Source of the DNA: a virus | Length of the DNA stretch: 64,000 nt | Strand: one strand, 5' to 3' | Virus record (IMG/VR): IMGVR_UViG_3300046522_000512 | Coordinates: 20,791-84,790 of that record | In this document: positions 1-64,000 of the stretch, in pieces | How the letters are laid out: every line of letters starts with the position of its first letter | How positions within the stretch are numbered: position 1 is the stretch's first letter | Notes under the pieces: model-generated | The model's input: only the letters and a program-made list of their open reading frames with translations | The model's database searches: none | Told to the model about the DNA's origin: nothing | Made by a program: the position numbers and the translations under genes

Positions 1-184
1 CGATCAGGCCCTTGATCTCCTGGGCGTCCTTGACCGCCTTGACGTAGGCGTTGCGCTGCTCGGTGGAGACGACGAATGCGCCGTTCTCCTCCTTGAACGT
101 TCCTGCGATGCGCTCGGCTTCGGCTGACTTCTCGTTGAGCTGGCTCTTCAGCGAGCGCAGAAGGCTCTGGTCGGTGGTAGGCAT
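1..184 (-). CDS. Major capsid protein, N-terminal part (runs off window)
   Basis: The first 61 codons of a minus-strand gene continue beyond the left edge. The start is MPTTDQSLLRSLKSQL, followed by a highly charged, probably coiled-coil helix (EKSAEAERIAGTF, AYVKAVKDAQEIKGLI). Such a helix resembles the scaffolding-like delta domain at the start of HK97-fold major capsid proteins. Position supports this: it is the next gene after a prohead protease, the usual protease-capsid order of HK97-type phages. AGGGAG lies 7 bases before the ATG, which fixes the start. A class-2 phage promoter-like element lies about 80 bp upstream. Only the N-terminus is visible, so a separate scaffold protein is possible. 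Confidence 0.6.
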   Translation of the reverse strand, partial: MPTTDQSLLRSLKSQLNEKSAEAERIAGTFKEENGAFVVSTEQRNAYVKAVKDAQEIKGLI

Positions 185-261
185 TTTGGTTGCACTCCCT
201 GTGCTGGACGGGCGATGACGTGCGCATCACGCCCGGCCAGCACCGGGACGTCTCAACGCTG

Positions 262-298
262 GGGCGCATGGAAAGGCACAGGGGGTGTTAGCGTCTCG
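262..298 (-). promoter_or_regulatory. Class-2 phage promoter-like element before the capsid gene
   Basis: Minus strand reads GACGCTAAC, then TTCCATGCG beginning exactly 17 bases after GACGC. The -35-like half matches six other sites in this window perfectly; the -10-like half is the weakest of the seven. It would give a leader of roughly 80 nt before the capsid start. It abuts the hairpin that follows the protease gene. Confidence 0.45.
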
Positions 299-338
299 GG
301 CTCCCGGCCACGCAGGGACGCGCAGCGGGGAGCCCGAG
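295..338 (-). terminator. Hairpin after the prohead protease gene
   Basis: A perfect 11-bp inverted repeat, CTCGGGCTCCC at 295-305 and GGGAGCCCGAG at 328-338, lies 13 bp past the protease stop codon. There is no T-run. It is directly followed on the minus strand by the class-2 element, so it may separate the protease and capsid transcripts. Confidence 0.5.
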
Positions 339-350
339 GAAAACCGCAGT

Positions 351-2333
351 TCAGATGGCAAGTGCGGCGAGTGCCGCCTTGACCTCCGTGGGGTCCAGGT
401 GCACGGAGTCGTTCTCGTCGGCCGGGGTGTTCCCCGGGGGAACAGCCGTGTCGGCGTAGGGGATTGTGCTGTCGGCCGGTCCGTCGTCGGCGGTGGCGCT
501 GTCGGCGAGTTCGTCATAGGCGGCGGGATCGCCGTCCCCGTCGTCGGGCCAGCCGTCGGTGATCGAGTACTTGTCCAGCCACGAGTCGGAGTCGTCCGAG
601 CTGCCGTCGTCCATGGGGGCGCCCTTCTTCGACAGGGCGTCGAGGAGTTTCCCGATGGTGGGCCGCAGGTGTTCCAGGTGCGCGGGTCCGGCGTCGGACA
701 CCTCGATCAGCGCCGTGGCGTCCTGAAGAGCCCGGTCGGTCGGCCTGATGAACCGCTCGCGGGTGGACTCCGTGGCGTCGGCCAGGCGCTCCGGCCCGGC
801 AACAGGGGTGGCCACGGTGGTGAGTTCCACCTGAACGGGCACGCCCAGGTCCACGTCCCGGCCCGACACGGTGTACGGGATGGCGTACGTGTCCGTGTCG
901 CCGTCGTCGTAGCGGCTGACGATGATCCGGTCGGGGTAGGTCGCCTCGATCGCCACCCAGCAGCATTCCGGCTGCTCGGGGCCCCCGCCGCCGCGGTCGT
1001 CGTTGTCCGGGGTGAGCAGTGCGCGCGCAGCTTTGCTGAGCTGGTCGCGGAGCTGCTCGTAGGAGTAGGGCATGGGTGTGCTCATGAGTCGCTCCGGAAG
1101 CTGAATGGGTTCGGCGGACTTGGCCTCGATGACGATCTGCGCGGCCGACTTCTGCTCCAGCACCGCGGCGTGGGTGGCGGCCGACTTCGCCTCCATCACG
1201 ATCTGCGCCGCCGACTTCGCCTCCATCGAGGCGGCGGGTGCGGCCGCGGTCTCGTCGGAGGCCGCGCCGAGCGGCACCTCGAACTCGTCGCCGCCGCGCA
1301 CCACGTGGAGCGTCGTGAAGGTGACCGGGGTGGCCGGCACCGGGTCGGTGCTGTCCAGGTCGTATCCGAGGGTGACGTGCGGGGTGAACCCGTGGTCGTC
1401 GCGGACCGCCTCCGAGTACGGGGACCCGGACAGGGCGAGTACAACCTGCTGCCGCAGCTCTGCGAGGCCCGGCACGTCGACCGGCACCCACGTGGGTATG
1501 CCGTCCCCGGTGTCGGGAAAGACGCCGAGGCCGCCGAGGGTGCCCGTCAGCGGGCCCGAGTCGTTCACGGCCGGGGTGACGATGTCGCGCAGGTCGTCAG
1601 GGTGCCCGCCGAGGTCGCCGACGTCGCCGAGGTAGGCGAGCGTGATGTGCAGGCTCTCCGGGGCGGTGCCGTCGGGCTGGGCGATGGATGCGGCGACGTC
1701 GGCCGGGATCTTCAGCGCGACCATCACGCCGCGCCCCACCTGCGACTCGGCCGCCTTCAGCTCGACCGCCGACCATGTGGCCTTGCGCTCCAGTTCGTCG
1801 CGCGCCCGGGTCGCTGCCTTCACTTCGATGCTCCGCGTCATCGGGTGCGCGCCGTGAAGTACGGGGCTCACCTCGTACAGGTCCAGGTCGTGGATGATGC
1901 GGACGCCGTCGTGACGCTTGGACGCGCCGCCCGGGGGGACCTTGAAGCCGATGGAGAACTGCGCTTCGCCGTTCTCATGCCACTGGCGGACCTGTTCGTA
2001 GGCATCGCGGCCGCGGGTGGTGCGCAGGTTGTACTGGCAGGTCGCGACAAGCGCTCCGGCCTCCTTGGGCCACACGGAGCCGCCCGGGATCGAGGCGAAG
2101 CGCGGATCTCCCGGCATCCACTCCTCGATCGACAGGACACTGCCGACCGGCTCTTTCCAGTCGTGGCTCCACACCGGCTTTACACGGCGGGACGCGAGGG
2201 TGCGGGTGAACGCTCCGGGGATGATGAGGTCTTCGACATCGTCGACCACGCCTGTGACTGCGAAGATGGCGCGGACGATGCCCTTTCCGCCGCGGGCGCG
2301 GCGCAGCATTGCGGTGGGCGGCGGGCTCGGCAC
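351..2333 (-). CDS. Prohead protease fused to a 2H phosphoesterase (2'-5' RNA ligase-like) domain
   Basis: 660 residues. Residues 15-175 are an HK97-type prohead serine protease (VVDDVEDLIIPGAFTRTL; WSHDW with likely catalytic His57; QFSIGFKV with likely Ser127; LYEVSPV). Residues 195-355 match the 2H phosphoesterase/2'-5' RNA ligase-like fold, with two HxT motifs, HITLAYLG (His229) and HVTLGYD (His319). Residues 368-412 hold about four copies of an 11-residue EAKSAAQIV-like repeat, followed by an acidic tail ending LDPTEVKAALAALAI. The protease presumably matures capsid subunits. The phosphoesterase is probably a cleaved or packaged passenger acting on RNA ends or cyclic nucleotides (inference). 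GTG start with TAGGAGGA 7-9 bases upstream. The length is about three times that of a stand-alone prohead protease. Confidence 0.85.
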   Translation of the reverse strand: MPSPPPTAMLRRARGGKGIVRAIFAVTGVVDDVEDLIIPGAFTRTLASRRVKPVWSHDWKEPVGSVLSIEEWMPGDPRFASIPGGSVWPKEAGALVATCQYNLRTTRGRDAYEQVRQWHENGEAQFSIGFKVPPGGASKRHDGVRIIHDLDLYEVSPVLHGAHPMTRSIEVKAATRARDELERKATWSAVELKAAESQVGRGVMVALKIPADVAASIAQPDGTAPESLHITLAYLGDVGDLGGHPDDLRDIVTPAVNDSGPLTGTLGGLGVFPDTGDGIPTWVPVDVPGLAELRQQVVLALSGSPYSEAVRDDHGFTPHVTLGYDLDSTDPVPATPVTFTTLHVVRGGDEFEVPLGAASDETAAAPAASMEAKSAAQIVMEAKSAATHAAVLEQKSAAQIVIEAKSAEPIQLPERLMSTPMPYSYEQLRDQLSKAARALLTPDNDDRGGGGPEQPECCWVAIEATYPDRIIVSRYDDGDTDTYAIPYTVSGRDVDLGVPVQVELTTVATPVAGPERLADATESTRERFIRPTDRALQDATALIEVSDAGPAHLEHLRPTIGKLLDALSKKGAPMDDGSSDDSDSWLDKYSITDGWPDDGDGDPAAYDELADSATADDGPADSTIPYADTAVPPGNTPADENDSVHLDPTEVKAALAALAI

Positions 2334-2364
2334 GGCGGGTTCCTCCTAGGCGGGGCTCTCGATG

Positions 2365-2400
2365 CGCGCACCGTGCCCCGCCCGGGGGGTTAGCGTCCCG
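2365..2400 (-). promoter_or_regulatory. Class-2 phage promoter-like element before the protease gene
   Basis: Minus strand GACGCTAACC, then CACGGTGCGCG starting 17 bases after GACGC. This closely matches the elements before the terminase-small-like gene and the 32.5 kb membrane gene. The protease start lies about 35 bp further on with its own Shine-Dalgarno sequence, so this transcript would have a short leader. Confidence 0.6.
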
Positions 2401-2421
2401 CCGTGGCCTTCCGGCCGGGCC

Positions 2422-2994
2422 TCACTTCCACGGCTTGCCCTTCTTCTTCTTGGGGTCCGCGGGGTCCACTTCGCCGCCCGAGCCGTCGGCCGGGTCGTTG
2501 GGGACGGCTTCGTCCGCGGTGCCGTAGTCCAGCGCGAGGCCGCCGTCGTCCGCGGCCGCGGGATCGGCGGCGGGATCGCCGGCCGCCGGGTCCTGCGCTG
2601 CGGGGTCCTGCATCGCGGGGTCCTGCGCTGCGGGGTCCGGCTGGTCGCCGGTGCCGCCGGACTGCGCCATACCGGCGTCGTCCACGTCGATGGCCCACGT
2701 GTCCGGGTCCGAGTAGCGCCACACCTGCCCGGACTCGTCACGGACCCAGCACGTCAGCGTGCCGTCCTCCGCCTTGTCCAGCCACGCCTGCTCGCCGTTG
2801 TTGCCGGAGAAAGAGGCGTACGCCTGCGCCGGATCGGTCTCGTCGCCCTCGTCGTAGGCGTCGCCCGCCCACGGCCGGGCGTCATCCTGATGCGGTGGCT
2901 GAAGCTCCGGCGGCTGTTCGGCAGCCGGGTCCATGCCCTGCGCCGCCGGGTCCTGGGACGGGGGCAGCGCCTTCACCTCGAATCTGTAGTCCAC
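2422..2994 (-). CDS. Acidic Pro/Ala-rich phage structural-module protein, unknown function
   Basis: 190 residues from GTG (MDYRFEVKALPPSQ). Residues 55-125 look folded (GEQAWLDKAEDGTLTCWVRD, VWRYSDPDTWAIDVDDA). Residues 130-165 are a low-complexity tract of DPAAQDP repeats, and the tail is KKKKGKPWK. It lies between the giant gene and the protease in the head-gene block, so a minor head or scaffold-like role is plausible but unproven. The start is weakly supported: no clear Shine-Dalgarno precedes the GTG, and the same frame stays open upstream to about 3105 with coding-like codons (ATLLAEAETQALELPTLRG), but without an ATG or GTG. The true 5' end may therefore lie upstream, or may have been damaged. 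Confidence 0.6.
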   Translation of the reverse strand: MDYRFEVKALPPSQDPAAQGMDPAAEQPPELQPPHQDDARPWAGDAYDEGDETDPAQAYASFSGNNGEQAWLDKAEDGTLTCWVRDESGQVWRYSDPDTWAIDVDDAGMAQSGGTGDQPDPAAQDPAMQDPAAQDPAAGDPAADPAAADDGGLALDYGTADEAVPNDPADGSGGEVDPADPKKKKGKPWK

Positions 2995-3303
2995 GCCGCG
3001 AAGGGTCGGGAGTTCAAGAGCTTGCGTCTCGGCCTCCGCCAGGAGCGTGGCCCGGACGACTGCGCCCGCCTGTGGCCGGTCGGTTCGAATTGCAACAAAT
3101 TGGTTAAAGCGCTAGACATGTGGCGAGAGCCCGGTGTCCGATGGGCATCGTTTTCAGCAGGGCCCCACCTCAAGGGTGTGAGCGCTTCAGGCGAACCCGA
3201 CCGCCTAGTTCCCGGTCGGGTTCGCCTGACGGCTTTTCCGACGGAACGGTCGCGTACGTCCATCCACGCCCACACCATGTACCTGCCGGTACGACCAGTC
3301 TGC
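2995..3303. other. Intergenic stretch with hairpin; possible truncated 5' coding
   Basis: No complete gene is seen. On the minus strand, 2995-3105 reads in frame with the downstream structural gene and has coding-like composition. An ATG at 3118 opens a different frame (MSSALTNLLQFEP) that runs through the same region, as if a frameshift had split an original start from its gene. The rest is taken up by a strong hairpin at 3189-3227. Confidence 0.4.
3189..3235 (+). terminator. Strong hairpin, plus-strand terminator-like
   Basis: Perfect 15-bp stem: AGGCGAACCCGACCG at 3189-3203 and its complement at 3213-3227, with a 9-nt loop. On the plus strand it is followed by GACGGCTTTT. Genes on both sides are minus-strand, so it would stop antisense transcription or act as a processing or attenuation structure for the minus transcript. 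Confidence 0.55.
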
Positions 3304-3432
3304 TTACCTCCAGGCCGCGATCGCGGCAATGGTTGCCACGATCAGCCCGAGGGCCGCCAGCGCGACCATCCAGCGGTCAGCGGGCCGCCAACGGCGTTTC
3401 CCCTTCTTGGGGTGCTTCTTGGGGTGGTGCAT
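3304..3432 (-). CDS. Small basic single-pass membrane protein (42 aa)
   Basis: Reads MHHPKKHPKKGKRRWRPADR, then one hydrophobic helix (WMVALAALGLIVATIAAIAAW) and stop. GGGAGGAA lies about 8 bases before the ATG, a strong ribosome binding site. The very basic cytoplasmic head with one C-terminal membrane helix suits a small phage membrane protein (possibly holin-like or a membrane-anchored accessory), but no family is recognised. It precedes the structural gene at 2994 on the same strand. Too short for routine gene calling, yet the start signal and topology are convincing. Confidence 0.6.
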   Translation of the reverse strand: MHHPKKHPKKGKRRWRPADRWMVALAALGLIVATIAAIAAWR

Positions 3433-3523
3433 GGGTTCTTCCTCCCATCGCGGTCTAGTGGACGGATAGGCATCTGCACATCTGCCTCAGCACCACCTCC
3501 AATGAGCAGGTGTCACTACCCAT

Positions 3524-3567
3524 ACCACACGCACTGTGGTCTACGCCACAGGCTATGTGGTCTAAAC
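3524..3567. promoter_or_regulatory. Two DasR/GntR-like operator sites
   Basis: TGGTCTACGCCA (3537-3548) and TGGTCTAAACCA (3558-3569 region) match 10 and 11 of the 12 core bases of the dre operator TGGTCTAGACCA, known for the Streptomyces GntR/HutC-type regulator DasR. The sites are 21 bp apart, two helical turns. The first also forms the longer palindrome CTGTGG-N6-CCACAG (3534-3551), and ACCACA-N5-TGTGGT overlaps at 3524-3540. They lie between the divergent small membrane gene and the toxin-antitoxin pair. Confidence 0.5.
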
Positions 3568-3658
3568 CAATAAATCTCTGTGGGGCGCTGACCAGGAATA
3601 ACGCTGCTTCAGGCAACAAACTGGTCTGCATCCGTGGTGAGATCGCGTAGCAGATAGC

Positions 3659-3670
3659 TAGGATCGGGCT
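3659..3670 (+). promoter_or_regulatory. -10 box for a leaderless antitoxin transcript
   Basis: TAGGAT at 3659-3664 lies 6 bases before the ATG at 3671, the spacing expected when transcription starts at the A of the start codon. No Shine-Dalgarno sequence precedes this ATG. The same 6-base arrangement occurs before the genes at 38039, 49671 and 49890. Confidence 0.5.
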
Positions 3671-3928
3671 ATGGCTAAGACACAGTTGAACGCGCGCGTG
3701 CCGGAGGAGCTGGCCGACGAGGTCCGCTCGGCCGCGAGTAGGGCAGGCATGGACATTGGGGACTACGTCGCCGCAGTCCTTGAGGCTGACCTGGCGGCCG
3801 CGTCAGGAAGCCAAGAACTGCGACAGGCTCGCGCGAACATGCACGCTGCCGCGGCCTACAAGAAGTGGATGGCCAGTGAAAAGTCCGAAGAGGGCGCGAT
3901 GAGCATGGAGGAGGTCTTCCACGCGTGA
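3671..3928 (+). CDS. Ribbon-helix-helix antitoxin
   Basis: 85 residues. The N-terminus TQLNARVPEELADEVRSAAS is the beta strand plus helix of a ribbon-helix-helix DNA-binding domain, followed by GMDIGDYVAAVLEADL. The C-terminal half (YKKWMASEKSEEGAMSMEEVF) is the kind of extended region that wraps a toxin. It should bind its own promoter and neutralise the toxin that follows. Its stop overlaps the toxin start (GTGA), so the two are translationally coupled. It lies opposite to the surrounding head genes, as expected for an acquired moron. Confidence 0.75.
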   Translation: MAKTQLNARVPEELADEVRSAASRAGMDIGDYVAAVLEADLAAASGSQELRQARANMHAAAAYKKWMASEKSEEGAMSMEEVFHA

Positions 3929-4173
3929 CGGCGATCCCGGCAAGGTTCGCTGCCCACGTCGGCGAGACCATCAAGAACCTGCCCGGCCCTGACAAGGAGG
4001 AGCTGCACACCGCGATCCTGCGGGCGTGTGCGGACCCGATGTCGTGGCCACAGGCCGACAAATACGAGATGGACGAGACGGTGCGCGTCATCACGACGCG
4101 CACCGCCATCGTCCACTACGTGATCCTTCTCGGCGCGGACCCTCACCTGTGGCTCTTCGCCATCACGGTCTGA
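3925..4173 (+). CDS. RelE/ParE-like toxin
   Basis: 82 residues from GTG, overlapping the antitoxin stop by four bases. FAAHVGETIKNLPGPDKEELHTAIL gives the two N-terminal helices. TVRVITTRTAIVHYVILLGADPHLWLFAITV gives the C-terminal beta hairpins typical of the small RelE/ParE fold. Identification rests on size, fold pattern and its antitoxin partner; the target (ribosome-bound mRNA or gyrase) cannot be told from sequence. The gene is convergent with, and overlaps by 11 bp, the minus-strand gene ending at 4163. Confidence 0.6.
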   Translation: MTAIPARFAAHVGETIKNLPGPDKEELHTAILRACADPMSWPQADKYEMDETVRVITTRTAIVHYVILLGADPHLWLFAITV

Positions 4174-4411
4174 CCGCGACCACGCTGGTCTTCTGCCGAA
4201 GCAGAGCCAGCACCGCATCCGCGTCGCCCGGGTCGAGATCCCGCCGGGGCCCGAGGGGGCCGAGCAGCACCGGCGTGCCGGCGTACTGCTCGACCATCGC
4301 CCTCACCCGGCGGGACCCGGTGACCGGGCCCCCGCCGGGGATCTGGACCTGATAGGCGGAACCGTCCTCCATCGTGCCCGTCACCAGCATGCTTGCCTGC
4401 CTTCCTGTCAC
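4163..4411 (-). CDS. Small protein coupled to the giant gene, unknown function
   Basis: 82 residues from GTG (MTGRQASMLVTGTMEDGSAYQVQIPGG). The start overlaps the stop of the giant gene by four bases, so it is translationally coupled and probably made with it. It contains PVTGSRRVRAMVEQYAGTPVLLGPLG and looks like a compact beta-rich domain; no family recognised. A second in-frame ATG eight codons later is an alternative start. Its place as the last gene of the giant transcript suggests a chaperone or structural partner (inference). Confidence 0.65.
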   Translation of the reverse strand: MTGRQASMLVTGTMEDGSAYQVQIPGGGPVTGSRRVRAMVEQYAGTPVLLGPLGPRRDLDPGDADAVLALLRQKTSVVAVRP

Positions 4412-7400
4412 CGAGTGGCGAGCAGTCCCAGAAGGAACGCCCGCAGGTCGTCATCCCTGTACCAGTCGCCCGAGAACATCGTCGCGAGCCCGCGAGCCAC
4501 GATCTGGTCATCGGTGACGTCCTCCGCCCGGCCGCCGAACAGCCGCTCCAGCAGCGCATCCAGCGTGCTGCGCCGGGCCCCGGGCCGTCCGGTGTGGGTC
4601 CGGGTGAACCCGAACACCTCCTGCGCGGCCAGCAGATCCGGGTAAGAGCGCTGAAGGTGAGCCACCAGAGCGTTCACCGCAGTGCCGCGGCCGCCGTCGC
4701 CGAGGTCAGCGACCGTGGCCGTACCGGAGTCGGCGTCGTACGAGCCCGCGTCACCATCGACCGCGGTCACGAACCGTGCCGTGCGGTCCGCGAGCCACTC
4801 CCGCGGCACGTAGCCCGCAGCATCGGCCAGCGCTCGCGCCGCCGCCGGGTCGCTGCTGTGGCTCAGCGTCAGCCGGTTCCTGCCACCGGGGCCCATCTCT
4901 CGGACCTGCGCGAGGGTGTCACGCACCGCGCCGGGCAGCGCGGCCGTGTACGCCTGGTGCAGCCGGTCGGCTTCCTGCCGGGCGTGCTGCGCTTCCACCT
5001 GCGCCGCGGCGATCTCCGGACCGAGGTCCGGGGCGCCCTGGCCGGCCGCCACCGCCCGCAGGTTCCGAACACGGGCCTCCGCCCGGTCCTGGTAGCGGCG
5101 GGCGTGCCGCACCGTGCCGTGCGGGTCGTCGCCGAGCTCCGGCGCGGCCGCCATCAGCCGTGCCACGACATCGGCGTCCACGTCCGTACCGGCCGCGCGC
5201 ACCGCGGCGAGATGCCGCAGGGCGTGCCGCCCGGGTCCGCGGTCCGCAGCCCGGTCCATCGTCCAGCCCGTGCCGTCCTGCACGCCGGGGAGCTGACCCG
5301 CGGCGAGCGAGGAGCGGGTGGCCAGCCGGTACCAGCGACGGCGCCGGGAGACCTGACCGAAGTGGCCCGGGGCGGGCAGCAGCCGCGCCCAGTGCGCCAC
5401 CTGGTCGGCCAGCGACATGCCGTCCCCGTGCCGCGGCAGGGAGCGGGCAGCGGCCGCGATACGGCGCAGGCGCCGAGTCTCCGGCCACGATCGCACCCGC
5501 CGCACCAGACCCTTGCGGAACCGGTTGATGGCCTTGAACGGGTACGCCACCGCGGCGGCGAGACCCTTGAGGAACGCGGCCACCAGCTCCACGACCCGGC
5601 GGGCGATCTGCACGAGCGCCGCCGTGATGCGGGCGAGCATTCCCGGCCGCTCGCCTTCCGGCAGCTGGGCCGCAATGCGCTGCGCTGCACCGTCACGGCT
5701 GTCAGCCATGCGCTGCGCGAGCCGGGCGACGATCGCCGCGCGCCGCTCCGGAGTCAGCAGCCCCGTATCGGCATCCCGGAGCGCCTCGCCCACCGCACCA
5801 TCGACGTGGCCCTGCACCTCGTCGTCGACTGGGGAACCCGCACCCGCGTCGGGCTCGGGAGTGGCCTCACCATCGGCGCTGCCGTCCCCGTCGCCCACAC
5901 CGGTGTCGAGGTCGGGCTCATCCGACTCCGACCGGTTGCGCAGCGACTCCGGGATCAGCCGCAGCAGGTCCGCAGCACGCGCCGCGGTGTCCTCGGGCGA
6001 CTCCCCGTCCAGCGGCTCCAGGTCGTCGAGCGTCTGCACCGCAGCCTGCACCGCGTCGATCCGCGAGCGCATCGCCATCCGCCGCAGCTCGGCGAGCAGC
6101 CGCTCCCGCTCGTCGCCGGTGATACCCGACCCGTCGACCACCGCCTGCGCGTCCCTTTGCACGCGCCGCATCGCCGACCGGAGCGCGCCCGCCGTGACCT
6201 TCGCGGCGATCTGCTCCCGGAGCTGGTGAATGCTGCCCGGGGTCTGAGTCCCTTCCACCGCGGCGTCGACCACGGCCCGCGCGACCAAGTCGCCGTAATC
6301 GGCCGTGAACGCCGCCGTGTCCAGGCCCGCGTTCGGGTCCCGAGCTTCGGCGTCATCGTCGGCCGGAACCTGCGGCTCGGGCAGTTGGTACAGCGGGTCA
6401 CCGGCGGCCATGGTCCGCTCGGAACGCTGCCCGTTCCCGTCTTCCACCGTCAGGACCCGCAAGCCGCCCGGGGCGTCCTGGACGTCCGTGACGCGGTACG
6501 AGGCCATCTCGTCGGGGTTCGTCTCGTCCGGCAGGGCGATGGTGTCACCGACACCGACCGAGCCGACCGTGCCCGGCTCCGGCCGCCCCGCCGGCGCGCT
6601 GTCCGCATCCGGGTTCGGGGCGTCGGCCTCGCCGGTCAGGCGGCGCTGGTTCGCGGCGAACCAGGCAGCCGCGGGCCGTTCCCGGTCCATGACGCTCACC
6701 GACTCGGCAAGGGATCCGCCGAGGATCTGGAACGTCCTGGTGGTGGACGGCCTACCGGCCAGGCCTTCGAGCTCGACCGTGACCTGCTTGTCGCCGACGC
6801 TGACGGACTGCACCTTGCGGGTGAACCAGTCGCTGCCGTTGGCGCCGGTGCCGAACACCAGGTGATCGCCCGGCTTCAGCTCGGTCGCCTTCACGATGCG
6901 GCGGTCTGCCTGATCGGCGACCCCACCGCCTTCAAGGGCGCTGTCGTAGGGCAGGGGCCGGAACGGGGCGCGGGCGCCCACGCTGTCACTGATGAACCGG
7001 CCGTCAGCGTTGGCCAGGAGGAGATTGACTGTCTTCCCGTCCTCGCTTCGGATCCCTTCCACGACCAGCAGACGGGAGGGCTCCCCGTTGACCGGCGCCA
7101 CGATCACATCACCGGTACTCAGGTAGCGCGCTTCGGTGGTCATACCGCCGTCGTCGTTGCTCGTCCCGGTCTGCCCGGCCGCCTGGTCGAGGCGGTCAGC
7201 GGCCCGCTTGGCTGCGCGGCCCTCCGCCGTCGATGGGTCGGCGTTCTGGCGAAGGCCTTCAGCTATCGCGGCCGCCTGCTCGGGGGTGACGGGCAGGTCC
7301 CGGGCGATCCGGGCCGCGCCCTGCTGCGCCTCGGGGGCGTCGCCGGGGGCGGTGCCCCGGTCGGCGACCGCGTCGCGCTCTTCCGGTGCAAGCTCCGGGT

Positions 7401-10400
7401 CCACGGTCGGCCCGGTCACGGGCTCCACCGTCGGGGCCGGCTCGCGGCTCGTGATCGGCTCCTTGCGCCGCTGGGCGGCCGGTGTGCCGTCCTGCCCGTT
7501 GTTGTCGGTGTCGCCGATGACGCGCAGGTCCGTGACGGGCATGGGCTTCATGCCCTCCGTGGTGGCGACGGTCGCGGTGTCGCCGTCCAGTTCCTCCACG
7601 GTGCCGAGCATGTTGCCGTCCCGGTCGCTGACCCAGTTGCCGACGTTCACGCGGTGCCCGTCCGTCGTCCAGCCGGACGGGCGCGCCGCGCCGCCGTCGA
7701 TGACGTTGAGGGTGCTCGGCTCGTGCGCGTCGTCGGTGCGGTCGTCGCCGAACTGCACCCGCACACCGGCGGAGTTCGCCCCGACCACGACGCCTTCGCG
7801 GCCGTCGTCGTCGGTCACGACCGACCCGGGGAACAGGCCGTTGCCGCCGCCGTCGGTCGCCACCCGGTCGGCAACCCGGCCGGTGAGGACATCGGAGTCC
7901 GCGCCGGTCTGCACCGTGGTGGCTTCGTCGCCGATCTCGCGAGTGGCGCGGGCCGCCGTGGCGTCCGGCTTGACCCACACCGACTCGCGCTTGGTCGAGC
8001 CGTCCGGGGTCTCGGCGATCAGCACGCGGACCATGTCCTGAACGCGCCGGGCCCGGACCGTCGGAACCTCCGTGGGCCCGTCCATGACGTACCCGGCCAG
8101 GGTCCGCGCGGTGCCGCCCTTGGTGATGCCGTCGATCCGCACCACGTCACCCTGGCGGATGTCGGAGACCTTGACCCACTCGGCGGGCCGCCCGTGCACA
8201 GGCTCGGGCACGGCCGGGCGCTCCGGCTCCGCTTTGTCCGCAGACGGCTTCGGGGTCTCCTCGGCCGGGGCGGGCCGCTCCTTGGCCGGCGCCGGGGTCT
8301 TCGCCGCCGGGGCGGGTCGGTCCTCGGCCGGAGCCGGGGCCGGGGTCTCCTTGGCCGGAGCCGGGGCCGGGGTCTCCTTGGCCGGAGCCGGGGCCGGGGT
8401 CTCCTTGGCCGGGGCGGGCCGTTCCTCGGCCGGGACCGGGGCCGGGGCCGGAGCCGGGGTGTTGGGGGCGGCCGCTGGGCGCTCCTCCGCCGGGGCCGGG
8501 GTGTTGTCGCCGGAGGACGTGGCCCGCTGGGGGGCGACCTCGGGGGCCTCGCCGACCTGACGGCCGTACCTGTACTCCTCCACCGGCAGGTTGACGTCGT
8601 CCGCGGACATCAGGCGCTGCGCGTTGTCCCCGACGGGGATGACGAACGTGTCCCCGGCCAGCTGGTGGGCGCCCACCACACTGGAGGCGACGTGGATGCG
8701 CACAGCCTTCTGCCGCTTCTTGTTGATGGTGATCGAGGCCGGACGGGGCTCACCCACCACGTAGCCGGTCCTGCGGGTAGTCGCTCCCGGGTAGCGGTTG
8801 GTGATCCGGCCGTCGAGGTCCACGATGTCGCCCGCTCGGAGGTCGGTGACGGGGACGCTCTCCGCCCTGTCCTTGCCGCCCTCGTCCACAAGGTCGTCAA
8901 GGAACTGCTTGGAGGCCCGAGCCTTGCTGATCTCGTGGTGCATGGCTCGCGGGTCCTCGGGTCGCAGCACGTCCAGGTAGTCACGGATCTCGTCGGCCAG
9001 CCAGCCGGGGCCGAGGATGTGCTTGTGCTTCAAATCGGCAGGCTGGTACTTGTAGTGAGTGGCGTCGAGCCACCGCAGCTCGTCGTGCAGGTGGTCCAGG
9101 TCGTCCGCCACGTTCCCGCTGATCGTCTCGCCACGGCCGAGGGCGTCGGCCAGCGCGCGAATCTTCCGGTAGCGCTCCATGTCCGCCGGGTTGTCGTTCA
9201 GCGACTCCAGGCCGCGCAGCCCCTCCTCCTCGGGCGGGAACCCGAGGCTGAGGTTCGAACCCCTGAAGTCCCAAGCGATGTCGGGGTGGACGATGCTCAG
9301 GTCGGGCTCGCCCTGTTCCATGTCCCGCAGTACGAGATGGGCGATGGCCGCATCCCGGGTGGAGAAAGTGCCGTTGTGGTAATGGTTGCCGAGGGGCATC
9401 TCGCCCTCCCACCGCTCCTCGGGCGGTGTCATGTAGAAGCCGGTGGTGTGCGGTGCGCGCACGCTGCCGATCAGCCGGCCGTTGCGCCAGACCTCTTCGC
9501 GGCCATGGTCCGAAACGAGCTTCGGGGAGGGCGTGAACCCCTGCGCAGCGAGTTCCTGTATGCGCTCGGGTGATCCGAACAGGGCGCGCTCACCCTCTTC
9601 GCTGATGATGCCGTTCTCGCCGGTCTGGTACTGCCTCAGCTCGTCGTGCGTCGGGATGCGCCGACCGTCCACGGTGCCCGCACGGCGGCCCTCTCCATGT
9701 GCGGCGTTGATGCCGTACTGGGACGTGGGCGCCGGGGCATCACCCGTGGGGGCCGCGCCCTGACCGTCGCCCGCGCCTGGCGCGTCGGAGCCGCCCGCGG
9801 AAGGCGCGTTCGAGGATGAGGCGCCGTCTTGGCCGCCGACCGGCGTCGCACCGCCCTCGCGCGGCACGTCCGCCCCGCCGGCCGCAGGGGCGTCGGTGTC
9901 AGGGAGGCGTGCGACCTTGTCGTCCGCGAGGATCGTCACGCCGTTGCGGACGTTCGGCTTGGCGTCGGGGTTGTCGCTCAGGTGCAGGCGCCAGGCCTTC
10001 AGGCGCTCCCCGTCGCGGGTCGCGGTGACACTGCGGGCCGGGGCGAGGAGGAAGCCCTCCCGGGTCACCTTGCTTCCGGCGGTGTTCTGCGTCTCGACGC
10101 GCACTCGGTCACCGCGCTGCGGCTCGTTTGGGTTGACGATCTCGGCGCGCGGCTCGTCGCTGATGTCCGGGACGGACGGCGTCCGCTCCGGCCGCTGCGG
10201 CGTGCTCTCCGCCGGCTCGGGGACGTCGGTCCGGTACTGCACATCAGCGCCCTCGGGGATGGCCACGATGTCGCTCGGGTGGAAGCGCCGAGCCTGGTTC
10301 TTGACCTTCCAGTAGCCGTCTCCCTGCCAGTCGTTGGAGCGCTCCACCACGACGTTCATGTGCTGAGTGCGCTTGCCGTCCTGGCGGGCGACGATCCGGA

Positions 10401-13400
10401 AGCGGTCCCCGATGCGGGGCTGGATCCGGGAGCCGTCAACGGCCTGCCAGCCCTCCGGCACGGGCACACGGGACGCGCTGGCCCGCTCCTCCCAGGTTTC
10501 CATCCGGCGCTTCAGGTCGGAAGTGTCCTCGCGCCCCGGGTTGCCCTCCGGGAGCCGCTCCGCCAGCTCGCCGTCGTAGAGCGCCGCCGACTCCCTCTGC
10601 ACTGCGTCGCCGCCCTTGAGCGGATCCCGCGACTCGACCTCAATACGAACGCCGCCGTTGAACTGCCTGGTGTGAAGCACACGGCCCACCAAGTGCTTCG
10701 GCTCGTTGTACATCTGGTCTGCCCCAACGATGTGCACCCAGTCCCCGACCTGGATCTCGGACGCGGGAACCATGTCGCCGTCGTAGCGCTGCCGCAGCGC
10801 CGCGAACTCGTCGGGCAGCCCCGCGGCAGGGTTGGCGTTGTCGGCCTGGCCGGTACCGGCGGGCGTGCGACCGGAGCCGTCACCGCGGCCGCGGCCGCTG
10901 CCCGTGCTGGGAGTGCTGCTGTCGGGGAAGTTGGGCAGGCCCATGCCGAGGCCGCCCGGGAGGCCGCCACCGCCGCCGTTGGGGGCGCCGTTGCCGAGCT
11001 GGTTGCGGCGACGCCGGCGCCTGTCCCGGTCGTCATTGTTCTCGGACTCGTCGGGCTTCGGCTCGCCGTCCCCGGACTCATCGGGCTTCGGCTCGTCGGT
11101 GCCCGGCTCGTTCGTCTGGGACTCGCCGGTCTCGGGCGCGTTCGTGCCTGACGCGCCGGTCTCGGGCGCGTTCGTGTCGCGGGAGAGCCGCTCGGCCCAC
11201 TCATCGCTCTCGCCGTCGGCGACATAGATGTGGTCACCTGCGTGCCCGTGTGTCGAGAGGAGCAGCCGCCAGCCGTCGACCTGGCTGCCGCCGCGCCACA
11301 TCTGCGCCCGCTCCGGCGGCTCCAACAGGTCGCCCTCGGCCACGTATATGCCGCCGATGAACTCGTTCGACCCGCGGACCCGCAGACGTTCGCCTTCCTG
11401 CAGCGAAGCGACATCAGCGGCCTCGCCGTCCGGGCGCCGGGAGATGGCTTGGGCGGCTTCCCACTTACGGGCGTCGTCCTCGTTTTCCTTCTTCACCCAC
11501 TTGTCGCGGAGCTTGGCGTTCGCCTTCTTGCGCAGAGCAGGTTCGGGCGCGGTCAGGTGAACGACCCAGTCGCCCGGGTGCTCGGTGTGGCTGCCCGTGG
11601 AGAGGCTGGTCGTGCGCGGCCTGCCCTCCTTGCCGTCGGCGTGCAGGTTGACGACGACATGGGCGGCGTCCAGACCGTCGAACCTGTTGTCCTTCGCGTA
11701 ATAGCCTCTCGCCGGGCGGTAGAGGTCGCCGGGCTTGAGGTTCTGCAGACGCGTCCAGCGCATGCCGTCGGGGAGTTCGGCCTCTCCGACGATGAACTGA
11801 CCGTCACCGGTTCTGGGATCGGCGACAGGAAGGTACTCGCCGCCGAGGGCGCTACGCCTGTTGTTGTAGTGGTGGTACCCGGAGAACGACTGATCGTCGT
11901 TCTGCCCGCGCCAGGCGTGGAAACCCGCGTAGTACGCCTTGACGTCGTCACTCGCCGAACTGAGGGATCGCCCCACTTCGGGGAAAGCTCCAGTGAGCCC
12001 GTTCGCTCTCTGCTCGGGGTCGTCGCCACCCGCAACGCCAACGAGGAAGTCCTTGACCTGCTGCTCTGTGAGCCCGTGCCGGTCGGCATCCGCCACAGCG
12101 GCAGCAATCTGGTCCAGCACAACCTGCCGGCTCCGCTCGCTGTCTCCGGCCCACAGGGCACCCAGCTTCTCGGCGGCATCCTTCATTCCGGATCGCGTAG
12201 CGATGCGCGGGATCATGATCTCCCGGCTTGCGGCACGGAACTCTCCGGCAAGCCGCTGTGTGGCCTCTCGCATGGAGGCTGCATGACCGGCGAGGAAATC
12301 CCTCTGGTCGCCGTCGTACTGCGCGAGCAGATGACGCGTGTTCTCGTCGAACTGGTCCAACGGGAAGGCGTCACCCGCGTCACCGATCCACCGGGGAGCC
12401 GCCTTCGGGCTGAGTGGCCTGGAGGCGGGGCCGGGCATGTTCTTGACCCGGTCCAGAAGCGCATTCCGCGGACCGTCCGGGGCCGGGTTCGCCCACACGC
12501 CGGCCCACTTGCGGTACTCGTCGACCTCCTTCTGGTCGGGCCGGGTGTATTCGCTCAGGTCGAGCCCGGGAACGTCCGGGATCTCCAGTTCGGGCACCGG
12601 GCCGGGAGGAGACATCCGCTCGACCTCATGACCGGCAGGGACTTCGATCACGTCGTCCCACGCATGCACGGCATGCGGCGTGTCCGCGATGTGCACCTGC
12701 CACGACATGACCGGGTCGTCGCGGCGGGGGCCGTCTCGCCTCGCCGCCGCGCTGACGACGTATCCCTCGCGGGTGACCTCGTTGCCGTCCGCGTCCGGCA
12801 CCGTGGCGCGGATGTACTGGCCGGGCTTGACCGAGTCGATGTCGACGGGGCCGAGCGCCGGGGCTTCGGGAGCGGGCAGTCGCTGGATCTTCTGGTCGGC
12901 GGGGATGTCAACCTGGTTGCCGCGGCCGGGCGACTGGTTCGGCCCGTTCCCGATGTACAGGATCCACGCGTCGAAGTCCCCGTGCCGGGGGCGGTGACCC
13001 TTGCCCTTGCGGGGGTTGGCCAGGAGGTAGCCCTCGTGGACTCTGGTCCTGTCCAGGGTGTCCGACACTTCCACGCGGACGTAGTCGTTGATGCGGGCCT
13101 GGTCCGCGTCGATGGTCTCCCCATCGGCCTCCGGCTCGGGACTGGCCTTGCCCGGGTCGCCGTCGGCGGCCGGGCTGCTGTCGCTGCCGTTGAGGTCGGC
13201 CAGCTCTGTGCGGACCTGCGCCGCGTCGAGCTTGACCGGGGCGTCGGTCTTCGACGTCTCCCGGTGCCCGTACGGGACCCAGTCCGGGGCGTCCACGTCG
13301 CGCGGGACGTCCGGCTCGCCCGGAGGGGGCATGGTCTGCCAACTGTGCCAAGCGCGTGACGCCTGTGCACGGATCTTGTCCGCAAGCCTCTGGAGAACTG

Positions 13401-16400
13401 CCTGCCGACGGCGGCCCTCGGGGGTCGACGCGTCCACGCTGTCCGCGGTGGCAGTGGCCTCCTCCGCGAGCCGGTTCATCTGCCGGTAGTTGAGGCCGCC
13501 CTGCCCCCAATGCTTCGCAGCCTCACTCAGTTCATGGTCAGAGGACTTCGCCCACTCCTTGGCGAGCTTGAAGAACTCCTCACGCTGAGCGTCGCTCAGC
13601 TCGCTGTACTGGACTGTGTCCCTGCCCTCTTCGGGCCGCAGGTGCCGCCAGGCCGTGTCCTTCAGCGCCACTCGCATTCCGTTGTCGCGGCGGTTGCTGT
13701 CGACGGCCTGAGCGGCTTCGCGCGGCCCGTACAGCGGGTCGGAGGCCGACTGCGCCGTCCCGCCGCCGGTCTGGCCACCGCGGGCGTCCTGGCCATGCCA
13801 CACAGTGCCGCGGCGGCGGATCCAGCCGACGACGTTGCCGTCCTCGTCGAGAACCTGCCCGTGACCTTCCTCCAAGTCCAGATTGGCCAGACGCGCGCCG
13901 TAGAAGAGCCCCAGGCCCTCGGGGGTCTGCGCCGACTCCAGATCCTGCTGCCGCTTCTCCCCGCGGGCTGCTTCCTGCGCTGTGGGCGCGTTGTGCTCGG
14001 CCGTGCGTGCCTCGCCGGGCATGGACAACTGCCGCGGCTCGTACGTCCGCGGAGCGCCGCCGCCGTCGAGGACAACGACCTTCCCGTCCTCGGCGAGGAT
14101 GACGCGGCCCTCACCGTTCGGGGTGACGGCCGTGTCGCCGTTGTGCCACTCGCGGGCGGTAGAGCCCTCCTGGGCCTGTCGGTTCGGCCCGGCGGGCAGC
14201 TCAGTCGGGAGGGTCAGGCCCTGGAGCTTGGCGGATTCCTTCACATCGCGGCGGTGCAGTGCTTCCTCGGCGAGCTGCCGCGACTCCTCGGTCTCGTCCA
14301 GAACGACGAGCTGCCGGGGATCAAGGCCGAGGCCGCCTCCGCCTTGAGTGGCGAGCTGGGCGGTGTAGAGGGTCGTGCGGCCGTCTTCGTCCACCGTCTT
14401 GGCCATGACGAACCGCGAGCCCCACAGCTTGTCGCTCGACGAGCCCTCCCGGATCACATGGCCGGGCTGGATCTCGTTCGGCGGGACCGCCCGGAACCCA
14501 TCGGGGAGGGTGTCTGCCCACGCCGGTCTCGGGAGGGCAGAACCGTCGTCCTTACGCACCGCGATGAAGTGGTCGGCGTACCAGTTTGGGTCCGCCCGGA
14601 ACTCGTGGCCGGCGTCGTCGCGCAGGATTGGATTGCCGCGGGTGTTCACGACCCGGGCGGTGACGGTCTCGCCGTCGTCGTTGCGGTAGTCGACGTAGTA
14701 GCCGACCTGATAGCGGATGTCGAAGCGTCGCCGGTACGCCTCCTTGTCGGCCGCAGTGGCATCCGGGCCGGGCGGAACCTGGTCTCCCGTGATGATGCCA
14801 GTGGCAGGGTCGGGCGCAGCCGGGCTGCCGGTGTTCGCCTCCTTGCGGGGCTCGGTCGTCTCCGGGCTCGGCTGGTCGTTCTTCAGTGCGGCGAGTTCGT
14901 CACGGACCTTTCCGGCGTCGAGCTTTGCCGGGGCGCCGCCGCTGGCCTCCGGGTAGCGGCCCTCAGCCACGGCCTGGTTCAGCTCGTCCTCGGACGCGAC
15001 CGGCAGTTGCGGCCGGTCCTGCCCGTTCCGGCGCTGGACCTGCGCGGTGCCGATGTACTGCTCGCGCTGCTGCCCGTCCACGTCGTAGCGGGCGATGAGC
15101 CCGGGGCCGTCGAGGCGGGCGACCTCCCCGACCTGCGGGGTGCCGTCTTCCTCCTGGAAGTTGATGCGGTCGCCCGGCTTGAAGTCGTCGAGGACCCAGT
15201 CCCGCCGGTACTCGCCGGTCGGCGGCTGCGTCGGGTCGCCGTCGTTGACAGCCTCGAACACCCAGCCCAGGGAACCGGCGTCGAGGACGTCGGTCGCCCG
15301 GGTCACCGCCACGTAGGCGACGCGCAGGTCTTCGTCTTCGGGGACGGTGTCCCACTTGATGTGGCCGTTGTCGTCGTACTCGGGGCCGCGGAAGTCGTCC
15401 GCGATCCGCACCTTCTCGGACTCCAGGCCCTTGGACTTGTGGGCCGTCGTCACGAGCAGATCGTGCGGCTTCTTCTCGTCGACCAGGCGGCCGCCGCCGG
15501 TGTCCTCCTGCGGGTAGAGCTTCGCCAGATGGGCGTCGATCTTCGCCTTCGCGTCTTCCAGCGACAGCTTGTTGTCGACCTGGTAGTTGATCGTCCTTCC
15601 GTTCTTGGTGAAGGACTCGGTGCGCTTGCCGGGCTCGTAGTAGTAGCGGCGGGACTCGCGGTCGTACAGCAGCTTGCCGACGCCGTTGGTCTTGGCGTCA
15701 CCGAGCCACCGCTTGAGCTGGTCGACCTTCGGGTCGTTCCAGTCGAGCGTGACCCACACGCGGCCGCCGACGTTCTCCGTGTCCGCGGCCTGCGCCCCGG
15801 ACTCCATCAGCTTGTCGATCTCGTCGGGGTGTTTGTCCAGCAGCGCGAACAGGCTCTTCAGTTGCTGGAGCTCCGGGTCGGAGTTGACCTCGTCGAGGAT
15901 GTCCTCGTACGACTTGCCGTTGAAGCGGGCGAGCTCGGCGTGGCTGGTGCGCTCCCCGTTGGCGAGCGCACGGGCGGCCGTCACGAACTCCTGCAAGTCC
16001 TTCACGCCGCCGGACACGGCGATCGTGCGGCCGGCGGCGAGCGCCTCCACCGCGGCGAGCGCGACACCGGCGTTCGTGCGGGCGATGACCATCGTCTCGT
16101 CGCCCGGCTTGATGTTGCCCAGGCGCGAGTCCTTGCGGTCGAAGCCCTTCAGCCGCATCCGCGTGCCCAGCAGGCGCAGGAACCTGTTGCCGACGTTCGC
16201 GACGGCCGGGCCGAACCGGAACGACTGGGTGAGCGTGGCGCGGGCGTCGACCGGGAGCTTGCTGAGCGCGTCGGAGGCGCCGCGGAAGCCGTATATGGCC
16301 TGGTTGGAGTCGCCGACCGCGACGACCTGAACACCCTGGTCGATGGCGGCGCGAACCACGCCCTCCATGACCGGGTTGACGTCCTGCGCTTCGTCCCAAT

Positions 16401-19400
16401 ACAGGGTGTCGGCGTCGATCTTGAACCCACCGACCGCCCACATCTTCACGATGTAGTCGAAGTCCATCGGCAGGTCTTGACCCGCGTCGCCCTTGGTGGG
16501 GTCGGACAGGTTCGCCCACATGCGGTCGGCGAGCGGCTTCACCGCGTCGAACAGGTCGCGGGCCTCCTGCGCCGTCTTGGCGCCGGTGATGTGCTGCGGG
16601 CCCATCTCCGCGTCCGACGACTTCGCCCACGTCTTAATCATCAGCTCGGCGACAGTCGCGGCACCGCCCGGGGCCAGATCCCGGTCCCCGGCCTTCACCG
16701 TGTCGTACCAGCGCATGCGGTCCGCGATCTGCTGCGCGGACAGCTTCTTGAACCCGCCCGCCTTGTGGTTGGGCAGACGGTTGTTCAGCCGCTTGTCCGC
16801 GACCTTCGCCGCGTACCCGTTGGCCGTCGAAGCGGTCAGGTTCTTCGCGTACTCGCCGCGGGCCTGCGCCTCGCGCGCCTCGTTCGCCACCGACCGGTTG
16901 AACGCGAGATAGACGATCTTCTTGCCCGGCATGCGGTGCGACAGCATCTTGAGCGTCGACGACTTGCCCGTACCGGCGAGCGCCATCACGGCCATGTTCA
17001 GGCCGCGGCGGGCCGCGCCCTCGATGATGATGCCCTGCTCCTCGGTGGGCGGGTACGCCTCGTTCGCCGCCGCCGCGGTGTCGATCCGCGCCCACTCCTC
17101 GTCGGAGTAGCCGCCCGCCTTGGCCGCGGGCAGGTCTTCCACCCGGTGCACCAGGCCGGTGGTCTCCGCGTCGTTCAGCCCGTACCCGGCCAGCCGGTCA
17201 CGGATGACGTCGCCGCGCTTGCGCGGGATGACCTTCCCGTCTTCGCCGTACTCGGGCGTCGGGCTCCACCGGCGCCGCTCCTCTTCCTCCAGCTCGAACC
17301 GGCGCTGCTCCAGACGGAGCCGGTACGCGAGATCGACGGAGTCGGTCGCGTCCTGCAGCGGCGCGATCTGCTCGTCGAGAGTGTCGATCTCCTCGCCGAT
17401 CTGGTCGCCGTCCATGTCGGCCGGCGGGGTGGCCGGGACCGGACGGGCATCCGACGGCGCGGACGGCCGCGGTGCCTTGCCAGCCGAGTCCGGGGCGCCC
17501 TGCTGCCTGGCGATCACGTCGCGGCGGTGACGCAGCTCTCGCTGAACGTCTGCCACCTGCGCCCCGAAGCGGCCAGAGCGCTCCTCCGGGGTCATCTCCT
17601 GGTCGTGCAGGGCATCAGCCAGGTGAAGGGCCGTCTCGCTCGCGGGGCCGAACACTCCGCCCGCGGCCTCACCCCACTGCTGGTCAAGGAACGTGAACAG
17701 CTCGTTGGACAGTTGTCCGACGCGGTCCCGCGGCTCGTCGCCGAACTGCTCCTGATAGCCCGCCTTCAGCGAATCGAGTGCGTGGCGGCTGGTCGCCTTG
17801 TTCTTGGCGAACAGGGCGCTCATCGGCAGGTCGCTGGACGCCGGGGCCGGCTGCGGGGCGTCGGCGGACCGCTGCCGCTCGGGCGCCTTCGTGACTCGAT
17901 TGAAGGGGATCGTCTCGCGGTCACCCGCGGGTCCGTCCACGACCACACCGTCATCGGTGGTCTCCACGACGGTGCCCAGCTTGCGCTGCGCGGGTCCGCT
18001 CTCGTCGTACCAGTAATGGACCTTGTCGCCGGATTCGAACTGCTTGCCGTCGTCCGCGGACGGAGTCGGCTGGGGCAGAGGCGTCGTCGGGGTACCGGCG
18101 GCAGGCGGGTTCTCCTCGAACACGCCGTCACGGGTCCGCCCCATGATGTCGATGTACGGCACTTCGCGTTCCGCGCCGTTGCGGCCACGGAGAACGGCCG
18201 TGTCCTGGTTGGCCGAGCGGACGAACTCGCCGCTCTGCTGCATGTTCATGGCGTTCCGGTTGGAGAAGGCCACGGTGTCACCGGGCTGGAAGTCGCCGTC
18301 CTGCCAGGCGCGGCCGGTGGAGGGCGCGTCGCTGCCCTTGGCCGGGGTTTCCGGCGCGGGGGCCGGGGTGCCCGTCAGGCTGCGCCGGAACTGCTCCTGC
18401 GCCTCCCGCTCGATGCGGTCGCGCTGCGCGTCCTCGCGGCGACGCTTCTCGACCGTCACCGCGTGGCGGGCAAGGTAGTCGTCGGTGACCCGCATGAAGT
18501 TGTCCAAGGGCGCCTCCATGCCCTGGCGGTCGGTGTCGGTCAGCCGGTTCCGCAGGCGCTGCGCGTCCTCGCGGGCACCGGCCAGAGATGCGGCCGTGTC
18601 CTCGGTGTCGCCGGACTCCTGCGCGGCGATGGCTTGGAACACGTTGTCGCGCAGCGAACGGGCCGGGGCGGGCATGTCCCGGCCCCACGTGGTCTCGGCC
18701 GCGCTGGTGACCTGACCCTGCGCGCCTTCCACTCCGGTGATGCCCGCGCGCCACTCGCGCTCGTTGGCGAACGGGCGCACCGTGTCGGCCGGCTTGGGGG
18801 CCGGGCGAGGGGCGGCCGGAGCCTGCGGGGCAGGCCTCGGGGATGGAGGCTGCGGCCCCGTTCCGGGCGTCCCGGACGCCTGCGGCGTCTGGCTGTTGCG
18901 TTCCTGGGGCGCCTCGTCGGCCGCGTCCAGGGCTGCGAGACGGGCCGTGCGGGCTTGTTCCCGCTCGTCGCGCAGAGCACGTGCCCGGCGCTCGCCTTCG
19001 GGCGTCATGACGTAGTACTTGATCGAGCCTCCGCCCACGCGGGGCTTGCTCCGCTCGTCGGCGTACCCGAGGCGGAGGAGGCGACGGATCACGTTCGGGT
19101 GGGCCTCGATCTGCTGGCCGTCGGGCCCGAGGCCCGAGTTCAGCGCGCTCTCAAGCGCGCGGGCCTGCGCGGTCGTCAGGCTCGGCTCGGCCTCGGGCTG
19201 CGAGGCCGGGGTCTCCTTGGGGGCGTCCTGGCCCTCGGGCTCGGCGCCGGTCCGGTCGGCGGCTGGGGATATCTCGGCGAGGTCGGCGCGGACCTTCTGC
19301 GGGTCCAGCGTGACCGTTTCGCCGCTGTTCTGGCCGCTGGGTGTCGAGGACTGTTCGGCGGCGGCGCGGGCGGCGCGGTTCTTCTCGCGGCGCTGCTGCT

Positions 19401-22400
19401 CACGCTCCAGCCCGGCGTGGCGGACCACGTCCTTGTCGCTGGCCTCGCCCTTCGCGATCCGCTCGGCGAGGGTGTCGGTCTCCTCCTTCAGGTCGGCATT
19501 GTTCATACCGAGGGCGTCCGGCTGCGCCGGGGCGGCCTGCGCACTGGACGACGTCCGCGCCAGGAACGCCTCACGCTTCGCGGCGAGCTTCTTCGCCCGC
19601 GCCGCGTCCCGGGCCTCGGTGGTGGGCCATATCCACTTCACGCGGCCCTTGTCGTCCTGCGAGATGGCAGGCGGGGCCGGTGTCTTGGGGACCAGGTTCA
19701 CATCCCGCGCGGCGACCTGCGCAAGGACGTCTTCCTGGTCGTTGGACATGGCGCGCAGTTCGGCGTCCAAGGCGGCGATCTGCTTGTTGCGCTTGGCGGT
19801 GTCCTCCTCGGTCACCGTGGGCTGCGCCTTCAGCCGCATAATCTCGTTGAGGAGGTCCAGTTGCCGGGTGGACTCCTCGAACACGGTGGCGAGTTCGAAC
19901 GGCTTCCCGATCCGGCCGGCTGCCTGCTCGGCGGCCCGCTTCTTGTCCGCGCGCCGGTGTTCGGCGCGCTTGATCCGCTCGTCGATGTTGGCGATCGAGT
20001 TCTCGATGCGGGACAGCGGCAGCGTGCGCGGCTTGCCGTCGTGGTCGATGAGCTCGTGGTCCTCGTAGTCCTGCCAGGCGCCCGGGACCTGGGGCAGGTC
20101 GACGCGGACCGTGTTGTACCACTGGTTGCCGATGCTGCGGGTACGGACGAACCGGGCGGTGACTTCCAGGCCGCCAACCCGGCCGATCGGGATACCGGCC
20201 GCATTCTCGTCGTACGGGCGGCGCATGCCGTCCGCGTACACCGCCCGCAGGGCCGTGTTCAGCGCGTTGCGGGCGTCGTCGCGGGCGTCTCCGCCCTCGA
20301 AGTCGGTGGTGCCGATGGTGGCGTTGAAGTCGTCGCCGCGGGTGGGCTTGCGCTTCTCGACAGCCTGCTGGAGCTGCGCGACGTACTGCTTGGTCCACTC
20401 CTCGGCCTGCGCGGAGTCGCGGATGGCCTCCTTGAAGCCCTCCTGGGAGCGCCGGTAGGCGTTGAAGCGGCCCCGCAGCCGGTTCACGAGCGGCTTGAGC
20501 TGCGCCTGGGCGATCAGGTGCGGGTCGCCGGCGGTGAGGGCGCTGACCTCGTCTGCGTCGAAGTTGACGGGGCCGATGTCCTCGACGACGCGCTCGGAGA
20601 GCGAGCCGCGCATGAGGGCCCGGATGAACTTCGCCTTACGGGCGATGGCTTCCCAGAACTTGGCGTCGGTGGACCGCTCGGTGGCGTACTGGAAGATGGC
20701 GACTTCGTCGTTGGCGTTGCCCTGCCGGATGACGCGGCCGTTGCGCTGGTCGACGTCGGCGGGCCGCCACGGGGCGTCCACGTGGTGCAGGGCAACGGCG
20801 CGGAGCTGGACGTTGGTTCCGGTGCCCATCTTGGCCGTGGACCCGAGCAAGACGGAGATCTTGCCGGAGCGGGCGTCGTTGAACAGGCGGGCCTTGGCCG
20901 CGTCGTCCTTCGCCTCGTGGATGAAACGTATCTGCTCGGCCGGGATGCCCCGGGCGATCAGGAGCGACTTCAGCTCGTCGTACGTGGAGAAGTCGGTGTA
21001 GGTCTCCTCGTCGTCGCGGGACAGCGACTCACTGCCGTCGTCGGTGAGGCTGGCGTCCATCTCGTCGGCGTCGGTGCCGCTGCCGGCCTTCTTCTTCCGC
21101 TTCTTGCTGCGGCCCGGGTCCTTCGGCGTGCCCAGGTCGAGGAAGACGATTTGCAGGCCGCCCGGCGTGTCGTGCGGGGTGGCGTCGGTCTTGCTCGTGG
21201 GGAAGACGGCGTCCTTCGTCTCCCCGTAGATCCGCACGACGTTGTCCGCGACCGTCGGCAGCTTGTTGCCGCCGCCGAGACTGGGGTCGAGAAGGCGCGG
21301 GTCGAGCGCGGCCATGCGGCCGTCGCCGAGGAGCTTGAGGTGGTTGTCCTCCTTCGGATCAACGTTGCCGCCCTCAAGGCGCGCTGCGCGGGCCCGGAGC
21401 AGTACCTCGTACTCCTCCTGCGCCGGGGACATCGGCATGGTGATCGTGACGGCCTTGCCGCCGACGATGCCCGGCACGGGAAGGTCGAGGTCTTCAGCCG
21501 TCTTGACGTCGGCGAACGAGCGCCACAGCCGCAGCAGCTCGGGCACGTTCTGGAACGCCGCCAGACGCGTCTTCTCCTTGTAGGAGCCGTCAGGGCTGCG
21601 CTCGACCGCGGAGACCATCTGCGCGAACGTGGACGCGAAGTCGTCGAAGTCCAGCATCCCGAGCTCTTCGAGCAGGTCGGGGCGCAGGTAGCGCATCATC
21701 GTGTGGACTTCAGCGATGCTGTTCGCGACGGGGGTGGCCGTCGCGAACGTCACGACACGGCCGGTGTCGGACCGCTTGCGCAGCCACTCCAGCTTCATTT
21801 CCAGGTCGGAGGCCCGGTTGGAACCGTCGATCGCCGCGACCGAGGACGGCGTGTCGAGGTTCTTGTACATGTGGGCTTCGTCGACCACGAGGTAGTCGAC
21901 GCCCATGTCCTCGAAGTGCAGGCCCGCAGCGTCTTTGAGGCCGCTGAGCTTCTTGTCCAGCTTCTCCTCAAGGCTCTTGAGGCTGGCCTCCATGCGCTTG
22001 ACGAGGCGGGTGTCGTTGCCTTCGCCGTCGGCGTCCTTCTGCCGGAGGATCTTTTCTCGCAGCCGCTCCACGCGGCGGCCGATGTAGTCCTCTTGGATCT
22101 CCGGGCGCATCTGGATCGACTCGAACGCGGTCTGCGTCAGGATGATCGCGTCGTAGTCACCGGCCGCGGCCCGAGCGATGAACTCGCGGCGGCCCTTGCC
22201 CGCCAGGTCTTCGCTGCTCGCGGTGAGGATCCGGTTGTTCGCAACGGACTCGGGGAAGATCTCCGCGAACTCGTGCCGGAACTGCTCCAGCATGTGCCCG
22301 GGGACGACCATCGCGGCCTTCTTCACCAGGCCCAGGCGCCGCAGCTCCATGACGCCCATGGCCATCTCGGCCGTTTTGCCTGCACCGACCTCGTGCGCCA

Positions 22401-25400
22401 GGAGCACGGACGGCTCATTGACCATCCGGGCGACGGCGGCGTGCTGGTGGGGGTGCGGGTCGAACCACTCGACCAGGCCGGGGATGGTGCGGCGCTGCCC
22501 GTCGTAGGAGCGCGGCGCCATCGAGTTGAAGTTGTCGTTGTAGAAGCGCTTGTGCTTCTCGGCGCGGTCGGGGTCGGCCCACAGCCAGTCCGTGAACGCC
22601 TCTCGCAGGAGGGTGGCCTTGGCCTGTGCGTCCTCGGTGGCGTCCTTGTCGTAGACGCTCTTGGCGTTCTCGCCGTGGCCTTCCTTCTTGGTGACGACGA
22701 TCTTGCGGTTGGTGAGGATCGCCTCGGCGATCTCCAGAGCGGTGTAGCCCTTCGCGCTCCACGTGTGTGCGGTGCGCTCCGCGATGCTCTTCTTCGCCCC
22801 GTCGGGGGCGTCGACCGCCCACAGGGCGCCGCCCTGCCAAGACACCGTGATCCGCTGGTCGCCGAGGGTCTCGCGGAGGAACTGTTCGACCGGCTCACGG
22901 CCGATCCAGGAAGCGCCCATCGGGGCGGCGATCTCGCCGGTGGACAGATCCGGCGGGACGACCCGCTCAAGGTGCTCGACGTTCAGGTCGTAACGGCTGT
23001 CGTCTGCCGCGGCGCGGCGGGCCTCATCGAGCTTCGTGCGGACGTTCCCCGACAGGTAGTCCGCGGCCGTGACGAGCTCGCCGTCCGGGGCCTGGAACGC
23101 CATCGGGTACTCGACGCCGGTGTCCGAGTCGACGGAACGAGCCGTCAGCAGTCGCGCGATGGCAGTGTCTGCGTCGGTGCGCATGACGCGGGCGAGGCCG
23201 TCGGCGGTCAGCCGGCCGTCGGTCTCCAGCACGATCGCAAGAGCGTCCTGCGGGTCGTCCGCGTACTTCGCGATCTCCCGGTACGTGCCAAGCCGCTTGC
23301 TGAAGATCGGCGCCTTGGTGGTCTTGCGGGTGGTGTCGTCGAACTCGTCGAGCGGCGTGATGTTCGACATCGTCGGGTCGTTGGTGAACAGGCCACCGCG
23401 CGCCGCCTTCTTGCGGTACGTCTTCTCGACCTTCTCCCCGGTGTCGGGGTCGATGGCGGTGCGCTTGGACCACGTGAACCGGTTGATGGCGCCGAACTTG
23501 GAGTGGTAGGCGTCGTACTGCTTGTTGAGCGCCTCCCGGAGTCGCTCGATCAGGGACTCGTCGGCGTCCTTGCGGTTCTCCTCCGCAAGGAGGGACTGGA
23601 ACGTGTCGCGGATCGCGAGGAGCTGCCGGGCCTCGTTCGCCTGCGTCTTGAAGACGGGGAAGGGGTGCACCATGCCGTCGCGGACCTGCGTGAAGGACCC
23701 GTCCGGTTCGGCCTGCACGTGCCCGTCGACCCGGGAGGAGCCGGGCGGCAGAAGCGTGACCTTGCTGCGGCCCTCCGTGTCGGGCTTGTAGGCGAGGCCT
23801 GCCGCCTTCGCCTCCTCGACGGTCCGCTTCAAGGCCCGTTCCAGGTTGGCGATGGTCTTGCCGTCGCCGTCCACGCGCAGCTCGTTGTCCCGGTGCATGC
23901 CGTGGCCGACCGCGAGCTTGCCGAGGATCTGCTGAGGGTTGTCGTGGAAGTAGCTGTTGTAGAAGACAGGCGGCTCGACCTGATCCGGCGGCGTGCCCGG
24001 CTTGGGCGGCGTCTGCCCGGGAAGGGCGTACGTGGGCAGGGAGTGCACCCACATCGGCGGGTCGTTCTGCGTCCGCTCCGACGGCCGCTTGATCTCACCC
24101 TTGCGGTTGCGGCCCGATGTGAACGACTTGCTCTTGTCGCGGCGCCGGAAGATCAGAAGGTCCGTCATCACCGACGTGCCCGCGGTGCGCTGGTGCGCGC
24201 CGGACGGCAGACGGATCGCGCCGACCAGCTCGCCCTTCTCCGCCATCTCCATACGGGCGGCCTCGCTGCGCCCGCCATGGCCGTCCATCGTCAGCGACGA
24301 CGTCACGACCGCGACCAGGCCGCCACCACGGGTCAAGTCCAGGGACTTGAGGATGAAATGGTTGTGGATCGAGTGGCCACCCTTGTTGTGCACCAGGTCG
24401 GGCACCTTGTACCGGCCGAATGGCACATTGCCGACCGCCGCATCGAAGGTGCCGTTGGGGGCGCGGGTGTCACCGAACGACTCGTGCCGGACCTCGGCGT
24501 GCGGGTAGAGGGCCTTCGCGATGCCCGCGGTGATCGAGTCGACCTCGACACCGGTCATGTGCGTGCCGTCGGGCGCGTAGCCGATGAAGTTGCCGACGCC
24601 GGATCCGGGCTCCAGCACACTGCCGGCGTCGAACCCGAGGTCGGTCAGGGCCGCCCACATCTGCTGCACGATCTGCGGGTCGGTGTAGTGCGCGTTCAGC
24701 GTGTTCGCGCTCGCGTCGGCCCACTCGGCATCGGACAGCAGCTCACGCAGCCGCTTCGCGAGCGGCTGGAACTGCGCATCCGGCTGCGGCTTGAAGATCT
24801 GGGGGACCGCACCCCACCCGGAGTACCGGGCGAGTTCCTGCTGCTCGGCCCCGGTCGCGGGACGGTTCTCGTCCTGGAGGCGGCGCAGGATCTCGATGGC
24901 GGCGATGTTCGCCTTGGCCCGGTTGACCGGGCTCGACGGAACGAGAGTCTTCCCGTCGGCAGGGGGCTCGTAGGCCGGAGCAGTGGCCTGCTGCTCCGGC
25001 GTACCGAACGCTACGGGAGCTGAGGCAGCTCCACCCGCGGCATGTCCTTCGTCTCCGTTCCCGGATCCTTCGGCATCCCGTACACCATGTCGTGCAGCAC
25101 CCGTTCCCGGGCCCGCATCCGGACCGACTTCAGCTCGCGAGCCCGCGCCACCGCGTCCGTGCCCTCCTGCAGCGGAGGAGCCCACTCCTCCGTCAGTTCC
25201 TCGATCTGCTGCACGATCTCGTCCGACCGCTCCCGGGCGAACTCCTCGAACGCCTTGTCCGTCGGGAACCGATCCACTTCCAGCGGCCGGTACGTCTTCC
25301 AGAACGTCCGAACGAGATCCACGTACGACACTGTCATTGCTCCTCTTGTGCTGTTCGGACAGGGCCTGTCGAGCGACGCTCACGTTCTCACGCGCCAGGC

Positions 25401-28400
25401 GCAGGAACTCGGCCGCATGGGCATGGTTGGCGCCGCCGCGGCCGCGCAGGGCGCGCTGCATTCCGTCGAGGGCGCCTTGGAACTGCTGGATGGCTTCCGA
25501 CGGCGTGATGTCACCGCGCTTCAGCGCGTCCACGGCGTCACCGGCAGGCGCCGCCAGGTCGTGCGCGGCGGGCGCTCCACGCAGCTCGGTCAGACTGTTG
25601 ATGACCGGGCCGAGCTGCTGCTCCGCCACATCGAGCGCTTCCACGATGTGGTTGCCCGCGGCGGTGGTAGCCGCCATGTCGGCCAGGCTCGGGCCCTGGT
25701 CGGCGTTGGGGGCCGGCTGCGGGGCCGCCTCGGGGGCCGGGGCGGGGGCGTGGTCGGTGTCGTGCTCGCGCACCAGGTCCGCGAGGGCCGCCTCCTCGGT
25801 GAGGAACGGCTTCTTGGAGCTGTAGCGGGTGCCGTGACCGAGCCGGTTCCACGTCCAGCGACCCGCAGAGCCCTGGAGCGTGGCGTCGTCCTGGTTGCCG
25901 CCATCGACGGCGGCGGGGCGGTGGCCCGACTCATTGTGCGCGCCGAGCTGGACGCGGGAGAGCTGCTGTGCGTACGCCTGTCCGTCGCGGCGCTGGGCCT
26001 CGGCGAGGATCGCCGTCTTCTCAGCCTGGGCGCGGGCCCTCTTCGCCTGGTCGCCGGAGGACAGGGTGTCAGACCAATCCTGGTCGGCCTTCGCAAAGGC
26101 GGCGTCGAGGTCCTCGCGCGACACCTGCGACCAATCCCGCTGCTCGGGCTTCGCCTGCGGGGCGTCGGGGTTCGGGGTGTTGGTGCGGTCGCCCGCGTAC
26201 GGGGTGCCGTCGGGGCGGGTGATGTCCTTCAGCGCGTGGGAACGCGTGCCCCGCTCGGCGCGCACGAGCACAGAGCCGGAGTCGCGGTTTACGGCCATGA
26301 CCGAGCCGACACCGTCAGGCGAGTTGACCTCGTCGCCGTTGTTGGGGAAGTCGCCTTCCGGCGTGGCCTGCGGGGCGCTCGGCGCGGCCGCGGCCGGGGT
26401 AGCCGCAGGGGCCGGGGCGGGCTTGTTCTGCTGCTCCTGCCGCTTGCGGTACTCGTTCGCGGCGTGGGACTCCGGGGCGCCGTGGGCGATGTCCCACTGG
26501 CCCCGCTGGTCGTCCATCTGGTTGCCGAAGGCCCGGCTCCACACCCCGACCCGGTGCCGCTCGCGGGGGCCCAGCTTCGGATCCCACCAGTCGACTTCCT
26601 GGTCCGGGTTGGACGACTCGCGCACCCCGCGGCCGACCTGCATGGCGAACTGGCTGGCATCCTCCCAGGACTTGAAGCCCTGCCCTGCGCCGCCGGACCA
26701 GCCGAGGGCTCTGCCGTCGTAGGCGCGGTGCACATCGAACCGGTGGGGGCCGCGCTGGACGATCGCGAAGCCGAAGTGGTTGGCCATGGTGACGTTCCAC
26801 TTGGGGTTGCCCGCCATGGCGCGCACCCCATCGCTGTACACGCGATCCAGGCCCGGGGCGCCGCCGTTCTTCCAGTACTCGCGCAGCTCACCGGTGTTGC
26901 CGGGCTTACGGAAGCCGACCTTGTCGTCGCCGTTGTTGCCGCTCGGTCCGACGTGGCCGACGGCGATGTTCTGCCGGGGGATGCCAGAGGTGTCGGCGAT
27001 GGACTGCGCGGCCTGCACGAGCGGGTTCGGCCGCTCGGTCGGGGCCGCGGGAGCCGCGGGAACGGCCGGGGCCGGGGCCGGCGGGAGGACGGCGGGGGTC
27101 GCGGGAGCGGGCGTGTTCCTCGCGGCCGCGCCCTCACGCTTCTTCGCGGCCTTGTCCGCGAATACCTTCTTCGCCTCCACGCTGGCCTGGCGCACCATCT
27201 CCTGGCCCTCGGGAGACTCCAGGCGCTGGTGATAGCCGGGGCTGTCCCAGTCGAACGGCTTGTCGCCGAGCTGGGCGGCCTCCAGGCGGTTCGCGAAGTC
27301 GACGGCTTCGCCCTTGCGCTCCGACATGGCCAGGCGGACGCCGCTGCCGGAGACGATGACCGCGTATCCGGTCTTGCGCTGGCCGTTCTTCTCCACGGTC
27401 ATCTTGGCGATGACGAACCGGCCGCCGCGGGAGAGCTGCGGCCTGTCGAGCTTGGCGAACAGTGCGGCGGTTTCCCGCTGGTGCCGCTCCTGCTGGGCCT
27501 TGTCCTGCGTGTACGGCTCCAGATTGCCCTTCCGCCAGTAGGCCTGAAGCTCGTCGAGGTTCTTGAAGAGTTTGCCGCCCAGGGCGCTGGCCGGTCTGGC
27601 TGCCTGCGGCCGCATGGGCATGCTCGTGTTGCCTTCACCCGGGGGCAGGCCTCCGCGAGAGCCGGGGCCCTTCTGGGGGCCGTCGGAGCGCCAGGCCCGG
27701 GGAACGAGCGGCTGACTCTTCGGGCGGTTCTTCCTCGGCGCGGGGATCGGCTCGTTGCCGTGACTGGTGAAGCGCTCGTGAGCGAGGCGCAGCGCGTCAC
27801 GCAGGTTGGCGGCGTACCGGGCAACCTCGTCCTGGCCGTCGTTGTGGGCGATCTCCGACAGCTGGTTGGCCTCGTCCGCGAGCCAAGACAGGCGTTCCAC
27901 GTCGTCCGGGTTGAGCTGGTCGTTCTTGTCGTCCCGGACGTCGAATCCGGTACCGGCGTCGGCCAGGCTGTCGTACAGCTCGTCGGCTTTGGCGTTGTGC
28001 CAGTTCGCCGGCCAGACGCCTTCCAGGTCCCCGAAGTACTCCTCACTCAAGTCGCGCACGGCGCGCCGGGCGTGGCTGGTGTCCCAGAACTGGTGGAAGT
28101 GGTCGTCTACCGGGGGGCCGGCGGCGCGCAGCGCATCACCGTTGCCCATGACGTGCCGCTCGTGGGGGGTGTCGTCCGCGTTCCTGTCGATGGGCAGCAG
28201 GTCGGGGAAGCTCGGCATGGCGACGTTGCCGCGCCGCCGGGGCGGCAGAGGGTCGCCGTCGTTGTCGTGGATGTTCGTCATGACGCGGCCCTGCGGGACG
28301 AGCGGCTGATCGTCGTCGTGGTTCGGGTCATCGGGGCCGGCGCCGAGATCCTGGCCCTCGATGTCCTGGCCGATCGGCTTGCCCTGGTCGTCGCGCTCGT

Positions 28401-28839
28401 GGACGGTGTCCGGGGTCTGGCCGTTGTCACCGCGGTCGTTGGCGGGGTGGTCGGCGCCCTCGGCTGTGTCGTCCTTCGCCGGGTCGTGCGGGCCGTGGCC
28501 AAGCCCGCGGTTCTCATCGCCGTAGCGCCGCTCGTCCTCGTCGCGGACCTTGGACTTGCTCTTGGTCGGCGCGGAGCCGTCCGGGCGGCTGACCATGGTC
28601 AAGCGGGCGGCGTTGATGCGGGAACGCTGGTGGGTGGCCAGGTTCTCCACGAGGACGTCGCGGCCACCGAGCGCGCGCAGGACGCGGGCCATGCCGCCGC
28701 CCCACATGCGGGCGATACCGCCCGTTTCCACGAACCTGCCCTTGGAGTCACGGGGGTGCAGATCCGGGTTCCACGTGCGGCGCAGCCTCTTGGTTTCGAG
28801 GCTGGCGAGGATGCGGTCTACGGCGGTGGTGATCGGCAT
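4408..28839 (-). CDS. Giant polyvalent protein: N6-methylase, SNF2 helicase, UvrD helicase, SH3-like repeats
   Basis: An open frame of about 8,143 residues. Order: HPRDSKGRFVE near 28-40; unknown domains to about 1165; N6-adenine methylase-like region about 1335-1590 (EPGSGVGN, catalytic-type NVPFG near 1471); SNF2/DarB-like SF2 helicase about 2110-2760 (EVGAGKTA near 2150, DEAHMYKN near 2321, QRNGRVIRQG near 2697); winged helix near 3215-3290; UvrD-like SF1 helicase about 3925-4540 (LAGTGKSS, WDEAQD, TTAHKSKGLE, VAVTRAT); then many SH3/Tudor-like modules (GDxVxx..GxVxx) with Pro/Ala linkers; a hydrophobic helix near 7740 and a compact C-terminus. Multi-enzyme 'polyvalent' proteins such as P1 DarB are carried in virions and protect incoming DNA; the location between portal and protease fits. 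Start ATG 28839 is chosen because a class-2 element ends just before it; GTG 28857 would overlap that element. Caution: at 25011-25337 this frame is shadow-like and another gene is coded, so it may really be two genes. Confidence 0.8.
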   Translation of the reverse strand: MPITTAVDRILASLETKRLRRTWNPDLHPRDSKGRFVETGGIARMWGGGMARVLRALGGRDVLVENLATHQRSRINAARLTMVSRPDGSAPTKSKSKVRDEDERRYGDENRGLGHGPHDPAKDDTAEGADHPANDRGDNGQTPDTVHERDDQGKPIGQDIEGQDLGAGPDDPNHDDDQPLVPQGRVMTNIHDNDGDPLPPRRRGNVAMPSFPDLLPIDRNADDTPHERHVMGNGDALRAAGPPVDDHFHQFWDTSHARRAVRDLSEEYFGDLEGVWPANWHNAKADELYDSLADAGTGFDVRDDKNDQLNPDDVERLSWLADEANQLSEIAHNDGQDEVARYAANLRDALRLAHERFTSHGNEPIPAPRKNRPKSQPLVPRAWRSDGPQKGPGSRGGLPPGEGNTSMPMRPQAARPASALGGKLFKNLDELQAYWRKGNLEPYTQDKAQQERHQRETAALFAKLDRPQLSRGGRFVIAKMTVEKNGQRKTGYAVIVSGSGVRLAMSERKGEAVDFANRLEAAQLGDKPFDWDSPGYHQRLESPEGQEMVRQASVEAKKVFADKAAKKREGAAARNTPAPATPAVLPPAPAPAVPAAPAAPTERPNPLVQAAQSIADTSGIPRQNIAVGHVGPSGNNGDDKVGFRKPGNTGELREYWKNGGAPGLDRVYSDGVRAMAGNPKWNVTMANHFGFAIVQRGPHRFDVHRAYDGRALGWSGGAGQGFKSWEDASQFAMQVGRGVRESSNPDQEVDWWDPKLGPRERHRVGVWSRAFGNQMDDQRGQWDIAHGAPESHAANEYRKRQEQQNKPAPAPAATPAAAAPSAPQATPEGDFPNNGDEVNSPDGVGSVMAVNRDSGSVLVRAERGTRSHALKDITRPDGTPYAGDRTNTPNPDAPQAKPEQRDWSQVSREDLDAAFAKADQDWSDTLSSGDQAKRARAQAEKTAILAEAQRRDGQAYAQQLSRVQLGAHNESGHRPAAVDGGNQDDATLQGSAGRWTWNRLGHGTRYSSKKPFLTEEAALADLVREHDTDHAPAPAPEAAPQPAPNADQGPSLADMAATTAAGNHIVEALDVAEQQLGPVINSLTELRGAPAAHDLAAPAGDAVDALKRGDITPSEAIQQFQGALDGMQRALRGRGGANHAHAAEFLRLARENVSVARQALSEQHKRSNDSVVRGSRSDVLEDVPAAGSGSVPDGQGVRGVRPGAVGRDRAADRGTDGGVGSSAAGGHGRGGAGSRAEVGPDAGPGTGAARHGVRDAEGSGNGDEGHAAGGAASAPVAFGTPEQQATAPAYEPPADGKTLVPSSPVNRAKANIAAIEILRRLQDENRPATGAEQQELARYSGWGAVPQIFKPQPDAQFQPLAKRLRELLSDAEWADASANTLNAHYTDPQIVQQMWAALTDLGFDAGSVLEPGSGVGNFIGYAPDGTHMTGVEVDSITAGIAKALYPHAEVRHESFGDTRAPNGTFDAAVGNVPFGRYKVPDLVHNKGGHSIHNHFILKSLDLTRGGGLVAVVTSSLTMDGHGGRSEAARMEMAEKGELVGAIRLPSGAHQRTAGTSVMTDLLIFRRRDKSKSFTSGRNRKGEIKRPSERTQNDPPMWVHSLPTYALPGQTPPKPGTPPDQVEPPVFYNSYFHDNPQQILGKLAVGHGMHRDNELRVDGDGKTIANLERALKRTVEEAKAAGLAYKPDTEGRSKVTLLPPGSSRVDGHVQAEPDGSFTQVRDGMVHPFPVFKTQANEARQLLAIRDTFQSLLAEENRKDADESLIERLREALNKQYDAYHSKFGAINRFTWSKRTAIDPDTGEKVEKTYRKKAARGGLFTNDPTMSNITPLDEFDDTTRKTTKAPIFSKRLGTYREIAKYADDPQDALAIVLETDGRLTADGLARVMRTDADTAIARLLTARSVDSDTGVEYPMAFQAPDGELVTAADYLSGNVRTKLDEARRAAADDSRYDLNVEHLERVVPPDLSTGEIAAPMGASWIGREPVEQFLRETLGDQRITVSWQGGALWAVDAPDGAKKSIAERTAHTWSAKGYTALEIAEAILTNRKIVVTKKEGHGENAKSVYDKDATEDAQAKATLLREAFTDWLWADPDRAEKHKRFYNDNFNSMAPRSYDGQRRTIPGLVEWFDPHPHQHAAVARMVNEPSVLLAHEVGAGKTAEMAMGVMELRRLGLVKKAAMVVPGHMLEQFRHEFAEIFPESVANNRILTASSEDLAGKGRREFIARAAAGDYDAIILTQTAFESIQMRPEIQEDYIGRRVERLREKILRQKDADGEGNDTRLVKRMEASLKSLEEKLDKKLSGLKDAAGLHFEDMGVDYLVVDEAHMYKNLDTPSSVAAIDGSNRASDLEMKLEWLRKRSDTGRVVTFATATPVANSIAEVHTMMRYLRPDLLEELGMLDFDDFASTFAQMVSAVERSPDGSYKEKTRLAAFQNVPELLRLWRSFADVKTAEDLDLPVPGIVGGKAVTITMPMSPAQEEYEVLLRARAARLEGGNVDPKEDNHLKLLGDGRMAALDPRLLDPSLGGGNKLPTVADNVVRIYGETKDAVFPTSKTDATPHDTPGGLQIVFLDLGTPKDPGRSKKRKKKAGSGTDADEMDASLTDDGSESLSRDDEETYTDFSTYDELKSLLIARGIPAEQIRFIHEAKDDAAKARLFNDARSGKISVLLGSTAKMGTGTNVQLRAVALHHVDAPWRPADVDQRNGRVIRQGNANDEVAIFQYATERSTDAKFWEAIARKAKFIRALMRGSLSERVVEDIGPVNFDADEVSALTAGDPHLIAQAQLKPLVNRLRGRFNAYRRSQEGFKEAIRDSAQAEEWTKQYVAQLQQAVEKRKPTRGDDFNATIGTTDFEGGDARDDARNALNTALRAVYADGMRRPYDENAAGIPIGRVGGLEVTARFVRTRSIGNQWYNTVRVDLPQVPGAWQDYEDHELIDHDGKPRTLPLSRIENSIANIDERIKRAEHRRADKKRAAEQAAGRIGKPFELATVFEESTRQLDLLNEIMRLKAQPTVTEEDTAKRNKQIAALDAELRAMSNDQEDVLAQVAARDVNLVPKTPAPPAISQDDKGRVKWIWPTTEARDAARAKKLAAKREAFLARTSSSAQAAPAQPDALGMNNADLKEETDTLAERIAKGEASDKDVVRHAGLEREQQRREKNRAARAAAEQSSTPSGQNSGETVTLDPQKVRADLAEISPAADRTGAEPEGQDAPKETPASQPEAEPSLTTAQARALESALNSGLGPDGQQIEAHPNVIRRLLRLGYADERSKPRVGGGSIKYYVMTPEGERRARALRDEREQARTARLAALDAADEAPQERNSQTPQASGTPGTGPQPPSPRPAPQAPAAPRPAPKPADTVRPFANEREWRAGITGVEGAQGQVTSAAETTWGRDMPAPARSLRDNVFQAIAAQESGDTEDTAASLAGAREDAQRLRNRLTDTDRQGMEAPLDNFMRVTDDYLARHAVTVEKRRREDAQRDRIEREAQEQFRRSLTGTPAPAPETPAKGSDAPSTGRAWQDGDFQPGDTVAFSNRNAMNMQQSGEFVRSANQDTAVLRGRNGAEREVPYIDIMGRTRDGVFEENPPAAGTPTTPLPQPTPSADDGKQFESGDKVHYWYDESGPAQRKLGTVVETTDDGVVVDGPAGDRETIPFNRVTKAPERQRSADAPQPAPASSDLPMSALFAKNKATSRHALDSLKAGYQEQFGDEPRDRVGQLSNELFTFLDQQWGEAAGGVFGPASETALHLADALHDQEMTPEERSGRFGAQVADVQRELRHRRDVIARQQGAPDSAGKAPRPSAPSDARPVPATPPADMDGDQIGEEIDTLDEQIAPLQDATDSVDLAYRLRLEQRRFELEEEERRRWSPTPEYGEDGKVIPRKRGDVIRDRLAGYGLNDAETTGLVHRVEDLPAAKAGGYSDEEWARIDTAAAANEAYPPTEEQGIIIEGAARRGLNMAVMALAGTGKSSTLKMLSHRMPGKKIVYLAFNRSVANEAREAQARGEYAKNLTASTANGYAAKVADKRLNNRLPNHKAGGFKKLSAQQIADRMRWYDTVKAGDRDLAPGGAATVAELMIKTWAKSSDAEMGPQHITGAKTAQEARDLFDAVKPLADRMWANLSDPTKGDAGQDLPMDFDYIVKMWAVGGFKIDADTLYWDEAQDVNPVMEGVVRAAIDQGVQVVAVGDSNQAIYGFRGASDALSKLPVDARATLTQSFRFGPAVANVGNRFLRLLGTRMRLKGFDRKDSRLGNIKPGDETMVIARTNAGVALAAVEALAAGRTIAVSGGVKDLQEFVTAARALANGERTSHAELARFNGKSYEDILDEVNSDPELQQLKSLFALLDKHPDEIDKLMESGAQAADTENVGGRVWVTLDWNDPKVDQLKRWLGDAKTNGVGKLLYDRESRRYYYEPGKRTESFTKNGRTINYQVDNKLSLEDAKAKIDAHLAKLYPQEDTGGGRLVDEKKPHDLLVTTAHKSKGLESEKVRIADDFRGPEYDDNGHIKWDTVPEDEDLRVAYVAVTRATDVLDAGSLGWVFEAVNDGDPTQPPTGEYRRDWVLDDFKPGDRINFQEEDGTPQVGEVARLDGPGLIARYDVDGQQREQYIGTAQVQRRNGQDRPQLPVASEDELNQAVAEGRYPEASGGAPAKLDAGKVRDELAALKNDQPSPETTEPRKEANTGSPAAPDPATGIITGDQVPPGPDATAADKEAYRRRFDIRYQVGYYVDYRNDDGETVTARVVNTRGNPILRDDAGHEFRADPNWYADHFIAVRKDDGSALPRPAWADTLPDGFRAVPPNEIQPGHVIREGSSSDKLWGSRFVMAKTVDEDGRTTLYTAQLATQGGGGLGLDPRQLVVLDETEESRQLAEEALHRRDVKESAKLQGLTLPTELPAGPNRQAQEGSTAREWHNGDTAVTPNGEGRVILAEDGKVVVLDGGGAPRTYEPRQLSMPGEARTAEHNAPTAQEAARGEKRQQDLESAQTPEGLGLFYGARLANLDLEEGHGQVLDEDGNVVGWIRRRGTVWHGQDARGGQTGGGTAQSASDPLYGPREAAQAVDSNRRDNGMRVALKDTAWRHLRPEEGRDTVQYSELSDAQREEFFKLAKEWAKSSDHELSEAAKHWGQGGLNYRQMNRLAEEATATADSVDASTPEGRRRQAVLQRLADKIRAQASRAWHSWQTMPPPGEPDVPRDVDAPDWVPYGHRETSKTDAPVKLDAAQVRTELADLNGSDSSPAADGDPGKASPEPEADGETIDADQARINDYVRVEVSDTLDRTRVHEGYLLANPRKGKGHRPRHGDFDAWILYIGNGPNQSPGRGNQVDIPADQKIQRLPAPEAPALGPVDIDSVKPGQYIRATVPDADGNEVTREGYVVSAAARRDGPRRDDPVMSWQVHIADTPHAVHAWDDVIEVPAGHEVERMSPPGPVPELEIPDVPGLDLSEYTRPDQKEVDEYRKWAGVWANPAPDGPRNALLDRVKNMPGPASRPLSPKAAPRWIGDAGDAFPLDQFDENTRHLLAQYDGDQRDFLAGHAASMREATQRLAGEFRAASREIMIPRIATRSGMKDAAEKLGALWAGDSERSRQVVLDQIAAAVADADRHGLTEQQVKDFLVGVAGGDDPEQRANGLTGAFPEVGRSLSSASDDVKAYYAGFHAWRGQNDDQSFSGYHHYNNRRSALGGEYLPVADPRTGDGQFIVGEAELPDGMRWTRLQNLKPGDLYRPARGYYAKDNRFDGLDAAHVVVNLHADGKEGRPRTTSLSTGSHTEHPGDWVVHLTAPEPALRKKANAKLRDKWVKKENEDDARKWEAAQAISRRPDGEAADVASLQEGERLRVRGSNEFIGGIYVAEGDLLEPPERAQMWRGGSQVDGWRLLLSTHGHAGDHIYVADGESDEWAERLSRDTNAPETGASGTNAPETGESQTNEPGTDEPKPDESGDGEPKPDESENNDDRDRRRRRRNQLGNGAPNGGGGGLPGGLGMGLPNFPDSSTPSTGSGRGRGDGSGRTPAGTGQADNANPAAGLPDEFAALRQRYDGDMVPASEIQVGDWVHIVGADQMYNEPKHLVGRVLHTRQFNGGVRIEVESRDPLKGGDAVQRESAALYDGELAERLPEGNPGREDTSDLKRRMETWEERASASRVPVPEGWQAVDGSRIQPRIGDRFRIVARQDGKRTQHMNVVVERSNDWQGDGYWKVKNQARRFHPSDIVAIPEGADVQYRTDVPEPAESTPQRPERTPSVPDISDEPRAEIVNPNEPQRGDRVRVETQNTAGSKVTREGFLLAPARSVTATRDGERLKAWRLHLSDNPDAKPNVRNGVTILADDKVARLPDTDAPAAGGADVPREGGATPVGGQDGASSSNAPSAGGSDAPGAGDGQGAAPTGDAPAPTSQYGINAAHGEGRRAGTVDGRRIPTHDELRQYQTGENGIISEEGERALFGSPERIQELAAQGFTPSPKLVSDHGREEVWRNGRLIGSVRAPHTTGFYMTPPEERWEGEMPLGNHYHNGTFSTRDAAIAHLVLRDMEQGEPDLSIVHPDIAWDFRGSNLSLGFPPEEEGLRGLESLNDNPADMERYRKIRALADALGRGETISGNVADDLDHLHDELRWLDATHYKYQPADLKHKHILGPGWLADEIRDYLDVLRPEDPRAMHHEISKARASKQFLDDLVDEGGKDRAESVPVTDLRAGDIVDLDGRITNRYPGATTRRTGYVVGEPRPASITINKKRQKAVRIHVASSVVGAHQLAGDTFVIPVGDNAQRLMSADDVNLPVEEYRYGRQVGEAPEVAPQRATSSGDNTPAPAEERPAAAPNTPAPAPAPVPAEERPAPAKETPAPAPAKETPAPAPAKETPAPAPAEDRPAPAAKTPAPAKERPAPAEETPKPSADKAEPERPAVPEPVHGRPAEWVKVSDIRQGDVVRIDGITKGGTARTLAGYVMDGPTEVPTVRARRVQDMVRVLIAETPDGSTKRESVWVKPDATAARATREIGDEATTVQTGADSDVLTGRVADRVATDGGGNGLFPGSVVTDDDGREGVVVGANSAGVRVQFGDDRTDDAHEPSTLNVIDGGAARPSGWTTDGHRVNVGNWVSDRDGNMLGTVEELDGDTATVATTEGMKPMPVTDLRVIGDTDNNGQDGTPAAQRRKEPITSREPAPTVEPVTGPTVDPELAPEERDAVADRGTAPGDAPEAQQGAARIARDLPVTPEQAAAIAEGLRQNADPSTAEGRAAKRAADRLDQAAGQTGTSNDDGGMTTEARYLSTGDVIVAPVNGEPSRLLVVEGIRSEDGKTVNLLLANADGRFISDSVGARAPFRPLPYDSALEGGGVADQADRRIVKATELKPGDHLVFGTGANGSDWFTRKVQSVSVGDKQVTVELEGLAGRPSTTRTFQILGGSLAESVSVMDRERPAAAWFAANQRRLTGEADAPNPDADSAPAGRPEPGTVGSVGVGDTIALPDETNPDEMASYRVTDVQDAPGGLRVLTVEDGNGQRSERTMAAGDPLYQLPEPQVPADDDAEARDPNAGLDTAAFTADYGDLVARAVVDAAVEGTQTPGSIHQLREQIAAKVTAGALRSAMRRVQRDAQAVVDGSGITGDERERLLAELRRMAMRSRIDAVQAAVQTLDDLEPLDGESPEDTAARAADLLRLIPESLRNRSESDEPDLDTGVGDGDGSADGEATPEPDAGAGSPVDDEVQGHVDGAVGEALRDADTGLLTPERRAAIVARLAQRMADSRDGAAQRIAAQLPEGERPGMLARITAALVQIARRVVELVAAFLKGLAAAVAYPFKAINRFRKGLVRRVRSWPETRRLRRIAAAARSLPRHGDGMSLADQVAHWARLLPAPGHFGQVSRRRRWYRLATRSSLAAGQLPGVQDGTGWTMDRAADRGPGRHALRHLAAVRAAGTDVDADVVARLMAAAPELGDDPHGTVRHARRYQDRAEARVRNLRAVAAGQGAPDLGPEIAAAQVEAQHARQEADRLHQAYTAALPGAVRDTLAQVREMGPGGRNRLTLSHSSDPAAARALADAAGYVPREWLADRTARFVTAVDGDAGSYDADSGTATVADLGDGGRGTAVNALVAHLQRSYPDLLAAQEVFGFTRTHTGRPGARRSTLDALLERLFGGRAEDVTDDQIVARGLATMFSGDWYRDDDLRAFLLGLLATR
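8260..8470 (-). repeat. Tandem 27-bp coding repeat (PAPAPAKET-type linker)
   Basis: Within the giant gene a 27-bp unit is repeated about 2.6 times almost exactly (from 8345) and is flanked by degenerate copies, encoding PAKETPAPA-type repeats. It forms a long Pro/Ala/Glu linker between two SH3-like modules. Such repeats vary in copy number by slippage, so this linker may differ in length between relatives. Confidence 0.7.
25011..25337 (-). CDS. Nested 108-aa gene in another frame of the giant ORF
   Basis: MTVSYVDLVRTFWKTYRP then a charged, helical protein (KAFEEFARERSDEIVQQIEE, VRMRARERVLHDMVYGM) ending VELPQLP. Codons here are strongly G/C at third positions, whereas the giant frame through the same bases gives low third-position GC and an Arg/Gly/Ala-rich string, so this is the coding frame. 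AGAGGAG lies just before the ATG. Upstream the giant frame is coding-like right up to this ATG; downstream it becomes coding-like again right after the TAG. Small proteins of this kind often sit directly before phage/plasmid methylase-helicase genes, which is what follows. I do not know its function. It implies either overlap inside a true fusion or three separate genes with damaged boundaries. Confidence 0.75.
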   Translation of the reverse strand: MTVSYVDLVRTFWKTYRPLEVDRFPTDKAFEEFARERSDEIVQQIEELTEEWAPPLQEGTDAVARARELKSVRMRARERVLHDMVYGMPKDPGTETKDMPRVELPQLP

Positions 28840-28840
28840 G

Positions 28841-28877
28841 CGGCGGACCATGCACACCGGGGATGGTTAACGTCGCG
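28841..28877 (-). promoter_or_regulatory. Class-2 phage promoter-like element before the giant gene
   Basis: Minus strand GACGTTAACC, then CATGGTCCGCC starting 17 bases after GACGT. The ATG at 28839 follows the GGTCCG by the same number of bases as in the terminase-small-like gene and the gene at 32575, implying a leaderless transcript. No Shine-Dalgarno is present. Confidence 0.6.
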
Positions 28878-28901
28878 GGCTCGAATTTTGCGGCCCGCGA
28901 C
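28872..28901 (-). terminator. Hairpin after the 28.9 kb membrane gene
   Basis: GTCGCGGGC (28872-28880) pairs perfectly with GCCCGCGAC (28893-28901). It lies 10 bp past the stop of the preceding minus gene, and its distal arm includes part of the giant gene's -35-like box, so termination and re-initiation are adjacent. Confidence 0.5.
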
Positions 28902-28910
28902 GCGGCCGGA

Positions 28911-29126
28911 CTACATCGTCTCCGTCAGGATGTGGAGGAGGAACCAGCCCGAGAAGCCCGTCCAGGCGAGGGTGAAGGCGGCTCTTCCGAGCTTCGAGGT
29001 ACGGACGTGGAAGAGCCGTCGGACGTTCTCGCTGAGGGTGTCCTCGTCCTTGCGGTTGATGAGCGCCCACGTCTCGTAGAGGGCGAACGCTGAGGTCCAT
29101 GCAGACCAGATGAGCCAACTGTTCAT
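28911..29126 (-). CDS. Small two-helix membrane protein
   Basis: 71 residues: MNSWLIWSAWTSAFALYETWAL (first hydrophobic helix), a charged loop (INRKDEDTLSENVRRLFHVRTSK), then AAFTLAWTGFSGWFLLHIL (second helix). The start overlaps the stop of the nuclease gene (ATGA) and has GGAG eight bases upstream. Two membrane helices and small size in the late block suit a holin or a small membrane-anchored phage protein. No family is recognised with certainty. Confidence 0.65.
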   Translation of the reverse strand: MNSWLIWSAWTSAFALYETWALINRKDEDTLSENVRRLFHVRTSKLGRAAFTLAWTGFSGWFLLHILTETM

Positions 29127-29749
29127 GACGTCGTCTCCATTGCTGAGGAGGGCAGGGGGCGGGGGCCGGTGCCGTCGTACGGGGCGGCGAGACCGGCATT
29201 GATCAGGGCGCGATTGAGCTCGTGGCCGTAGGGGGTCGCGATGGTGGCGAGGTAGCGGCCGTACTTCTCGCGGCGCTCGGTGTCGACGGTGAACGCGGGC
29301 CCGTGCGCGGCGACCCACTCGCGGACCCAGTCGGCGGCGTGCTTCCCGGCGTCGGTGTTCTTCTCGGCGGTGTTGATGCCGAGGAGCCGGACGCGTTCGA
29401 AGGCGCGGAGCTCGAACCCGAGGTCGATGGCGAGGTCGAGGGTGTCTCCGTCGATGACGCGGGTGATGCTCGCGCTGTAGGTGTGCGGGGCCGGGGCGTC
29501 GGTCAGGGTCGCGAGGTAGCGGCCCTTGGTGTCGCGGGTGGTCTGGACGGTGAGCGGCCCGCCGCTGGCCTTCAGGTGTGCGCGGGCCCACGCGGCGGCC
29601 TTCTTCGGGTCGTCGGTGGTCGTGTCCGCGGTCGCCACGGCGGTCAGGCGGACGCGTTGGGCCAGGTGCAGGTCGAACCCGAGGTCGATGTCGAGGTCGA
29701 GGGCGCCCGCGCGGCCGATGCTGAGGAGGGTGGTGCGGTAGGTGTGCAT
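29123..29749 (-). CDS. Tandem staphylococcal-nuclease-like protein
   Basis: 208 residues from an ATG that overlaps the portal stop (TGATG). The C-terminal half (95-190) is a full SNase-type domain: ITRVIDGDTLDLAIDLGFEL with DGDT at 100-103, VRLLGIN with Arg121, and EKYGRYLATI with Arg165. The N-terminal half (4-82) is a shorter copy of the same fold (LDLDIDLGFDLHLAQRVRL, DTKGRYLATL) in which DGDT is replaced by RAGAL, so it should be inactive as a nuclease. It presumably cleaves nucleic acid at a phosphodiester bond with a metal ion. It lies between portal-MuF and a small membrane protein, so it may be a virion or late protein. Confidence 0.75.
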   Translation of the reverse strand: MHTYRTTLLSIGRAGALDLDIDLGFDLHLAQRVRLTAVATADTTTDDPKKAAAWARAHLKASGGPLTVQTTRDTKGRYLATLTDAPAPHTYSASITRVIDGDTLDLAIDLGFELRAFERVRLLGINTAEKNTDAGKHAADWVREWVAAHGPAFTVDTERREKYGRYLATIATPYGHELNRALINAGLAAPYDGTGPRPLPSSAMETTS

Positions 29750-32208
29750 CACAGGTCGCCGCTTTCGGTGGTGCGGTAGCGCAAGCGGCACCGGCAGTTG
29801 ATCGTCAGGTGGAGGGGGGCGAGCTGATCGCCGGGGAAGCGCATGGCGAAGCCGCCGACGTCGTACGGCTTGCCGACGGGCAGGGTGGTGCCGTCTACGG
29901 CCTGGTGGGCGGCGCGTACGCGGTCGTCGCGGCGGGTGACCCAGGTGCGTTCGATGCCGGGGCTGATCGCCGCGGCGGTGGCTTCCGCGGTGCCGTTGAC
30001 GGTGGCGACGGCCGCCATCTCCGCCATCCCGGACGCGGTCTGTGCGGCCTGGTCGCCGAACGCGGTGCGTACGAGCGCGACCAGGTCGTCTATGTCGTCG
30101 GTGACGTCCTGCGCCTGAGTCAGCAGGGTTGCCGCGCTGTCCAGGAAGCCGCGGGCGATGTCCTCGGCGGCCGCCACGGCGTCGAGGACCGCGGCGGTGA
30201 TGCGCTGCGAGGCCTCCGCCGGTACCCGCGGGGCGCCGAATGCGGCCATGGTGCGATCCGCTGTGGCGGCTGCGACCCGGGCGAGGATCCGGGCGAGGGT
30301 TCCGGTGACCTCGTCGAGCCACCGGTCGGCGCCGATGACCCGGGTCACGTCGAGTGCCGTGTCCCCGCCGCGCCGGTCCTCGGGGCCTGTCGGCTTCCAG
30401 AACTTGGTGCCCTTGCGGGCCTTGGGGGAGCGCAGCCGGGCGGTGACGACGCCTTCCTGCCGGGCGAACAGTGACTCCAGTGCGAGCGCTATCGCCTCTT
30501 GCGCCCGGTCGTAGTCGTCGTCTGTGACCTCGTACGAGGGCCGGTCGACGACCTTGAAGGGGAGGGCCTTCGTCTGGATGCCGCGGGCTTCGTCGACGGC
30601 GGCCGCGGCCGGGCCGGGCTCGGCTTGTACGTCCTGCCCCATGCGGGCTTCTGCGACTGCTGCGGCGGCCTCCCCGGGGCCGGCGGGCAGGTCTTGACCC
30701 ATGCGGGCGTCGGCGACGGCCGCAGCCGCCGCACCACTGCCGTCCAGCGCGGGAGTGCCGGCGGGCTGTCCGCCGTCGGCGCGGGCCTGCGCCACCGCGT
30801 CGGCTGCCGCCCCGTTGCCGCCGGGCTGCGCCGACGGGTCGATGGGTGCGTTCGGGCCGCCGGGCGGCATGCCGGGGACGGCTTGGGAGCCGCCGCCCTG
30901 GATGCCGAGCGCCGCGGCGTCGGAGGGGAGCAGCGGGACGGGGGCCTTCTGCGGGGAGATCCACAGGGCTCGGGAGTGGGGGTTGTTGAACGGGGTGAGT
31001 CCGGCGCGGCGCCGGTACTCGTCGATGGAGATGAGTCCCTTGTCGAACTCCTCGCGGGCCTCCTGGCGGCGCTTGCGGCGGGGGAGTTCGAGGGCCTGGA
31101 CGGTGGAGGTGTTGTAGCGAATCCCCAGGTCGTCTCCGCCGAGGTCTCCGGCGAACGCGTCGGAGATGAGCGCCAGGTGGCCGAGCTCGGTGTGGACCCA
31201 GAACCCGTACTCTTCCTGCTCCGCGTTGTCGAAGGTGCGGCCCGACGCGTTGCCGGTGACGGACTCCGGGACGCCGAACGCCCCAAGGATCTCGATCTTG
31301 GAGTTCATCGCGGCGTGCTCGTAGGCCATCTCGCGCGGCCGGGCCGCCAAGTCGACGTAGTTCATGCCGCCGGGGCCCGCGCCGACCACGGACACGTGCC
31401 CGGCGAACTCCGAGCCGGGCAGGAACCGGGCCTCAAGGCGGTCCATGTCCTTGTCGGACAGGCTGCTCGTGTCGACGGCGACGATGCCGCCGGGCCTCGC
31501 GTCGTTCTTTATGAACGCCACGTTGTACAGCCGGGACAGGTGGTCGAGTTCGATGCTGATGCCCGCGGCTTCGAGCGGTGTCTGCCCGGAGAACGGGTCG
31601 GTGGGATGCGGCTCGCGGATCCAGCGGACCCGCTCCGGTTCGAGTTCGCGGACGTGCCCGAACAGGGTCGTGAACTGGAAGTGCTTGATGTACTCGCCCT
31701 TGTCGTCCGGGATGGGGATGACCCGGTCGGGCGGAAGGAGGTCGAGGCGGGTGATGGTGCCGCGGTTGGACCGGGTCACCTCAACGAACGCACCCCGCTT
31801 GGACAGCAGGATCTGGGCGGAGAGCCGCTTTCGGAACTGCGACCCGCTCTCCAGCGGGTTGGCCTTGGGCCCGTTCAGGAGCCGCAGGAGCGGATGGTCG
31901 TCGATGACCTCCTCGAACTCGCCGTCTTCGGTGAGGCCGCGCCCGATCTCCAAGGGGAGGCGGGCGGCGTGCTTGCCCATGGTGTCGATCGCCTTGTAGA
32001 CCCAGACGACGCGCTCATACCCCTCGGTGACGACGCGCCCGAGATCCCAGCCGTCGGCGCGGCCCTCGGTCCCCCACACGTTGCTCGTACCGGCGTACTG
32101 GGTGGAGGTGTAGCCGCCCGTCCACGCGATCGTTTTCGACTCGGCGGGCTGTAGGGCCTGGTTGGCAATCAGGTTTCGCAGAGCTGGTAGCCAGCGGCGT
32201 CGGGCCAT
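29749..32208 (-). CDS. Portal protein fused to MuF/SPP1 gp7-like head morphogenesis domain
   Basis: 819 residues. Residues 45-425 are an HK97-type portal (VVWVYKAIDTMGKHAARLPL; LLPPDRVIPIPDDKG; FIKNDARPGGIVAV; GAFGVPESVTGNASGRTFDNAE; GLISIDEYRRRAGLTPF). A linker at 465-545 carries four AAAAVAxARxGQD-like repeats. Residues 555-819 end in the MuF signature: WVTRRDDRVRAAHQAVDG, then FPGDQLAP and INCRCRLRY. The portal forms the dodecameric vertex ring for packaging and ejection, and MuF proteins are minor head proteins, so this single chain would place a MuF domain on each subunit. The start is one base after the stop of the membrane gene upstream. The large terminase lies 24 kb away, which is unusual. 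Confidence 0.88.
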   Translation of the reverse strand: MARRRWLPALRNLIANQALQPAESKTIAWTGGYTSTQYAGTSNVWGTEGRADGWDLGRVVTEGYERVVWVYKAIDTMGKHAARLPLEIGRGLTEDGEFEEVIDDHPLLRLLNGPKANPLESGSQFRKRLSAQILLSKRGAFVEVTRSNRGTITRLDLLPPDRVIPIPDDKGEYIKHFQFTTLFGHVRELEPERVRWIREPHPTDPFSGQTPLEAAGISIELDHLSRLYNVAFIKNDARPGGIVAVDTSSLSDKDMDRLEARFLPGSEFAGHVSVVGAGPGGMNYVDLAARPREMAYEHAAMNSKIEILGAFGVPESVTGNASGRTFDNAEQEEYGFWVHTELGHLALISDAFAGDLGGDDLGIRYNTSTVQALELPRRKRRQEAREEFDKGLISIDEYRRRAGLTPFNNPHSRALWISPQKAPVPLLPSDAAALGIQGGGSQAVPGMPPGGPNAPIDPSAQPGGNGAAADAVAQARADGGQPAGTPALDGSGAAAAAVADARMGQDLPAGPGEAAAAVAEARMGQDVQAEPGPAAAAVDEARGIQTKALPFKVVDRPSYEVTDDDYDRAQEAIALALESLFARQEGVVTARLRSPKARKGTKFWKPTGPEDRRGGDTALDVTRVIGADRWLDEVTGTLARILARVAAATADRTMAAFGAPRVPAEASQRITAAVLDAVAAAEDIARGFLDSAATLLTQAQDVTDDIDDLVALVRTAFGDQAAQTASGMAEMAAVATVNGTAEATAAAISPGIERTWVTRRDDRVRAAHQAVDGTTLPVGKPYDVGGFAMRFPGDQLAPLHLTINCRCRLRYRTTESGDL

Positions 32209-32209
32209 G

Positions 32210-32575
32210 TCACGCCCCCTCGCCGCTCATCCATACGGCGACGGCCAGAATCGCGCCGAACAGGACAGACCAGGGTGTGAACGTGTACGCCGCGGCGGAC
32301 ATCAGGGCCAGGCCGACGGTGAGGGTGACGTAGCCGCGGTAGAGGCGTACCTGGGGAGGTACGGGCGGCTCAGTCTGGCGGAGGACCGCCCCGCCAGCGG
32401 ATGCCGTCAGTGCGCCGATCAGGAACACGACCGTGGGCGGCGACGCCGAGTAGAGGGCTCCCAGCAGGCCGACCGTCCCGACGCCGGCCAGGAGGAGGCC
32501 GAACAGATCGCGGGCGAGGCGACGCCGCATAGCCCAGCGGGTGGGAGGCGGTGGAGACTGCGTTGGAGGATTCAC
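32210..32575 (-). CDS. Four-helix membrane protein, leaderless
   Basis: 121 residues from GTG (MNPPTQSPPPPTRWAMRRRLARD), then four hydrophobic segments (LFGLLLAGVGTVGLLGALY; TVVFLIGALTASAGGAVL; GYVTLTVGLALMSAAAYTF; SVLFGAILAVAVWM). The start codon lies at the expected transcript start of a class-2 element, with no Shine-Dalgarno. It is the first gene of the transcript that continues into portal, nuclease and the 28.9 kb membrane protein. Function unknown; a holin-like or envelope role is possible. Confidence 0.7.
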   Translation of the reverse strand: MNPPTQSPPPPTRWAMRRRLARDLFGLLLAGVGTVGLLGALYSASPPTVVFLIGALTASAGGAVLRQTEPPVPPQVRLYRGYVTLTVGLALMSAAAYTFTPWSVLFGAILAVAVWMSGEGA

Positions 32576-32576
32576 G

Positions 32577-32612
32577 CCGCGGACCGTAGGAAGGCCCGCG
32601 GGTTTGCGTCGC
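32577..32612 (-). promoter_or_regulatory. Class-2 phage promoter-like element before the portal operon
   Basis: Minus strand GACGCAAAC, then TACGGTCCGCG starting 17 bases after GACGC; the GTG start follows at 32575. The -10-like half is identical to that of the terminase-small-like gene. The -35-like half lies inside the small hairpin CCCGCG-ACGCAAAC-CCGCGGG. Confidence 0.65.
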
Positions 32613-32615
32613 GGG

Positions 32616-32774
32616 CTAGGCGTCCAGGTCGATCACTGCGTACGCGATACCGAGCCAGGCCAGGACGGCGACGAAGACCGTGACGGCTGCGGCGGCGCGG
32701 GCGTCACCGGTGTGGGAGAAGGTCAGTCCGCCGGAGATGAGACCGCAGGCGAGACCGGCGAGGAAGACGCGCAT
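32616..32774 (-). CDS. Small two-helix membrane protein (52 aa)
   Basis: MRVFLAGLACGLISGGLTF (helix), HTGDARA loop, AAVTVFVAVLAWLGIAYAVI (helix), ending DLDA. AGGAA precedes the ATG by about 6 bases. It lies 9 bp after the stop of the 149-residue gene on the same strand. No family is recognised; the size and two-helix topology resemble small phage holin-like proteins. Confidence 0.6.
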   Translation of the reverse strand: MRVFLAGLACGLISGGLTFSHTGDARAAAAVTVFVAVLAWLGIAYAVIDLDA

Positions 32775-32783
32775 GGGTGGTTC

Positions 32784-33233
32784 CTATCGGGCGGGGCGTG
32801 AGACGCCGGAGACGTAGGCGCTGATGCCGCGCCGCTGGATGGTGCCGCCGGGGATGAGCTTGGCGCTCGGGGGCGGCTCGGGGAGCTTGCGCTTGGCGCG
32901 CACGCTCTGGTCGCCGCCGATCAGGTGCCGGTTGTCGATGAGCGCTTCGCAGTCCTTGTCGGAGACGTCGTCGTAAGGGCGTCGGCAGCCGCGGCAGTAG
33001 ACCTCAAGGGCGTCGATGCGGGTTCCGGCCGGGGCGGTGAAGGAGCCGCGGAAGTCGGCGGCCTTCGCGATGCGGTCCTCGACCTTGATCTCTGCGGCGA
33101 CGATCCACACGTGCGCGCGGGTCTCGACTTCCGCGGGCTCGGTGGTGTCGGGCGGGGGTGATTCCAGCGGCTCGTCGAAGAGGTCCGCGAACAGACTCAG
33201 TTCCAGTTGGTCCCGCACTACCGCTGTTGTCAC
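32784..33233 (-). CDS. Conserved-looking phage protein with CxxC motif, unknown function
   Basis: 149 residues from GTG (MTTAVVRDQLELSLFADLFDE), chosen because GGAGGA lies 6 bases upstream. Residues 45-75 form a beta-rich stretch (THVWIVAAEIKVEDR-like), followed by ALEVYCRGCRRPYDDVSDKDCE, a possible single zinc or redox site, and LIDNRHLIGGDQSVRAKRKLP. The first gene after a class-1 promoter-like element, followed by the small membrane gene. Function not recognised. Confidence 0.6.
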   Translation of the reverse strand: MTTAVVRDQLELSLFADLFDEPLESPPPDTTEPAEVETRAHVWIVAAEIKVEDRIAKAADFRGSFTAPAGTRIDALEVYCRGCRRPYDDVSDKDCEALIDNRHLIGGDQSVRAKRKLPEPPPSAKLIPGGTIQRRGISAYVSGVSRPAR

Positions 33234-33283
33234 AGACGATCCTCCGGTATCGCAGTGGCCCCCCAGCGTCAACGCCTCGATGC

Positions 33284-33318
33284 CATATGGACGTAGTGAC
33301 CGGCCTGTGCGTTACACC
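33284..33318 (-). promoter_or_regulatory. Class-1 (ECF-like) promoter element
   Basis: Minus strand GGTGTAACG, then CGTCCATATGG, with exactly 17 bases between GTAAC and CGTC. The four sites of this class all show the same spacing. It precedes the 149-residue gene by about 50 bp. Confidence 0.55.
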
Positions 33319-33339
33319 TGGTCGTTTCAGGGCAGCAGA

Positions 33340-33382
33340 AAGCCCCGCTCGTCCACCGCGGGGGTGGAGCGGACGAGCGGGG
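33340..33382 (-). terminator. Terminator after the methyltransferase gene
   Basis: CCCCGCTCGTCC (33343-33354) pairs perfectly with GGACGAGCGGGG (33371-33382). On the minus strand the hairpin is followed by CTTTCTG. It lies 21 bp past the methyltransferase stop. Confidence 0.7.
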
Positions 33383-33403
33383 CCGTACGGGGGTGCGGAG
33401 CGG

Positions 33404-34081
33404 CTACGCGGGCGCGTAGGCGCGCACCAGGAGGGTGCCCAGCACTGCGGGTTCCTGCGGGGGGAGGACTTCCGCGCGCACGTCGGTGAAGCCGTGCCGT
33501 TTGAGGATGTCGGCCCACTGGTCGGCGCTGTACTGCCACCGGTACACCTGTAGTTCCTTCTCGCGGCCCTCCAGCCACTTGCCGCCCATCTGCTGCGCCC
33601 CGTACTGGCCGGTGACGGGCTCGCGGTGGGAGAAGGCGAACACGCCGCCCGGGGCAAGGCGCTTGGCGACTTGGGGGAAAAGGTGCTCGGGGTCGGTGAA
33701 CCAGACGGCGCCCCATGTCGAGTAGATGGCATCCCAGGTGCGCAGGTCGTCGTCGAGGAACGCGCACGCCTCGGCGTGGATGAACTCCAGTCCGGGGAGG
33801 CCTTCCCAGAAGGCGCGGGCGCGGGCGACCTGCACGGGGGAGAAGTCGACGCCGGTCACCTTGGCGCCGGAGCGGGTGAGGTAGGCGGCGTTCTCGCCCT
33901 CGGCCGGCCCCAGGTCGAGGACGGTCGACGGGCTGCCGAGGAGTTCGGCGCCGGGCCCGTTGTCCTTGATGCCGGTCCAGTCGAAGCGCTCGGCCGCGGG
34001 GCGGGGTTCGGCTCCTTCTCCGCGGTAGGGCTTGTACTTGTCCCAGTACTCGGCTGCGGTCTGTGGGGCTGCGCTGGACAT
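33404..34081 (-). CDS. SAM-dependent class I methyltransferase
   Basis: 225 residues. The SAM-binding motif I is VLDLGPAEGENAAYL (about 53-67), motif II is AKVTGVDFS, and the later motif region is YSTWGAVWFTDPEHLFPQVAKRLAPGGVFAFS, as in Rossmann-fold small-molecule or protein methyltransferases. The N-terminus begins TAAEYWDKYKPY, a common start in this group. Substrate cannot be told. Downstream is a clear terminator; upstream a small gap to the gene at 34232. Probably cargo rather than a virion function, although phage DNA, RNA or regulator modification is possible. Confidence 0.8.
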   Translation of the reverse strand: MSSAAPQTAAEYWDKYKPYRGEGAEPRPAAERFDWTGIKDNGPGAELLGSPSTVLDLGPAEGENAAYLTRSGAKVTGVDFSPVQVARARAFWEGLPGLEFIHAEACAFLDDDLRTWDAIYSTWGAVWFTDPEHLFPQVAKRLAPGGVFAFSHREPVTGQYGAQQMGGKWLEGREKELQVYRWQYSADQWADILKRHGFTDVRAEVLPPQEPAVLGTLLVRAYAPA

Positions 34082-34177
34082 GCGGATCCTCCGGGGGAGA
34101 GACGAACTCCAGAGGCGTCACGCTAGCGGCGGCGCTGCCGTGCCGTACGGGAAAGGAAGAAACCGTCACATACCTGA

Positions 34178-34214
34178 ACAAAGACGCCCGGGGTCGCGTG
34201 ATGCGACCCCGGGC
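34178..34214 (-). terminator. Terminator after the 34.2 kb gene
   Basis: GCCCGGGGTCGC (34185-34196) and GCGACCCCGGGC (34203-34214) form a perfect 12-bp stem with a 6-nt loop, followed on the minus strand by GTCTTTGTT. It lies 18 bp after the stop at 34232. Confidence 0.7.
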
Positions 34215-34231
34215 GCCTTACGGCCTACCGG

Positions 34232-34699
34232 TCAGTGGCAGCTCGTGCCCGGCGCGCACGGCGTGCACTTGGAGAAGTCCGCCTCCCACAGCGGCCAGTC
34301 CACGCCGAAACCGTTGTCAGCGATGACGTGGGCGGTCCGCTCGACGGAGCCGTCGTACTTGAACGCGATCTCCGGAATGTGTTCCAGGAACCGGCCGAAG
34401 TGCCGCTCGCAGAATTCCCGGTAGTTGCGGGTGTCCAGGATGAAGCCGTGGACCGCGATGTCCACGATCCGCCCGCAGCCGATCTCCAGGCGGTCGTCCC
34501 ACCGCTCCATCGCGGTCATGAGGTAGGCGACGGCCTGCCCGAACAGGCGCTCAGCCATCACCCGGTCGAACGGGTTGTCGCGCATGAGGAGGAGGATCTG
34601 GCGGTCCCACACGTCCGGGGCGACGTAGTCCCGGGGGTCGCGGGTGACCGTGTATTCCTCGCGGTCCTTCGTGATGAGCTGCGGTGTTGGTGTTGCCAT
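34232..34699 (-). CDS. Hypothetical protein of streptomycete type
   Basis: 155 residues from ATG (MATPTPQLITKDREEYTVTRD), with GGAGGG four bases upstream; an upstream in-frame extension is Arg/Pro-rich and shadow-like. Helical throughout (VWDRQILLLMRDNPFDRVMAERLFGQAVAYLMTAMERW; YREFCERHFGRFLEHIPEIAF) with a Cys-rich tail, KCTPCAPGTSCH. No family recognised. It lies in a minus-strand group with the 34.8, 35.3 and 35.9 kb genes, ahead of a divergent TPR regulator. Confidence 0.6.
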   Translation of the reverse strand: MATPTPQLITKDREEYTVTRDPRDYVAPDVWDRQILLLMRDNPFDRVMAERLFGQAVAYLMTAMERWDDRLEIGCGRIVDIAVHGFILDTRNYREFCERHFGRFLEHIPEIAFKYDGSVERTAHVIADNGFGVDWPLWEADFSKCTPCAPGTSCH

Positions 34700-34761
34700 G
34701 GTGCCCTCCGGTGTCGGATTGCGTGGCGCTACCTCCCGGCCGACGGATGACGGCCGGGCTG

Positions 34762-34834
34762 CCCGCACCACACGGGTGCGGGGGTGGAGAGGCGCCGGGC
34801 GGGGGAGACGGGGGTGCATCCCCCGGCCGGCGCC
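34762..34834 (-). terminator. Two hairpins after the 34.8 kb gene
   Basis: GGCGCCGG (34791-34798) pairs with CCGGCGCC (34827-34834), right after the stop at 34838. A second short hairpin, CCGCACC-acac-GGGTGCGG, follows at about 34763-34780. No T-runs are present, as is common for high-GC terminators. Confidence 0.45.
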
Positions 34835-34837
34835 GGT

Positions 34838-35293
34838 CTATGTGGGCCCGGCGGCCTCGGCCGTGGGCAGGTAGGTCAGGAACACGGCGCGGCGGTGGAG
34901 CTGTTCGAGCAGCAGCGCGTACGTCTCGTTGTCCGTCGTGATCGCGGCCCGGCTGATGGCGACGATGCCGTCCGCGAAGCCTTGCCCCGCGTACAGGCAG
35001 GCCTCCGTGAACCCGGACCGCTGCCCGATCTCGGGGGCCTGGCCGACGTCGGCGAACGAGGACGCCGCGAGCCGCCACCCACGGCTCCGTACGTGGTTCT
35101 CGATCAGCTCCAGATCCGCGCGCCGTTCGGCGCCCGGCTCGGCCAGCGCGTAGGGGACGACGCGGACCGTACGGCCCACAGCACGGGCCGCGGCCACGGT
35201 CTCCAACTGGAAGCGCCGTCGCACTATCTCCAGCCGCACGTCCTCCGGCCGGGGCGTGGCGGCGAGCGGCGGGTATTTGCTGGGTGTCGTCAC
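34838..35293 (-). CDS. Protein with weak resolvase-like N-domain similarity
   Basis: 151 residues from GTG (MTTPSKYPPLAATPRPED), preceded by GAGGGAAGG. The pattern RADLELIENHVRSRGWRL, then FADVG, then GFADGIVAISRAAITTDNETYALLLEQLHRRAVFLTYLP, resembles the order of strands and helices in serine recombinase catalytic domains. The catalytic serine region is absent, so it should not recombine DNA. It may be a degenerate resolvase-fold protein. It precedes two genes of a histidine-kinase-like ATPase group. Similarity is by eye only. Confidence 0.5.
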   Translation of the reverse strand: MTTPSKYPPLAATPRPEDVRLEIVRRRFQLETVAAARAVGRTVRVVPYALAEPGAERRADLELIENHVRSRGWRLAASSFADVGQAPEIGQRSGFTEACLYAGQGFADGIVAISRAAITTDNETYALLLEQLHRRAVFLTYLPTAEAAGPT

Positions 35294-35315
35294 AGTGCCT
35301 TCCCTCACGATCGGA

Positions 35316-35900
35316 TCAGGAGCTGGTGCTCAGGGACTCGCCGAGGAGTTCCTCGTGCGGGATGGGGCCCGGCTTGAACCGGTCGAGGAGATCGGCCAGG
35401 GGCCAGTGCGGCACGAGACGGTCACCGCGGCACGGGCGTAGCCAGTACGGGCCCGGCGGCTGGGTCCGCTGCAGGGGCGGCAGGGTGAGTTCGTGCGGGG
35501 CGCCCCGGCATATGCCGTAGCTGTTGTCCCAGATTGCATGCGTGCCCGGCGGCACGAGCCAGATGAGCAGATCCTGCTCCGGGTCCGCGATGACCGGGCC
35601 GCAGGCGGGGGTGTCAGAGCGTGCGCCCCGGAGGCGCTGGACTTCGTCCATGAGGTCCATGACGGCGTGGGCTTGGGGGCCGGAGGCGGTCACGACAGCG
35701 TCGAAGAACTGGCCGCCTAACGGTAACCGGAACGGGTTCCCGTGCTGGAGATCCATCAGGTTCCGTACGCGCGCGGCGAGGTCGCTCATGTCCTGTGCGA
35801 CGTCCTCGGGCGCGGCGTCCAGGGTGGGCCTGAAGTCGACGCTGCCGGGCCCGCGGCGGAGTGGCTGCGCCGCACGCTGGGGAAGGGGCGCGGGCGTCAT
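35316..35900 (-). CDS. Hypothetical protein coupled to the ATPase gene
   Basis: 194 residues from ATG (MTPAPLPQRAAQPLRRG), overlapping the ATPase stop by four bases (ATGA). It contains FRLPLGGQFFDAVVTASGPQAHAVMDLMDEVQRL, LLIWLVPPGTHAIWDNSYGICRG and a C-terminal PYWLRPCRGDRLVPHWPLADLLDRF. The paired arrangement with an HATPase-type protein is common in streptomycete regulatory clusters. No function is recognised. Translational coupling suggests it acts with the ATPase. Confidence 0.6.
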   Translation of the reverse strand: MTPAPLPQRAAQPLRRGPGSVDFRPTLDAAPEDVAQDMSDLAARVRNLMDLQHGNPFRLPLGGQFFDAVVTASGPQAHAVMDLMDEVQRLRGARSDTPACGPVIADPEQDLLIWLVPPGTHAIWDNSYGICRGAPHELTLPPLQRTQPPGPYWLRPCRGDRLVPHWPLADLLDRFKPGPIPHEELLGESLSTSS

Positions 35901-36451
35901 ACGGCATCGCCCCAGGTCGCGGGGAGAAGGGCCTGCACGGTCTTGCCGACGACCTCGCCATCGTCCTTCTGGTGGTCCCATGAGGCGGTGCCGCGGTAGT
36001 GGGCCAGCCACCACAGGCCGGGGGGCGCGGACCGGGGCTCATGGCTCTGGTTCGCGACCTGGTCGAAGTCCGGGAACTCGGGGAACGCGTCGTCGACCTC
36101 GATGAGCAGTTCGTCCGTGTCGGGGTGGGCGAGCAGCCGCAGGACAACCTTCCCGTCGGCGAAGGGCCGCCCGTGCCTCACGGCGTTGTCGACCAGGTGG
36201 GAGGCGACCCGGGCGGCGGCGTCGATGTTGCCGGGCCAGGAACAGACCGTGAGCCGCGGGCGGATGCGCAGCCGCGCGTTCGTTGCTGCTCCGCTGTCGG
36301 CGACCAGGCGGGTGCTCCATCGGAACGGGGACTGCTCTGCGGGCAGCGGAAGGAGTGCGGTCGCAGTGCCGGCCGGGCGCAGCACAGTGGCGGACGCTCC
36401 CCCGGGCGGGGGGACCGCTGGGGCTGCGGGTTCGGTTGCGCGCGGTTTCAC
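35897..36451 (-). CDS. Histidine-kinase-like ATPase (anti-sigma/RsbW-like)
   Basis: 184 residues from GTG with GGGAG upstream. After a Pro/Ala-rich N-terminus of about 40 residues, residues 45-180 show the GHKL ATPase pattern: ARVASHLVDNAVRHG (N box), VVLRLLAHPDTDELLIEVDDAFPEF (G1-like strand), then GLWWLAHYRG and GKTVQALLP. In Streptomyces such stand-alone ATPases often act as anti-sigma factors or kinases of anti-sigma antagonists. It is divergent from the TPR regulator at 36707 and coupled to the gene downstream. Confidence 0.7.
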   Translation of the reverse strand: MKPRATEPAAPAVPPPGGASATVLRPAGTATALLPLPAEQSPFRWSTRLVADSGAATNARLRIRPRLTVCSWPGNIDAAARVASHLVDNAVRHGRPFADGKVVLRLLAHPDTDELLIEVDDAFPEFPDFDQVANQSHEPRSAPPGLWWLAHYRGTASWDHQKDDGEVVGKTVQALLPATWGDAV

Positions 36452-36582
36452 GGCGGGGGGCTCCCAGGTTCATGGTTGTGCTCGGTCGGGCACTCTCTGC
36501 GAGGGCTGACACCACCGTGGCAACCGTGGGGGGACGGATCTACCCCCATATCCGCCTCGGGTTCGGGAGAGAAGTTGACGCC

Positions 36583-36614
36583 TTCCCTCGGACGTTCCTC
36601 GGACTTCCCTCGGA
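36583..36614 (+). promoter_or_regulatory. Three 11-bp direct repeats upstream of the TPR regulator
   Basis: TTCCCTCGGA at 36583, GTTCCTCGGA at 36594 and TTCCCTCGGA at 36605 lie exactly 11 bp apart, so all face the same side of the helix. This is the spacing seen in operators of SARP-type activators. They lie about 95 bp before the start at 36707, within the 255-bp region divergent from the ATPase gene. Confidence 0.5.
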
Positions 36615-36706
36615 TCGGTAAGTACCGTCTGTAGAGGGCATCTTGAGTGAGACAAGGTTCTACCGTCGGATCAGTGACGTGCAGTCGGATGTTCGAGGAG
36701 GAAGCC

Positions 36707-38029
36707 GTGTTGCTCTTCCGGAAGGCGCTGGAGTTACGCGGCATACGCACCCCTGATGACTTCCTCCCGGAGTACCGGAAGGTGGCCGAGCGGCTCGGGT
36801 CGAGGGACGCGGAACCGGCCCTGAAGACCGTCGAAGGATGGATCTACGAGGGGCGGAAGCCGCAGCGGGTGTTCCGGCCGGTCATCGTCGAGATGCTGGG
36901 TTACACCATCGAGCAACTGTGGTCCCCGGAGGACGCCGCGCCGTACTTCGCTGCGCAGGCAGACACGTCACCGACTGCACCCCATGTCGAGTTCGGCATG
37001 GACCTGATCGAGATGAGAAGGACGGGCACGATGGCAGTACGACGCGCGAAGGATTTCCTGCTCGGGGCAGACCGGGACCGGGTGGGCGACGACACGCTCG
37101 GCGTGCTCGACGACGAGGTGCGGCGCCTGGTCGCCGAGTACCCCCGGGTCCCGCTCCCGACGGTGTGGCCCGACTTGCTGGAGACCCAAGAACAGGTCTT
37201 CCGGCTCCTGGAAGGCGGCCGCGTCCGGCCCTCCCAGCTCCGCGACCTGAACGTCGCGGGCGCCATCCTGAGTTTCTTGGTCGCCAAGGGCTTCAACGAC
37301 ATGCAGAACCCCCACGAGGCCATGACGATGACCCGGGTCGCAGCAGCGTGCGCCAGGGACGCCGAACACCCCGGGCTCATCGCCCTCACCGACGGACTCA
37401 AGTCGCTCATCGCCTACTGGGCCGGGCGGCCCGCGGACGCCTACCACTACGCCGGCCAGGGTGCCGAGAGCGCCGTCAACGTGCAGGGGACAGCGGGCCT
37501 GTGGCTCCTCGGCCTCAAGTCGCGCGCCGCCGCGGTGCTCGGCGACGAGGAGACCGTGCGCGAGGCGAACCGGCAGGCCGCCGACCGGAGAGAGCGCGTC
37601 GTCCCGGACGACCTGGACGAGCTCGGCGGACTGTTCACCTACAGCCGCGCAAAGCAGCTCTATTACTCGGTGGAGGCCGAAGCGCTCCTGGGCCACGGCA
37701 GTGCGCAGCTCGCCGCGCAGGCCGAGGAAGCCGTCGACGCGTTCGCCGACCCCAACGCCCCTGACTGGGCATTCGGCGACCTCGCAGGCGCACAGTGCGA
37801 CCTCGCGCTCGTCCGCCTCTACAGCAGCGACGCGGACGGCGCAGCGACCGCCATCCGCCCCGTGCTCAACCTGCCCGCCTCCCACCGCAACAACGGGATC
37901 ATCGTCTCCGCCAGTCGCGTCCGCTCCGCACTGGATACCGGCCCCGTGCGGACAGCTGCGGTCGCGCGTGACCTGCGCGCGGAGATTGAGGCATTCCCGG
38001 GCGCCAGGCCTGCCCTGCCCCGCGGGTAG
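36707..38029 (+). CDS. TPR-type regulatory protein with N-terminal DNA-binding-like domain
   Basis: About 440 residues from GTG (MLLFRKALELRGIRTPDDFLPEYRKVAERLG), chosen because GAGGAGGA lies 5 bases upstream; an ATG six codons earlier is an alternative. Residues 1-75 look like a helix-turn-helix region (TVEGWIYEGRKPQRVFRPVIVEMLGYTIEQLW). The remainder is helical repeats (FNDMQNPHEAMTMTRVAAACA; PADAYHYAGQGAESAVNV; LYYSVEAEALLGHGSAQLAAQAEEAV), typical of streptomycete TPR regulators that respond to partner proteins or peptides. It ends just before the GNAT gene. The 11-bp repeat array upstream suggests it is itself regulated. Confidence 0.7.
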   Translation: MLLFRKALELRGIRTPDDFLPEYRKVAERLGSRDAEPALKTVEGWIYEGRKPQRVFRPVIVEMLGYTIEQLWSPEDAAPYFAAQADTSPTAPHVEFGMDLIEMRRTGTMAVRRAKDFLLGADRDRVGDDTLGVLDDEVRRLVAEYPRVPLPTVWPDLLETQEQVFRLLEGGRVRPSQLRDLNVAGAILSFLVAKGFNDMQNPHEAMTMTRVAAACARDAEHPGLIALTDGLKSLIAYWAGRPADAYHYAGQGAESAVNVQGTAGLWLLGLKSRAAAVLGDEETVREANRQAADRRERVVPDDLDELGGLFTYSRAKQLYYSVEAEALLGHGSAQLAAQAEEAVDAFADPNAPDWAFGDLAGAQCDLALVRLYSSDADGAATAIRPVLNLPASHRNNGIIVSASRVRSALDTGPVRTAAVARDLRAEIEAFPGARPALPRG

Positions 38030-38038
38030 AGTCCGGGC

Positions 38039-38581
38039 ATGCACCCGGTCATCCGTTCCAGCAAACGCCTCGACCTGCGGGAGCTCGCCCTCACGGACGT
38101 GGGGGCGTTGCACGCCATCTACGGCAGCCCCGTCGCGACCGCACACCTGTCGTTCGAGCCCCGCAGCCGAGAGCAGGTCGAACAGATCGTGGCCCGGTCC
38201 GTGGTGGCCGCCGCGGAGACACCCCGCACCGAGTACGCGCTCGCCGTCATCGAGAAGGAGACGGGCGAGCTGATCGGGTCCGGTCGTCTGGCCCTCGATC
38301 CCCACCAGCAGCGCGGAGCCACCATCGGCTTCGCGCTGCGCCCGCAGTCGTGGGGACGGGGTTACGGCTTGGAGACGGTGCGGCTCCTTCTCGGCCTCGG
38401 CTTCAACGACCTCGACCTGCACCGTATTTGGGGCGCCCGTGCCCCGCTCAACGTCCCTTCGGCGCGCACCATGGCGGCCGCTGGCATGGTCGAAGAGGGC
38501 GTCATCCGCGGGCACGTCCTGAAGGGCGGAGGATGGCGGGACTCCGTCGTGCACGCAATCCTCGACCGCGAGTGGGACTGA
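38039..38581 (+). CDS. GNAT acetyltransferase (RimJ/RimL type)
   Basis: 180 residues. SKRLDLRELALTDVGALHAIYG is the usual N-terminus of RimJ/RimL-type acetyltransferases. The acetyl-CoA region is GATIGFALRPQSWGRGYGLETVRLLLGLGF (Q/RxxGxG/A-like WGRGYG), followed by LHRIWGARAPLNVPSARTMAAAGMVEEG and a C-terminal WRDSVVHAILDREW. The substrate is unknown. No Shine-Dalgarno is present; TAGAGT lies 6 bases before the ATG, so the gene appears leaderless. Convergent with the recombinase, which ends 8 bp downstream. Confidence 0.85.
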   Translation: MHPVIRSSKRLDLRELALTDVGALHAIYGSPVATAHLSFEPRSREQVEQIVARSVVAAAETPRTEYALAVIEKETGELIGSGRLALDPHQQRGATIGFALRPQSWGRGYGLETVRLLLGLGFNDLDLHRIWGARAPLNVPSARTMAAAGMVEEGVIRGHVLKGGGWRDSVVHAILDREWD

Positions 38582-38588
38582 CGAACGA

Positions 38589-39809
38589 CTAGCCTGCGCC
38601 GTCCGCGCCTTCGGTGCGGGCCTGCTGTACGGCGGCATGCGCAGGGCCGCCGTACAGCGGCACCGCGGCGAGCGGGTCCTTCTCCCCCTGACCGTGAGTG
38701 CGGTCGTACACCGTGTCGGCGGTGTGCGAGCCATCCGCCCACCGGCCAGCCGTGTTGCGCTCCTTGAGCGGGACGCCTGCCGCGATCATGTCGGTGTTCG
38801 CCCCGGCCCGCCACGAGTGCGAGCGGACCCGCTGACCGTCGATGTACGGCACCCCTGCCCGCTCGGCGAGGAGCTGGAACCGCTCGTTCAGGGAGCCGGG
38901 GCGCATCTTCTTCCCGCGCTTGCGGTCCTCCGGGTAGGAGCGCAGGCCGCCTTTCACCGTCAGGGACCGGAACAGCGGATCATTGGGGCCGTTCGCGCCG
39001 AGCTCGCGCAGGACATCGAGCCACGCGCGGGCGCGGCGGACGAGTTGGAGGTCTTCCCGGTCCTGGATGAACCGCCCGGCGCCCTTTCCGGCCTGGTCGG
39101 TCTTGGACGTCGCCGTGATCACGTAGAGGCCCGTGTCGTGGACGCGGACCCGCCCGACGAGCTGATCGGCGAGCTCCATCTCCCGGTGCAGGTTGACGTA
39201 CGCCAGGACCGCGAGGAACGCGTCCCGCTTGCCGATGGGGGTGTCCTCGTCGATCGACGCAATGATCCGCAGGTTGTACGTGAGCGTGACGGCCGCAGCC
39301 CGGTCGACCTCCCCGCCGGCCTTCACCCACTCTTTGCGCCAGGCCCTGACCCGACCCTGCGCGCGGGAGCGGTCGGGGCGCATGCCCACCGGCTGCCAGT
39401 TGTAGATGCGGGAGAGGTACTGCGCGACCGTGTCCGGCTTGAACTCCCCCGCCTTGCCCCTGCGGATCAAGTGCAGGGCGTACGAGGTGTACGTCCGGGT
39501 TGTGCACGGGGACGCGAGGAGCGGCGGCTTCTGCTGCGCGCACCAGGCCTCGAAGGCCCGGACCGTGGAGTCGCGGTTGATGACGGTGTTCTCCGCCAGG
39601 TCCGGCTGTTCGAGGTCTTCGACGTCCTGTTCGGTCAGCCGGAAGTCGGCATCGGTCCACGCGGGCCGCTCGTCGGCGAGCGGCGGCATCTCGCCGGGCG
39701 CAAGCATCGTGTGTTGGTTGACCAGGTAGCGCGGCTGTTCGGCGACGGCCGGGCCGGGGTGTCCGGCGGGCACCAACTCGCCTTCGACGATGTCCAGTTC
39801 CGAGGTCAA
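38589..39809 (-). CDS. Tyrosine site-specific recombinase (integrase)
   Basis: 406 residues from TTG, overlapping the upstream stop by four bases; GGAGGAG lies just before. An N-terminal acidic extension (1-70) precedes the core-binding domain (75-165: NTVINRDSTVRAFEAWC). The catalytic domain carries all signature residues: NLHREMELA with Arg209, TSKTD with Lys236, HSWRAG with His331 and Arg334, AGRWADG with Trp357, and the likely nucleophile Tyr368 in TVYDRTHG. It would integrate, excise or resolve the element. It is the last gene of a three-gene coupled operon. No attachment site is evident next to it. Confidence 0.85.
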   Translation of the reverse strand: MTSELDIVEGELVPAGHPGPAVAEQPRYLVNQHTMLAPGEMPPLADERPAWTDADFRLTEQDVEDLEQPDLAENTVINRDSTVRAFEAWCAQQKPPLLASPCTTRTYTSYALHLIRRGKAGEFKPDTVAQYLSRIYNWQPVGMRPDRSRAQGRVRAWRKEWVKAGGEVDRAAAVTLTYNLRIIASIDEDTPIGKRDAFLAVLAYVNLHREMELADQLVGRVRVHDTGLYVITATSKTDQAGKGAGRFIQDREDLQLVRRARAWLDVLRELGANGPNDPLFRSLTVKGGLRSYPEDRKRGKKMRPGSLNERFQLLAERAGVPYIDGQRVRSHSWRAGANTDMIAAGVPLKERNTAGRWADGSHTADTVYDRTHGQGEKDPLAAVPLYGGPAHAAVQQARTEGADGAG

Positions 39810-40306
39810 GACTCCTCCGGCGGCGCGTACTCGGGGTGCTCGGGGTGGTCGATGAACGGGGCGGAGAACTGCTGCACCATCACCAAGAGGGCGTTGTCCG
39901 GCTTGCCCTCCTCGATCGAGCGCTTCAGGAAGGCGACCAGCAGCGACTTGCCCTGAAGGTCTTCACGGGTCCGGTAGGGCTGGTTGCGGACGATGTGGAG
40001 CGCGGCGGCCTGGTCGGCGAAGTGCCCGCGGCCGGTAAGGACCGGGGCGAAGACCCGCCCGCCGGCGGTCTGCACGCCGAAGCGGCGCGCGTCCGGCTCG
40101 GTCAGCTCCCACCAGCCGTCTTCCGCGGCCACCATGGCACCGTCCAGCTCCTCTTTGATGCGGGCTTCCAGGAAGGCCGCCCACTGCGCGGCCGTCGCCG
40201 TAGCGGGTTCGGCGTCCGGTCGCTCGGGTCGCTGTCCGTGGACGGCTGACGGCGCCTCGGTCGGCTCCGGCCGGTACCCCTTCGGGCTGTAGGCGTCGCG
40301 CCTCAC
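39806..40306 (-). CDS. Protein coupled to the recombinase, unknown function
   Basis: 166 residues from GTG (MRRDAYSPKGYRPEPTEAP), overlapping the upstream stop (GTGA) and, at its end, the recombinase start. Residues 35-70 are helical (TAAQWAAFLEARIKEELDGAMVAAEDGWW); later FADQAAALHIVRNQPYRTREDLQGKSLLVAFLKRSIEEG and FSAPFIDHPEHPEYAPP. Tight coupling to the recombinase suggests a recombination directionality or accessory role, but it has no recognisable DNA-binding motif. Unknown otherwise. Confidence 0.6.
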   Translation of the reverse strand: MRRDAYSPKGYRPEPTEAPSAVHGQRPERPDAEPATATAAQWAAFLEARIKEELDGAMVAAEDGWWELTEPDARRFGVQTAGGRVFAPVLTGRGHFADQAAALHIVRNQPYRTREDLQGKSLLVAFLKRSIEEGKPDNALLVMVQQFSAPFIDHPEHPEYAPPEES

Positions 40307-40881
40307 GACTCCGTCCCGTTCTGACGCTTGGGGTCGGCGTCCGTCTTGAGGAAGGCATCCGCCCACTCGGTCAGCGAGTCCTGGTTATCGAGATCCGTCA
40401 CCGGTCCGACCATCCGCATGATGGTGTACATCTCGGCGGGCTTCTCCGTGCGCAGGCCGGTGCGGGGCTTCCAACGGGGCTCGGTGTGGGTGAAGTTCTC
40501 CGCGCGTTCGCGGATGGCCTCCTTGGCGGACGGGTCTGCCGAGGTGCCCATGCGGCCGAGCACCGGGTGGATCTCCTCAGGCTCGTTGAGGCCGAGTTGG
40601 CGGGCGGCGCCTTCCGGGTCGGCTCCTACGGCGTCGGCCGCGATGTGCGTGCCCGCTTCGTCCAGGGCGCGGTACAGGCCGTGCGCGGCGGTGATGAATG
40701 CGGGGGTGCTCTGGTCGTCACGGGGGGCGAGCCGGTAGCCGGGCGGCAGTGGGTCACCGGCGGCCGGCTCCTGGTCGAGCCAGAGCCGCCACACTGTGCC
40801 GTGTGGGTCTTCCGCTTCGTACGTGTTTTCACTGTGGTCGCCCACGATGTCCCATTGCGGTAGCGGGCCGCGCGTGGCCAT
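40303..40881 (-). CDS. First gene of the recombinase operon, unknown function
   Basis: 192 residues (MATRGPLPQWDIVGDHSENTYEAEDPHGTVWRLWLDQ). GGGGAGGGG precedes the ATG by 5 bases. The N-terminus looks beta-rich, then helices (FITAAHGLYRALDEAGTHIAADAVG; AKEAIRERAENFTHTEP) and a C-terminal NQDSLTEWADAFLKTDADPK. No family recognised. A CCCTA-AC-TAGGG near-palindrome upstream, between this gene and the divergent 41071 gene, may be an operator. Confidence 0.6.
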   Translation of the reverse strand: MATRGPLPQWDIVGDHSENTYEAEDPHGTVWRLWLDQEPAAGDPLPPGYRLAPRDDQSTPAFITAAHGLYRALDEAGTHIAADAVGADPEGAARQLGLNEPEEIHPVLGRMGTSADPSAKEAIRERAENFTHTEPRWKPRTGLRTEKPAEMYTIMRMVGPVTDLDNQDSLTEWADAFLKTDADPKRQNGTES

Positions 40882-40935
40882 GTGTACCCCTCCCCTGGTT
40901 GCCGGTTATTCCAGGCAGAATACCCGATAAGGCTG

Positions 40936-41024
40936 CCCTAACTAGGGTTCCGGGAGGGCGTGTTGCACACTGACCCGAGTTTCACCGTGAATGACCTGAC
41001 ATCCACACGGGCGACCCCTACACT
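40936..41024 (+). promoter_or_regulatory. Divergent control region: operator-like palindrome and sigma-70-type promoter
   Basis: CCCTA-AC-TAGGG at 40936-40947 is a near-perfect palindrome. CTGACA (40996-41001), a 17-bp spacer and TACACT (41019-41024) form the best housekeeping (HrdB-type) promoter in the window, reading into the plus-strand block that begins at 41071. Confidence 0.6.
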
Positions 41025-41070
41025 CAGGTGAGTCTTAGCTGAATCTAGGCTCATTTCTCCTGGAGGCGAT

Positions 41071-41673
41071 ATGCGGGTAACCCTCGAAGCCGACGACGAA
41101 AGCCCGCTCGCCGCGGCGCTCCTCGAAGCGGCCCGCCATCCCGACACCACCGTCACCGTCGGCGACCCTGTCTGGACGCCCGAGCGCGCCGACCGGTTCG
41201 TCACCGAGGTGTCGATGCCAGGCCGCCGGCTGCTGCGCGCGGCCGCCGAGGGAAGCGGCCGGGTCGACGGCGAGAAGTTCCGCGAACAACACGGGGAACG
41301 GGCGCTGCACGGGCCGTCGGCCGCCATCACCAAGACCGTCAACCGCGGTATCCGGGAAGGGTGGTTGCCCGAGGGCGCGGAACTGCCGCTCTCCTCCACC
41401 TACGACGGCCGCTCCTCATGGTCCAAGACCGACGGATACCGGCTCCCCGCCCATCTGGCCGACATCTTCCGTGACGCCTTCACCCGGGTCTACCCCGCCG
41501 GGGCCGAGTCGCTGAACGACGTCCGCGAGCACCTGGCCGACATCTACGAGCAGGGCGGCCGCGACCGCGAATACGCGCTTGAGCGGGCCGACACGTTCCT
41601 CGAAACGCACGCCGACGCACTCACCCAGTGGGCCCTGGCCCGCGTCAACGCAGAGAGCAGGACGAGCGCATGA
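41071..41673 (+). CDS. Helical protein heading the plus-strand block, unknown function
   Basis: 200 residues from ATG with CTGGAGG upstream. ADRFVTEVSMPGRRLLRAAAEGSGRVDGEKFREQHGERALHGPSAAITKTVNRGIREGWL resembles a winged-helix arrangement, followed by WSKTDGYRLPAHLADIFRDAF. The C-terminal third is strongly helical (NDVREHLADIYEQGGRDREYALERADTFLETHADALTQWALARV). It may be a regulator of the block it heads, but no family is certain. Its stop overlaps the start of the DUF262 gene (ATGA). Confidence 0.6.
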   Translation: MRVTLEADDESPLAAALLEAARHPDTTVTVGDPVWTPERADRFVTEVSMPGRRLLRAAAEGSGRVDGEKFREQHGERALHGPSAAITKTVNRGIREGWLPEGAELPLSSTYDGRSSWSKTDGYRLPAHLADIFRDAFTRVYPAGAESLNDVREHLADIYEQGGRDREYALERADTFLETHADALTQWALARVNAESRTSA

Positions 41674-42269
41674 CCCGCCAGACCGCCGCCCCGTTCGACC
41701 ACGTCAGCCTGAACCCGACCTACCAGTCGGCGCGTTGGCTCGCCAGGCGCGTCGAGGAGGAGGAGATCGTCATCGATCCCCCCTACCAGCGCGGGGACGT
41801 GTGGAGAGAGGACCAGCGCGTCGCGTTGGTGCAGACGTGGCTGCGCGGCCTGCCCGCCGGCGTCGTGATCCTGTCCGACCGCTGCACCGAGGGATGGCGC
41901 AGGGCCAACCGCGGCCACGACCCGTACGAGACCGGCAAGGGCCTGTGGGCGTGCGTGGACGGCAAGCAGCGCCTGACCACCGCGGTGATGTGGTTCAACA
42001 GCGAGTTCGCTATCCCGGCGTCGTGGCTTCCCGCCGACTACGTCGCGGTCACCGAGGACACCGACGACGGCCCGTACGTCCGGTTCAACGGCTGCACGCC
42101 GATGGGGGAGCGCTTCCTGGAGCGGTACTGCTCGCTCCTCGTCGCCGACACCAAGGACTGCGCAACCGAGGCGGAAGAGGCGGAGTTCTACCTGCTGGTG
42201 AATGGCGGCGGTACCCCGCAGACGGAGGAGAACATGGCGAACGCTGCCCGCGTCGCCGAAGGAGCCTGA
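41670..42269 (+). CDS. Stand-alone DUF262/ParB-like (GmrS-type) protein
   Basis: 199 residues from the ATG overlapping the previous stop. It carries the two signatures of the ParB/Srx-fold DUF262 family: IDPPYQRGDVWREDQR (YQRG at 39-42) and WACVDGKQRLTTAVMWF (DGKQR at 97-101), with LVQTWLRGLPAGVVIL between. In GmrSD-type restriction systems this fold is the NTP-dependent module joined to an HNH DUF1524 nuclease. Here there is only the DUF262 domain, with an acidic C-terminus and no DUF1524. It could be a regulator, an NTPase or an immunity/anti-restriction factor (inference). Confidence 0.8.
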   Translation: MTRQTAAPFDHVSLNPTYQSARWLARRVEEEEIVIDPPYQRGDVWREDQRVALVQTWLRGLPAGVVILSDRCTEGWRRANRGHDPYETGKGLWACVDGKQRLTTAVMWFNSEFAIPASWLPADYVAVTEDTDDGPYVRFNGCTPMGERFLERYCSLLVADTKDCATEAEEAEFYLLVNGGGTPQTEENMANAARVAEGA

Positions 42270-42270
42270 C

Positions 42271-42657
42271 GTGGAGATCCGATCCGCTGTAGCAGACATG
42301 CTCTCTCCGGCCCGGTGCTGCGCGCCGGGCTGCCGGGCAGTGATCGACGCGGCCGGGAAGATCCCGTTCGGCTGGCGGTTCGAACGCGGCCCGTCGAGTA
42401 ACTGGCTCCACCTGTGCCCGCTGGACTCAGCGGCCTGGGAGAAGCCGGAGCACCGGCCGGTGACCGGATATCAGCCGGCCGACCGCGGGTGCGCCTGCGG
42501 ATTCCGTGCCCCCCTCACCCCGGACTCGACAAACGGCAGCATGGACCGTGCGTACGCCGAGCACCTGGTGCCGTACCTCGGCCCGCACCCCGACCTGGAA
42601 CGCGGAGAACTCGCGGCAGCCCTAGCCGCAGAGAGGCAGTACCCAACCGATGGATGA
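42271..42657 (+). CDS. Cys-rich protein, probable zinc-binding
   Basis: 128 residues from GTG (MEIRSAVADMLSPARCCAPGCRAVID), with GAAGGAG 6 bases upstream. Cysteines at CCAPGC, HLCPL and RGCACGF could bind one or two zinc ions. The C-terminus is helical (AEHLVPYLGPHPDLERGELAAALAAERQ). It is one base after the DUF262 gene and overlaps the next small gene by eight bases, so it belongs to the same operon. No specific function. Confidence 0.65.
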   Translation: MEIRSAVADMLSPARCCAPGCRAVIDAAGKIPFGWRFERGPSSNWLHLCPLDSAAWEKPEHRPVTGYQPADRGCACGFRAPLTPDSTNGSMDRAYAEHLVPYLGPHPDLERGELAAALAAERQYPTDG

Positions 42658-42778
42658 CGACTCGTGCCCGAACTGTGTGGACGGCACGTGCACCGAGTGC
42701 GACGGCGAGGGCTGCGAGGAGTGCAGTCACGGCGGGGTCTGCCCCGACTGTGACGGCACGGGCCGCCAGGCCGCATGA
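42650..42778 (+). CDS. 42-aa DnaJ-type CxxCxGxG zinc-ribbon microprotein
   Basis: MDDDSCPNCVDGTCTECDGE then GCEECSHGGVCPDCDGTGRQAA. Four CxxC pairs in the CxxCxG pattern resemble the Cys-rich domain of DnaJ-type chaperones and small zinc-ribbon phage proteins. The ATG lies inside the end of the preceding gene (translational coupling), with AGAGGCAG upstream. Its Cys spacing is too regular to be chance. Probably binds zinc and contacts nucleic acid or protein partners. Confidence 0.7.
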   Translation: MDDDSCPNCVDGTCTECDGEGCEECSHGGVCPDCDGTGRQAA

Positions 42779-42848
42779 CTGAACACCTTCGAGAGGCGCG
42801 GCGTACGAGCGAACGCTGCGCCCTCTCCGCTCCCGAGAGGACAACCAG

Positions 42849-42935
42849 ATGGCCGAGTCACGGCCGCTGCGCCGCGCGACCGAAACCCGGGCTCCGGGGC
42901 ACCCTGTGCGCCCCGAGACCGGCCAGGAGGCGTGA
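42849..42935 (+). CDS. 28-aa basic microprotein
   Basis: MAESRPLRRATETRAPGHPV then RPETGQEA. GAGAGGA lies about 8 bases before the ATG and its stop overlaps the ribosome binding region of the next gene. It could be a translated leader for the RusA-like gene or a small basic protein. No conservation can be judged here. Confidence 0.35.
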   Translation: MAESRPLRRATETRAPGHPVRPETGQEA

Positions 42936-42936
42936 C

Positions 42937-43530
42937 GTGGGGTTCCGCATCAGCGAGAAGGACTTGGACCGCTTCCCCGGTCTCCGAGCGAAGTACGAGG
43001 CGGCCAAGGAAGCGGCAGCACCTTGGCCGCCGCCGCCGCCGCCCGCCAAGCCGAAGCGGCAGCGCAAGCCGAAGGCCGAGGGCGCGGCGAGCAGCTCGGC
43101 GTACGTGGAGTGCGACGTCGCCGCGGAGGCGGTCGGCGCTCGGCACTGGGTGCTCGAACTACCGCCGGTCGAGCTCATCAACGCCAACGAGGTGCGTGGC
43201 TGGCATTGGCGCAAGGAGCGGGACGTGGCCAGGGCGATACGCGCGGCCGCGGCCGTCGCTGCTCGCGCGGCTGGTGTTCCGCGGCTGACCCGGGCGCGGG
43301 TGCTGTACCTCGTGCACCCGCGGGCGCGTACCCGCGTCTTCGACCCGTCGAACTGGTCGCTGTCGGCGAAGGCCGCGGTGGACGGGCTGTCGGACGCCGG
43401 GCTGTGGAGCGACGACAACGCCGCGGTGGTCACGGGCGTTGATCCCCGGGCGGGATCGCGTCAGAACGGTGCAAACATACGGATGTCCCTGGTCATCATC
43501 GACCAGGGGGACAGGGAAGAAGAGCAGTGA
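42937..43530 (+). CDS. RusA-like Holliday junction resolvase
   Basis: 197 residues from GTG, with CCAGGAGG 7 bases upstream. A Pro/Lys-rich N-terminal extension (28-50) precedes the RusA-type core: WVLELPPVELINANEVRGWHW, ARVLYLVHPR, and the acidic active-site region FDPSNWSLSAKAAVDGLSDAGLWSDDN, with Asp136, Asn139, Lys145, Asp149 and Asp159/160. RusA enzymes dimerise and cut four-way junctions, which helps replication or debranching before packaging. The N-terminal extension is unusual. Overlaps the next gene by four bases. Confidence 0.7.
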   Translation: MGFRISEKDLDRFPGLRAKYEAAKEAAAPWPPPPPPAKPKRQRKPKAEGAASSSAYVECDVAAEAVGARHWVLELPPVELINANEVRGWHWRKERDVARAIRAAAAVAARAAGVPRLTRARVLYLVHPRARTRVFDPSNWSLSAKAAVDGLSDAGLWSDDNAAVVTGVDPRAGSRQNGANIRMSLVIIDQGDREEEQ

Positions 43531-44135
43531 CGAACCAGATGAGCGAGACGGCGGCCGCCGCTTTCGGGCGCGCAAACGATGCGGTGGATCCCGAAGACCT
43601 GGACGACCACCTGTTCGGCATCGTCGAGAAGGCCGCCGGTTCTCTGCTGCGCGACCGGCACCGGCGAGACTTCCCGCATGCCGCGGTGGGTGACCTGCTG
43701 GCCACGGTGGCGGCGCTGCGGGACGTGCTGGGCCTCTCCTCGACGCCGACAGCCGTCGAGGTCATGGCGTGGGAGCAGCGGCAGGGCGCGGCCAAGCATG
43801 CGGCGAGCGCCGTGCGGGTGGACTACCCGGTGACTTTCCTCGACGGCCCGTACGAGGGCGTGGAGATGACGCTGGAGGGCCCGTCGGGGGCGTACCCGGA
43901 GCCGGGGGACCCGTTGGCGTGGCTGGTGGAGGAGAAGGGCGGTTGGGCGGCCGGTCCGCTCGCGTACGTGCCGCTGCCGGTCGAGGGCCCGCTGTACACC
44001 AGCGTGCGGTACAAGCGGGAGGATGCGCCGCTCCCGGATGGCCGGTGGCGGTACCGGATGCGCACGGACGAGCCCGCTCCTCCGGAGGGTTCCCGGCCGC
44101 CGGCTCGCTGGTTGGCCCGGGGCGCATCGGTGTAA
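43527..44135 (+). CDS. Hypothetical protein, two-part
   Basis: 202 residues from GTG overlapping the RusA stop. Residues 1-95 are helical (DLDDHLFGIVEKAAGSLLRDRHRRDFPHAAVGDLLATVAALRDVLG). Residues 98-190 are beta-rich (YPVTFLDGPYEGVEMTLEGP; AYVPLPVEGPLYTSVRYKRE; GRWRYRMR). The second half resembles small proteins found in many streptomycete phage and plasmid gene blocks, but function is unknown. Confidence 0.6.
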   Translation: MTNQMSETAAAAFGRANDAVDPEDLDDHLFGIVEKAAGSLLRDRHRRDFPHAAVGDLLATVAALRDVLGLSSTPTAVEVMAWEQRQGAAKHAASAVRVDYPVTFLDGPYEGVEMTLEGPSGAYPEPGDPLAWLVEEKGGWAAGPLAYVPLPVEGPLYTSVRYKREDAPLPDGRWRYRMRTDEPAPPEGSRPPARWLARGASV

Positions 44136-44163
44136 CGATCACCCAGGCCATCACGTCTATCCC

Positions 44164-44220
44164 GTGCACGGCCCCTGCATCGGCACCCGCCGATACCCCG
44201 CTCAGGCAGGGGCCGTGCAC
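44164..44220 (+). other. Nested stem-loop upstream of the 44.2 kb gene
   Basis: GTGCACGGCCCCTGC (44164-44178) pairs perfectly with 44206-44220, and inside it ATCGGC-accc-GCCGAT (44179-44194) makes a second hairpin. The structure ends 2 bases before the GGGAG ribosome binding site of the next gene and has no T-run. It could be an attenuator, RNA-processing site or protein-binding leader. Confidence 0.5.
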
Positions 44221-44231
44221 CGGGAGATGCG

Positions 44232-44495
44232 ATGAGCACAGCCACCATGGCCCGCGCGGACGTTCTGCGTGAGGCGTCGCTGACGATCTGTGGCCGCCGC
44301 GAGGGCAAGATGCGGGCCTGCAACTCCTGTCTGCGGAAGGCGGACGCCGTGGTGCACCTGGTGGCCACACCGGTGCTGAACACGGCGCTCCTGCCGCAGA
44401 TCGCGGACATCATCTGTGGTTCGGCCGGTCACCCCTGCGTGGACTGCTGGGAGAAGGCCACCACCCTGCTCTTGGAGCTCCGACGTGACCACTGA
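44232..44495 (+). CDS. Small Cys-rich protein
   Basis: 87 residues from ATG with GGGAG upstream. MRACNSCLRKADAVVHLV and IICGSAGHPCVDCWEK provide two cysteine pairs that could form a zinc site. It overlaps the next gene by 11 bases. Function unknown; the set of three Cys-rich proteins in this block (42271, 42650 and this one) is notable. Confidence 0.65.
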   Translation: MSTATMARADVLREASLTICGRREGKMRACNSCLRKADAVVHLVATPVLNTALLPQIADIICGSAGHPCVDCWEKATTLLLELRRDH

Positions 44496-45096
44496 CCTCT
44501 TCGACGTCCCGTACCTGGTGCGCGCCCAGGTACGGCGCGACGACCAGGTGCACACGGCGCAGGTTGCCATCTCGGGCGGGGAGTGGGCCGATGCCCCGAT
44601 CACCGCCCGCAAGTTCGCCATCGGCAAGGCCAAGTCGATGCTCTTCCTGAAGGGCCTTCTCTGTTTGCAGTGCGGGGAGTCAGTCGAGGCCTGCCCCATG
44701 GTGCCGTGCCCGGTGTGCCCCCATGTCCGTGTGAGGCTGTGGGACGACCGGGCCGAGTACCCGATCACCGACGACATGCTGCGCGTGTACGTGCCGACGA
44801 CCCGCTTCAACGCCATCGCCACGGTGGACGAGCCGAGGACCCGCTACACCGGCGCCACCACCGCGGTGTACTACGGCCGGGCGACGAGGTACACGGCACA
44901 GGAGTTCCGCGGCACCGACTGGACCGAGATGCCGATGGAGGAGCGGCAGCGCGTCATGCAGGGCCTGGTCGACGAGCTCTTGCGCTTCTACCCGGACACG
45001 GACCGCGCGAGGGTGCGCACGCTCATCAACGACGGCAAGCGTGAGATGCCGTATCCGGCCAACTGGCTTGCTGTGCACAGCGATCAAGCCGGGTAG
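44485..45096 (+). CDS. Hypothetical protein with zinc-ribbon-like segment
   Basis: 203 residues from GTG (MTTDLFDVPYLVRAQVRRDD), with TTGGAG 8 bases upstream. CLQCGESVEACPMVPCPVCPH holds six cysteines, likely a zinc ribbon. It is followed by a beta-rich region (YPITDDMLRVYVPTTRFNAIATVDEPRTRYTG) and helices (ERQRVMQGLVDELLRFYPDTDRARVRTLIND). Last gene of the block before the FtsK-like transcription unit. No family recognised. Confidence 0.6.
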   Translation: MTTDLFDVPYLVRAQVRRDDQVHTAQVAISGGEWADAPITARKFAIGKAKSMLFLKGLLCLQCGESVEACPMVPCPVCPHVRVRLWDDRAEYPITDDMLRVYVPTTRFNAIATVDEPRTRYTGATTAVYYGRATRYTAQEFRGTDWTEMPMEERQRVMQGLVDELLRFYPDTDRARVRTLINDGKREMPYPANWLAVHSDQAG

Positions 45097-45119
45097 TCTG
45101 AGATACAACAACTGAAGAG

Positions 45120-45145
45120 AGCCGAACCGCGCGGGTGGTTCGGCT
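45120..45145 (+). terminator. Stem-loop between the 44.5 kb gene and the FtsK-like unit
   Basis: AGCCGAACC (45120-45128) pairs perfectly with GGTTCGGCT (45137-45145) across an 8-nt loop, 23 bp after the upstream stop. No T-run. It may terminate the upstream operon or be part of the leader of the downstream one. Confidence 0.4.
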
Positions 45146-45202
45146 GACGCCAGGCGCACGAGCGAGCGCCAGGCACACGCTCCCGAAACCAGGAGGACTC
45201 TC

Positions 45203-45250
45203 GTGTCCGCTCTGCGCCCCTTTCTTCTCGGCAGCTCCCTTCTGACGTGA
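45203..45250 (+). CDS. Possible 15-aa leader peptide ahead of the FtsK-like gene
   Basis: A textbook AGGAGGA (45191-45197) precedes GTG at 45203, giving MSALRPFLLGSSLLT and stop at 45250. The stop lies inside the left arm of a 13-bp inverted repeat (45247-45300) that ends 17 bp before the FtsK-like start. A strong ribosome site feeding a tiny, Leu/Ser-rich peptide whose stop lies in a hairpin is the layout of translational attenuators. Confidence 0.45.
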   Translation: MSALRPFLLGSSLLT

Positions 45251-45300
45251 CGTGACGTACCCCCGACCAGGGGTTTCGCCCATCACCTACGTCACGTCAC
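45247..45300. repeat. 13-bp inverted repeat GTGACGTGACGTA before the FtsK-like gene
   Basis: GTGACGTGACGTA (45247-45259) and its exact complement (45288-45300). Each arm contains TGACG steps in tandem. A second copy with the same arm, differing only at its inner end, lies at 63883-63925. Position before a transfer-type translocase suggests an operator or recognition site for the element's own regulator or DNA-transfer machinery. Confidence 0.6.
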
Positions 45301-45317
45301 TTCCCGGGGAGCCTGCT

Positions 45318-47339
45318 GTGCGTACCCTCCGTTCGTCCACGTCGAATGACTCGATACTGGCGCGCGCCGCACTCGGCACCACTGTGCGCGCCGTTGGCCG
45401 CGTCGTGTGCCGCTGGTGCGCACGACGCCGATACGAACTCGCCCCTGTGGCCGCCTCCGCCACGCTGACGGGGCTTGCCTGGCTGCACCACCTGAACGGT
45501 GTGAGCGCCCCGGAGAACCTGGCGTACGGCGCGGCAACTGCCGCTACGGCCGCGATCACGGGGCTCGCACTGAAGCACAAGCACAAGTCGCTGGCGACGG
45601 CGGCCGCGGGCGCAGCAGTCATGTGCAGCAACACGTGGATCGCCGCCGGGCTCGGTCCGTCGATCCCGTCGCTGATCTCCGCGGGGCTGATCACCTGCGG
45701 CGCCTACATCCCCTACATGAAGTGGCTGACGCGGGCCCGGCAGGACCGGCTCAAGCTGCAAGTGGATGCGGCGAAGGCCGGCGTGGGTGCGGAGGCACTC
45801 GGCACCGGCACGGGGACCGCGCTGACCGGGGCGAGCCCGCAGGAGACCAAGCTCATGACCGCCTTGGTGGCGCTGCTGGGCATCCCCGCGGTGGACGTGG
45901 TCGCGCTGGAGCACACGCTCTACGGGTGGCGCGCCGTGGTCGTTCTGCCAGCGGGCAAGAACACGTCTCCGGCGAAGGTGATCGCGCGCCGCGAGCAGCT
46001 GGCCGCGAACCTGGGGATGCCCGGGAAGCTGCGCCTGGCCCGCGGGTTGGAAGACAACGAGCTCGTGGTGTCCATGTACGAGACGGACCCTCTTAGCGAG
46101 ACGCTGTCGTGGCCTGGCCTGTCGACGACCACGTGCCTTGAGCCTGCTGTCCTCGGCATGGATGCCGACGGCGAGCAAGTGCTCGTGAACCTGCTGTACA
46201 ACCACGTGCTGATCGGTGGCGCGTCGGACAACGGCAAGTCGTCGCTGCAGTCGGTGCTGCTCGCGTACGTGGCCGCCTGCGTGGACGCTGAGGCGGTCCT
46301 GATCGACCTGAAGCCGGGCGCGGTCGAGCTCGGCCCGTGGGCGCCGACGGCGCTCGCGCTGGCCGACAGTCCCACTACGGCGCTGCACACGCTTGAGTGG
46401 CTGTGGGGGGAGGTGCAGCGGCGCGGCGAGCTCATGAAGGAGTGGGGCCGCAAGGCGGGTAAGCCGGTGAAGAAGTGGATCCCGGGCGAGCACGGCCCGG
46501 CCATCTTCGTGTTCATCGACGAGCTTGCCGAGCTGATGCGGCAGCTCCCGAACGCGGCGAAGCTCCTCGAATCGCTGCTGCAGGTCGCCCGGTTCACCGG
46601 CATCACGCTGGTGTGCGCCACTCAGTCCCCTTCGAACCGTGTGTTCGGCGGGAACACCGACGGCCGGCAGCAGTACCAGGTGCGTATCGGGCTCGGCGCG
46701 AAGGAGTCCACGACCGCGAACCTGATCTTCGGTCCGGGCGCGTACGGGGACGGCTGGTGCCTGGACGAGCTTGAGGGCCCGGGGTACTTCCTGCGCTGGG
46801 ACCGTCAGAACCAGCTTCCGGTGATCTCCCGTGCGTTCTACATGACTGACGACGAGATCGGGGCGGCTTCGCACCGCTACGCCCGTGGCGCGGAGGGCCA
46901 GGAGGGCGCCCGGGAGCACCCGCAGGACGACCACGAGCCGGACGACGACCCGACGCCGCCGAAGCCGCCCACGCCGCCTTCTGGGGGCGGCCCGGGTGGC
47001 GGGCGTCCGGTGATCTTGCGCGCGGTGCCGACGTTCCCGGACGGGTCGCCGATCGCGGACGAGCGTCACCTCGCGCTGTGGAAGGCGGTGGAGGCGGCCG
47101 GGCACGACGGCATCACCGTCGACAACCTGGTGGCGCTCGGGCTGCCCGAGTTCAACGCCCGGTCGTCGGTGAACGGCCCGCTGTCGCAGTGGCGCAACCG
47201 CGGATGGGTCGAGGAGGCGGGGAAGCAGGGCCGGGCGATGGCGTTCCGGCTCGCCCCGCGTAAGGCGATGTCTGTACAGGCCGGGGTCGACGCCTCCGCC
47301 ACGAGCGAGGAGAGCGCCGCATGCCCGGTGAGTCTGTGA
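45318..47339 (+). CDS. FtsK/SpoIIIE-family DNA translocase, TraB-like
   Basis: 673 residues from GTG 45318, chosen for GGGGAG 6 bases upstream; an earlier in-frame start would run through the inverted repeat. N-terminal hydrophobic helices (44-62, 68-86, 94-133) are followed by the motor domain: LIGGASDNGKSSLQ (Walker A, 299-309), AIFVFIDELAELM (Walker B, 395-407), LVCATQSPSN, and a C-terminal winged-helix region about 590-670 (WKAVEAAGHDGITVDNLVALGL). A Pro/Asp-rich linker separates the two. In Streptomyces plasmids and AICEs such TraB proteins pump double-stranded DNA to the recipient; in phages FtsK-like proteins are less often present. The next gene starts inside its end. Confidence 0.85.
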   Translation: MRTLRSSTSNDSILARAALGTTVRAVGRVVCRWCARRRYELAPVAASATLTGLAWLHHLNGVSAPENLAYGAATAATAAITGLALKHKHKSLATAAAGAAVMCSNTWIAAGLGPSIPSLISAGLITCGAYIPYMKWLTRARQDRLKLQVDAAKAGVGAEALGTGTGTALTGASPQETKLMTALVALLGIPAVDVVALEHTLYGWRAVVVLPAGKNTSPAKVIARREQLAANLGMPGKLRLARGLEDNELVVSMYETDPLSETLSWPGLSTTTCLEPAVLGMDADGEQVLVNLLYNHVLIGGASDNGKSSLQSVLLAYVAACVDAEAVLIDLKPGAVELGPWAPTALALADSPTTALHTLEWLWGEVQRRGELMKEWGRKAGKPVKKWIPGEHGPAIFVFIDELAELMRQLPNAAKLLESLLQVARFTGITLVCATQSPSNRVFGGNTDGRQQYQVRIGLGAKESTTANLIFGPGAYGDGWCLDELEGPGYFLRWDRQNQLPVISRAFYMTDDEIGAASHRYARGAEGQEGAREHPQDDHEPDDDPTPPKPPTPPSGGGPGGGRPVILRAVPTFPDGSPIADERHLALWKAVEAAGHDGITVDNLVALGLPEFNARSSVNGPLSQWRNRGWVEEAGKQGRAMAFRLAPRKAMSVQAGVDASATSEESAACPVSL

Positions 47340-47770
47340 TCCCCCAGCACGTTTACCAGCCCGTCCCGTACGTCCAGGCCGCGGCCGAGGTCGTTGTCCA
47401 CGACCCGGCCGACCCGGTCGTCCTCGTGCAGGACCCGCACAACCCCAACCGCTCCATTGCGGTGCTCCGCTCGCAGTTGGCGCCGACCCCGGCAACGCCC
47501 CCGCGGGATCTCACCCCGCGGCCGGCGGTCGACCCGGTGGCGCAGCGGATCGCGGCCACCGGCATAGGCGTCGGGGTGGCGGCCTACGGCGGCGGGCATC
47601 TCCTCATGGGCGCCGCTCAGGTCGCGGCAGCCCTGTCCGGCGTGGGCAGCGCGGTCTTCTCCGTGGCGCTGCTCCTCGCGGTGTGGAAGCTCGCGCCCGG
47701 CCCGCGCGGGAAGGTCGTGAACATCACCAACAAGAACTCGTGGGGCGGCCGGTCGAAGACCACGCTCTGA
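47321..47770 (+). CDS. Spd-like two-helix membrane protein
   Basis: 149 residues, ATG overlapping the translocase gene by 19 bp. A soluble N-terminus (PVVLVQDPHNPNRSIAVLRSQL) is followed by two hydrophobic segments (IAATGIGVGVAAYGGGHLLMGAAQVAAAL; SAVFSVALLLAVWKLA) and a basic tail (NITNKNSWGGRSKTTL). Genes of this size and topology directly after traB are usually spread (Spd) proteins in Streptomyces plasmids, involved in intramycelial plasmid spread. The assignment is by position and topology. Confidence 0.55.
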   Translation: MPGESVIPQHVYQPVPYVQAAAEVVVHDPADPVVLVQDPHNPNRSIAVLRSQLAPTPATPPRDLTPRPAVDPVAQRIAATGIGVGVAAYGGGHLLMGAAQVAAALSGVGSAVFSVALLLAVWKLAPGPRGKVVNITNKNSWGGRSKTTL

Positions 47771-47785
47771 CCCGCACCGCACAGT

Positions 47786-47820
47786 GGGGGCCCCGGCCGG
47801 TCGGCTGGGGCCCCTTCTCG
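47786..47820 (+). terminator. Terminator after the translocase operon
   Basis: GGGGCCCCGGCC pairs with GGCTGGGGCCCC (11 of 12 bp) 15-45 bp after the stop at 47770, and is followed by TTCTCGTGT. Confidence 0.6.
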
Positions 47821-47891
47821 TGTCCCTGAAGAGCAGGAACGGGGCTCCGAGATCTTGGAAGCCGGACGGGTGCGTGCGATGATCCCGCGTC

Positions 47892-48350
47892 ATGGGGAGA
47901 CACACATGGGGGAGAGCGGCCGCGGGCATTGCCCTGGCGGCCGCGGTCATCAGCACGGCGAGCGGCTGCGGCGGTCACACCGAAGTCGACAAGGGCGAGG
48001 CGAAGAAGCCCGCCGCGGCGGCGCCCAGCTTCAGCAAGGCGTCCGCGGCCTTCCAGGACAAGGCGACGAACACGTACCTGGACGACGAGTGCACGACCGA
48101 GGCCGGGACGTGCTGGGACAGGATGAAGGACATCGTGGCGTCGGCCCGGGTCCTGCGTAAGGCCATGAACGGCGAGAAGAGCGTCGGCGCCGACTTCTGG
48201 ACGGACGCCTACGCGCTGATCAACAAAATGGAGAAGGGTCTTGAGCCGGGCGAGGACTTGGGCGTCAACGAGATGACGTCCAACCGGCCCGCAGTGTTCG
48301 GCTCCGCTCACGATCTCGCGCGGTGGCTCGACGAGCACCCGATCAAGTAG
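47892..48350 (+). CDS. Putative secreted lipoprotein
   Basis: 152 residues. MGRHTWGRAAAGIALAAAVI then STASGCGG is a signal peptide with a lipobox (ASGC), so Cys26 should be lipidated at the outer membrane face. The mature part is helical with one probable disulfide (DDECTTEAGTCWDRM) and AHDLARWLDEHP at the end. It could be a superinfection-exclusion or cell-surface protein, as phage and plasmid lipoproteins often are (inference). A monocistronic gene between two terminators. Confidence 0.7.
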   Translation: MGRHTWGRAAAGIALAAAVISTASGCGGHTEVDKGEAKKPAAAAPSFSKASAAFQDKATNTYLDDECTTEAGTCWDRMKDIVASARVLRKAMNGEKSVGADFWTDAYALINKMEKGLEPGEDLGVNEMTSNRPAVFGSAHDLARWLDEHPIK

Positions 48351-48371
48351 CGCTCGCCCGAGCACCACGCG

Positions 48372-48399
48372 GGGGCCCGTACGGCTGCGTACGGGCCCC
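48372..48399. terminator. Bidirectional terminator between convergent genes
   Basis: GGGGCCCGTACG (48372-48383) pairs perfectly with CGTACGGGCCCC (48388-48399), loop of four. It lies between the lipoprotein gene and the convergent minus-strand gene ending at 48407. Confidence 0.65.
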
Positions 48400-48406
48400 T
48401 GTGGCG

Positions 48407-48649
48407 TTACCGGCGGGGGAGTTGACGCCGGGCCCGGGGAGGCGTGTTGGCGCGCTCCACGGTCACGCGGAGGCCTTCCCGGTCGGCGAGCAGCAGCTCG
48501 AACACCTTGCGCTCCCCGGGGCCGCGCTTGCTCAGGGTGGTGACGCTGCTCGCGACGAACGCGGGATGCGCGCGGAGCAGCGGCATCAGCAGGTCCAGGA
48601 GCTCGGTCACCTCGTCGTCGTCGTCACTCATGACGCGGATCTGTGCCAT
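48407..48649 (-). CDS. Small protein coupled to the 48.6 kb gene
   Basis: 80 residues, ATG overlapping the upstream stop (TGATG). MAQIRVMSDDDDEVTELLDLLMPLLRAHPAFVASSVTTLSKRGPGERKVFELLLADREGL gives an alpha/beta ferredoxin-like pattern; tail basic. No family recognised. Translational coupling suggests it works with the 269-residue protein. Confidence 0.6.
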   Translation of the reverse strand: MAQIRVMSDDDDEVTELLDLLMPLLRAHPAFVASSVTTLSKRGPGERKVFELLLADREGLRVTVERANTPPRARRQLPRR

Positions 48650-49458
48650 CAGGCGTGTGCCTCGCTGTCCGCCGTCAGGAGCCGGGGCGCTGCGCCGCTC
48701 ACAGTGAACGGGACGCGGGCCGCGACGAGATCGGCAGTTCCGAGGAGCTCGGCAACGTACTCGGTGTCGTCCAGGTCCCGGGGGACCGGGTGGCCGGCGC
48801 CGGGGCCGCAGACCACGGGCACGCCCTCGGGGTGGCTGTTGACCCGGGCGAGCCACTGGGGCGGCAGGGGAGTGGGCGCGTCGAAGAGGACGTAGCCGTC
48901 GGCGTGGGCCAGGCGCAGCGTGGACGGGGCGGACGGCTCCGGGCCGCGGGCGACGGTCGCGGCCCAGCCGGGCGTAGCGAGGTTGCCGATCCGGTAGCGA
49001 AACCCGGCGTCGTAAAGGTGCAGGGACCAGCAGTTGCCCCAGTGGCCGAAGCCGGGGAGGCCGCTGAGAGGCGGCGTGTACGTCAGGGGCTCGATGACCA
49101 GTGCGGGCTCCCCCTCGTAGATGTCCGGCCGGGCCGTGAGGGACAGGACCGCCTTCTTGGCGGGGTCGGCGGCCGAGGGCACGTCGTGCGGGTAGCAGTA
49201 CTTGGCCGGGGTGTCGGACCGCTCGGGGTAGTCGTGCATGCGCATGAGGAAGCCGGGGACCTCGCTCGGCGGCTGGCACGCGTACCAGAACACTGGGTCG
49301 TAGTCGCAGGCGTCCGCGGCCGCCAACTCTTCGGGGCTGGGGCCCTGGTGGGTGGACCAGCGCTCGATGATGCGGCGCGCAGCGGTGTACGTGAGGCTTT
49401 CGGCTTCGGCGAGATCTTGCGCGGCGGCCTTGATGCTGGTGTGGCTGGTCTTCGACAC
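48649..49458 (-). CDS. Hypothetical protein, plasmid-type N-terminal motif
   Basis: 269 residues from GTG (MSKTSHTSIKAAAQDLAEAES), with GGGAG 5 bases upstream. The first 30 residues (IKAAAQDLAEAESLTYTAARRII) form a short helix-turn-helix-like motif that recurs at the N-terminus of unrelated Streptomyces plasmid proteins. The body is beta-rich (FWYACQPPSEVPGFLMRMHDYPE; ALVIEPLTYTPPL; GYVLFDAPTPLPPQWLARV). No enzyme motif is visible. Possibly a replication-independent accessory protein; function unknown. Confidence 0.6.
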   Translation of the reverse strand: MSKTSHTSIKAAAQDLAEAESLTYTAARRIIERWSTHQGPSPEELAAADACDYDPVFWYACQPPSEVPGFLMRMHDYPERSDTPAKYCYPHDVPSAADPAKKAVLSLTARPDIYEGEPALVIEPLTYTPPLSGLPGFGHWGNCWSLHLYDAGFRYRIGNLATPGWAATVARGPEPSAPSTLRLAHADGYVLFDAPTPLPPQWLARVNSHPEGVPVVCGPGAGHPVPRDLDDTEYVAELLGTADLVAARVPFTVSGAAPRLLTADSEAHA

Positions 49459-49670
49459 GGCGTCTCCCGAAAGGCGGCAAGGACCCCACGCATCCCGCCG
49501 GTGGAAGAGGCGGTGGACAGCACGAACCAGGACGGTTTCCATCGCGGGCCCTTGGGACCTTGGCCGTGCCGGGAGCGTGGGCCCGGGTAGGCGTGTGGCG
49601 TGCGCATCCAGCCGACACCATCGTATTGGACGTCGGCGGCCTGGTCGTGGAGACGCGCTAATGTCGGCCC

Positions 49671-49880
49671 ATGAGCACGACCACTGAGGATGTGGCGGCC
49701 GCGGCCGCCGACACGCTGGTGTGTACGGCGCGTGGGGCGATCGTCTCCCGGCCGGCGCCCTGTCGGTGCGCGCCGCTGTGGGACGCAGGATGGCGCTGGA
49801 TCGGCACTCAGGGCCTCTACTCGTGCCCCGACTGCCCGCCAGTCCTGATCGTGCGGGACGGCCGACACGTCCGGCCGTAG
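49671..49880 (+). CDS. Small Cys-rich protein, leaderless
   Basis: 69 residues (MSTTTEDVAAAAADTLVCTA). Cysteines at LVC, CRC and YSCPDCP could form a zinc site. TAATGT lies exactly 6 bases before the ATG and no Shine-Dalgarno is seen, so it is probably leaderless. Function unknown. Confidence 0.55.
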   Translation: MSTTTEDVAAAAADTLVCTARGAIVSRPAPCRCAPLWDAGWRWIGTQGLYSCPDCPPVLIVRDGRHVRP

Positions 49881-49889
49881 GCTCGGATC

Positions 49890-50147
49890 ATGGCTGACGC
49901 AGAACAGGGAACCGGCGGCGAGGCCGCGACGATCCGCGCTGAACTCGATGCCGTGTTCCCGCCGCTGCGGGACTTGGCCGCGGAGCTGGGCGAGCCTCTG
50001 CTGAACCGGTCGGTGGGGTACGCGTACGGGTACGCGGAGGCGATGCTCGCGGAGGGAAACCTGCCCGCAGCGCGCGCCAAACTGGACTGGATCAAGACGG
50101 AACTGATCAGAGCGTCCCAGCCGAGCCGGGCTACGCGGCCTTCGTAG
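49890..50147 (+). CDS. Small helical protein, leaderless
   Basis: 85 residues (MADAEQGTGGEAATIRAELD). Helices AELDAVFPPLRDLAAELGEPLLNRSVGYAYGYAEAMLAEGNLPAARAKLDWIKTELIRAS suggest a helical bundle. TAGGCT lies 6 bases before the ATG. Nine bases downstream of the previous gene but with its own promoter. Unknown function. Confidence 0.6.
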   Translation: MADAEQGTGGEAATIRAELDAVFPPLRDLAAELGEPLLNRSVGYAYGYAEAMLAEGNLPAARAKLDWIKTELIRASQPSRATRPS

Positions 50148-50197
50148 CCGCCGGGAGCAGCATGGACACCGCGGCGGGGCGGTTCGGCCGCGGCGTG

Positions 50198-50737
50198 TTA
50201 GCGGCCGGCCTCGGGGTTGGTTCCGGGCTCGAACTCGACCGCCTCGCCCTGGCGATGCTGGCGAAAGCCCATGAGGATCATTCGGGTGCCCTGGTTGAAC
50301 TGCTTGGGCCCGATCCAGTCGCGCATCCCTTTCCAGTCCCCGGCATCCACGAGCGTGCGGCAGCGCGCGCAGGCGTAGAAACGGTCACCGGACAACCAGG
50401 TGCCGCCGAGGCCGCTCAGCCCGAACTCGGTGACCTCGTAGTAGACGGTCGGCCCTGTGCCCGCGCAGAAGTCGCAGATCAGGGTGCCTTCCGGCGCCGC
50501 ACTGAGGTTGAACGGCTCCATCGGGGTGCCGCGCTGCTGCGCGGTGTCACGTTCGGCGAGGGCGTCGAGCATCTGGTCGAGGAGCAGGGTCAGTGCCTCC
50601 CCTCCCTCGGCGCGCCCGTACGCATGGAGTCGGGCGGCCTCGTCCTGGTCGCCGGCTGTCTGTGCGGCGTAGATGCGGTGGATCAGGGTTTGCAGCCAGG
50701 GCCCGTCAGATACGTCGAAGTTGAGACGCTCGGTCAT
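50198..50737 (-). CDS. Zinc-ribbon-containing protein, unknown function
   Basis: 179 residues. An N-terminal helical region (WLQTLIHRIYAAQTAGDQDEAARLHAYGRA; TLLLDQMLDALAERDTAQQRG) precedes a likely zinc ribbon (LICDFCAGTGP ... FYACARCRTLVDAGDW). The cysteine pairs are 40 residues apart, as in many phage zinc-ribbon proteins. Two bases separate it from the upstream gene, so they form an operon. Confidence 0.65.
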   Translation of the reverse strand: MTERLNFDVSDGPWLQTLIHRIYAAQTAGDQDEAARLHAYGRAEGGEALTLLLDQMLDALAERDTAQQRGTPMEPFNLSAAPEGTLICDFCAGTGPTVYYEVTEFGLSGLGGTWLSGDRFYACARCRTLVDAGDWKGMRDWIGPKQFNQGTRMILMGFRQHRQGEAVEFEPGTNPEAGR

Positions 50738-50739
50738 CG

Positions 50740-51177
50740 CTACTGGCCGTCCTCGTTGTCGCCGAGCAGTTCCTTGCGGAAGCGTTCGGTGGCGTCCTTC
50801 TTGGCTCGGATCTGCGCAATGGCCTGGCCATTGGTGATGCGGTCGATGGGGAACAGCACCGGGCCGAGGCGTCCGCCGTGGGTCTGGGCGTATGCGGTGA
50901 TGAGCTGGACGGTCCGCTCGGCGTCGACAATGGGATCCCGGTACACCGAGACCTTGTCTCCGTCCACGTCCACCGCGGGTTCGCTGATCTTCCGGTCGAA
51001 CGTGTCAAGCGCCCGGTGGAGACTGCCGATCTTCTCGTGCACGCTGCGCCAGTTCCCATCCTCCGCGTAGCCGAGGAGGTTGGAAATCTTCTGCACGACT
51101 TCCGCGAAGTCCTCGGCGAGAACGGTCTCCCTGTCGGTTGCGCCGAGCAGCTCGGACAGCCGGGGTCCCTCGGTCAT
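50740..51177 (-). CDS. Hypothetical helical protein
   Basis: 145 residues from ATG (MTEGPRLSELLGATDRETVL), chosen because the upstream extension begins at TTG without a ribosome site; AAGGG lies 6 bases before this ATG. VVQKISNLLGYAEDGNWRSVHEKIGSLHRALDTFDRKISEPAVDVDGD and a helical C-terminus (NGQAIAQIRAKKDATERFRKELLG). No family recognised. Confidence 0.6.
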   Translation of the reverse strand: MTEGPRLSELLGATDRETVLAEDFAEVVQKISNLLGYAEDGNWRSVHEKIGSLHRALDTFDRKISEPAVDVDGDKVSVYRDPIVDAERTVQLITAYAQTHGGRLGPVLFPIDRITNGQAIAQIRAKKDATERFRKELLGDNEDGQ

Positions 51178-51326
51178 GTGTCGCCCTTCGCGCTGGATCT
51201 TCGTGACGATCCAGTCTTGCAGGGCACGCGCGCCGTCCTGCCCCGAATGCCTCAAACAATCATGTGCGCAGCCCGGTTCACGGGGCGGCGGGCTCCGGGC
51301 CCCGGAGCTCGTCGAGGTGCAGAGGA

Positions 51327-51941
51327 CTACGCCCGGCGCAGCATCCGCGCCCAGATCGAAGGCGGAGGTTGAAGCACCGCGTTGGCGGCTTGCCCGAAGC
51401 TGCGCAGCGCCTCCTCGAAGCGCTGGTGGTTGTTGATCGAGCCCGCGGCTTCCATGACGGCTTGGACGGCTTGGACCAGGCGCTCGTCCTGGTGCCGGGT
51501 CAATGGCACGGCTGCCGTGCCGAGCTGCACGGTCGATGCCTGCACGCTGGCCAGGGCGGTCTTGCGGGCGTGGATTTCCCGGCTCATGAGGTGTGCGGCG
51601 TCACGCAGGCCTGCGGCATAGCGCCAGTTGTCAGAGCGGCCGCTGACGTCTGCGCTGGCCCACCCGCCGATGGATCCCAGGATGACGATGGCGGTGGCCC
51701 GGATCTTCTCCTTGGGGCCTTCCCAGATGATCTCGCTCGTCTGGGCTGCCGCACGGACGACGGCCGCCGCGGTGATGAAGGCGTCGACTTGGGCCTGCAG
51801 GGTGGCCCGATCGACGGCGCGATCCTGCCGGTCTCGGGCGCGGTTGGTGAGCGTGTTCGTCAGGAAGGCGATCAGGACCGCGGCGAGGACTTGAAGGATG
51901 GTGTCGCCGTGCCTGGTGAGGGTGTTGAGGGCGTTATGCAC
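51327..51941 (-). CDS. Membrane-anchored protein, unknown function
   Basis: 204 residues from GTG (MHNALNTLTRHGDTILQVL). One hydrophobic segment (ILQVLAAVLIAFLTNTLT) near the N-terminus, then a helical cytoplasmic domain (ARDRQDRAVDRATLQAQVDAFITAAAVVRAAAQTSEIIW; RDAAHLMSREIHARKTALASVQ; ERLVQAVQAVMEAAGSI). AACACT lies 6 bases before the GTG, suggesting a leaderless transcript. The topology of a membrane anchor plus helical bundle is common among abortive-infection and stress proteins, but nothing specific is visible. Confidence 0.6.
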   Translation of the reverse strand: MHNALNTLTRHGDTILQVLAAVLIAFLTNTLTNRARDRQDRAVDRATLQAQVDAFITAAAVVRAAAQTSEIIWEGPKEKIRATAIVILGSIGGWASADVSGRSDNWRYAAGLRDAAHLMSREIHARKTALASVQASTVQLGTAAVPLTRHQDERLVQAVQAVMEAAGSINNHQRFEEALRSFGQAANAVLQPPPSIWARMLRRA

Positions 51942-52044
51942 GCGAGCAGTGTTGCGGCTGCTCGCTGGCCTGTGAGGGGCTGTGTCGGTACTGGAACAGA
52001 ACGCAGACGTGGCCGGGACTGTCGTCGGCGGCCGCGCGCTGAAC

Positions 52045-52908
52045 CTAGTCTGCCGGGGGTTCCGGGGGCCGGAGCTCACCGAGGCGCAGCGGGTGGCCGA
52101 GGAGGCTGAGGACCAGGCGGCGGTGGCAGGCGTGGAGGGTGCGCATGGTGGCGCGGCGCGCGCCGAGCGGGATCGGCTTGTCGGGGCCGCGGTGGGGGTA
52201 GCCGGAGTGCTTGGTGGGGATCCACAGGTATCCGGGGTCGGTGCCGGTGAAGGTCTTTTCCTGGCGTGAGCGGTCGATGATGGCGACGCGTTGGCGCAGC
52301 CACCGGCGCACGGTGCGCACCGTGTCTTCGTCGAGCTCCTCGGGGCCGTCTTCCAGGATGAGCCGGGGCGGCGGCTGCTGGAGTTGGAGGTTGCTGACGT
52401 CGAGCTCGGCGAGCTCGCGGACGGTGCGGCCGGTCGCGGCGACGAGGGAGGCGAGCGCCGCGGTGCGGATCCACGTGGGCTCGTGCGCGGACGCGGGCCG
52501 CTGTACGGCGAGCTTGCGGGCGATCTCCGCGGCTTCCGCGGGGTCGAGGTGTTCCCCGCTGGAGTTCGGGGGGACGTCGAGGCGCCATGGCGTGCCGAGG
52601 TGCGCGGCGAACACGTTGTAGGTGATGACGCGGCTGCGTTGGGCGGCTTCGGAGGAGTCGGCGCGCGGGCCGTGCAGGGTGTTGCGCTGGCGCAGTTCGC
52701 CGGCGGCCGCCGCGGCGAGCCAGGCGTCCGCGCGCTCCAGGTCCATGAGGTCGGCGGCCGCCAGGTCCCGGGGCGTGTCCGGGGTGTTCTGGGCGTGCTC
52801 CAGGTACTCGGTGAGGTAGGTGCCGCGCAGGCGTCGGGTGCCGAAGGCGTAGCCGCGCTCGTGGAGCTCGGTGAGGAAGTCGGCGATGGCGGCCTGGGCG
52901 GTTTTCAC
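52045..52908 (-). CDS. Tyrosine-recombinase-like protein lacking a clear nucleophile
   Basis: 287 residues from GTG (MKTAQAAIADFLTELHERGY). It follows the layout of tyrosine recombinases: a SAM-like N-domain (TRRLRGTYLTEYLEHAQNTP) and a C-domain with the first-arginine box AALASLVAATGRTVRELAELDVSNLQL (Arg161/164) and a HACHRRLVLSLLG region. But the GHxx-Tyr end is missing: it stops at LRLGELRPPEPPAD with no conserved tyrosine. It is therefore either a non-catalytic DNA-binding relative or a truncated recombinase. TACGCT 7 bases before the GTG suggests a leaderless start. Confidence 0.6.
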   Translation of the reverse strand: MKTAQAAIADFLTELHERGYAFGTRRLRGTYLTEYLEHAQNTPDTPRDLAAADLMDLERADAWLAAAAAGELRQRNTLHGPRADSSEAAQRSRVITYNVFAAHLGTPWRLDVPPNSSGEHLDPAEAAEIARKLAVQRPASAHEPTWIRTAALASLVAATGRTVRELAELDVSNLQLQQPPPRLILEDGPEELDEDTVRTVRRWLRQRVAIIDRSRQEKTFTGTDPGYLWIPTKHSGYPHRGPDKPIPLGARRATMRTLHACHRRLVLSLLGHPLRLGELRPPEPPAD

Positions 52909-53037
52909 GCGGGACAGCGTACGGGCACAGGCGCTGACGCTGGGCGGAAGCGGGTCAGGGGGCCATGAAATGGCCGTGCCCGAGGTGTTCTTTGCAGTTC
53001 CGGCACCGGAGTACGCCCGGCAGGCACGGGGGCGGGT

Positions 53038-53220
53038 TCATGCGGTGATCTTCCGTATCTGTTCGGGGCTGAGCGCGAAGGGCTGCCGGATGCCGCGCCG
53101 GGCTTTGCCGGGCGAGTAGATCGGCCAGTAGAACGGTCCGAGGACCAGGCGGCCGCCGTCGTGGCGCCACTCGTACTCGCGGCCGAACAGGACGGTGACG
53201 CGGCCGTGGTCGCGGCTCAT
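53038..53220 (-). CDS. Small protein (60 aa), unknown
   Basis: MSRDHGRVTVLFGREYEWRH then GGRLVLGPFYWPIYSPGKARRGIRQPFALSPEQIRKITA. Starts at an ATG overlapping the upstream stop (ATGA). Beta-rich with aromatic residues and a basic C-terminus. No family recognised; coupled to the 53.2 kb gene. Confidence 0.6.
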   Translation of the reverse strand: MSRDHGRVTVLFGREYEWRHDGGRLVLGPFYWPIYSPGKARRGIRQPFALSPEQIRKITA

Positions 53221-53564
53221 GCCGCTGGTTCCTGTATCTCGAAGATGGTCTGGCCGCGCTGGATACGGAAGGCGTGTCCGCACGCCGGCAGTGTGAGCAG
53301 CGCTGCGAGGTGCCGAACGGGGACGGTGAACGGCGCGCGGGGGCGGGCGGCGAAGGAGTCGTACTGCCACCCGTCGACGGGTTCGAGGCAGTGCGGGCAC
53401 CACGCCGCGGTGATGGGGCCGTCCTTGGGGCCGATGCCGTGGACGGGGCCGGGGAGGTCGATGCCGTCGGCGTAGCGCTGGATGGCAGCGGTGTCGCCGA
53501 GGAGTTCCCAGCCGTCCGGGGCGAGGTCGGCCAGGGCGGTGGAGCGTTCAGTGGTGACGGGCAC
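53217..53564 (-). CDS. Hypothetical protein with CxxC motif
   Basis: 115 residues from GTG (MPVTTERSTALADLAPDGWELL) with GGAAG upstream; a longer frame reading into the flanking inverted repeat is less likely. AAWCPHCLEPVDGW may bind metal, and PVRHLAALLTLPACGHAFRIQRGQTIFEIQ follows. Coupled to the 60-residue gene downstream. Unknown function. Confidence 0.6.
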   Translation of the reverse strand: MPVTTERSTALADLAPDGWELLGDTAAIQRYADGIDLPGPVHGIGPKDGPITAAWCPHCLEPVDGWQYDSFAARPRAPFTVPVRHLAALLTLPACGHAFRIQRGQTIFEIQEPAA

Positions 53565-53586
53565 GGCGCAGCTTCCTGAGTGAGTG

Positions 53587-53762
53587 GGGTTACAGAACAA
53601 AGCGGTTCTCGGCCTCAGACACGTCGGCCGGGTGCGGGTGCCAGGGGGTCCGGGCCGATACGGTTCGTAGCGCGACGGTTCGGTCCGTTCCGACCCGGAC
53701 CCCGGACGGGCCCGCAGGGGGCCGAGGGTCGCTGTGGTGATTGTCGCTTTGTTCTGTAACCC
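53587..53762. mobile_element. MITE-like element with 18-bp terminal inverted repeats
   Basis: GGGTTACAGAACAAAGCG at 53587-53604 and its exact complement at 53745-53762 enclose 140 bp. Total length 176 bp, no open transposase. The right arm lies inside the reading frame of the gene ending at 53590, and the left arm supplies its last codons and stop. No convincing target-site duplication is visible. It may be a miniature inverted-repeat element, or a segment that can invert and swap the C-terminus of the gene. Confidence 0.5.
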
Positions 53763-54195
53763 GTCGATCCGGCTTCGCGGCCCAGCCGGGGTGGGTGCAG
53801 GCGCACATCTGCGCCGCGGCCGTCTCGAAGCCCTCGGGGGCGCCGATCAGGCCCACCAGCTCCCACAGGACCGGGCAGTGCCGGGTGTGGTGGTGGACGC
53901 CGAACAGCGGGTCGGCCGCGAGCGGCGCGAGTCGGCAGGCGAGCTTCACCATGCGTTCGAGGTGGGTGGGTTCGCTGTCGCGGCGCAGCGCCCGCCACAG
54001 TGCCCAGCCCTCCCGGTAGGCGTCCGCGGTGGGGTAGGCGTAGCGGTGGGGGCCCGCGGTGCGCTCCGCGAGCTCGTCGAGCGTGTACGGGCGCAGGCTG
54101 TCGGTGTGGGCGGGGTCGTAGCCCCACGCGATGAGGCAGTCCGGTCCGTGGAGGCGGCATCCGGTGCGCGGCGGGAAGGCGGTGTGACGGGTCAC
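53590..54195 (-). CDS. Hypothetical Cys/His-rich protein with element-derived C-terminus
   Basis: 201 residues from GTG (MTRHTAFPPRTGCRLHGPDC), with GGAGG 6 bases upstream. Helical core (YTLDELAERTAGPHRYAYPTADAYREGWALWRALRRDSEP; PLFGVHHHTRHCPVLWELVGLIG; CACTHPGWAAKP). The final 56 residues are encoded within the inverted-repeat element at 53587-53762, so the natural protein probably ended near CTHPGWAAKPDRR. Preceded by a class-1 promoter-like element. Function unknown. Confidence 0.6.
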   Translation of the reverse strand: MTRHTAFPPRTGCRLHGPDCLIAWGYDPAHTDSLRPYTLDELAERTAGPHRYAYPTADAYREGWALWRALRRDSEPTHLERMVKLACRLAPLAADPLFGVHHHTRHCPVLWELVGLIGAPEGFETAAAQMCACTHPGWAAKPDRRVTEQSDNHHSDPRPPAGPSGVRVGTDRTVALRTVSARTPWHPHPADVSEAENRFVL

Positions 54196-54305
54196 GGGCG
54201 GCCTCCCCAGTTCTGTCGGATGCGGGTGGAGAGCGCGGCCGCCGGGACCTGGTGCCCTGACCTCCGCTAGGCAGATTGCAGGCCCGGCGGCGCGCTCCGT
54301 CACCA

Positions 54306-54338
54306 CATAGACGAGGTGGGGAGCGCAGGCGTTACACC
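54306..54338 (-). promoter_or_regulatory. Class-1 (ECF-like) promoter element
   Basis: Minus strand GGTGTAACGCC, then CGTCTATGTGG, 17 bases between GTAAC and CGTC. It lies about 110 bp before the start at 54195 and overlaps the end of the upstream gene. Confidence 0.6.
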
Positions 54339-55087
54339 TGCTCGCCGCGCACCTTGCGGCGGACCGGTTCCAGGTCGGCGACGGGGATCAGGCCTTGCAG
54401 GGGCAGGCCCGCCTCGCGCCATGCCTGCTGCGCGCGGGCCTGGTCTCCCCCGGCGTCGCCGATCAGGAGTTGCCGGGCGACGTCGTTGGACAGCGTCCCC
54501 TCCCCGTGGTCGACGAGCCTCACGACCATGCGGACGTTGTCGAACTTGGTGCCCGCCTTGGGCTCGTTGGCCCGGTAGACGAGCACCCAGCGCCCCACGA
54601 GGGACTGGGCGCGCTCGATCATCTGGCGGCCGGGGATGGTGGTGTCCTGCTGCGTGCGGATCGTCTCGGGGACCCCGGACGGGGGGATCAGCGTGAGCAG
54701 GCCGCGGCGGCTGGACTCCTCGATCTCGACCTTCTCCAGGAACGCGGCGAAGGGGTGGGAGGCGTCGAGGGTCTGCATCCGCTGCTCGACCTCGCGGGCG
54801 GTGAAGGCGAGCTCCACGGCGAGATCCTGCACGCGGGCCAGCCAGAGGCGGGGGTCGACGCCGGAGGCGGGGGCCGGGCCGGCTGCCTGTGCTGCGGCGG
54901 CGACGAGAGCGGTGTAGTCGGTCACGGGAGCCATCATCACCTGTTCGGGAGCGGCGAGTTCGCGGGCGTGGATGGCGAGGATGCCGTCAGCGACCTTGGC
55001 GGCCCGGGTGCGCAGGCTGTCGGTGGAGTTCCCGGCGATGAGTCCGATGATCTGCTCGCGGGCGCAGCGGGGGCCGTAGTGGCTCAC
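54332..55087 (-). CDS. Hypothetical protein, possibly nucleic-acid related
   Basis: 251 residues from GTG overlapping the upstream stop (GTGA). N-terminal half helical (CAREQIIGLIAGNSTDSLRTRAAKVADGILAIHARELA; WLARVQDLAVELAFTAREVEQRMQTL). C-terminal half beta-rich (RRGLLTLIPPSGVPETIRTQQD; LVGRWVLVYRANEPKAGTKFDNVRMVVRLVDHGEG), then GDQARAQQAWREAGLPLQGLIPVADLEPVRR. The beta-rich half could be an OB-like binding domain, but I cannot confirm it. Second gene of a class-1 operon. Confidence 0.6.
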   Translation of the reverse strand: MSHYGPRCAREQIIGLIAGNSTDSLRTRAAKVADGILAIHARELAAPEQVMMAPVTDYTALVAAAAQAAGPAPASGVDPRLWLARVQDLAVELAFTAREVEQRMQTLDASHPFAAFLEKVEIEESSRRGLLTLIPPSGVPETIRTQQDTTIPGRQMIERAQSLVGRWVLVYRANEPKAGTKFDNVRMVVRLVDHGEGTLSNDVARQLLIGDAGGDQARAQQAWREAGLPLQGLIPVADLEPVRRKVRGEQV

Positions 55088-55359
55088 GCGGGCACCTTGG
55101 GGTCGCGGCGGTAGCGCCACAGGGGGGTGCCGAAGAAGTCGGCGGCCTCGGGGTCCCGGTAGTAGACGACCACGCGGAAGGACGTGAGCAGCGCCTTCAC
55201 GGTCTCTTCCGCGGGCAGGAGTTCGCCGTCGTCGTCGAGGAGGCGCAGCGGGGTGTTCTCCGCGATCCGCAGCGCGGGCGTGGGGTTGGTGGGGTCGCCG
55301 CAGATGGTGACGTGTCGGCCGTCGCAGGCTCCGCCGACGAGTTCGATCTCCATGCACAT
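55084..55359 (-). CDS. Small protein heading a class-1 operon
   Basis: 91 residues from ATG with GGGAG 8 bases upstream. MCMEIELVGGACDGRHVTIC is a short beta-rich N-terminus of a type frequent in actinophage genomes (IELVGGPCDG-like), then VKALLTSFRVVVYYRDPEAADFFGTPLWRYRRD. Unknown function. A class-1 promoter-like element lies about 80 bp upstream. Confidence 0.65.
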   Translation of the reverse strand: MCMEIELVGGACDGRHVTICGDPTNPTPALRIAENTPLRLLDDDGELLPAEETVKALLTSFRVVVYYRDPEAADFFGTPLWRYRRDPKVPA

Positions 55360-55440
55360 GGTGCTGCTCCCGTACGGATCGGGCCGGGAAATGGTCGGCG
55401 CCCGAAGGAGGTGTCCGGCCGTCCCTCGGGCGCGTCACCA

Positions 55441-55473
55441 GATAGACGGGGTGGGTTGGAGATCCGTTACACC
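55441..55473 (-). promoter_or_regulatory. Class-1 (ECF-like) promoter element
   Basis: Minus strand GGTGTAACGG, then CGTCTATCTGG, 17 bases between GTAAC and CGTC. Divergent from the leaderless plus-strand gene at 55517. Confidence 0.6.
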
Positions 55474-55516
55474 CGGAGGGCGTGACAGATGGCGCCGTGC
55501 CCTCGTTGGATGCGGT

Positions 55517-55876
55517 GTGACTGAAACCAATGCCGCCGCGAATCTCCTCACCGACGCCGAGGCCGCCGCTGACTGGCTGCTCGGCTTCGCCCCGCCGGAG
55601 ATGCCCGAGGATGACCGGGCGCAGTTCCGTAGCGAGTACATCGCTGCGTTCTCCGGTTGCTCCGCGGATGAACGTGGGGGCCTGGCTGAGCGCTTCGTAA
55701 GTGAGGGCGTGGACAAGCCTCACGTGCTTCCGGTGCTTGTGGGTACGGTCGCCGATGCCGCGGTCGAGTTCGGCCGGGCGTTCGCTGCTCTCACGCCGGA
55801 GGAGCAGGCCCGCACGGGTATCTCGGTGCGGCCGGGGACGCTGAAGTTCATGCGTCAGCTCGGGCCACGGGACTAG
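55517..55876 (+). CDS. Small helical protein divergent from a class-1 operon
   Basis: 119 residues from GTG (MTETNAAANLLTDAEAAADW). Almost all helix: AAADWLLGFAPPEMPEDDRAQFRSEYIAAFSGC, LAERFVSEGVDKPHVLPVLVGTVADAAVEFGRAFAAL, then GISVRPGTLKFMRQLG. A GTGACA, 18 bp, TTGGAT promoter ends 6 bases before the GTG, so it is probably leaderless and host-transcribed. Convergent with the large terminase. Unknown function. Confidence 0.65.
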   Translation: MTETNAAANLLTDAEAAADWLLGFAPPEMPEDDRAQFRSEYIAAFSGCSADERGGLAERFVSEGVDKPHVLPVLVGTVADAAVEFGRAFAALTPEEQARTGISVRPGTLKFMRQLGPRD

Positions 55877-55895
55877 ACGCGGCCTGGTCGCCGGG

Positions 55896-57662
55896 TCAGG
55901 CGATGATGCCGCGGCGTGCGGGGCCGGGCTCGTAGATGGCCAGGAGGATGGCCTCCGCGCGGTCGGGGCTCTTCATGCCGCGGGCCTTCATCTGCTTCTT
56001 GGACTCGACCACGGCGTGCCCGCCGGCGTTGTTGCCGAGGTTGGGGGTGGTGAGCTGAATGCCGGCCTCGCGGTCGACGCGCAGGCGTAGGCGGCCGATG
56101 CCGGTCGACGGGTCGGGCTGCAGCAGTGCGCGGGTGGCGAGCCACATCTCGTCGCGCTTGCGGAAGGGCCGCATGGGCGCGCCCGGGTCGTCGCGCTCGG
56201 GGGACTCGGAGACCATGACGCCGAAGATGACGGAGTGGTGGCCGCCGTTCTGGCCCCACACTTCGAGCATGCCGACGGCGCCGTGGCCGAGGCCGTTCTT
56301 GTCGACCTTGACGTGCACCTTTGCGGGGGAGCCGAGGGCCTTGGCGAGGCGTTCCGCGGCGTGGATCTCCTCCAGGATCTTCTTGGCGACCTTGACCTGA
56401 TTGTCGTTGGCGGCGCCGGATGAGTGGTGACGGTGTTCGACGACGTCGCCGACGATGCGGTAGATGGTGAACTCGTCGCCGCCGTCTGCTGCGACGTCGA
56501 CACCGAGGCGCACCCAAGCACCGCGCTTGACGGTGTGGGTGGCTTTCTCGCCTTGGAGGCCGAGGTCGCACAGGCGGACCCAGCCGGGCCCGGTGGGGTC
56601 TTCGGCGCGCTGCGCGTCTTCCACCCACGTGGTGGGGATGACCTTGCCGCCGCCGCCCTTGGGGAACTTGGCGTGCACCTTGGCGATGACGTACGGGTGG
56701 TCTTCGCCGTACTCGCGGATGGTGCGGTCGATCCAGTCCTGTGTGGGCAGGTGGTCGGCGAGGGAGTGGCGTTCCCTGGCGGGCGGGCAGTCCAGGCAGT
56801 AGGGGACCCGTTCCTTCGTGATCGCCGGTGAGTCGTAGGTGGCGATGGGAATGGTGGCGGTGCCGGGTTCCTCGGGGTTGTCGCCCTCCTCACACATGAT
56901 CTCGAACCAGGAGCGTGGGTCGTCCATGGCGGGGTTGCCGATGGCGAGCATGCGGGAGTCGCCGACGAGGAGGTTGTTGGTTCCGTTGCCGATGCTCCTC
57001 GCGATACCCCCGGCCTCGTCGACGATGATGAGGAGCTTCGGGTTTCCGTGGATGCCCTGCATCGAGGCTTCGTCGTGGGCCTGCGCGGTGAAGCCGTACG
57101 CCACGCGCACGTCGTTGTTCCACTGGTCGGGGATCTTCCACTGGACTTCGTCGCAGAAGCCGGGCAGGCCCGCGCGGGCGACGCACTTGCGGATGTGGGG
57201 CCAGAGCTGGTTACGGACCTGCCGGAAGCGGGTGGCGGTGGTGACCACGAGCATGGTGCCGACGGGATTCGTCGCCCCAGCCCAGGCGCAGAGCCTCCCT
57301 GCTATGTATGTCTTGCCGACGCCGAACCCGGCGGGGACCATGACGCGCGTGTAGTGCGGGACGGCGTCCACGATGTCCCGCTGCTTCGACCAGATGCTTT
57401 CGCCGAGGCAGTCCTCGATGAACCCGGACGGGGTGTCGGCCCACAGGCCGAAGAGGGTGCCGGTCTCGCGCTCGACCTCGGCCAGGACGTGAGCGAGGTC
57501 GTTGCCGTCGAGGGTCTTGAGCGCCGCGCGGCGCACCGGGATGGGGGCGCGCAGCAGGCTGTCGGCGATGCTGGACGCTTCTTTGGAGCGGACGCCGGAG
57601 CGGTTGTCGACGACGTGCTGTGCGGCAGCCGTGGCGGGTGTCGGTGGGGTCGGGGCGGCCAT
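55896..57662 (-). CDS. Terminase large subunit (packaging ATPase-nuclease)
   Basis: 588 residues. ATPase domain: VPAGFGVGKTYIA (Walker A, 109-121), KLLIIVDEAGG (Walker B with catalytic Glu217), and IGNPAMDDPRSWF (coupling motif). Nuclease domain: VRLGVDVAADGGDE (Asp389/391), VKVDKNGLGHG (Asp454) and SPDRAEAILLAIY (Asp567), an RNase H-like acidic triad. It pumps and cuts concatemeric phage DNA at the portal. Start ATG lies at the transcript start predicted by a class-2 element, so it is probably leaderless. It is more than 23 kb from the portal gene. Confidence 0.9.
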   Translation of the reverse strand: MAAPTPPTPATAAAQHVVDNRSGVRSKEASSIADSLLRAPIPVRRAALKTLDGNDLAHVLAEVERETGTLFGLWADTPSGFIEDCLGESIWSKQRDIVDAVPHYTRVMVPAGFGVGKTYIAGRLCAWAGATNPVGTMLVVTTATRFRQVRNQLWPHIRKCVARAGLPGFCDEVQWKIPDQWNNDVRVAYGFTAQAHDEASMQGIHGNPKLLIIVDEAGGIARSIGNGTNNLLVGDSRMLAIGNPAMDDPRSWFEIMCEEGDNPEEPGTATIPIATYDSPAITKERVPYCLDCPPARERHSLADHLPTQDWIDRTIREYGEDHPYVIAKVHAKFPKGGGGKVIPTTWVEDAQRAEDPTGPGWVRLCDLGLQGEKATHTVKRGAWVRLGVDVAADGGDEFTIYRIVGDVVEHRHHSSGAANDNQVKVAKKILEEIHAAERLAKALGSPAKVHVKVDKNGLGHGAVGMLEVWGQNGGHHSVIFGVMVSESPERDDPGAPMRPFRKRDEMWLATRALLQPDPSTGIGRLRLRVDREAGIQLTTPNLGNNAGGHAVVESKKQMKARGMKSPDRAEAILLAIYEPGPARRGIIA

Positions 57663-57700
57663 GGGCGCACCATGCGCAGCCGGGGCCGCTAGTGTCCCGG
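57663..57700 (-). promoter_or_regulatory. Class-2 phage promoter-like element before the large terminase
   Basis: Minus strand GACACTAGC, then CATGGTGCGCC starting 17 bases after GACAC; the terminase ATG follows at 57662, one base closer than in the three other leaderless cases. Confidence 0.6.
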
Positions 57701-57710
57701 GATCGGCAGG

Positions 57711-58040
57711 TCAGGGGCAGTATCCGCAGACGGCTGTGTTGCGGCCGCACTCCTCGGTGAGGTGGTAGTCGCCGCGGCATCCGCAGTCGCAGCCGCCCAC
57801 CAGTCCTTTGGCGACCATGCGGTGCATCTTCGCGAGGAACAGCCGCTCGGGGATGGGGCCGGTGGTGGCTTCGAGGGCGGCCTGTACGTCCCAGCGCATG
57901 CGCCAGGGCGCGGCCGCGGGCTCTCCGGTGCCCGGGGTGTCGCGGATGGCGTCGCACACCGCGGCGTCGGGGATGTCCTTGCACTGCATGCGGCGGCCGC
58001 CGACGTGCCGGATGGTGGGGCGCTCGATGGTGGTGGTCAT
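57711..58040 (-). CDS. Cys-rich small protein behind a structured leader
   Basis: 109 residues from ATG (MTTTIERPTIRHVGGRRMQC), with CCAGGGA upstream. GGCDCGCRGDYHLTEECGRNTAVCGYCP ends the protein with eight cysteines and a histidine, probably two zinc sites. Its transcript starts at a class-1 element about 170 bp upstream and passes through two very stable hairpins, so expression is likely controlled in the leader. Confidence 0.65.
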   Translation of the reverse strand: MTTTIERPTIRHVGGRRMQCKDIPDAAVCDAIRDTPGTGEPAAAPWRMRWDVQAALEATTGPIPERLFLAKMHRMVAKGLVGGCDCGCRGDYHLTEECGRNTAVCGYCP

Positions 58041-58061
58041 GACCGTCCCTGGAATGTCGGC

Positions 58062-58188
58062 GGCCCCCGGGTTCGTCGTCCGCGTCTCCCAAGCCCCGGG
58101 GGGAGTAGGGCTTGGGAGACGCAGGCGACGGGCCCGGGGGCCGGTCTGAAGGGGTGGGCGGCCCCCGGGGGGGGTGGGGGCCGCCCCA
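58062..58188 (-). other. Highly structured 5' leader of the 57.7 kb gene
   Basis: GCGTCTCCCAAGCCC (58082-58096) pairs perfectly with 58108-58122, and the flanks GGCCCCCGGG...GTC and GAC...CCCGGGGGCC (58062-58142) extend the stem. A second hairpin with an 11-bp GC stem lies at 58157-58188. Both lie between a class-1 promoter and the start codon. Attenuator, protein-binding leader or RNA switch are possible. Confidence 0.55.
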
Positions 58189-58211
58189 GGGTGGGTGACT
58201 GCCTTCACCGC

Positions 58212-58245
58212 CATAGACGTAGTGAGGCGCCCAGGTGTTACAGGT
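58212..58245 (-). promoter_or_regulatory. Class-1 (ECF-like) promoter element
   Basis: Minus strand CTGTAACACC, then CGTCTATGG, 17 bases between GTAAC and CGTC. Lies just before the structured leader and just after the stop of the 58.3 kb gene. Confidence 0.6.
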
Positions 58246-58261
58246 CCGGGAAAAAGATTCT

Positions 58262-59653
58262 TCAGCCGGTCTTCAGGGCGCGGTTGACGATGGCGACGTT
58301 ACGGCCGATGGCGTCGGCGAGCCGGTACTGATCCCAGCCGTACGGTTCGGCGTTGAGGGCGCGCAGCGCGGCGTTGCGGATGCCGATGGCGGCGGCGCGG
58401 CGGGCGGAGGCGGCCTCGTACGCGGTGGCGATGTGGGGGAGTTCGGTCTCGGCGTCCTCCACGAACGGAACGCCGGCTGCGCGCGCGGCCGCGGGCTGGT
58501 CCTTGCGGGCGGGCAGGTTCGTGTCGCGCTCCAGGCCGAGGGCGCGCCCGAGCGTGCGGTTCATGCCGCCTTGCCGGGACAGGCCCGCGGCCAGGTACGG
58601 GGCGCGGACGGTGGTGTAGAAGGCCAGGGAGGCGAACGCGGCGTCGCGTTCGGGCATGAGCGCAGCCATCTCCGTGTCGGCCTGGTCGACCGCCTCACTC
58701 GCGATGCGGAGCCGCTCGTCGGGGGCGACGGCGAGCTTGGCGAACTCTTCGCGGATCTCCTCGGTGGCGCGGCGGCGGATCTCGTCGAAGTCGGGGCGCT
58801 CGGGGGCGGGCACGGCGACCCGGCCGCCGGCCCGGCGTACGGCTTCGTGGGCAGCGCGCTGTCCGGCGCGGGCGGCGGCGCGGCGCGCTTCTGCGGCCTC
58901 GTGCTGCTGCGCGATGGTGATGGCATGGTCGGTGGCGTCGGGGATGTGGGGGATCCCTGCAGCACGGGCGGCGGCTTCGGGGTCGGTGGGCCAGGGGCCG
59001 GGGGTCTTGGAGTCGACCTCGTTACCGAGGGCCGCGGAGACGATGCGGCGCAGCACGATGTAGGAGATCCCGAAGTCGGCGGCGATGCCTTCGCGGGGCT
59101 CGTACAGGGCTGCGGAGGCGATGCTCTGGTCACGCTCGGGGCGCAGCGCGGCCATCTCCAGGCTTGCCTGCTCGGCGATGTCCTCGGCGAGGGTGCGGCG
59201 GGCGGCGGGGTCGGTGACCGCGTCGACCTGCGTGGTGACTTCAAGGGTGGCGGCCTCGCGGATCGCGGCGTACAGAGCGGCGAGCGCGGCCCGGGTGCGG
59301 GTGTCGGCGCGGTTGTAGGCGGCGATGGCGGCGGTGGCCTGCTCGCGCAGGTCGGCCGGGCGGTCGATGCCCGCGGCGTGGGCGGCGGCCTCGCGCTCCT
59401 CGGGCTGGAGGCTGCTCCACGGGGCGGCGGTGCTGGTGGTGGCGCGGGCGACGAGAGCGAGCTGCTTCCAGGTGATGCCGAGGCGTGCGGCGCCGTCGAC
59501 GTCGGGACGCTCGTAGGCGGCGACCGCGGTCGCGAGGCGGGTGTAGGCGGGGGTGAGCGCGGCGAGCTCCGCGCGGCACTGCTCGTAAGTGGAGCGGTGC
59601 TGGGCGACGTTGCTCGCCGCGTGGTTGGCCTGGTCGGTGCGACTCCTGGTCAT
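58262..59653 (-). CDS. Three-repeat helical protein with HTH-like units
   Basis: 463 residues. Three divergent repeats of about 115 residues (roughly 20-135, 165-290, 325-455). Each begins with a helix of the type MAALxPERDxxxASxAxYE, then an HTH-like segment (RLGITWKQLALVARAT; DFGISYIVLRRIVSAALG; AAGLSRQGGMNRTLGRALG), then an AAGI-containing helical hairpin. A final HTH-like YRLADAIGRNVAIVNRALKTG closes the protein. It lies immediately upstream of the terminase group on the same strand. Perhaps a DNA-binding or structural scaffold protein; family not recognised. Tandem units suggest it binds a repeated DNA site. Confidence 0.6.
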   Translation of the reverse strand: MTRSRTDQANHAASNVAQHRSTYEQCRAELAALTPAYTRLATAVAAYERPDVDGAARLGITWKQLALVARATTSTAAPWSSLQPEEREAAAHAAGIDRPADLREQATAAIAAYNRADTRTRAALAALYAAIREAATLEVTTQVDAVTDPAARRTLAEDIAEQASLEMAALRPERDQSIASAALYEPREGIAADFGISYIVLRRIVSAALGNEVDSKTPGPWPTDPEAAARAAGIPHIPDATDHAITIAQQHEAAEARRAAARAGQRAAHEAVRRAGGRVAVPAPERPDFDEIRRRATEEIREEFAKLAVAPDERLRIASEAVDQADTEMAALMPERDAAFASLAFYTTVRAPYLAAGLSRQGGMNRTLGRALGLERDTNLPARKDQPAAARAAGVPFVEDAETELPHIATAYEAASARRAAAIGIRNAALRALNAEPYGWDQYRLADAIGRNVAIVNRALKTG

Positions 59654-59710
59654 GGGTCACAGCTTTCGGCGGGCGCACCCTCGCGGGGGTGCTGGTGGCA
59701 GGGGCCTCCC

Positions 59711-59881
59711 CTAGCCGCGCATCCTTCGACCAGAACTGTACACCATGTCAATTCGGGGGTTTTGGGTGGAGTGCTGCCGCTGTCCGCGGTGTGCGAGGAC
59801 CAGGAGCGCGTCATGGTCGGGCAGTTGGAACCCGTCGAGGCGTACCCGCGGCGGGATCGTCAGCGTTGCGGTGCCGTTCAC
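59711..59881 (-). CDS. Small protein (56 aa) in the HNH operon
   Basis: MNGTATLTIPPRVRLDGFQL then PDHDALLVLAHRGQRQHSTQNPRIDMVYSSGRRMRG. GTG start overlaps the upstream stop (GTGA). Beta-rich start, basic tail. Unknown; probably made with the membrane protein upstream of it. Confidence 0.55.
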   Translation of the reverse strand: MNGTATLTIPPRVRLDGFQLPDHDALLVLAHRGQRQHSTQNPRIDMVYSSGRRMRG

Positions 59882-60303
59882 CGGGCCTTCCTCGCTTCCT
59901 CTCGGGCCAGCGTCTTGCGCCACTCGGCGCGGGTGGCGAGCTGCGCCACCGTGAAGGTGCGCGAGGCGACGGTGACGCAGATCCCGATGCGGTGGCGGCC
60001 GCCGCCGCGGACCCAGCCGGTGCTGAAGGGCACAGGGCGCAGGGTGCGCCACGAGCCGATGGTGTAGCGGCCGAACCGCCGGCCGAAGTCCCCCCACCAT
60101 CCGCGGGTGGTGCCGGGTGGGTTCCTGTACAGGCCGATGCCCACGGCGAGCCCGAAGAGGCCGACGATCATGCCGATAGGGCGGGTGCGGTCGCCCTTGA
60201 GGGTCCGGACGAACGACAGGTGCGCGAGGGGGCCGCCTCGCCACAGGGCGAGGTACCAGCGCATCGTCAGCGGGTAGACGTGCGAGCAGCCGGGGACCTT
60301 CAT
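59878..60303 (-). CDS. Membrane protein coupled to the HNH gene
   Basis: 141 residues, ATG overlapping the HNH stop (ATGA). MKVPGCSHVYPLTMRWYLAL then a basic region and one hydrophobic segment (PIGMIVGLFGLAVGIGLY), followed by an Arg/Trp/Gly-rich stretch and a helical C-terminus (VAQLATRAEWRKTLAREEARK). Function unknown. The tight coupling to an HNH nuclease in the terminase block suggests a packaging- or exclusion-related role (inference). Confidence 0.6.
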   Translation of the reverse strand: MKVPGCSHVYPLTMRWYLALWRGGPLAHLSFVRTLKGDRTRPIGMIVGLFGLAVGIGLYRNPPGTTRGWWGDFGRRFGRYTIGSWRTLRPVPFSTGWVRGGGRHRIGICVTVASRTFTVAQLATRAEWRKTLAREEARKAR

Positions 60304-60665
60304 CGGGCACCCGCCTTGGCGCCGCGGACCATGGCCCGGGAGCCGTCGGGGTACAGCGCGTACTCGTAGCCGCCGGGGTAGGTCACGGGCATCTCGCCCG
60401 GGAGCATCGGGCGGCGCACCTTCCAGCCGTGGCTGTAGGACTCGCGCGGGTGGTCCTCGAACCACGAGTTGCACACGGTGCACACGAGCAGCAGGTTCGG
60501 CGGCTGGTTGATGTAGTCCTCGCGCGAGGAGCCCATGCCCCGGTTCACGCGGTGGTGGATCGTCAAGTTCTGCGTGCTGTCGCAGCGCACGCAGCGCCCG
60601 CCGTCCCTGGTGTGCACGAGTTCACGCACGGTGTCGGTTGGGCCCGTACGGCGTCGAGAGGCCAC
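60300..60665 (-). CDS. HNH endonuclease
   Basis: 121 residues from GTG (MASRRRTGPTDTVRELVHTR), with GGAG 9 bases upstream. CVRCDSTQNLTIHHRVNRG (CxxC at 25-28, HH at 38-39) and NLLLVCTVCNSWFEDHP (N57, CxxC at 62-65, His73) are the zinc-bound beta-beta-alpha HNH site. HNH nucleases next to terminase genes are usual in cos-type phages and take part in DNA packaging and end formation. A class-2 element lies about 80 bp upstream. Confidence 0.85.
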   Translation of the reverse strand: MASRRRTGPTDTVRELVHTRDGGRCVRCDSTQNLTIHHRVNRGMGSSREDYINQPPNLLLVCTVCNSWFEDHPRESYSHGWKVRRPMLPGEMPVTYPGGYEYALYPDGSRAMVRGAKAGAR

Positions 60666-60736
60666 GGCAGGGTTCTCCGTCCCGCCCCGGCGCGCTGGGC
60701 CGCAGGTCACGGCCACGATGGAGCGGCTGGAGCAGG

Positions 60737-60772
60737 ACGTGAACATGCACGCCGCGGGTGGTTAGCGTCCCG
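60737..60772 (-). promoter_or_regulatory. Class-2 phage promoter-like element before the HNH gene
   Basis: Minus strand GACGCTAACC, then CATGTTCACG starting 17 bases after GACGC. The -35-like half lies in a hairpin, CCGCGGG-acgctaacca-CCCGCGG. Confidence 0.55.
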
Positions 60773-61280
60773 CGGTACCAGCCTCCTCGGGTCCGGCGGC
60801 CGGCGGTGGGGTGAGCTGTGCCTCTCGGGCGCGGGTGATGGCGTCGAGGAGCGCGGCGGCCTCCGGGACGGGCACGCACTCGATCAGCACCTTCCCGGTC
60901 TCCTCCCCCAGCTCCAGCACCCATTCGGCGCCGGTGGTCTCGTCGTCGTAGTGGAACGTGCCGGGCTCTTCGTCGATCAGGGGGCCGTCGGCCTCCTCGA
61001 ACCAGGTCTCCCCCCACACTTCGTCAACCGCCGTGCACAGGACGGGCAGGGGGATGTCGCCGATCTCCACGGTGGCGCGCGCGTCGGTGTCGACACAGAT
61101 GCGGCCTGCGCCGAGGTCGCCCGGCTTGTCGATGGCCAGGGTCATGGGGCAGCAGTAGGGCGGGGTGGGGGACAGGTCGAGGCCGGGCAGAGCCGCACAC
61201 AGAGCGGTGTAGGCGGCGTCTTTCAGGTCGTCCCACAGGGACTGCCACTCATCGACTGCATCGGATACGTGGGGCTTCAC
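60762..61280 (-). CDS. Hypothetical acidic protein between TerS-like and HNH
   Basis: 172 residues from GTG (MKPHVSDAVDEWQSLWDDLK). DAAYTALCAALPGLDL, then a beta-rich region (ICVDTDARATVEIGDIPLPVLCTAVDEVWGETWFE), GAEWVLELGEETGKVLIECVPVPEAAALLDAITRA and a short tail. Acidic overall. No family recognised. Its position in the packaging block suggests a packaging or head-related accessory. Confidence 0.6.
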   Translation of the reverse strand: MKPHVSDAVDEWQSLWDDLKDAAYTALCAALPGLDLSPTPPYCCPMTLAIDKPGDLGAGRICVDTDARATVEIGDIPLPVLCTAVDEVWGETWFEEADGPLIDEEPGTFHYDDETTGAEWVLELGEETGKVLIECVPVPEAAALLDAITRAREAQLTPPPAAGPEEAGTAGR

Positions 61281-61506
61281 AGGCGGCTCTCTTCCGTCGC
61301 GGAGTGCCGGGCGAGCAGCAGGGGAGCAGCGCCCGGCGGGGGCGGGAGCAGATGAAGCCGGCTGAGTGTTCTTGCGTCGCGGCGTGAGGCCGCCTTGGCG
61401 GCCGAGGATCACCGAAATCGGGGGCGGTCCGCGGGGTGATCGGCAAGGGCAACCACAGAAGAGCTTCGGGTTGTTAGTTCTTCTTGGTTTGGTTCTTCTT
61501 GTTTAC

Positions 61507-61633
61507 ATGCGCTGTGGCGTATGAGGCCAAGTACGCCACAGCGCATGAGGCCAAGTGCGCTGTGGCGTACGAGGGTTTTCACCTGATGCGCTGGAGCGTA
61601 CGAGGAAACCCTCATGCGCTGGAGCGTACGAGG
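61507..61633. repeat. Array of five ATGCGCTGNGGCGTACGAGG-like units, one inverted
   Basis: Copies start near 61507, 61531 (inverted), 61555, 61586 and 61614; the last two are identical over 20 bp. A GAGGGTTT/AAACCCTC inverted repeat (61571-61578, 61606-61613) is superimposed. The array lies just after the stop of the terminase-small-like gene (61649), in a 368-bp gene-free stretch (61281-61648) whose other part shows no gene. Candidate packaging-initiation (pac/cos) binding site, or an iteron-type origin or partition site. Confidence 0.7.
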
Positions 61634-61648
61634 ATTAGAAACCGCAGG

Positions 61649-62638
61649 TCACAACGCATTCGCTGCGCGGGTCAGCACGGTGCGCAGCCATGTGCGGACA
61701 CGGCCCCTCGGCGGGCGGATGTCGACGACCCCACCGGCCTCTGTCGCGAGGACCGACAGCTTGTTCATGGCGACGACGAGATCCGCCCAGCCGACCGGCT
61801 TCGGAGCCACGGTCGCGATGATGGAGTCCTGCGAGATCTTCCCGGCCTCGATGGTGTTCTCGGCGATCCGGTCGCGGTCGAGCGGCTGGAACCGAGCGCC
61901 GGCGGGCAGCTTCGACAGGTCAAGGCGCACGCTGCCCGGGGTCGAGGCGACGATGGGCCCCCATGCCGCGTCCCACTGCTGCTCGAACCGCTCCGCGGCC
62001 GCGCGGGAGGAGATCCCGCCCCGGGCGAACCCCGGCCCCTCAAGGCTCTTGTGCTCGATGTCCGGCACGTCCTCGTGCTCGGTGCCCTCCGTCTTCTCCG
62101 CGGCCTTCACGCGCGTGTACAGCTCCGCACACCGCTGCTCATACTCGGTGCGCGCCGTGCCGAAGTAGGCGCGCGCCCCACGGGTCAGCCAGCGCTGCAG
62201 GGTCCGCCCGGTCACCCCGGCGGCCGCGGCCGCCGCCGTCCGGGTCTGCCCGGCGGCGAGCGCCTGGACGACGGTGTCCACATGCGAGGGGGTGAGCAGC
62301 GGGGGACGGCCCACAGCCTTCGGCGCGCCCACCGCGGCGGCGGCCTCCTCGGCGAGCGCCTGCTCTCGCCGCTCCTCGGCCTCCGTCACCGACTTCACCA
62401 GGCGCAGGCAGAGCCAGTCTTGTGAGGGCAGCGTGCCCTGTGCCAACCCGAGGTCACGCAGACGCCGCCCGATGGTGATCCAGCGCGCCACGAGGGAAGA
62501 GCTGACCCCGGCGGCGGCCGCGGCCTCCGCGCGGGTCTTGCCCTGCTCGACCGCACCCGCAATCAGCTTGATCATGTCGGCGGTGAGCAGCGTGGCGGGG
62601 CGGCCGCGGACGGGCAGAGGCTTCGGCGTCTCAGTCAT
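61649..62638 (-). CDS. Terminase small subunit-like DNA-binding protein with two HTH units
   Basis: 329 residues. HTH 1 at 33-55 (GKTRAEAAAAAGVSSSLVARWI) and HTH 2 at 128-150 (GQTRTAAAAAAGVTGRTLQRWL) are near-duplicates, each preceded by a GRP-containing basic lead (RGRPATLLTADM; GRPPLLTPSHV). The remainder is helical (EYEQRCAELYTRVKAAEK) with a beta-rich end. Such HTHs are typical of small terminase subunits, which recognise repeated packaging sites, and a repeat array lies immediately downstream. No Shine-Dalgarno; the ATG is placed as a leaderless start by a class-2 element. A transcription-type regulator is an alternative. Confidence 0.65.
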   Translation of the reverse strand: MTETPKPLPVRGRPATLLTADMIKLIAGAVEQGKTRAEAAAAAGVSSSLVARWITIGRRLRDLGLAQGTLPSQDWLCLRLVKSVTEAEERREQALAEEAAAAVGAPKAVGRPPLLTPSHVDTVVQALAAGQTRTAAAAAAGVTGRTLQRWLTRGARAYFGTARTEYEQRCAELYTRVKAAEKTEGTEHEDVPDIEHKSLEGPGFARGGISSRAAAERFEQQWDAAWGPIVASTPGSVRLDLSKLPAGARFQPLDRDRIAENTIEAGKISQDSIIATVAPKPVGWADLVVAMNKLSVLATEAGGVVDIRPPRGRVRTWLRTVLTRAANAL

Positions 62639-62639
62639 G

Positions 62640-62675
62640 GCGCGGACCGTAGGGAGCCGTCCCCCTTAGCGTCTC
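62640..62675 (-). promoter_or_regulatory. Class-2 phage promoter-like element before the TerS-like gene
   Basis: Minus strand GACGCTAAGG, then TACGGTCCGCG starting 17 bases after GACGC, and ATG 3 bases after the -10-like box. The -10-like half is identical to that of the 32575 gene. Confidence 0.65.
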
Positions 62676-62773
62676 GCCGTCAGGACCGGGCGACACAAGG
62701 GCGGGCGGGCCTCCATGGTGCGCGGCAGTCCGGGGCGCAGCAGAGCGCCCCGCAGCCGGCCCGGAGGCCTCGC

Positions 62774-63253
62774 ATGCCGCGGTTCAATCTCCGCCTTCCC
62801 TTCTCCATCTCCGTATCCCTGAAGCGCTGTACGCCGCCGCACCCCGTGCGCCTGGCCGCGGTGCTCGTCTTCTTCACGCTGGTGTGGCAGGCCGTCCTCC
62901 TCGGCCTGGAAGCCCTGTTCGGCGTCCACATCGGCGATACCCCGTTCAGTGAGCTCGTGCTCATCGCTGTCATCGCGGGCGTATGCGCGGCGATCTGCCG
63001 CGAGACCTGGTCGGCGTACCTCGCGTTCCTCACCTCCGGGTTCCTCTCCTCACAGCTCGCCCCGTGGGCCGGACTCCTGCCCGTCGCCGTGGTCGCCCTG
63101 CACCGCCTCAACGTGGCGCTACGAGGTCGCCGTGCACCGCTGGCGCCGCATGCGCACGGTTCCGTCGCTCTCGACGCGCGACAAGGTGCGGCTGTGCCTG
63201 CACGACGTGCAGCCGCAGCTGAGTTTCTGGCGGATCGCCCGGGAGCTCCGTGA
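62774..63253 (+). CDS. Membrane protein, probably frameshifted near 63.11 kb
   Basis: 159 residues as read, from ATG with CGGAGG 6 bases upstream. MPRFNLRLPFSISVSLKRCT, then three or four hydrophobic segments (LAAVLVFFTLVWQAVLLGLEALF; LVLIAVIAGVCAAICRETW; AYLAFLTSGFLSSQLAPWAGLLPVAVVAL). Up to about 63110 third positions are GC-rich; afterwards this frame loses that bias (RGRRAPLAPHAHG and on), while the +1 frame gains it. The real C-terminus is therefore probably the peptide of the overlapping frame. Confidence 0.6.
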   Translation: MPRFNLRLPFSISVSLKRCTPPHPVRLAAVLVFFTLVWQAVLLGLEALFGVHIGDTPFSELVLIAVIAGVCAAICRETWSAYLAFLTSGFLSSQLAPWAGLLPVAVVALHRLNVALRGRRAPLAPHAHGSVALDARQGAAVPARRAAAAEFLADRPGAP

Positions 63254-63287
63254 GCGGAACAACGGCCGCCGGAGACGGTCGTCCTGA
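63132..63287 (+). CDS. Overlapping frame with coding bias (C-terminus or separate small gene)
   Basis: 51 residues from GTG (MHRWRRMRTVPSLSTRDKVR then CLHDVQPQLSFWRIARELRERNN and a basic tail). Third positions are GC-rich throughout and the frame is open upstream to about 63114 (WRYEVAV), reaching the point where the membrane gene's bias is lost. GAGG lies 5 bases before the GTG. Either the frameshifted C-terminus of the membrane protein or a separate gene. Confidence 0.5.
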   Translation: MHRWRRMRTVPSLSTRDKVRLCLHDVQPQLSFWRIARELRERNNGRRRRSS

Positions 63288-63360
63288 TCGGGAAGCACGT
63301 GTACTACCGCTGACTGCAACGACGTTGCCGTGAAGGCGCCCGGCCGGCCAGACTGCACCA

Positions 63361-63474
63361 GACGCACGGCCCCGCGCGCCACTGGACGTGAGGCGGGGCG
63401 GCCACCGCTGCCGCCATGTACACCGCTTCCGGCGCCACCGAGGGGTTCGAATCCCCTGCGGGCAGCCGTGCGTC
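63361..63474 (+). ncRNA. tRNA-like structure with T-arm and closing stem
   Basis: AGGGG-TTCGAAT-CCCCT (63441-63457) is a perfect T-arm, followed by GCGGGCA like a tRNA acceptor 3' strand. No matching TGCCCGC 5' strand or anticodon arm lies upstream, so it is not a normal tRNA gene. Instead GACGCACGGC (63361-63370) pairs perfectly with GCCGTGCGTC (63465-63474), enclosing another hairpin (GCCCCGC...GCGGGGC). It may be a tRNA-like RNA, or the 3' end of a tRNA gene carried as an attachment-site core. Confidence 0.4.
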
Positions 63475-63504
63475 CTCTCCTCCCCGCGGCGTACCGTCGA
63501 ACGC

Positions 63505-63891
63505 GTGAGCGAGACGACCGAGCCCATCCCCGACGCCGTACAGGCCCGCCCGTGGCGCACCGAGGACGGGCGGCAGCCCACGGTGTGGACGTGGCCCCGG
63601 ACCGACCCCCCGGCCCTGTGGGTGCGCTCCGCCGGGCACTGGCGGCGCGCCACGGTCATGGCCAAGCAGGTATGGGCCGACGGGAGCGTGCGCTACCAGG
63701 TGGCCGTCGATCTGCTCGGCGACACGAAGGTGTCCGCACGCCTGTACCGGTGGCCTCAGCCCGGACTGCGCGCGGCGCACCGCAGCCGCTACGAGCCGAC
63801 CACGGGCGTCGACACGGCCCACGAGGGCGAGATGCCAAGCGCGCGGCCCCGCCCACACCGGCAGGGTGGCGGGGCCGCGGAGGTGACGTGA
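63505..63891 (+). CDS. Hypothetical protein, leaderless
   Basis: 128 residues from GTG (MSETTEPIPDAVQARPWRTE). Beta-rich: TVWTWPRTDPPALWVRSAGHWRRATVMAKQVWADGSVRYQVAVDLLGDTKVSARLYRWPQPGLR. TACCGT lies 7 bases before the GTG, so it may be leaderless. Upstream of the GTG the frame reads Arg-rich shadow and crosses the tRNA-like region. Its end overlaps the left arm of the second GTGACGTGACG inverted repeat. Unknown function; the sequence type is common in streptomycete genomes. Confidence 0.6.
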   Translation: MSETTEPIPDAVQARPWRTEDGRQPTVWTWPRTDPPALWVRSAGHWRRATVMAKQVWADGSVRYQVAVDLLGDTKVSARLYRWPQPGLRAAHRSRYEPTTGVDTAHEGEMPSARPRPHRQGGGAAEVT

Positions 63892-63925
63892 CGCGAATCC
63901 AGGGGCAGCGGCCGCGTCACGTCAC
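63883..63925. repeat. Second GTGACGTGACG inverted repeat
   Basis: GTGACGTGACGCG (63883-63895) and its exact complement (63913-63925). The first 12 bases of the arm match the copy at 45247-45300, 18.6 kb away. The left arm overlaps the 3' end of the gene at 63505-63891. Confidence 0.6.
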
Positions 63926-63975
63926 CAGCACGACTTTCAGTAGCGTCGGCGGCCGGTACGGATGCCACCGAAACT

Positions 63976-63993
63976 TTCACCCGAACGGGTGAA
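63976..63993. repeat. Short palindrome near the window end
   Basis: TTCACCCG-AA-CGGGTGAA is a perfect 8-bp inverted repeat with a 2-base centre. It could be an operator for a gene that begins beyond the window. Confidence 0.4.
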
Positions 63994-64000
63994 GTGTTGG

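Follow-up and report, generated by a model that had tools for sequence, protein, structure and literature searches.

Polyvalent proteins, single polypeptides that combine several disparate activities and have DarB as their archetype, were described by Iyer et al. (2017; PMC5512222); the same work described OJH72069.1, a 12,242-residue protein of a Streptomyces viridifaciens plasmid that carries both SNF2 and UvrD modules (PMC5512222). P1 DarB belongs to the phage head and has an N-terminal targeting signal; its first 30 residues suffice for packaging, it is present in about 40 copies, and as a head component it shields DNA in cis against type I restriction (PMC9024508). Virions of phage JC1 yielded 51 unique peptides of its DarB-like protein, which has 4,515 residues (PMC9144972). 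Internal head proteins, P1 DarA for example, are trimmed by prohead proteases (PMC12810830), and the virion RNA polymerase of N4 (vRNAP), a giant chain injected with the DNA, is believed to lose its fold as it is ejected (PMC12633501).

The window analyzed here, a 64,000-nucleotide stretch of an 84,790-bp virus record, holds on its minus strand a real and unusually large member of the polyvalent, DarB-like class. The first-pass annotation had reported an uninterrupted 24.4 kb frame of about 8,140 residues at 4408-28857, lying between the portal operon and the prohead protease, and we find the same: one open frame of 8,149 codons counted from GTG, with no internal stops in a window free of N letters, placed between the portal gene and the genes for the S78 prohead protease and capsid protein (Table 1). 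The ATG at 28839 is more probably the start than the GTG at 28857, because the only cysteine of the frame falls in codons 1-6, ahead of this ATG, and because the RefSeq start of the orthologue in Streptomyces sp. NBC_00536 is the equivalent ATG. This start gives a product of 8,143 residues and 881.8 kDa.

Table 1. Features of the giant gene and the adjoining head genes in the window (aa, residue positions in the product; a slash within a motif marks the putative cleavage point).
Feature	Coordinates	Strand	Basis
Giant polyvalent gene, no cysteine, 882 kDa	4408..28839; open from GTG 28857	-	frame, GC3, dN/dS, relatives
N-terminal leader closing with SLETK, predicted prohead-protease site / capsid-targeting leader	28789..28839	-	ExK conservation
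Constant N-terminal tag, WNPDLHPRDSKGRFVETGG, and small domain	28498..28788	-	kept in all relatives
DarB-type adenine N6-methyltransferase core	24058..24720	-	motif I EPGSGVGNF aa 1416, motif IV NVPF aa 1477
SNF2/SWI2 translocase, complete motif set, aa 2156-2713	20578..22470	-	Pfam SNF2-rel_dom 5.8e-7, Helicase_C 4.9e-6
UvrD-like SF1 helicase, aa 3962-4521	15238..17160	-	GTGKS, DEAQD, GDSNQAIYGFR, TAHKSKGLE, VAVTRA intact
Two tandem b1-type barrels, aa 5253-5414	12616..13101	-	iterated profile search
Constant SH3/KOW/Tudor-like barrel block, aa 6887-7136	7450..8199	-	AlphaFold2 mean pLDDT 83
Constant C-terminal domain, 338 aa, closing with DDLRAFLLGLLATR	4411..5424	-	72% mean column identity, 40 sequences
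Portal protein, MuF-like C-terminus, QTK/ALP site near aa 545	29749..32208	-	Pfam Phage_portal 2.3e-39
Acidic head-block protein, 190 aa, begins MDYRFEVK/ALPP	2422..2994	-	
S78 prohead protease fused to 2'-5' RNA ligase/phosphoesterase domain; six ExK sites	351..2333	-	Pfam 4.2e-13, 2e-11
HK97-fold major capsid protein, N-terminal end (rest beyond window)	1..184	-	EGK/SIFSL site aa 130-133

The GC content at third codon positions is 0.81-0.95 in all 400-codon bins of the gene (0.42-0.58 at position 2), dN/dS against four relatives is 0.11-0.87 and thus below 1 in every segment, and the same frame runs end to end in independent genomes. These observations rule out a chance GC-rich open reading frame and confirm a real gene. 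An artefact of GC-rich sequence or a chimeric assembly might be suspected from the long antisense ORFs within the gene and from its mosaic nature, as it is around 96% identical to one relative (G002) across most of aa 810-3150 and nearer to another (G003) for most of the remainder. However, the single frame recurs in independent isolates, in complete circular plasmids and in one phage isolate, with the GC3 and dN/dS values given above, and the two parents match at around 96% and 93%, not at 100%; this explanation is already refuted and we give it next to no weight. Since the parents are 4-7% different and the closer parent also changes elsewhere in the record, with more than one switch, we likewise reject, as unlikely, an assembly chimera of the G002 and G003 contigs. 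The antisense ORFs, among them one of 3,837 residues at 13510-25023 (+), vary in length among relatives, and we dismiss them as genes and attribute them to the GC-rich codon usage.

The N- and C-terminal modules of the protein lie in one open frame in all 12 family members read and in 40 of 41 further Streptomyces records, the exception ending at a contig end; in each of these 41 records the C-terminal module falls in one frame, 3,293-7,515 residues long. Some of the 53 records are near-duplicates, and they therefore represent fewer than 53 independent cases. Frame length across the family is 3,293-8,178 residues, and in the related genomes we saw one frame rather than separate genes with ordinary stops and starts. 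The close relatives encode 8,175 (G003), 7,694 (G001) and 7,240 residues (G002 and G004) in single frames, as does the circular plasmid NZ_CP107821.1 of NBC_00536 (5,253 residues), with 4,897-6,289 residues in five other Streptomyces plasmid records. The S. zaomyceticus protein has at least 4,453 residues, its annotated start being late, with the leader upstream of it. The same gene is present in the isolated phage Gilgamesh as gp48 (4,624 residues, annotated as 'hypothetical'); our literature search found no publication on this phage.

A profile of the C-terminal 338 residues matched 40 viral and 7 genome loci, every named organism among them being Streptomyces. Among PLSDB plasmids the module occurs in only 8 records, none of which is one of the large linear plasmids with UvrD-containing giants. 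The mobilizable S. cellulosae plasmid NZ_CP109251.1, which has type IV secretion genes, carries the C-terminal module in a pair of small genes (19509-20908) and no other part of the giant. Contigs of 2.7 Mb and 0.87 Mb, from Streptomyces sp. NBC_00620 and S. mashuensis respectively, contain the module far from their ends, so that some members may be integrated prophages. Linear Streptomyces plasmids encode giants of 10,905 (L131, 10161-42277) and 8,746 residues (L130, 1-37428), the latter adjoining a 4,569-residue toprim-domain protein. The suggestion of the first-pass annotation that the protein is among the largest encoded by phages is plausible; larger polyvalent chains are found on Streptomyces linear plasmids, with 10,905 residues and with 12,242 (PMC5512222).

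Where annotated, the genes run from portal (portal-MuF in Gilgamesh) through one small protein, the giant and two or three further small proteins to protease-hydrolase and major capsid protein, and the synteny of portal, giant, protease and capsid genes is kept in seven complete plasmids and in Gilgamesh. The capsid protein matches 9lbm, 3qpr and 1ohg in the PDB and Pfam Phage_capsid at 3e-29; the C-terminus of the portal protein matches Phage_Mu_F at 2.9e-4, under the cut-off of that profile. A ParA-type ATPase is encoded in the record and the relatives are complete circular plasmids carrying ParA/ParB, portal and capsid genes; these relatives and the ATPase place the element among the phage-plasmids, extrachromosomal replicons with both virion and partition genes. 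Between the giant and the 190-residue head gene, two small overlapping genes at 3671-4173 (+) look, from their sequences, like an antitoxin/toxin pair, and the matching slot in NBC_00536 is filled by two small genes, also on the opposite strand. The NBC_00536 plasmid (NZ_CP107821.1; L010, 5261-7110) also carries genes for 6-carboxytetrahydropterin synthase, queE and folE, which suggests 7-deazaguanine metabolism or DNA modification beside a DarB-type methylase. In the S. zaomyceticus phage-plasmid NZ_CP107934.1 (L037, 666-3062), tgmA/tgmB ATP-grasp RiPP genes lie directly upstream of the portal gene.

The domains proposed in the first-pass annotation are all present in the protein: the motifs of an N6-methyltransferase (MTase), complete SNF2 and UvrD motif sets, and several small SH3-like barrels. 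PHROG 10089 matches across aa 1179-3048 at 1264 bits, which bears out the proposal of a polyvalent, DarB-like multi-enzyme protein, and the N6-MTase fused to SWI2/SNF2 retains its catalytic motifs, as in DarB-like proteins. Methyltransferase, SNF2, UvrD and barrels thus share one polypeptide, encoded in a phage-plasmid beside genes for portal, S78 protease and HK97 capsid, as expected of the polyvalent class. The helicase shows the Walker A, DEXQD, GDxxQxIYxFR, V and VI motifs of UvrD/Rep-like SF1 enzymes and scores 33 bits with Pfam UvrD-helicase against a cut-off of 23. The best match to the NCBIfam equivalogs for UvrD, Rep and PcrA was 22.6 bits against 1144, with a C-terminal-half query that cuts the domain; we call the module UvrD-like and do not file it as UvrD itself.

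Comparison with P1 DarB shows the same MTase-SNF2 chain, with an N-terminal capsid-targeting signal known in P1, and a gene that adjoins those for portal and prohead protease, although in P1 it is divergently transcribed. DarB is shorter (2,255 residues) and has 9 cysteines, the UvrD and constant C-terminal domains were not seen in it, and its blastp match to the core of the giant covers only around 208 residues at 29% identity. JC1 gp69, from a Bcep22-like podovirus and a member of PHROG 10089, shows about 32% identity over 1,570 residues of the MTase-SNF2 core; it too is a giant without cysteine, and was found in virions, but it has other flanking modules and comes from another type of phage. 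OJH72069.1 is likewise a single gigantic chain with SWI2/SNF2 and UvrD-like modules on a Streptomyces mobile element (PMC5512222). By description, the class to which it belongs is set in conjugative-transfer-like contexts, whereas our protein is encoded in the head operon of a tailed phage and possesses constant modules of its own at both termini. Gilgamesh gp48 occupies the same gene slot and its terminal modules are about 50% identical to those of the giant, but its cargo has no recognizable MTase, SNF2 or UvrD.

Two regions are constant across the family, the N-terminal 120 and the C-terminal 338 residues, with cargo that differs between members. SNF2 lies within the giant frame in 38 of 53 records and UvrD in 10; both are present in 7 and neither in 12. 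The 'defence or replication kit' of the first-pass annotation therefore fits the cargo of this member and not the family as a whole. The arrangement of constant ends and exchangeable cargo looks new. Such a pattern would also suit a chiefly structural head protein, the ends of which serve as internal scaffold, core or head-size determinant, with the enzymes as optional passengers; P1 DarA is reportedly a parallel for such a role. The C-terminal end is kept in all 53 records and the N-terminal end in 52, the remaining one being truncated, even though 12 are without SNF2 and UvrD; the cargo of Gilgamesh and S. anulatus matches almost nothing in Pfam or PHROGs; and dN/dS in the N-terminal tag and in the C-terminal domain is among the lowest of all segments. 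Yet wherever the enzymes occur, purifying selection acts on their catalytic motifs, which are intact, and a variable cargo of 3,000-7,000 residues would be superfluous for a mere scaffold. We consider a chiefly structural role unlikely.

Structures were predicted from alignments of the window sequence with loci from viral and genome collections. The C-terminal domain is predicted with a pLDDT of 90.4 and a pTM of 0.87; it has no fold match in the PDB at E<=0.001, two distant matches among viral models (BFVD), both to phage proteins without a stated function, and weak, scattered matches in Pfam. A zincin-like metallopeptidase was considered and rejected, as no HEXXH occurs in the five giants scanned and the PDB search gave no fold match at that threshold. 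With no close solved fold, any role for this domain is a guess. Iterated profile searches found four further b1-type barrels, at aa 5818, 6245, 6672 and 6899, besides the tandem pair. For the barrel block at aa 6887-7136 the best Foldseek matches in the PDB are Spt5 KOW and Tudor domains, with a low whole-chain TM of about 0.2, and the predicted resemblance is one of single domains only.

The N-terminus of the giant carries an ExK motif in all 51 leaders examined. ExK lies 13-37 residues from the read-frame start in the 12 members read, and the 39 further leaders all have it immediately ahead of an HPRD motif, where shuffling would give 7%; in many the residue after the lysine is R or V, not A or S, and the match is weaker. 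The capsid protein has EGK/S in 12 of 12 genomes, at most 2 residues from the mature N-terminus of HK97 according to one alignment with that protein (1ohg residue 17 at query position 151; HK97 full chain 385 residues, mature chain 282). In every member read the protease domain closes with an ExK followed by A, S or T, in the form TR[SA][LI]EVK then A or S, and the protease of this record has six ExK sites where 0.09 are expected. The portal-MuF junction has a site of this type in all 10 cases, with E or Q as first residue, and the small head protein starts with a looser form of the pattern. In one relative (G019; L115, contig 92687-94683, frame 1) the stretch directly upstream of the giant gene encodes another protein, some 330 residues long, which begins MPETKSAAWNAALHPRDRFGRFIETG; this protein has an intact zincin motif, HEIGH, and is unrelated to the giant, and thus the tag is not confined to the latter. 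The sharing of the ExK leader with capsid protein, portal and protease suggests capsid targeting followed by removal of the leader, the cleavage site being predicted from conservation and the HK97 alignment. This leader appears to be a new finding.

If the prohead protease cut further into the chain, the giant could be a polyprotein processed into separate enzymes inside the head. Low-complexity linkers do separate the modules, and the trimming of P1 DarA offers a precedent (PMC12810830). The rest of the giant, however, shows no excess of ExK sites (1 observed against 1.63 expected), and the positions of internal sites of this type are not conserved between members; we reject the polyprotein reading on this ground and regard it as very improbable.

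The protein has no cysteine in its 8,143 residues, where about 47-61 would be expected from the cysteine content (0.58-0.75%) of the remaining genes in this record and in three related ones. With codons 1-6 set aside, 11 of the 12 members read are also free of cysteine and NBC_00536 has one; the MTase-SNF2 core has none in 8 of 9 members read, against 1.5-4.2 per 1000 residues in three plasmid homologues. Cysteine is similarly absent from N4 vRNAP (3,342 residues read), T7 gp15 and gp16, and the virion-proven DarB of JC1; N4 vRNAP is another enzyme, of 3,500 residues, with no known sequence relation to the giant. Among 52 other viral DarB-like frames of at least 2,500 residues, 22 have no cysteine and the pooled frequency, 0.80 per 1000, compares with 12.4 for the remaining ORFs at these loci, a contrast that is probably inflated as the background ORFs are uncurated. 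There are exceptions: P1 DarB has 9 cysteines in 2,255 residues, T7 gp14 has 1 and several viral frames have 8-26. The case of DarB indicates that absence of cysteine is not required for packaging, and since cysteine is likewise missing here from the capsid and tape-measure proteins, the signal may mark residence in the virion and not ejection. In a non-exhaustive literature search we found no published statement of this signature, and the absence of cysteine in the giant looks new.

The cysteine counts also bear on the proposal that the protein is an enzyme which is not packaged and which the phage-plasmid produces inside a new or lysogenic host to serve replication or anti-restriction. Related SNF2 or UvrD chains are found on conjugative and linear plasmids with no virion genes nearby (PMC5512222), so these enzymes need not be injected. 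Against this, the gene sits in a head operon and its product has a protease-type leader, and five non-virion relatives have 1.2-4.1 cysteines per 1000 residues where the giant has none; we judge an unpackaged enzyme to be quite improbable.

Taken together, these data lead us to favor, as the likelier account though with some reserve, a polyvalent protein that resides inside the virion of a Streptomyces phage-plasmid and is made and used as one 882-kDa chain. Packaging in the virus head and injection with the DNA are probable, given the late-gene position by portal and protease, the predicted leader, the lack of cysteine and the virion location of the JC1 and P1 proteins; we infer them from sequence and by analogy. 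In the mechanism we propose, the 17-residue leader would bring the giant into the prohead, where the S78 protease would remove it after the ExK, and the constant C-terminal domain might anchor or organize the protein within the head. The remainder would stay intact, pass through the tail in unfolded form together with the DNA, and refold in the new host. The methylase-translocase could then track along the incoming DNA and shield it from restriction in the manner of P1 DarB, UvrD could act on single-stranded or damaged entering DNA, and the barrels may tether the chain to DNA or to partner proteins.

As relatives keep both ends and exchange the middle, the giant may be a natural protein-delivery chassis. 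We put this forward tentatively, as a possibility that we do not yet favor: a protease-cleaved N-terminal capsid tag, which is also found on separate proteins such as the G019 zincin, and a constant C-terminal domain would flank a cargo bay, and MTase-SNF2, UvrD and other modules would be swapped in it by recombination within one reading frame, with absence of cysteine as a signature of virion-resident, ejected giants. If this is correct, the injection of a near-megadalton enzyme would be testable in the cultured phage Gilgamesh with S. lividans as laboratory host, the leader would represent a minimal and apparently portable capsid tag, and the lack of cysteine combined with a prohead-protease leader would provide a sequence signature for ejected proteins among the unannotated giants of phages.

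Follow-up and report, generated by a model that had tools for sequence, protein, structure and literature searches.

Candidate promoters at structural and packaging operons of a Streptomyces phage-plasmid family, probably served by a phage-encoded ECF-type sigma factor

Introduction

Regulons read by an ECF-like sigma factor of the phage itself are known from phiEco32, through its gp36, and from phage 7-11 (PMC4331800, PMC4281155, PMC7881722). Among Streptomyces host factors, sigma-E of S. coelicolor uses sites of the form AAC-N16/17-CGTCT, in which the displayed -35 elements are GAAC or CAAC, not TAAC (PMC6767563), and the sequence reported for BldN is CGTAAC-N16-CGTTGA (PMC2375139). Searches confined to openly accessible papers found no description of a phage-encoded ECF-type regulon in an actinophage. 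Here we analyse a 64,000-nt stretch of DNA (hereafter the window), corresponding to bases 20791-84790 of a virus record of 84,790 bp, in which a spaced two-box motif recurs ahead of operons.

Results

TGTAAC-N17-CGTC(T/C)A is a real motif of the window, where a pattern scan of both strands identified five copies. Four lie on the minus strand, at 33288..33316 (with a CGTCCA downstream box), 54308..54336, 55443..55471 and 58214..58242 (all three with CGTCTA). These are the sites that the initial annotation had placed at 33284, 54306, 55441 and 58212; all were recovered, each reading TGTAAC, 17 bases and CGTC(T/C)AT. That annotation had overlooked a fifth copy of identical form, also with CGTCTA, on the plus strand at 44131..44159. 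The spacer measures exactly 17 bases at every copy. The TGGTGA tail previously described as frequent is only partly borne out, GGTGA following the motif at three sites and being absent from the other two. In 300 dinucleotide shuffles of the window the (T/C)A form never occurred (mean 0.00) and the shorter TGTAAC-N17-CGTC occurred 0.04 times on average (maximum 1), versus five observed for either; among spacers of 5 to 40 bases, enrichment is seen at 17 only. Each site has a gene in the same direction on its 3' side, and 57 to 176 nt separate the motif from the predicted start codon of that gene. Form and placement agree with ECF-sigma promoters, as had been proposed, and the sites behave as a single regulon, again in line with that proposal.

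The large terminase encoded in the window and that of Streptomyces phage Gilgamesh (MN234216, 129 kb) share 73% identity. In reverse orientation, the record runs colinear with Gilgamesh from approximately 66 kb to 1 kb and then, the map being wrapped, from approximately 128 to 121 kb; part of the window gave no match to named phages in a nucleotide search. Since colinearity covers only part of Gilgamesh, the record must be incomplete, without the arc that matches Gilgamesh 66-121 kb. In Gilgamesh this arc holds gp92, annotated as an RNA polymerase sigma factor. Profile searches with PF04542 and PF08281 found no sigma factor in the window, as had been noted, and extending them to the remainder of the record, where an ECF sigma gene had been thought worth seeking, found none either. 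We ascribe this absence to the missing arc.

Gene calls rely on a simple codon model, for which Gilgamesh served as the training genome. The site at 33288 precedes a homologue of Gilgamesh gp44 (32784..33233, minus strand; 71% identical) and heads a 29-kb run of eight genes on its own strand, which includes a portal-MuF fusion protein homologue (29749..32208, minus strand; 457 aa aligned with Gilgamesh gp46 at 56% identity). A short pair of opposite-strand genes splits this run from the remaining head and tail genes. The 58214 site heads a small gene matching phrog_5135, of unknown function (57711..58040, minus strand), and the terminase large subunit gene (55896..57662, minus strand; the Gilgamesh gp1 homologue, with the 73% identity given above). 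On the plus strand, the 44131 site is followed by a gp16-like gene (44232..44495) and by an FtsK/SpoIIIE-like translocase gene (45447..47339; PF01580, E 5.7e-14; 43% identical to Gilgamesh gp10). The first genes after the remaining two sites are gene models on the minus strand: 53590..54195, which follows the 54308 site, precedes further genes and has no family match in Pfam or PHROG, and 55084..55359, which follows the 55443 site together with 54332-55087 and has no PHROG match. The genes headed by these two sites gave no match to either collection. The initial description of the operons as being of unknown function thus holds for two of the five, the other three being the portal/structural run, the large-terminase operon and the FtsK-like operon.

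A terminase search yielded 17 related virus contigs, among which we designate as clade A the closest long ones (G001-G006 and G014; terminases 80-92% identical by best segment). The motif is present in all seven. Counting the window's record, clade A comprises 34 sites, with a spacer that is usually 17 and rarely 18 bases, a strict TGTAAC at every -35 and the consensus G-x-TGTAACG, a variable stretch, then CACTC-CGTC-(T/C)AT. Thirty of the 34 are intergenic and lie no more than 260 nt before a same-strand gene, versus 5.4% of random positions. In close relatives, copies precede the structural operon, the terminase, the FtsK-like operon and the operon starting with gp83. The gp44 site has an orthologous counterpart before the same gene in all clades, the terminase site has orthologues before the terminase in relatives, and the 44131 site recurs in G001, G002, G003, G004 and the plasmid NZ_CP107821. 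In the window and in its relatives alike, the promoters precede structural and packaging genes, namely the gp44/portal run and the terminase.

Six of the seven clade A contigs (G001, G002, G004, G005, G006 and G014) visibly carry the sigma gene. The seventh, G003, is a fragment, and contig L214 from the same source genome carries the sigma gene and one site. NZ_CP107821, a complete circular plasmid of 132.6 kb that belongs to clade A and is carried by Streptomyces sp. NBC_00536, encodes the sigma factor and has six sites, placed before two other operons as well as before gp83, gp44/portal, gp16/FtsK and the terminase. Complete plasmids of the family measure 126-133 kb, and five of the six records are circular. 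Promoter and sigma gene are thus found on one genome in the six contigs and in NZ_CP107821, the sigma gene being out of sight in the window's incomplete record. An off-consensus match in G006 (position 117644), before an unrelated second sigma-like gene, was treated as a probable chance occurrence.

The sigma locus is syntenic in clade A, in clade B (Gilgamesh and its nearest kin) and in contig G013. The sigma gene is followed by a gene of about 130 aa and usually by one of about 540 aa; on the opposite strand come SSB, lysin, TerS and ParB, and then the gp83 operon with the promoter at its head. A search with the sigma factor only, serving as an out-of-sample test, added further records, and in five of them (two being near copies of G005) the motif stands at a distance of 5.8-6.1 kb from the start of the sigma gene; a sixth, L134, ends short of the expected position. 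The 260 nt before the clade A sigma gene contain no copy of the motif.

Profile matches confirm Gilgamesh gp92 as an ECF-type sigma factor, Pfam regions 2 and 4 both being present. Against the general ECF model TIGR02937 (cut-off 42.9 bits) the Gilgamesh protein scores 93.3 bits and the G006 protein 79.6; region 2 exceeds its cut-off in 13 records. The clade A protein has the features of the ECF type (group 4), with regions 2 and 4, a length of about 200 aa and a score above the general cut-off. It falls outside the BldN subfamily, scoring 102.4 bits against TIGR02952 versus a curated cut-off of 206.45, and reaches 95 bits versus 209 for PRK09648. Foldseek matches of its structural model include SigH, SigE and BldN, the model being of low confidence (mean pLDDT 63.8, from the clade A alignment alone). 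Sigma identity is about 65% within a clade and about 34% between Gilgamesh and clade A; between clades A and B it amounts to 33% in region 2 and 42% in region 4. The better conservation of region 4 agrees in direction with a -35 that is kept and a -10 that has changed, the difference being modest.

Clade B contains no exact copy of the motif, which initially suggested that the motif was not conserved. This view was overturned because, at the same genes, Gilgamesh has a promoter form of its own with a different -10. (A count of spaced word pairs over-represented in clade B yielded nothing but codon-periodicity signals.) Promoters were compared across lineages at the orthologous genes gp83, gp44 and TerL. 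The -35 is TGTAAC or CGTAAC throughout. The -10 region reads ACTC-CGTC-(C/T)A with a 17-base spacer in clade A; mostly TGA or TGT before CGT(A/T) in clade B, the spacer being 16 with one instance of 17; and G(C/G)C(G/A)-CGT(C/A)T with a 17-base spacer in clade C (NZ_CP122459, NZ_CP108441 and NZ_CP070374). The sequences flanking the -10 share an identity of 0.65 when different genes of one clade are compared, 0.15 when the same gene is compared across clades and 0.17 in unrelated pairs; therefore, the element's lineage, not the gene, determines the -10. The more distant relatives encode a diverged orthologous sigma factor, and their -10 and spacer are altered in concert at the same genes. Such co-variation constitutes strong circumstantial evidence for recognition; it is an association short of proof, since sigma lineage and promoter form both track the phylogeny of the phages.

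The initial annotation had also envisaged transcription by a host ECF sigma factor. A factor of the sigma-E, BldN or ShbA type would then read the promoters, and the phage genes would track envelope stress or development of the host. Comparison with the host consensus sequences gave a partial overlap, the sigma-E and BldN sites cited above being close in form, and some cross-recognition by sigma-E may occur; neither consensus explains the pattern, the sigma-E -35 elements lacking the T before AAC. When the strict pattern TGTAAC-N13-ACTCCGTC was scanned in 296 Streptomyces-genus genomes, it matched three times, always within this phage family: two matches share a contig in the one genome of the set that encodes a clade A sigma factor, and the third lies immediately upstream of a gp44 homologue in a remnant of a phage of this family. 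Outside the family the strict motif is missing from the chromosomes of these 296 genomes, and it precedes no host genes in them as a host regulon would have it. This rarity argues strongly against a host regulon. Likewise, a host sigma factor shared by phages of the same genus leaves unexplained that these show another -10 at the same genes. We thus disfavour this reading and regard it as improbable. The looser pattern gave zero to one match in each of genomes G020-G023, which were dropped as phage-free controls when their loci proved to belong to related phage-plasmids of other lineages.

Recurrence before several operons is also what one would see with operators, and the motif could in principle bind a phage repressor or activator without being a promoter. 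This we consider very improbable: the motif is non-palindromic, with two boxes at a fixed spacing of 17, rarely 18, bases and a fixed orientation relative to the gene, and the confinement of the lineage change to the -10 box fits recognition by a sigma factor. Chance matching, for which one could invoke a window of about 70% G+C in which CGTC by itself is common, is practically eliminated by the shuffles, by the unique 17-base spacing and by the fact that orthologous genes of independent records carry the motif too.

Discussion

Very likely, the five sites are the promoters of one regulon, read by the host polymerase with an ECF-type sigma factor that the phage encodes in the part of its genome absent from this record. 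A sigma factor encoded elsewhere on the element was one of the options first put forward, and it is now strongly favoured: the sigma gene belongs to the syntenic core and falls in the missing stretch, the strict motif is all but absent from Streptomyces chromosomes and the -10 follows the lineage of the phage sigma factor. We infer that the window's own phage possesses such a factor and that this factor binds the sites. Upon infection or induction, the sigma gene would be transcribed by other means, as no copy of the motif precedes it in clade A. Its product would then recruit the host core polymerase to the promoters of the regulon, domain 4 reading TGTAAC and domain 2 reading CGTC(T/C)A, so that the structural, terminase/packaging, FtsK-like and gp83 operons would be turned on as a set, most likely in the late phase of lytic growth or when the phage-plasmid is induced.

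Tentatively, the orthologous ECF sigma factors of the family might have shifted their -10 specificity and preferred spacer, taking all promoters of the regulon along. The outcome could be a natural series of late-gene switches insulated from one another, a separation perhaps maintained because several such elements can come together in a single host.

These findings propose a control system for a large and little-studied family of Streptomyces phage-plasmids and predict which genes are switched together. With a constant -35, three or more -10 forms at orthologous genes, each specific to a lineage, and syntenic sigma genes, the family offers a natural experiment in sigma-promoter co-evolution, in which the residues that set the -10 specificity of ECF factors become directly testable. 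It is also a source of candidate sigma/promoter pairs that are not in use in Streptomyces chromosomes.

Among known systems, Gilgamesh is alike in its colinear genome, its terminase, its syntenic gp92 and the placement of promoters before the same genes; it differs in its diverged sigma factor and in having a -10 of its own, CGT(A/T), with a spacer of mostly 16 bases. The sigma-E regulon of S. coelicolor shares an AAC-type -35, a CGTCT-type -10 and a spacer of 16 or 17 bases (PMC6767563), but has other bases before AAC and serves host envelope genes, whereas the phage motif is missing from the host chromosomes searched. BldN and the ShbA/SigD-like host factors are the best relatives of the clade A sigma factor among curated models (TIGR02952 and PRK09648, respectively), and BldN reportedly reads a GTAAC-type -35; the clade A protein nonetheless scores far under the curated cut-offs, and the BldN -10 is CGTTGA. 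phiEco32 offers the parallel of a phage ECF-type sigma factor acting at a few phage promoters, those of structural genes included, an arrangement that is here predicted from sequence. Its promoters carry an extended -10, tAATGTATA, and no recognisable -35, unlike the sites described here, where a strict -35 (TGTAAC at every site) and a -10 are separated by 17 bases; and phages of its kind are virulent enterobacterial podophages, whereas the present family consists of temperate Streptomyces phage-plasmids. Phage ECF-type sigma regulons are already known from phiEco32 and its kin; what sets the present case apart is the bipartite promoter and its occurrence in at least three lineage-specific forms.

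Variation among the proposed sigma-type promoters

Promoters of the TGTAAC-N17-CGTC type, whose proposed reader is the ECF-type sigma of this phage family, differ at the -10 according to the gene that they precede. In clade A (G001-G006, G014, plasmid NZ_CP107821 and the window record), CGTC is followed without exception by a C at the promoters of gp44 and gp83 (Gilgamesh numbering), as at the gp44 site of the window (33288-33316) and in its relatives; the following base is T at the terminase promoter, the FtsK-like promoter and nearly all others, including window sites 44131, 54308, 55443 and 58214. Clade B (Gilgamesh and its nearest kin) has CGTT at gp44 versus CGTA at the other promoters. 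This conserved, gene-specific difference may tune promoter strength or timing.

A further set of promoters lies 34-70 nt upstream from a gene encoding about 110-155 amino acids. The spacer measures 18 bases in four of the five members (G001:91978, G004:34945, G005:14839 and G006:10122) and 17 in the fifth (G014:105570), and the set is a possible distinct sub-class. At the plus-strand site of the window, the stop codon of the preceding gene (43527-44135) is the TAA inside the -35 hexamer TGTAAC (44131-44136).

Genomic setting and sigma genes

Six Streptomyces plasmids of 126-133 kb (NZ_CP107821, CP109288, NZ_CP122459, CP108533, NZ_CP108441 and NZ_CP070374) have in common a phage core region comprising the sigma, SSB, lysin and ParB/ParA genes; this sharing suggests a phage-plasmid way of life for the family. 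The window also holds a giant open frame on the minus strand (4408-28851, about 8,147 amino acids), whose Gilgamesh counterpart, gp48, has 4,624.

G006 carries at 117013-117561, on the minus strand, a second sigma-like gene that is unrelated to the first, and an off-consensus TGTAAC-N17-CGTC precedes this second gene. About 240 nt upstream from the sigma genes of G002, G004, G006 and G014, GTAAC boxes recur in the form GTAACnGTTnCGTAAC; they may be an operator through which either the sigma gene or the gene divergent from it is controlled. The clade B sigma genes (Gilgamesh, G008, G009 and G011) are preceded by a GGTTATGCT element, which resembles a housekeeping extended -10.
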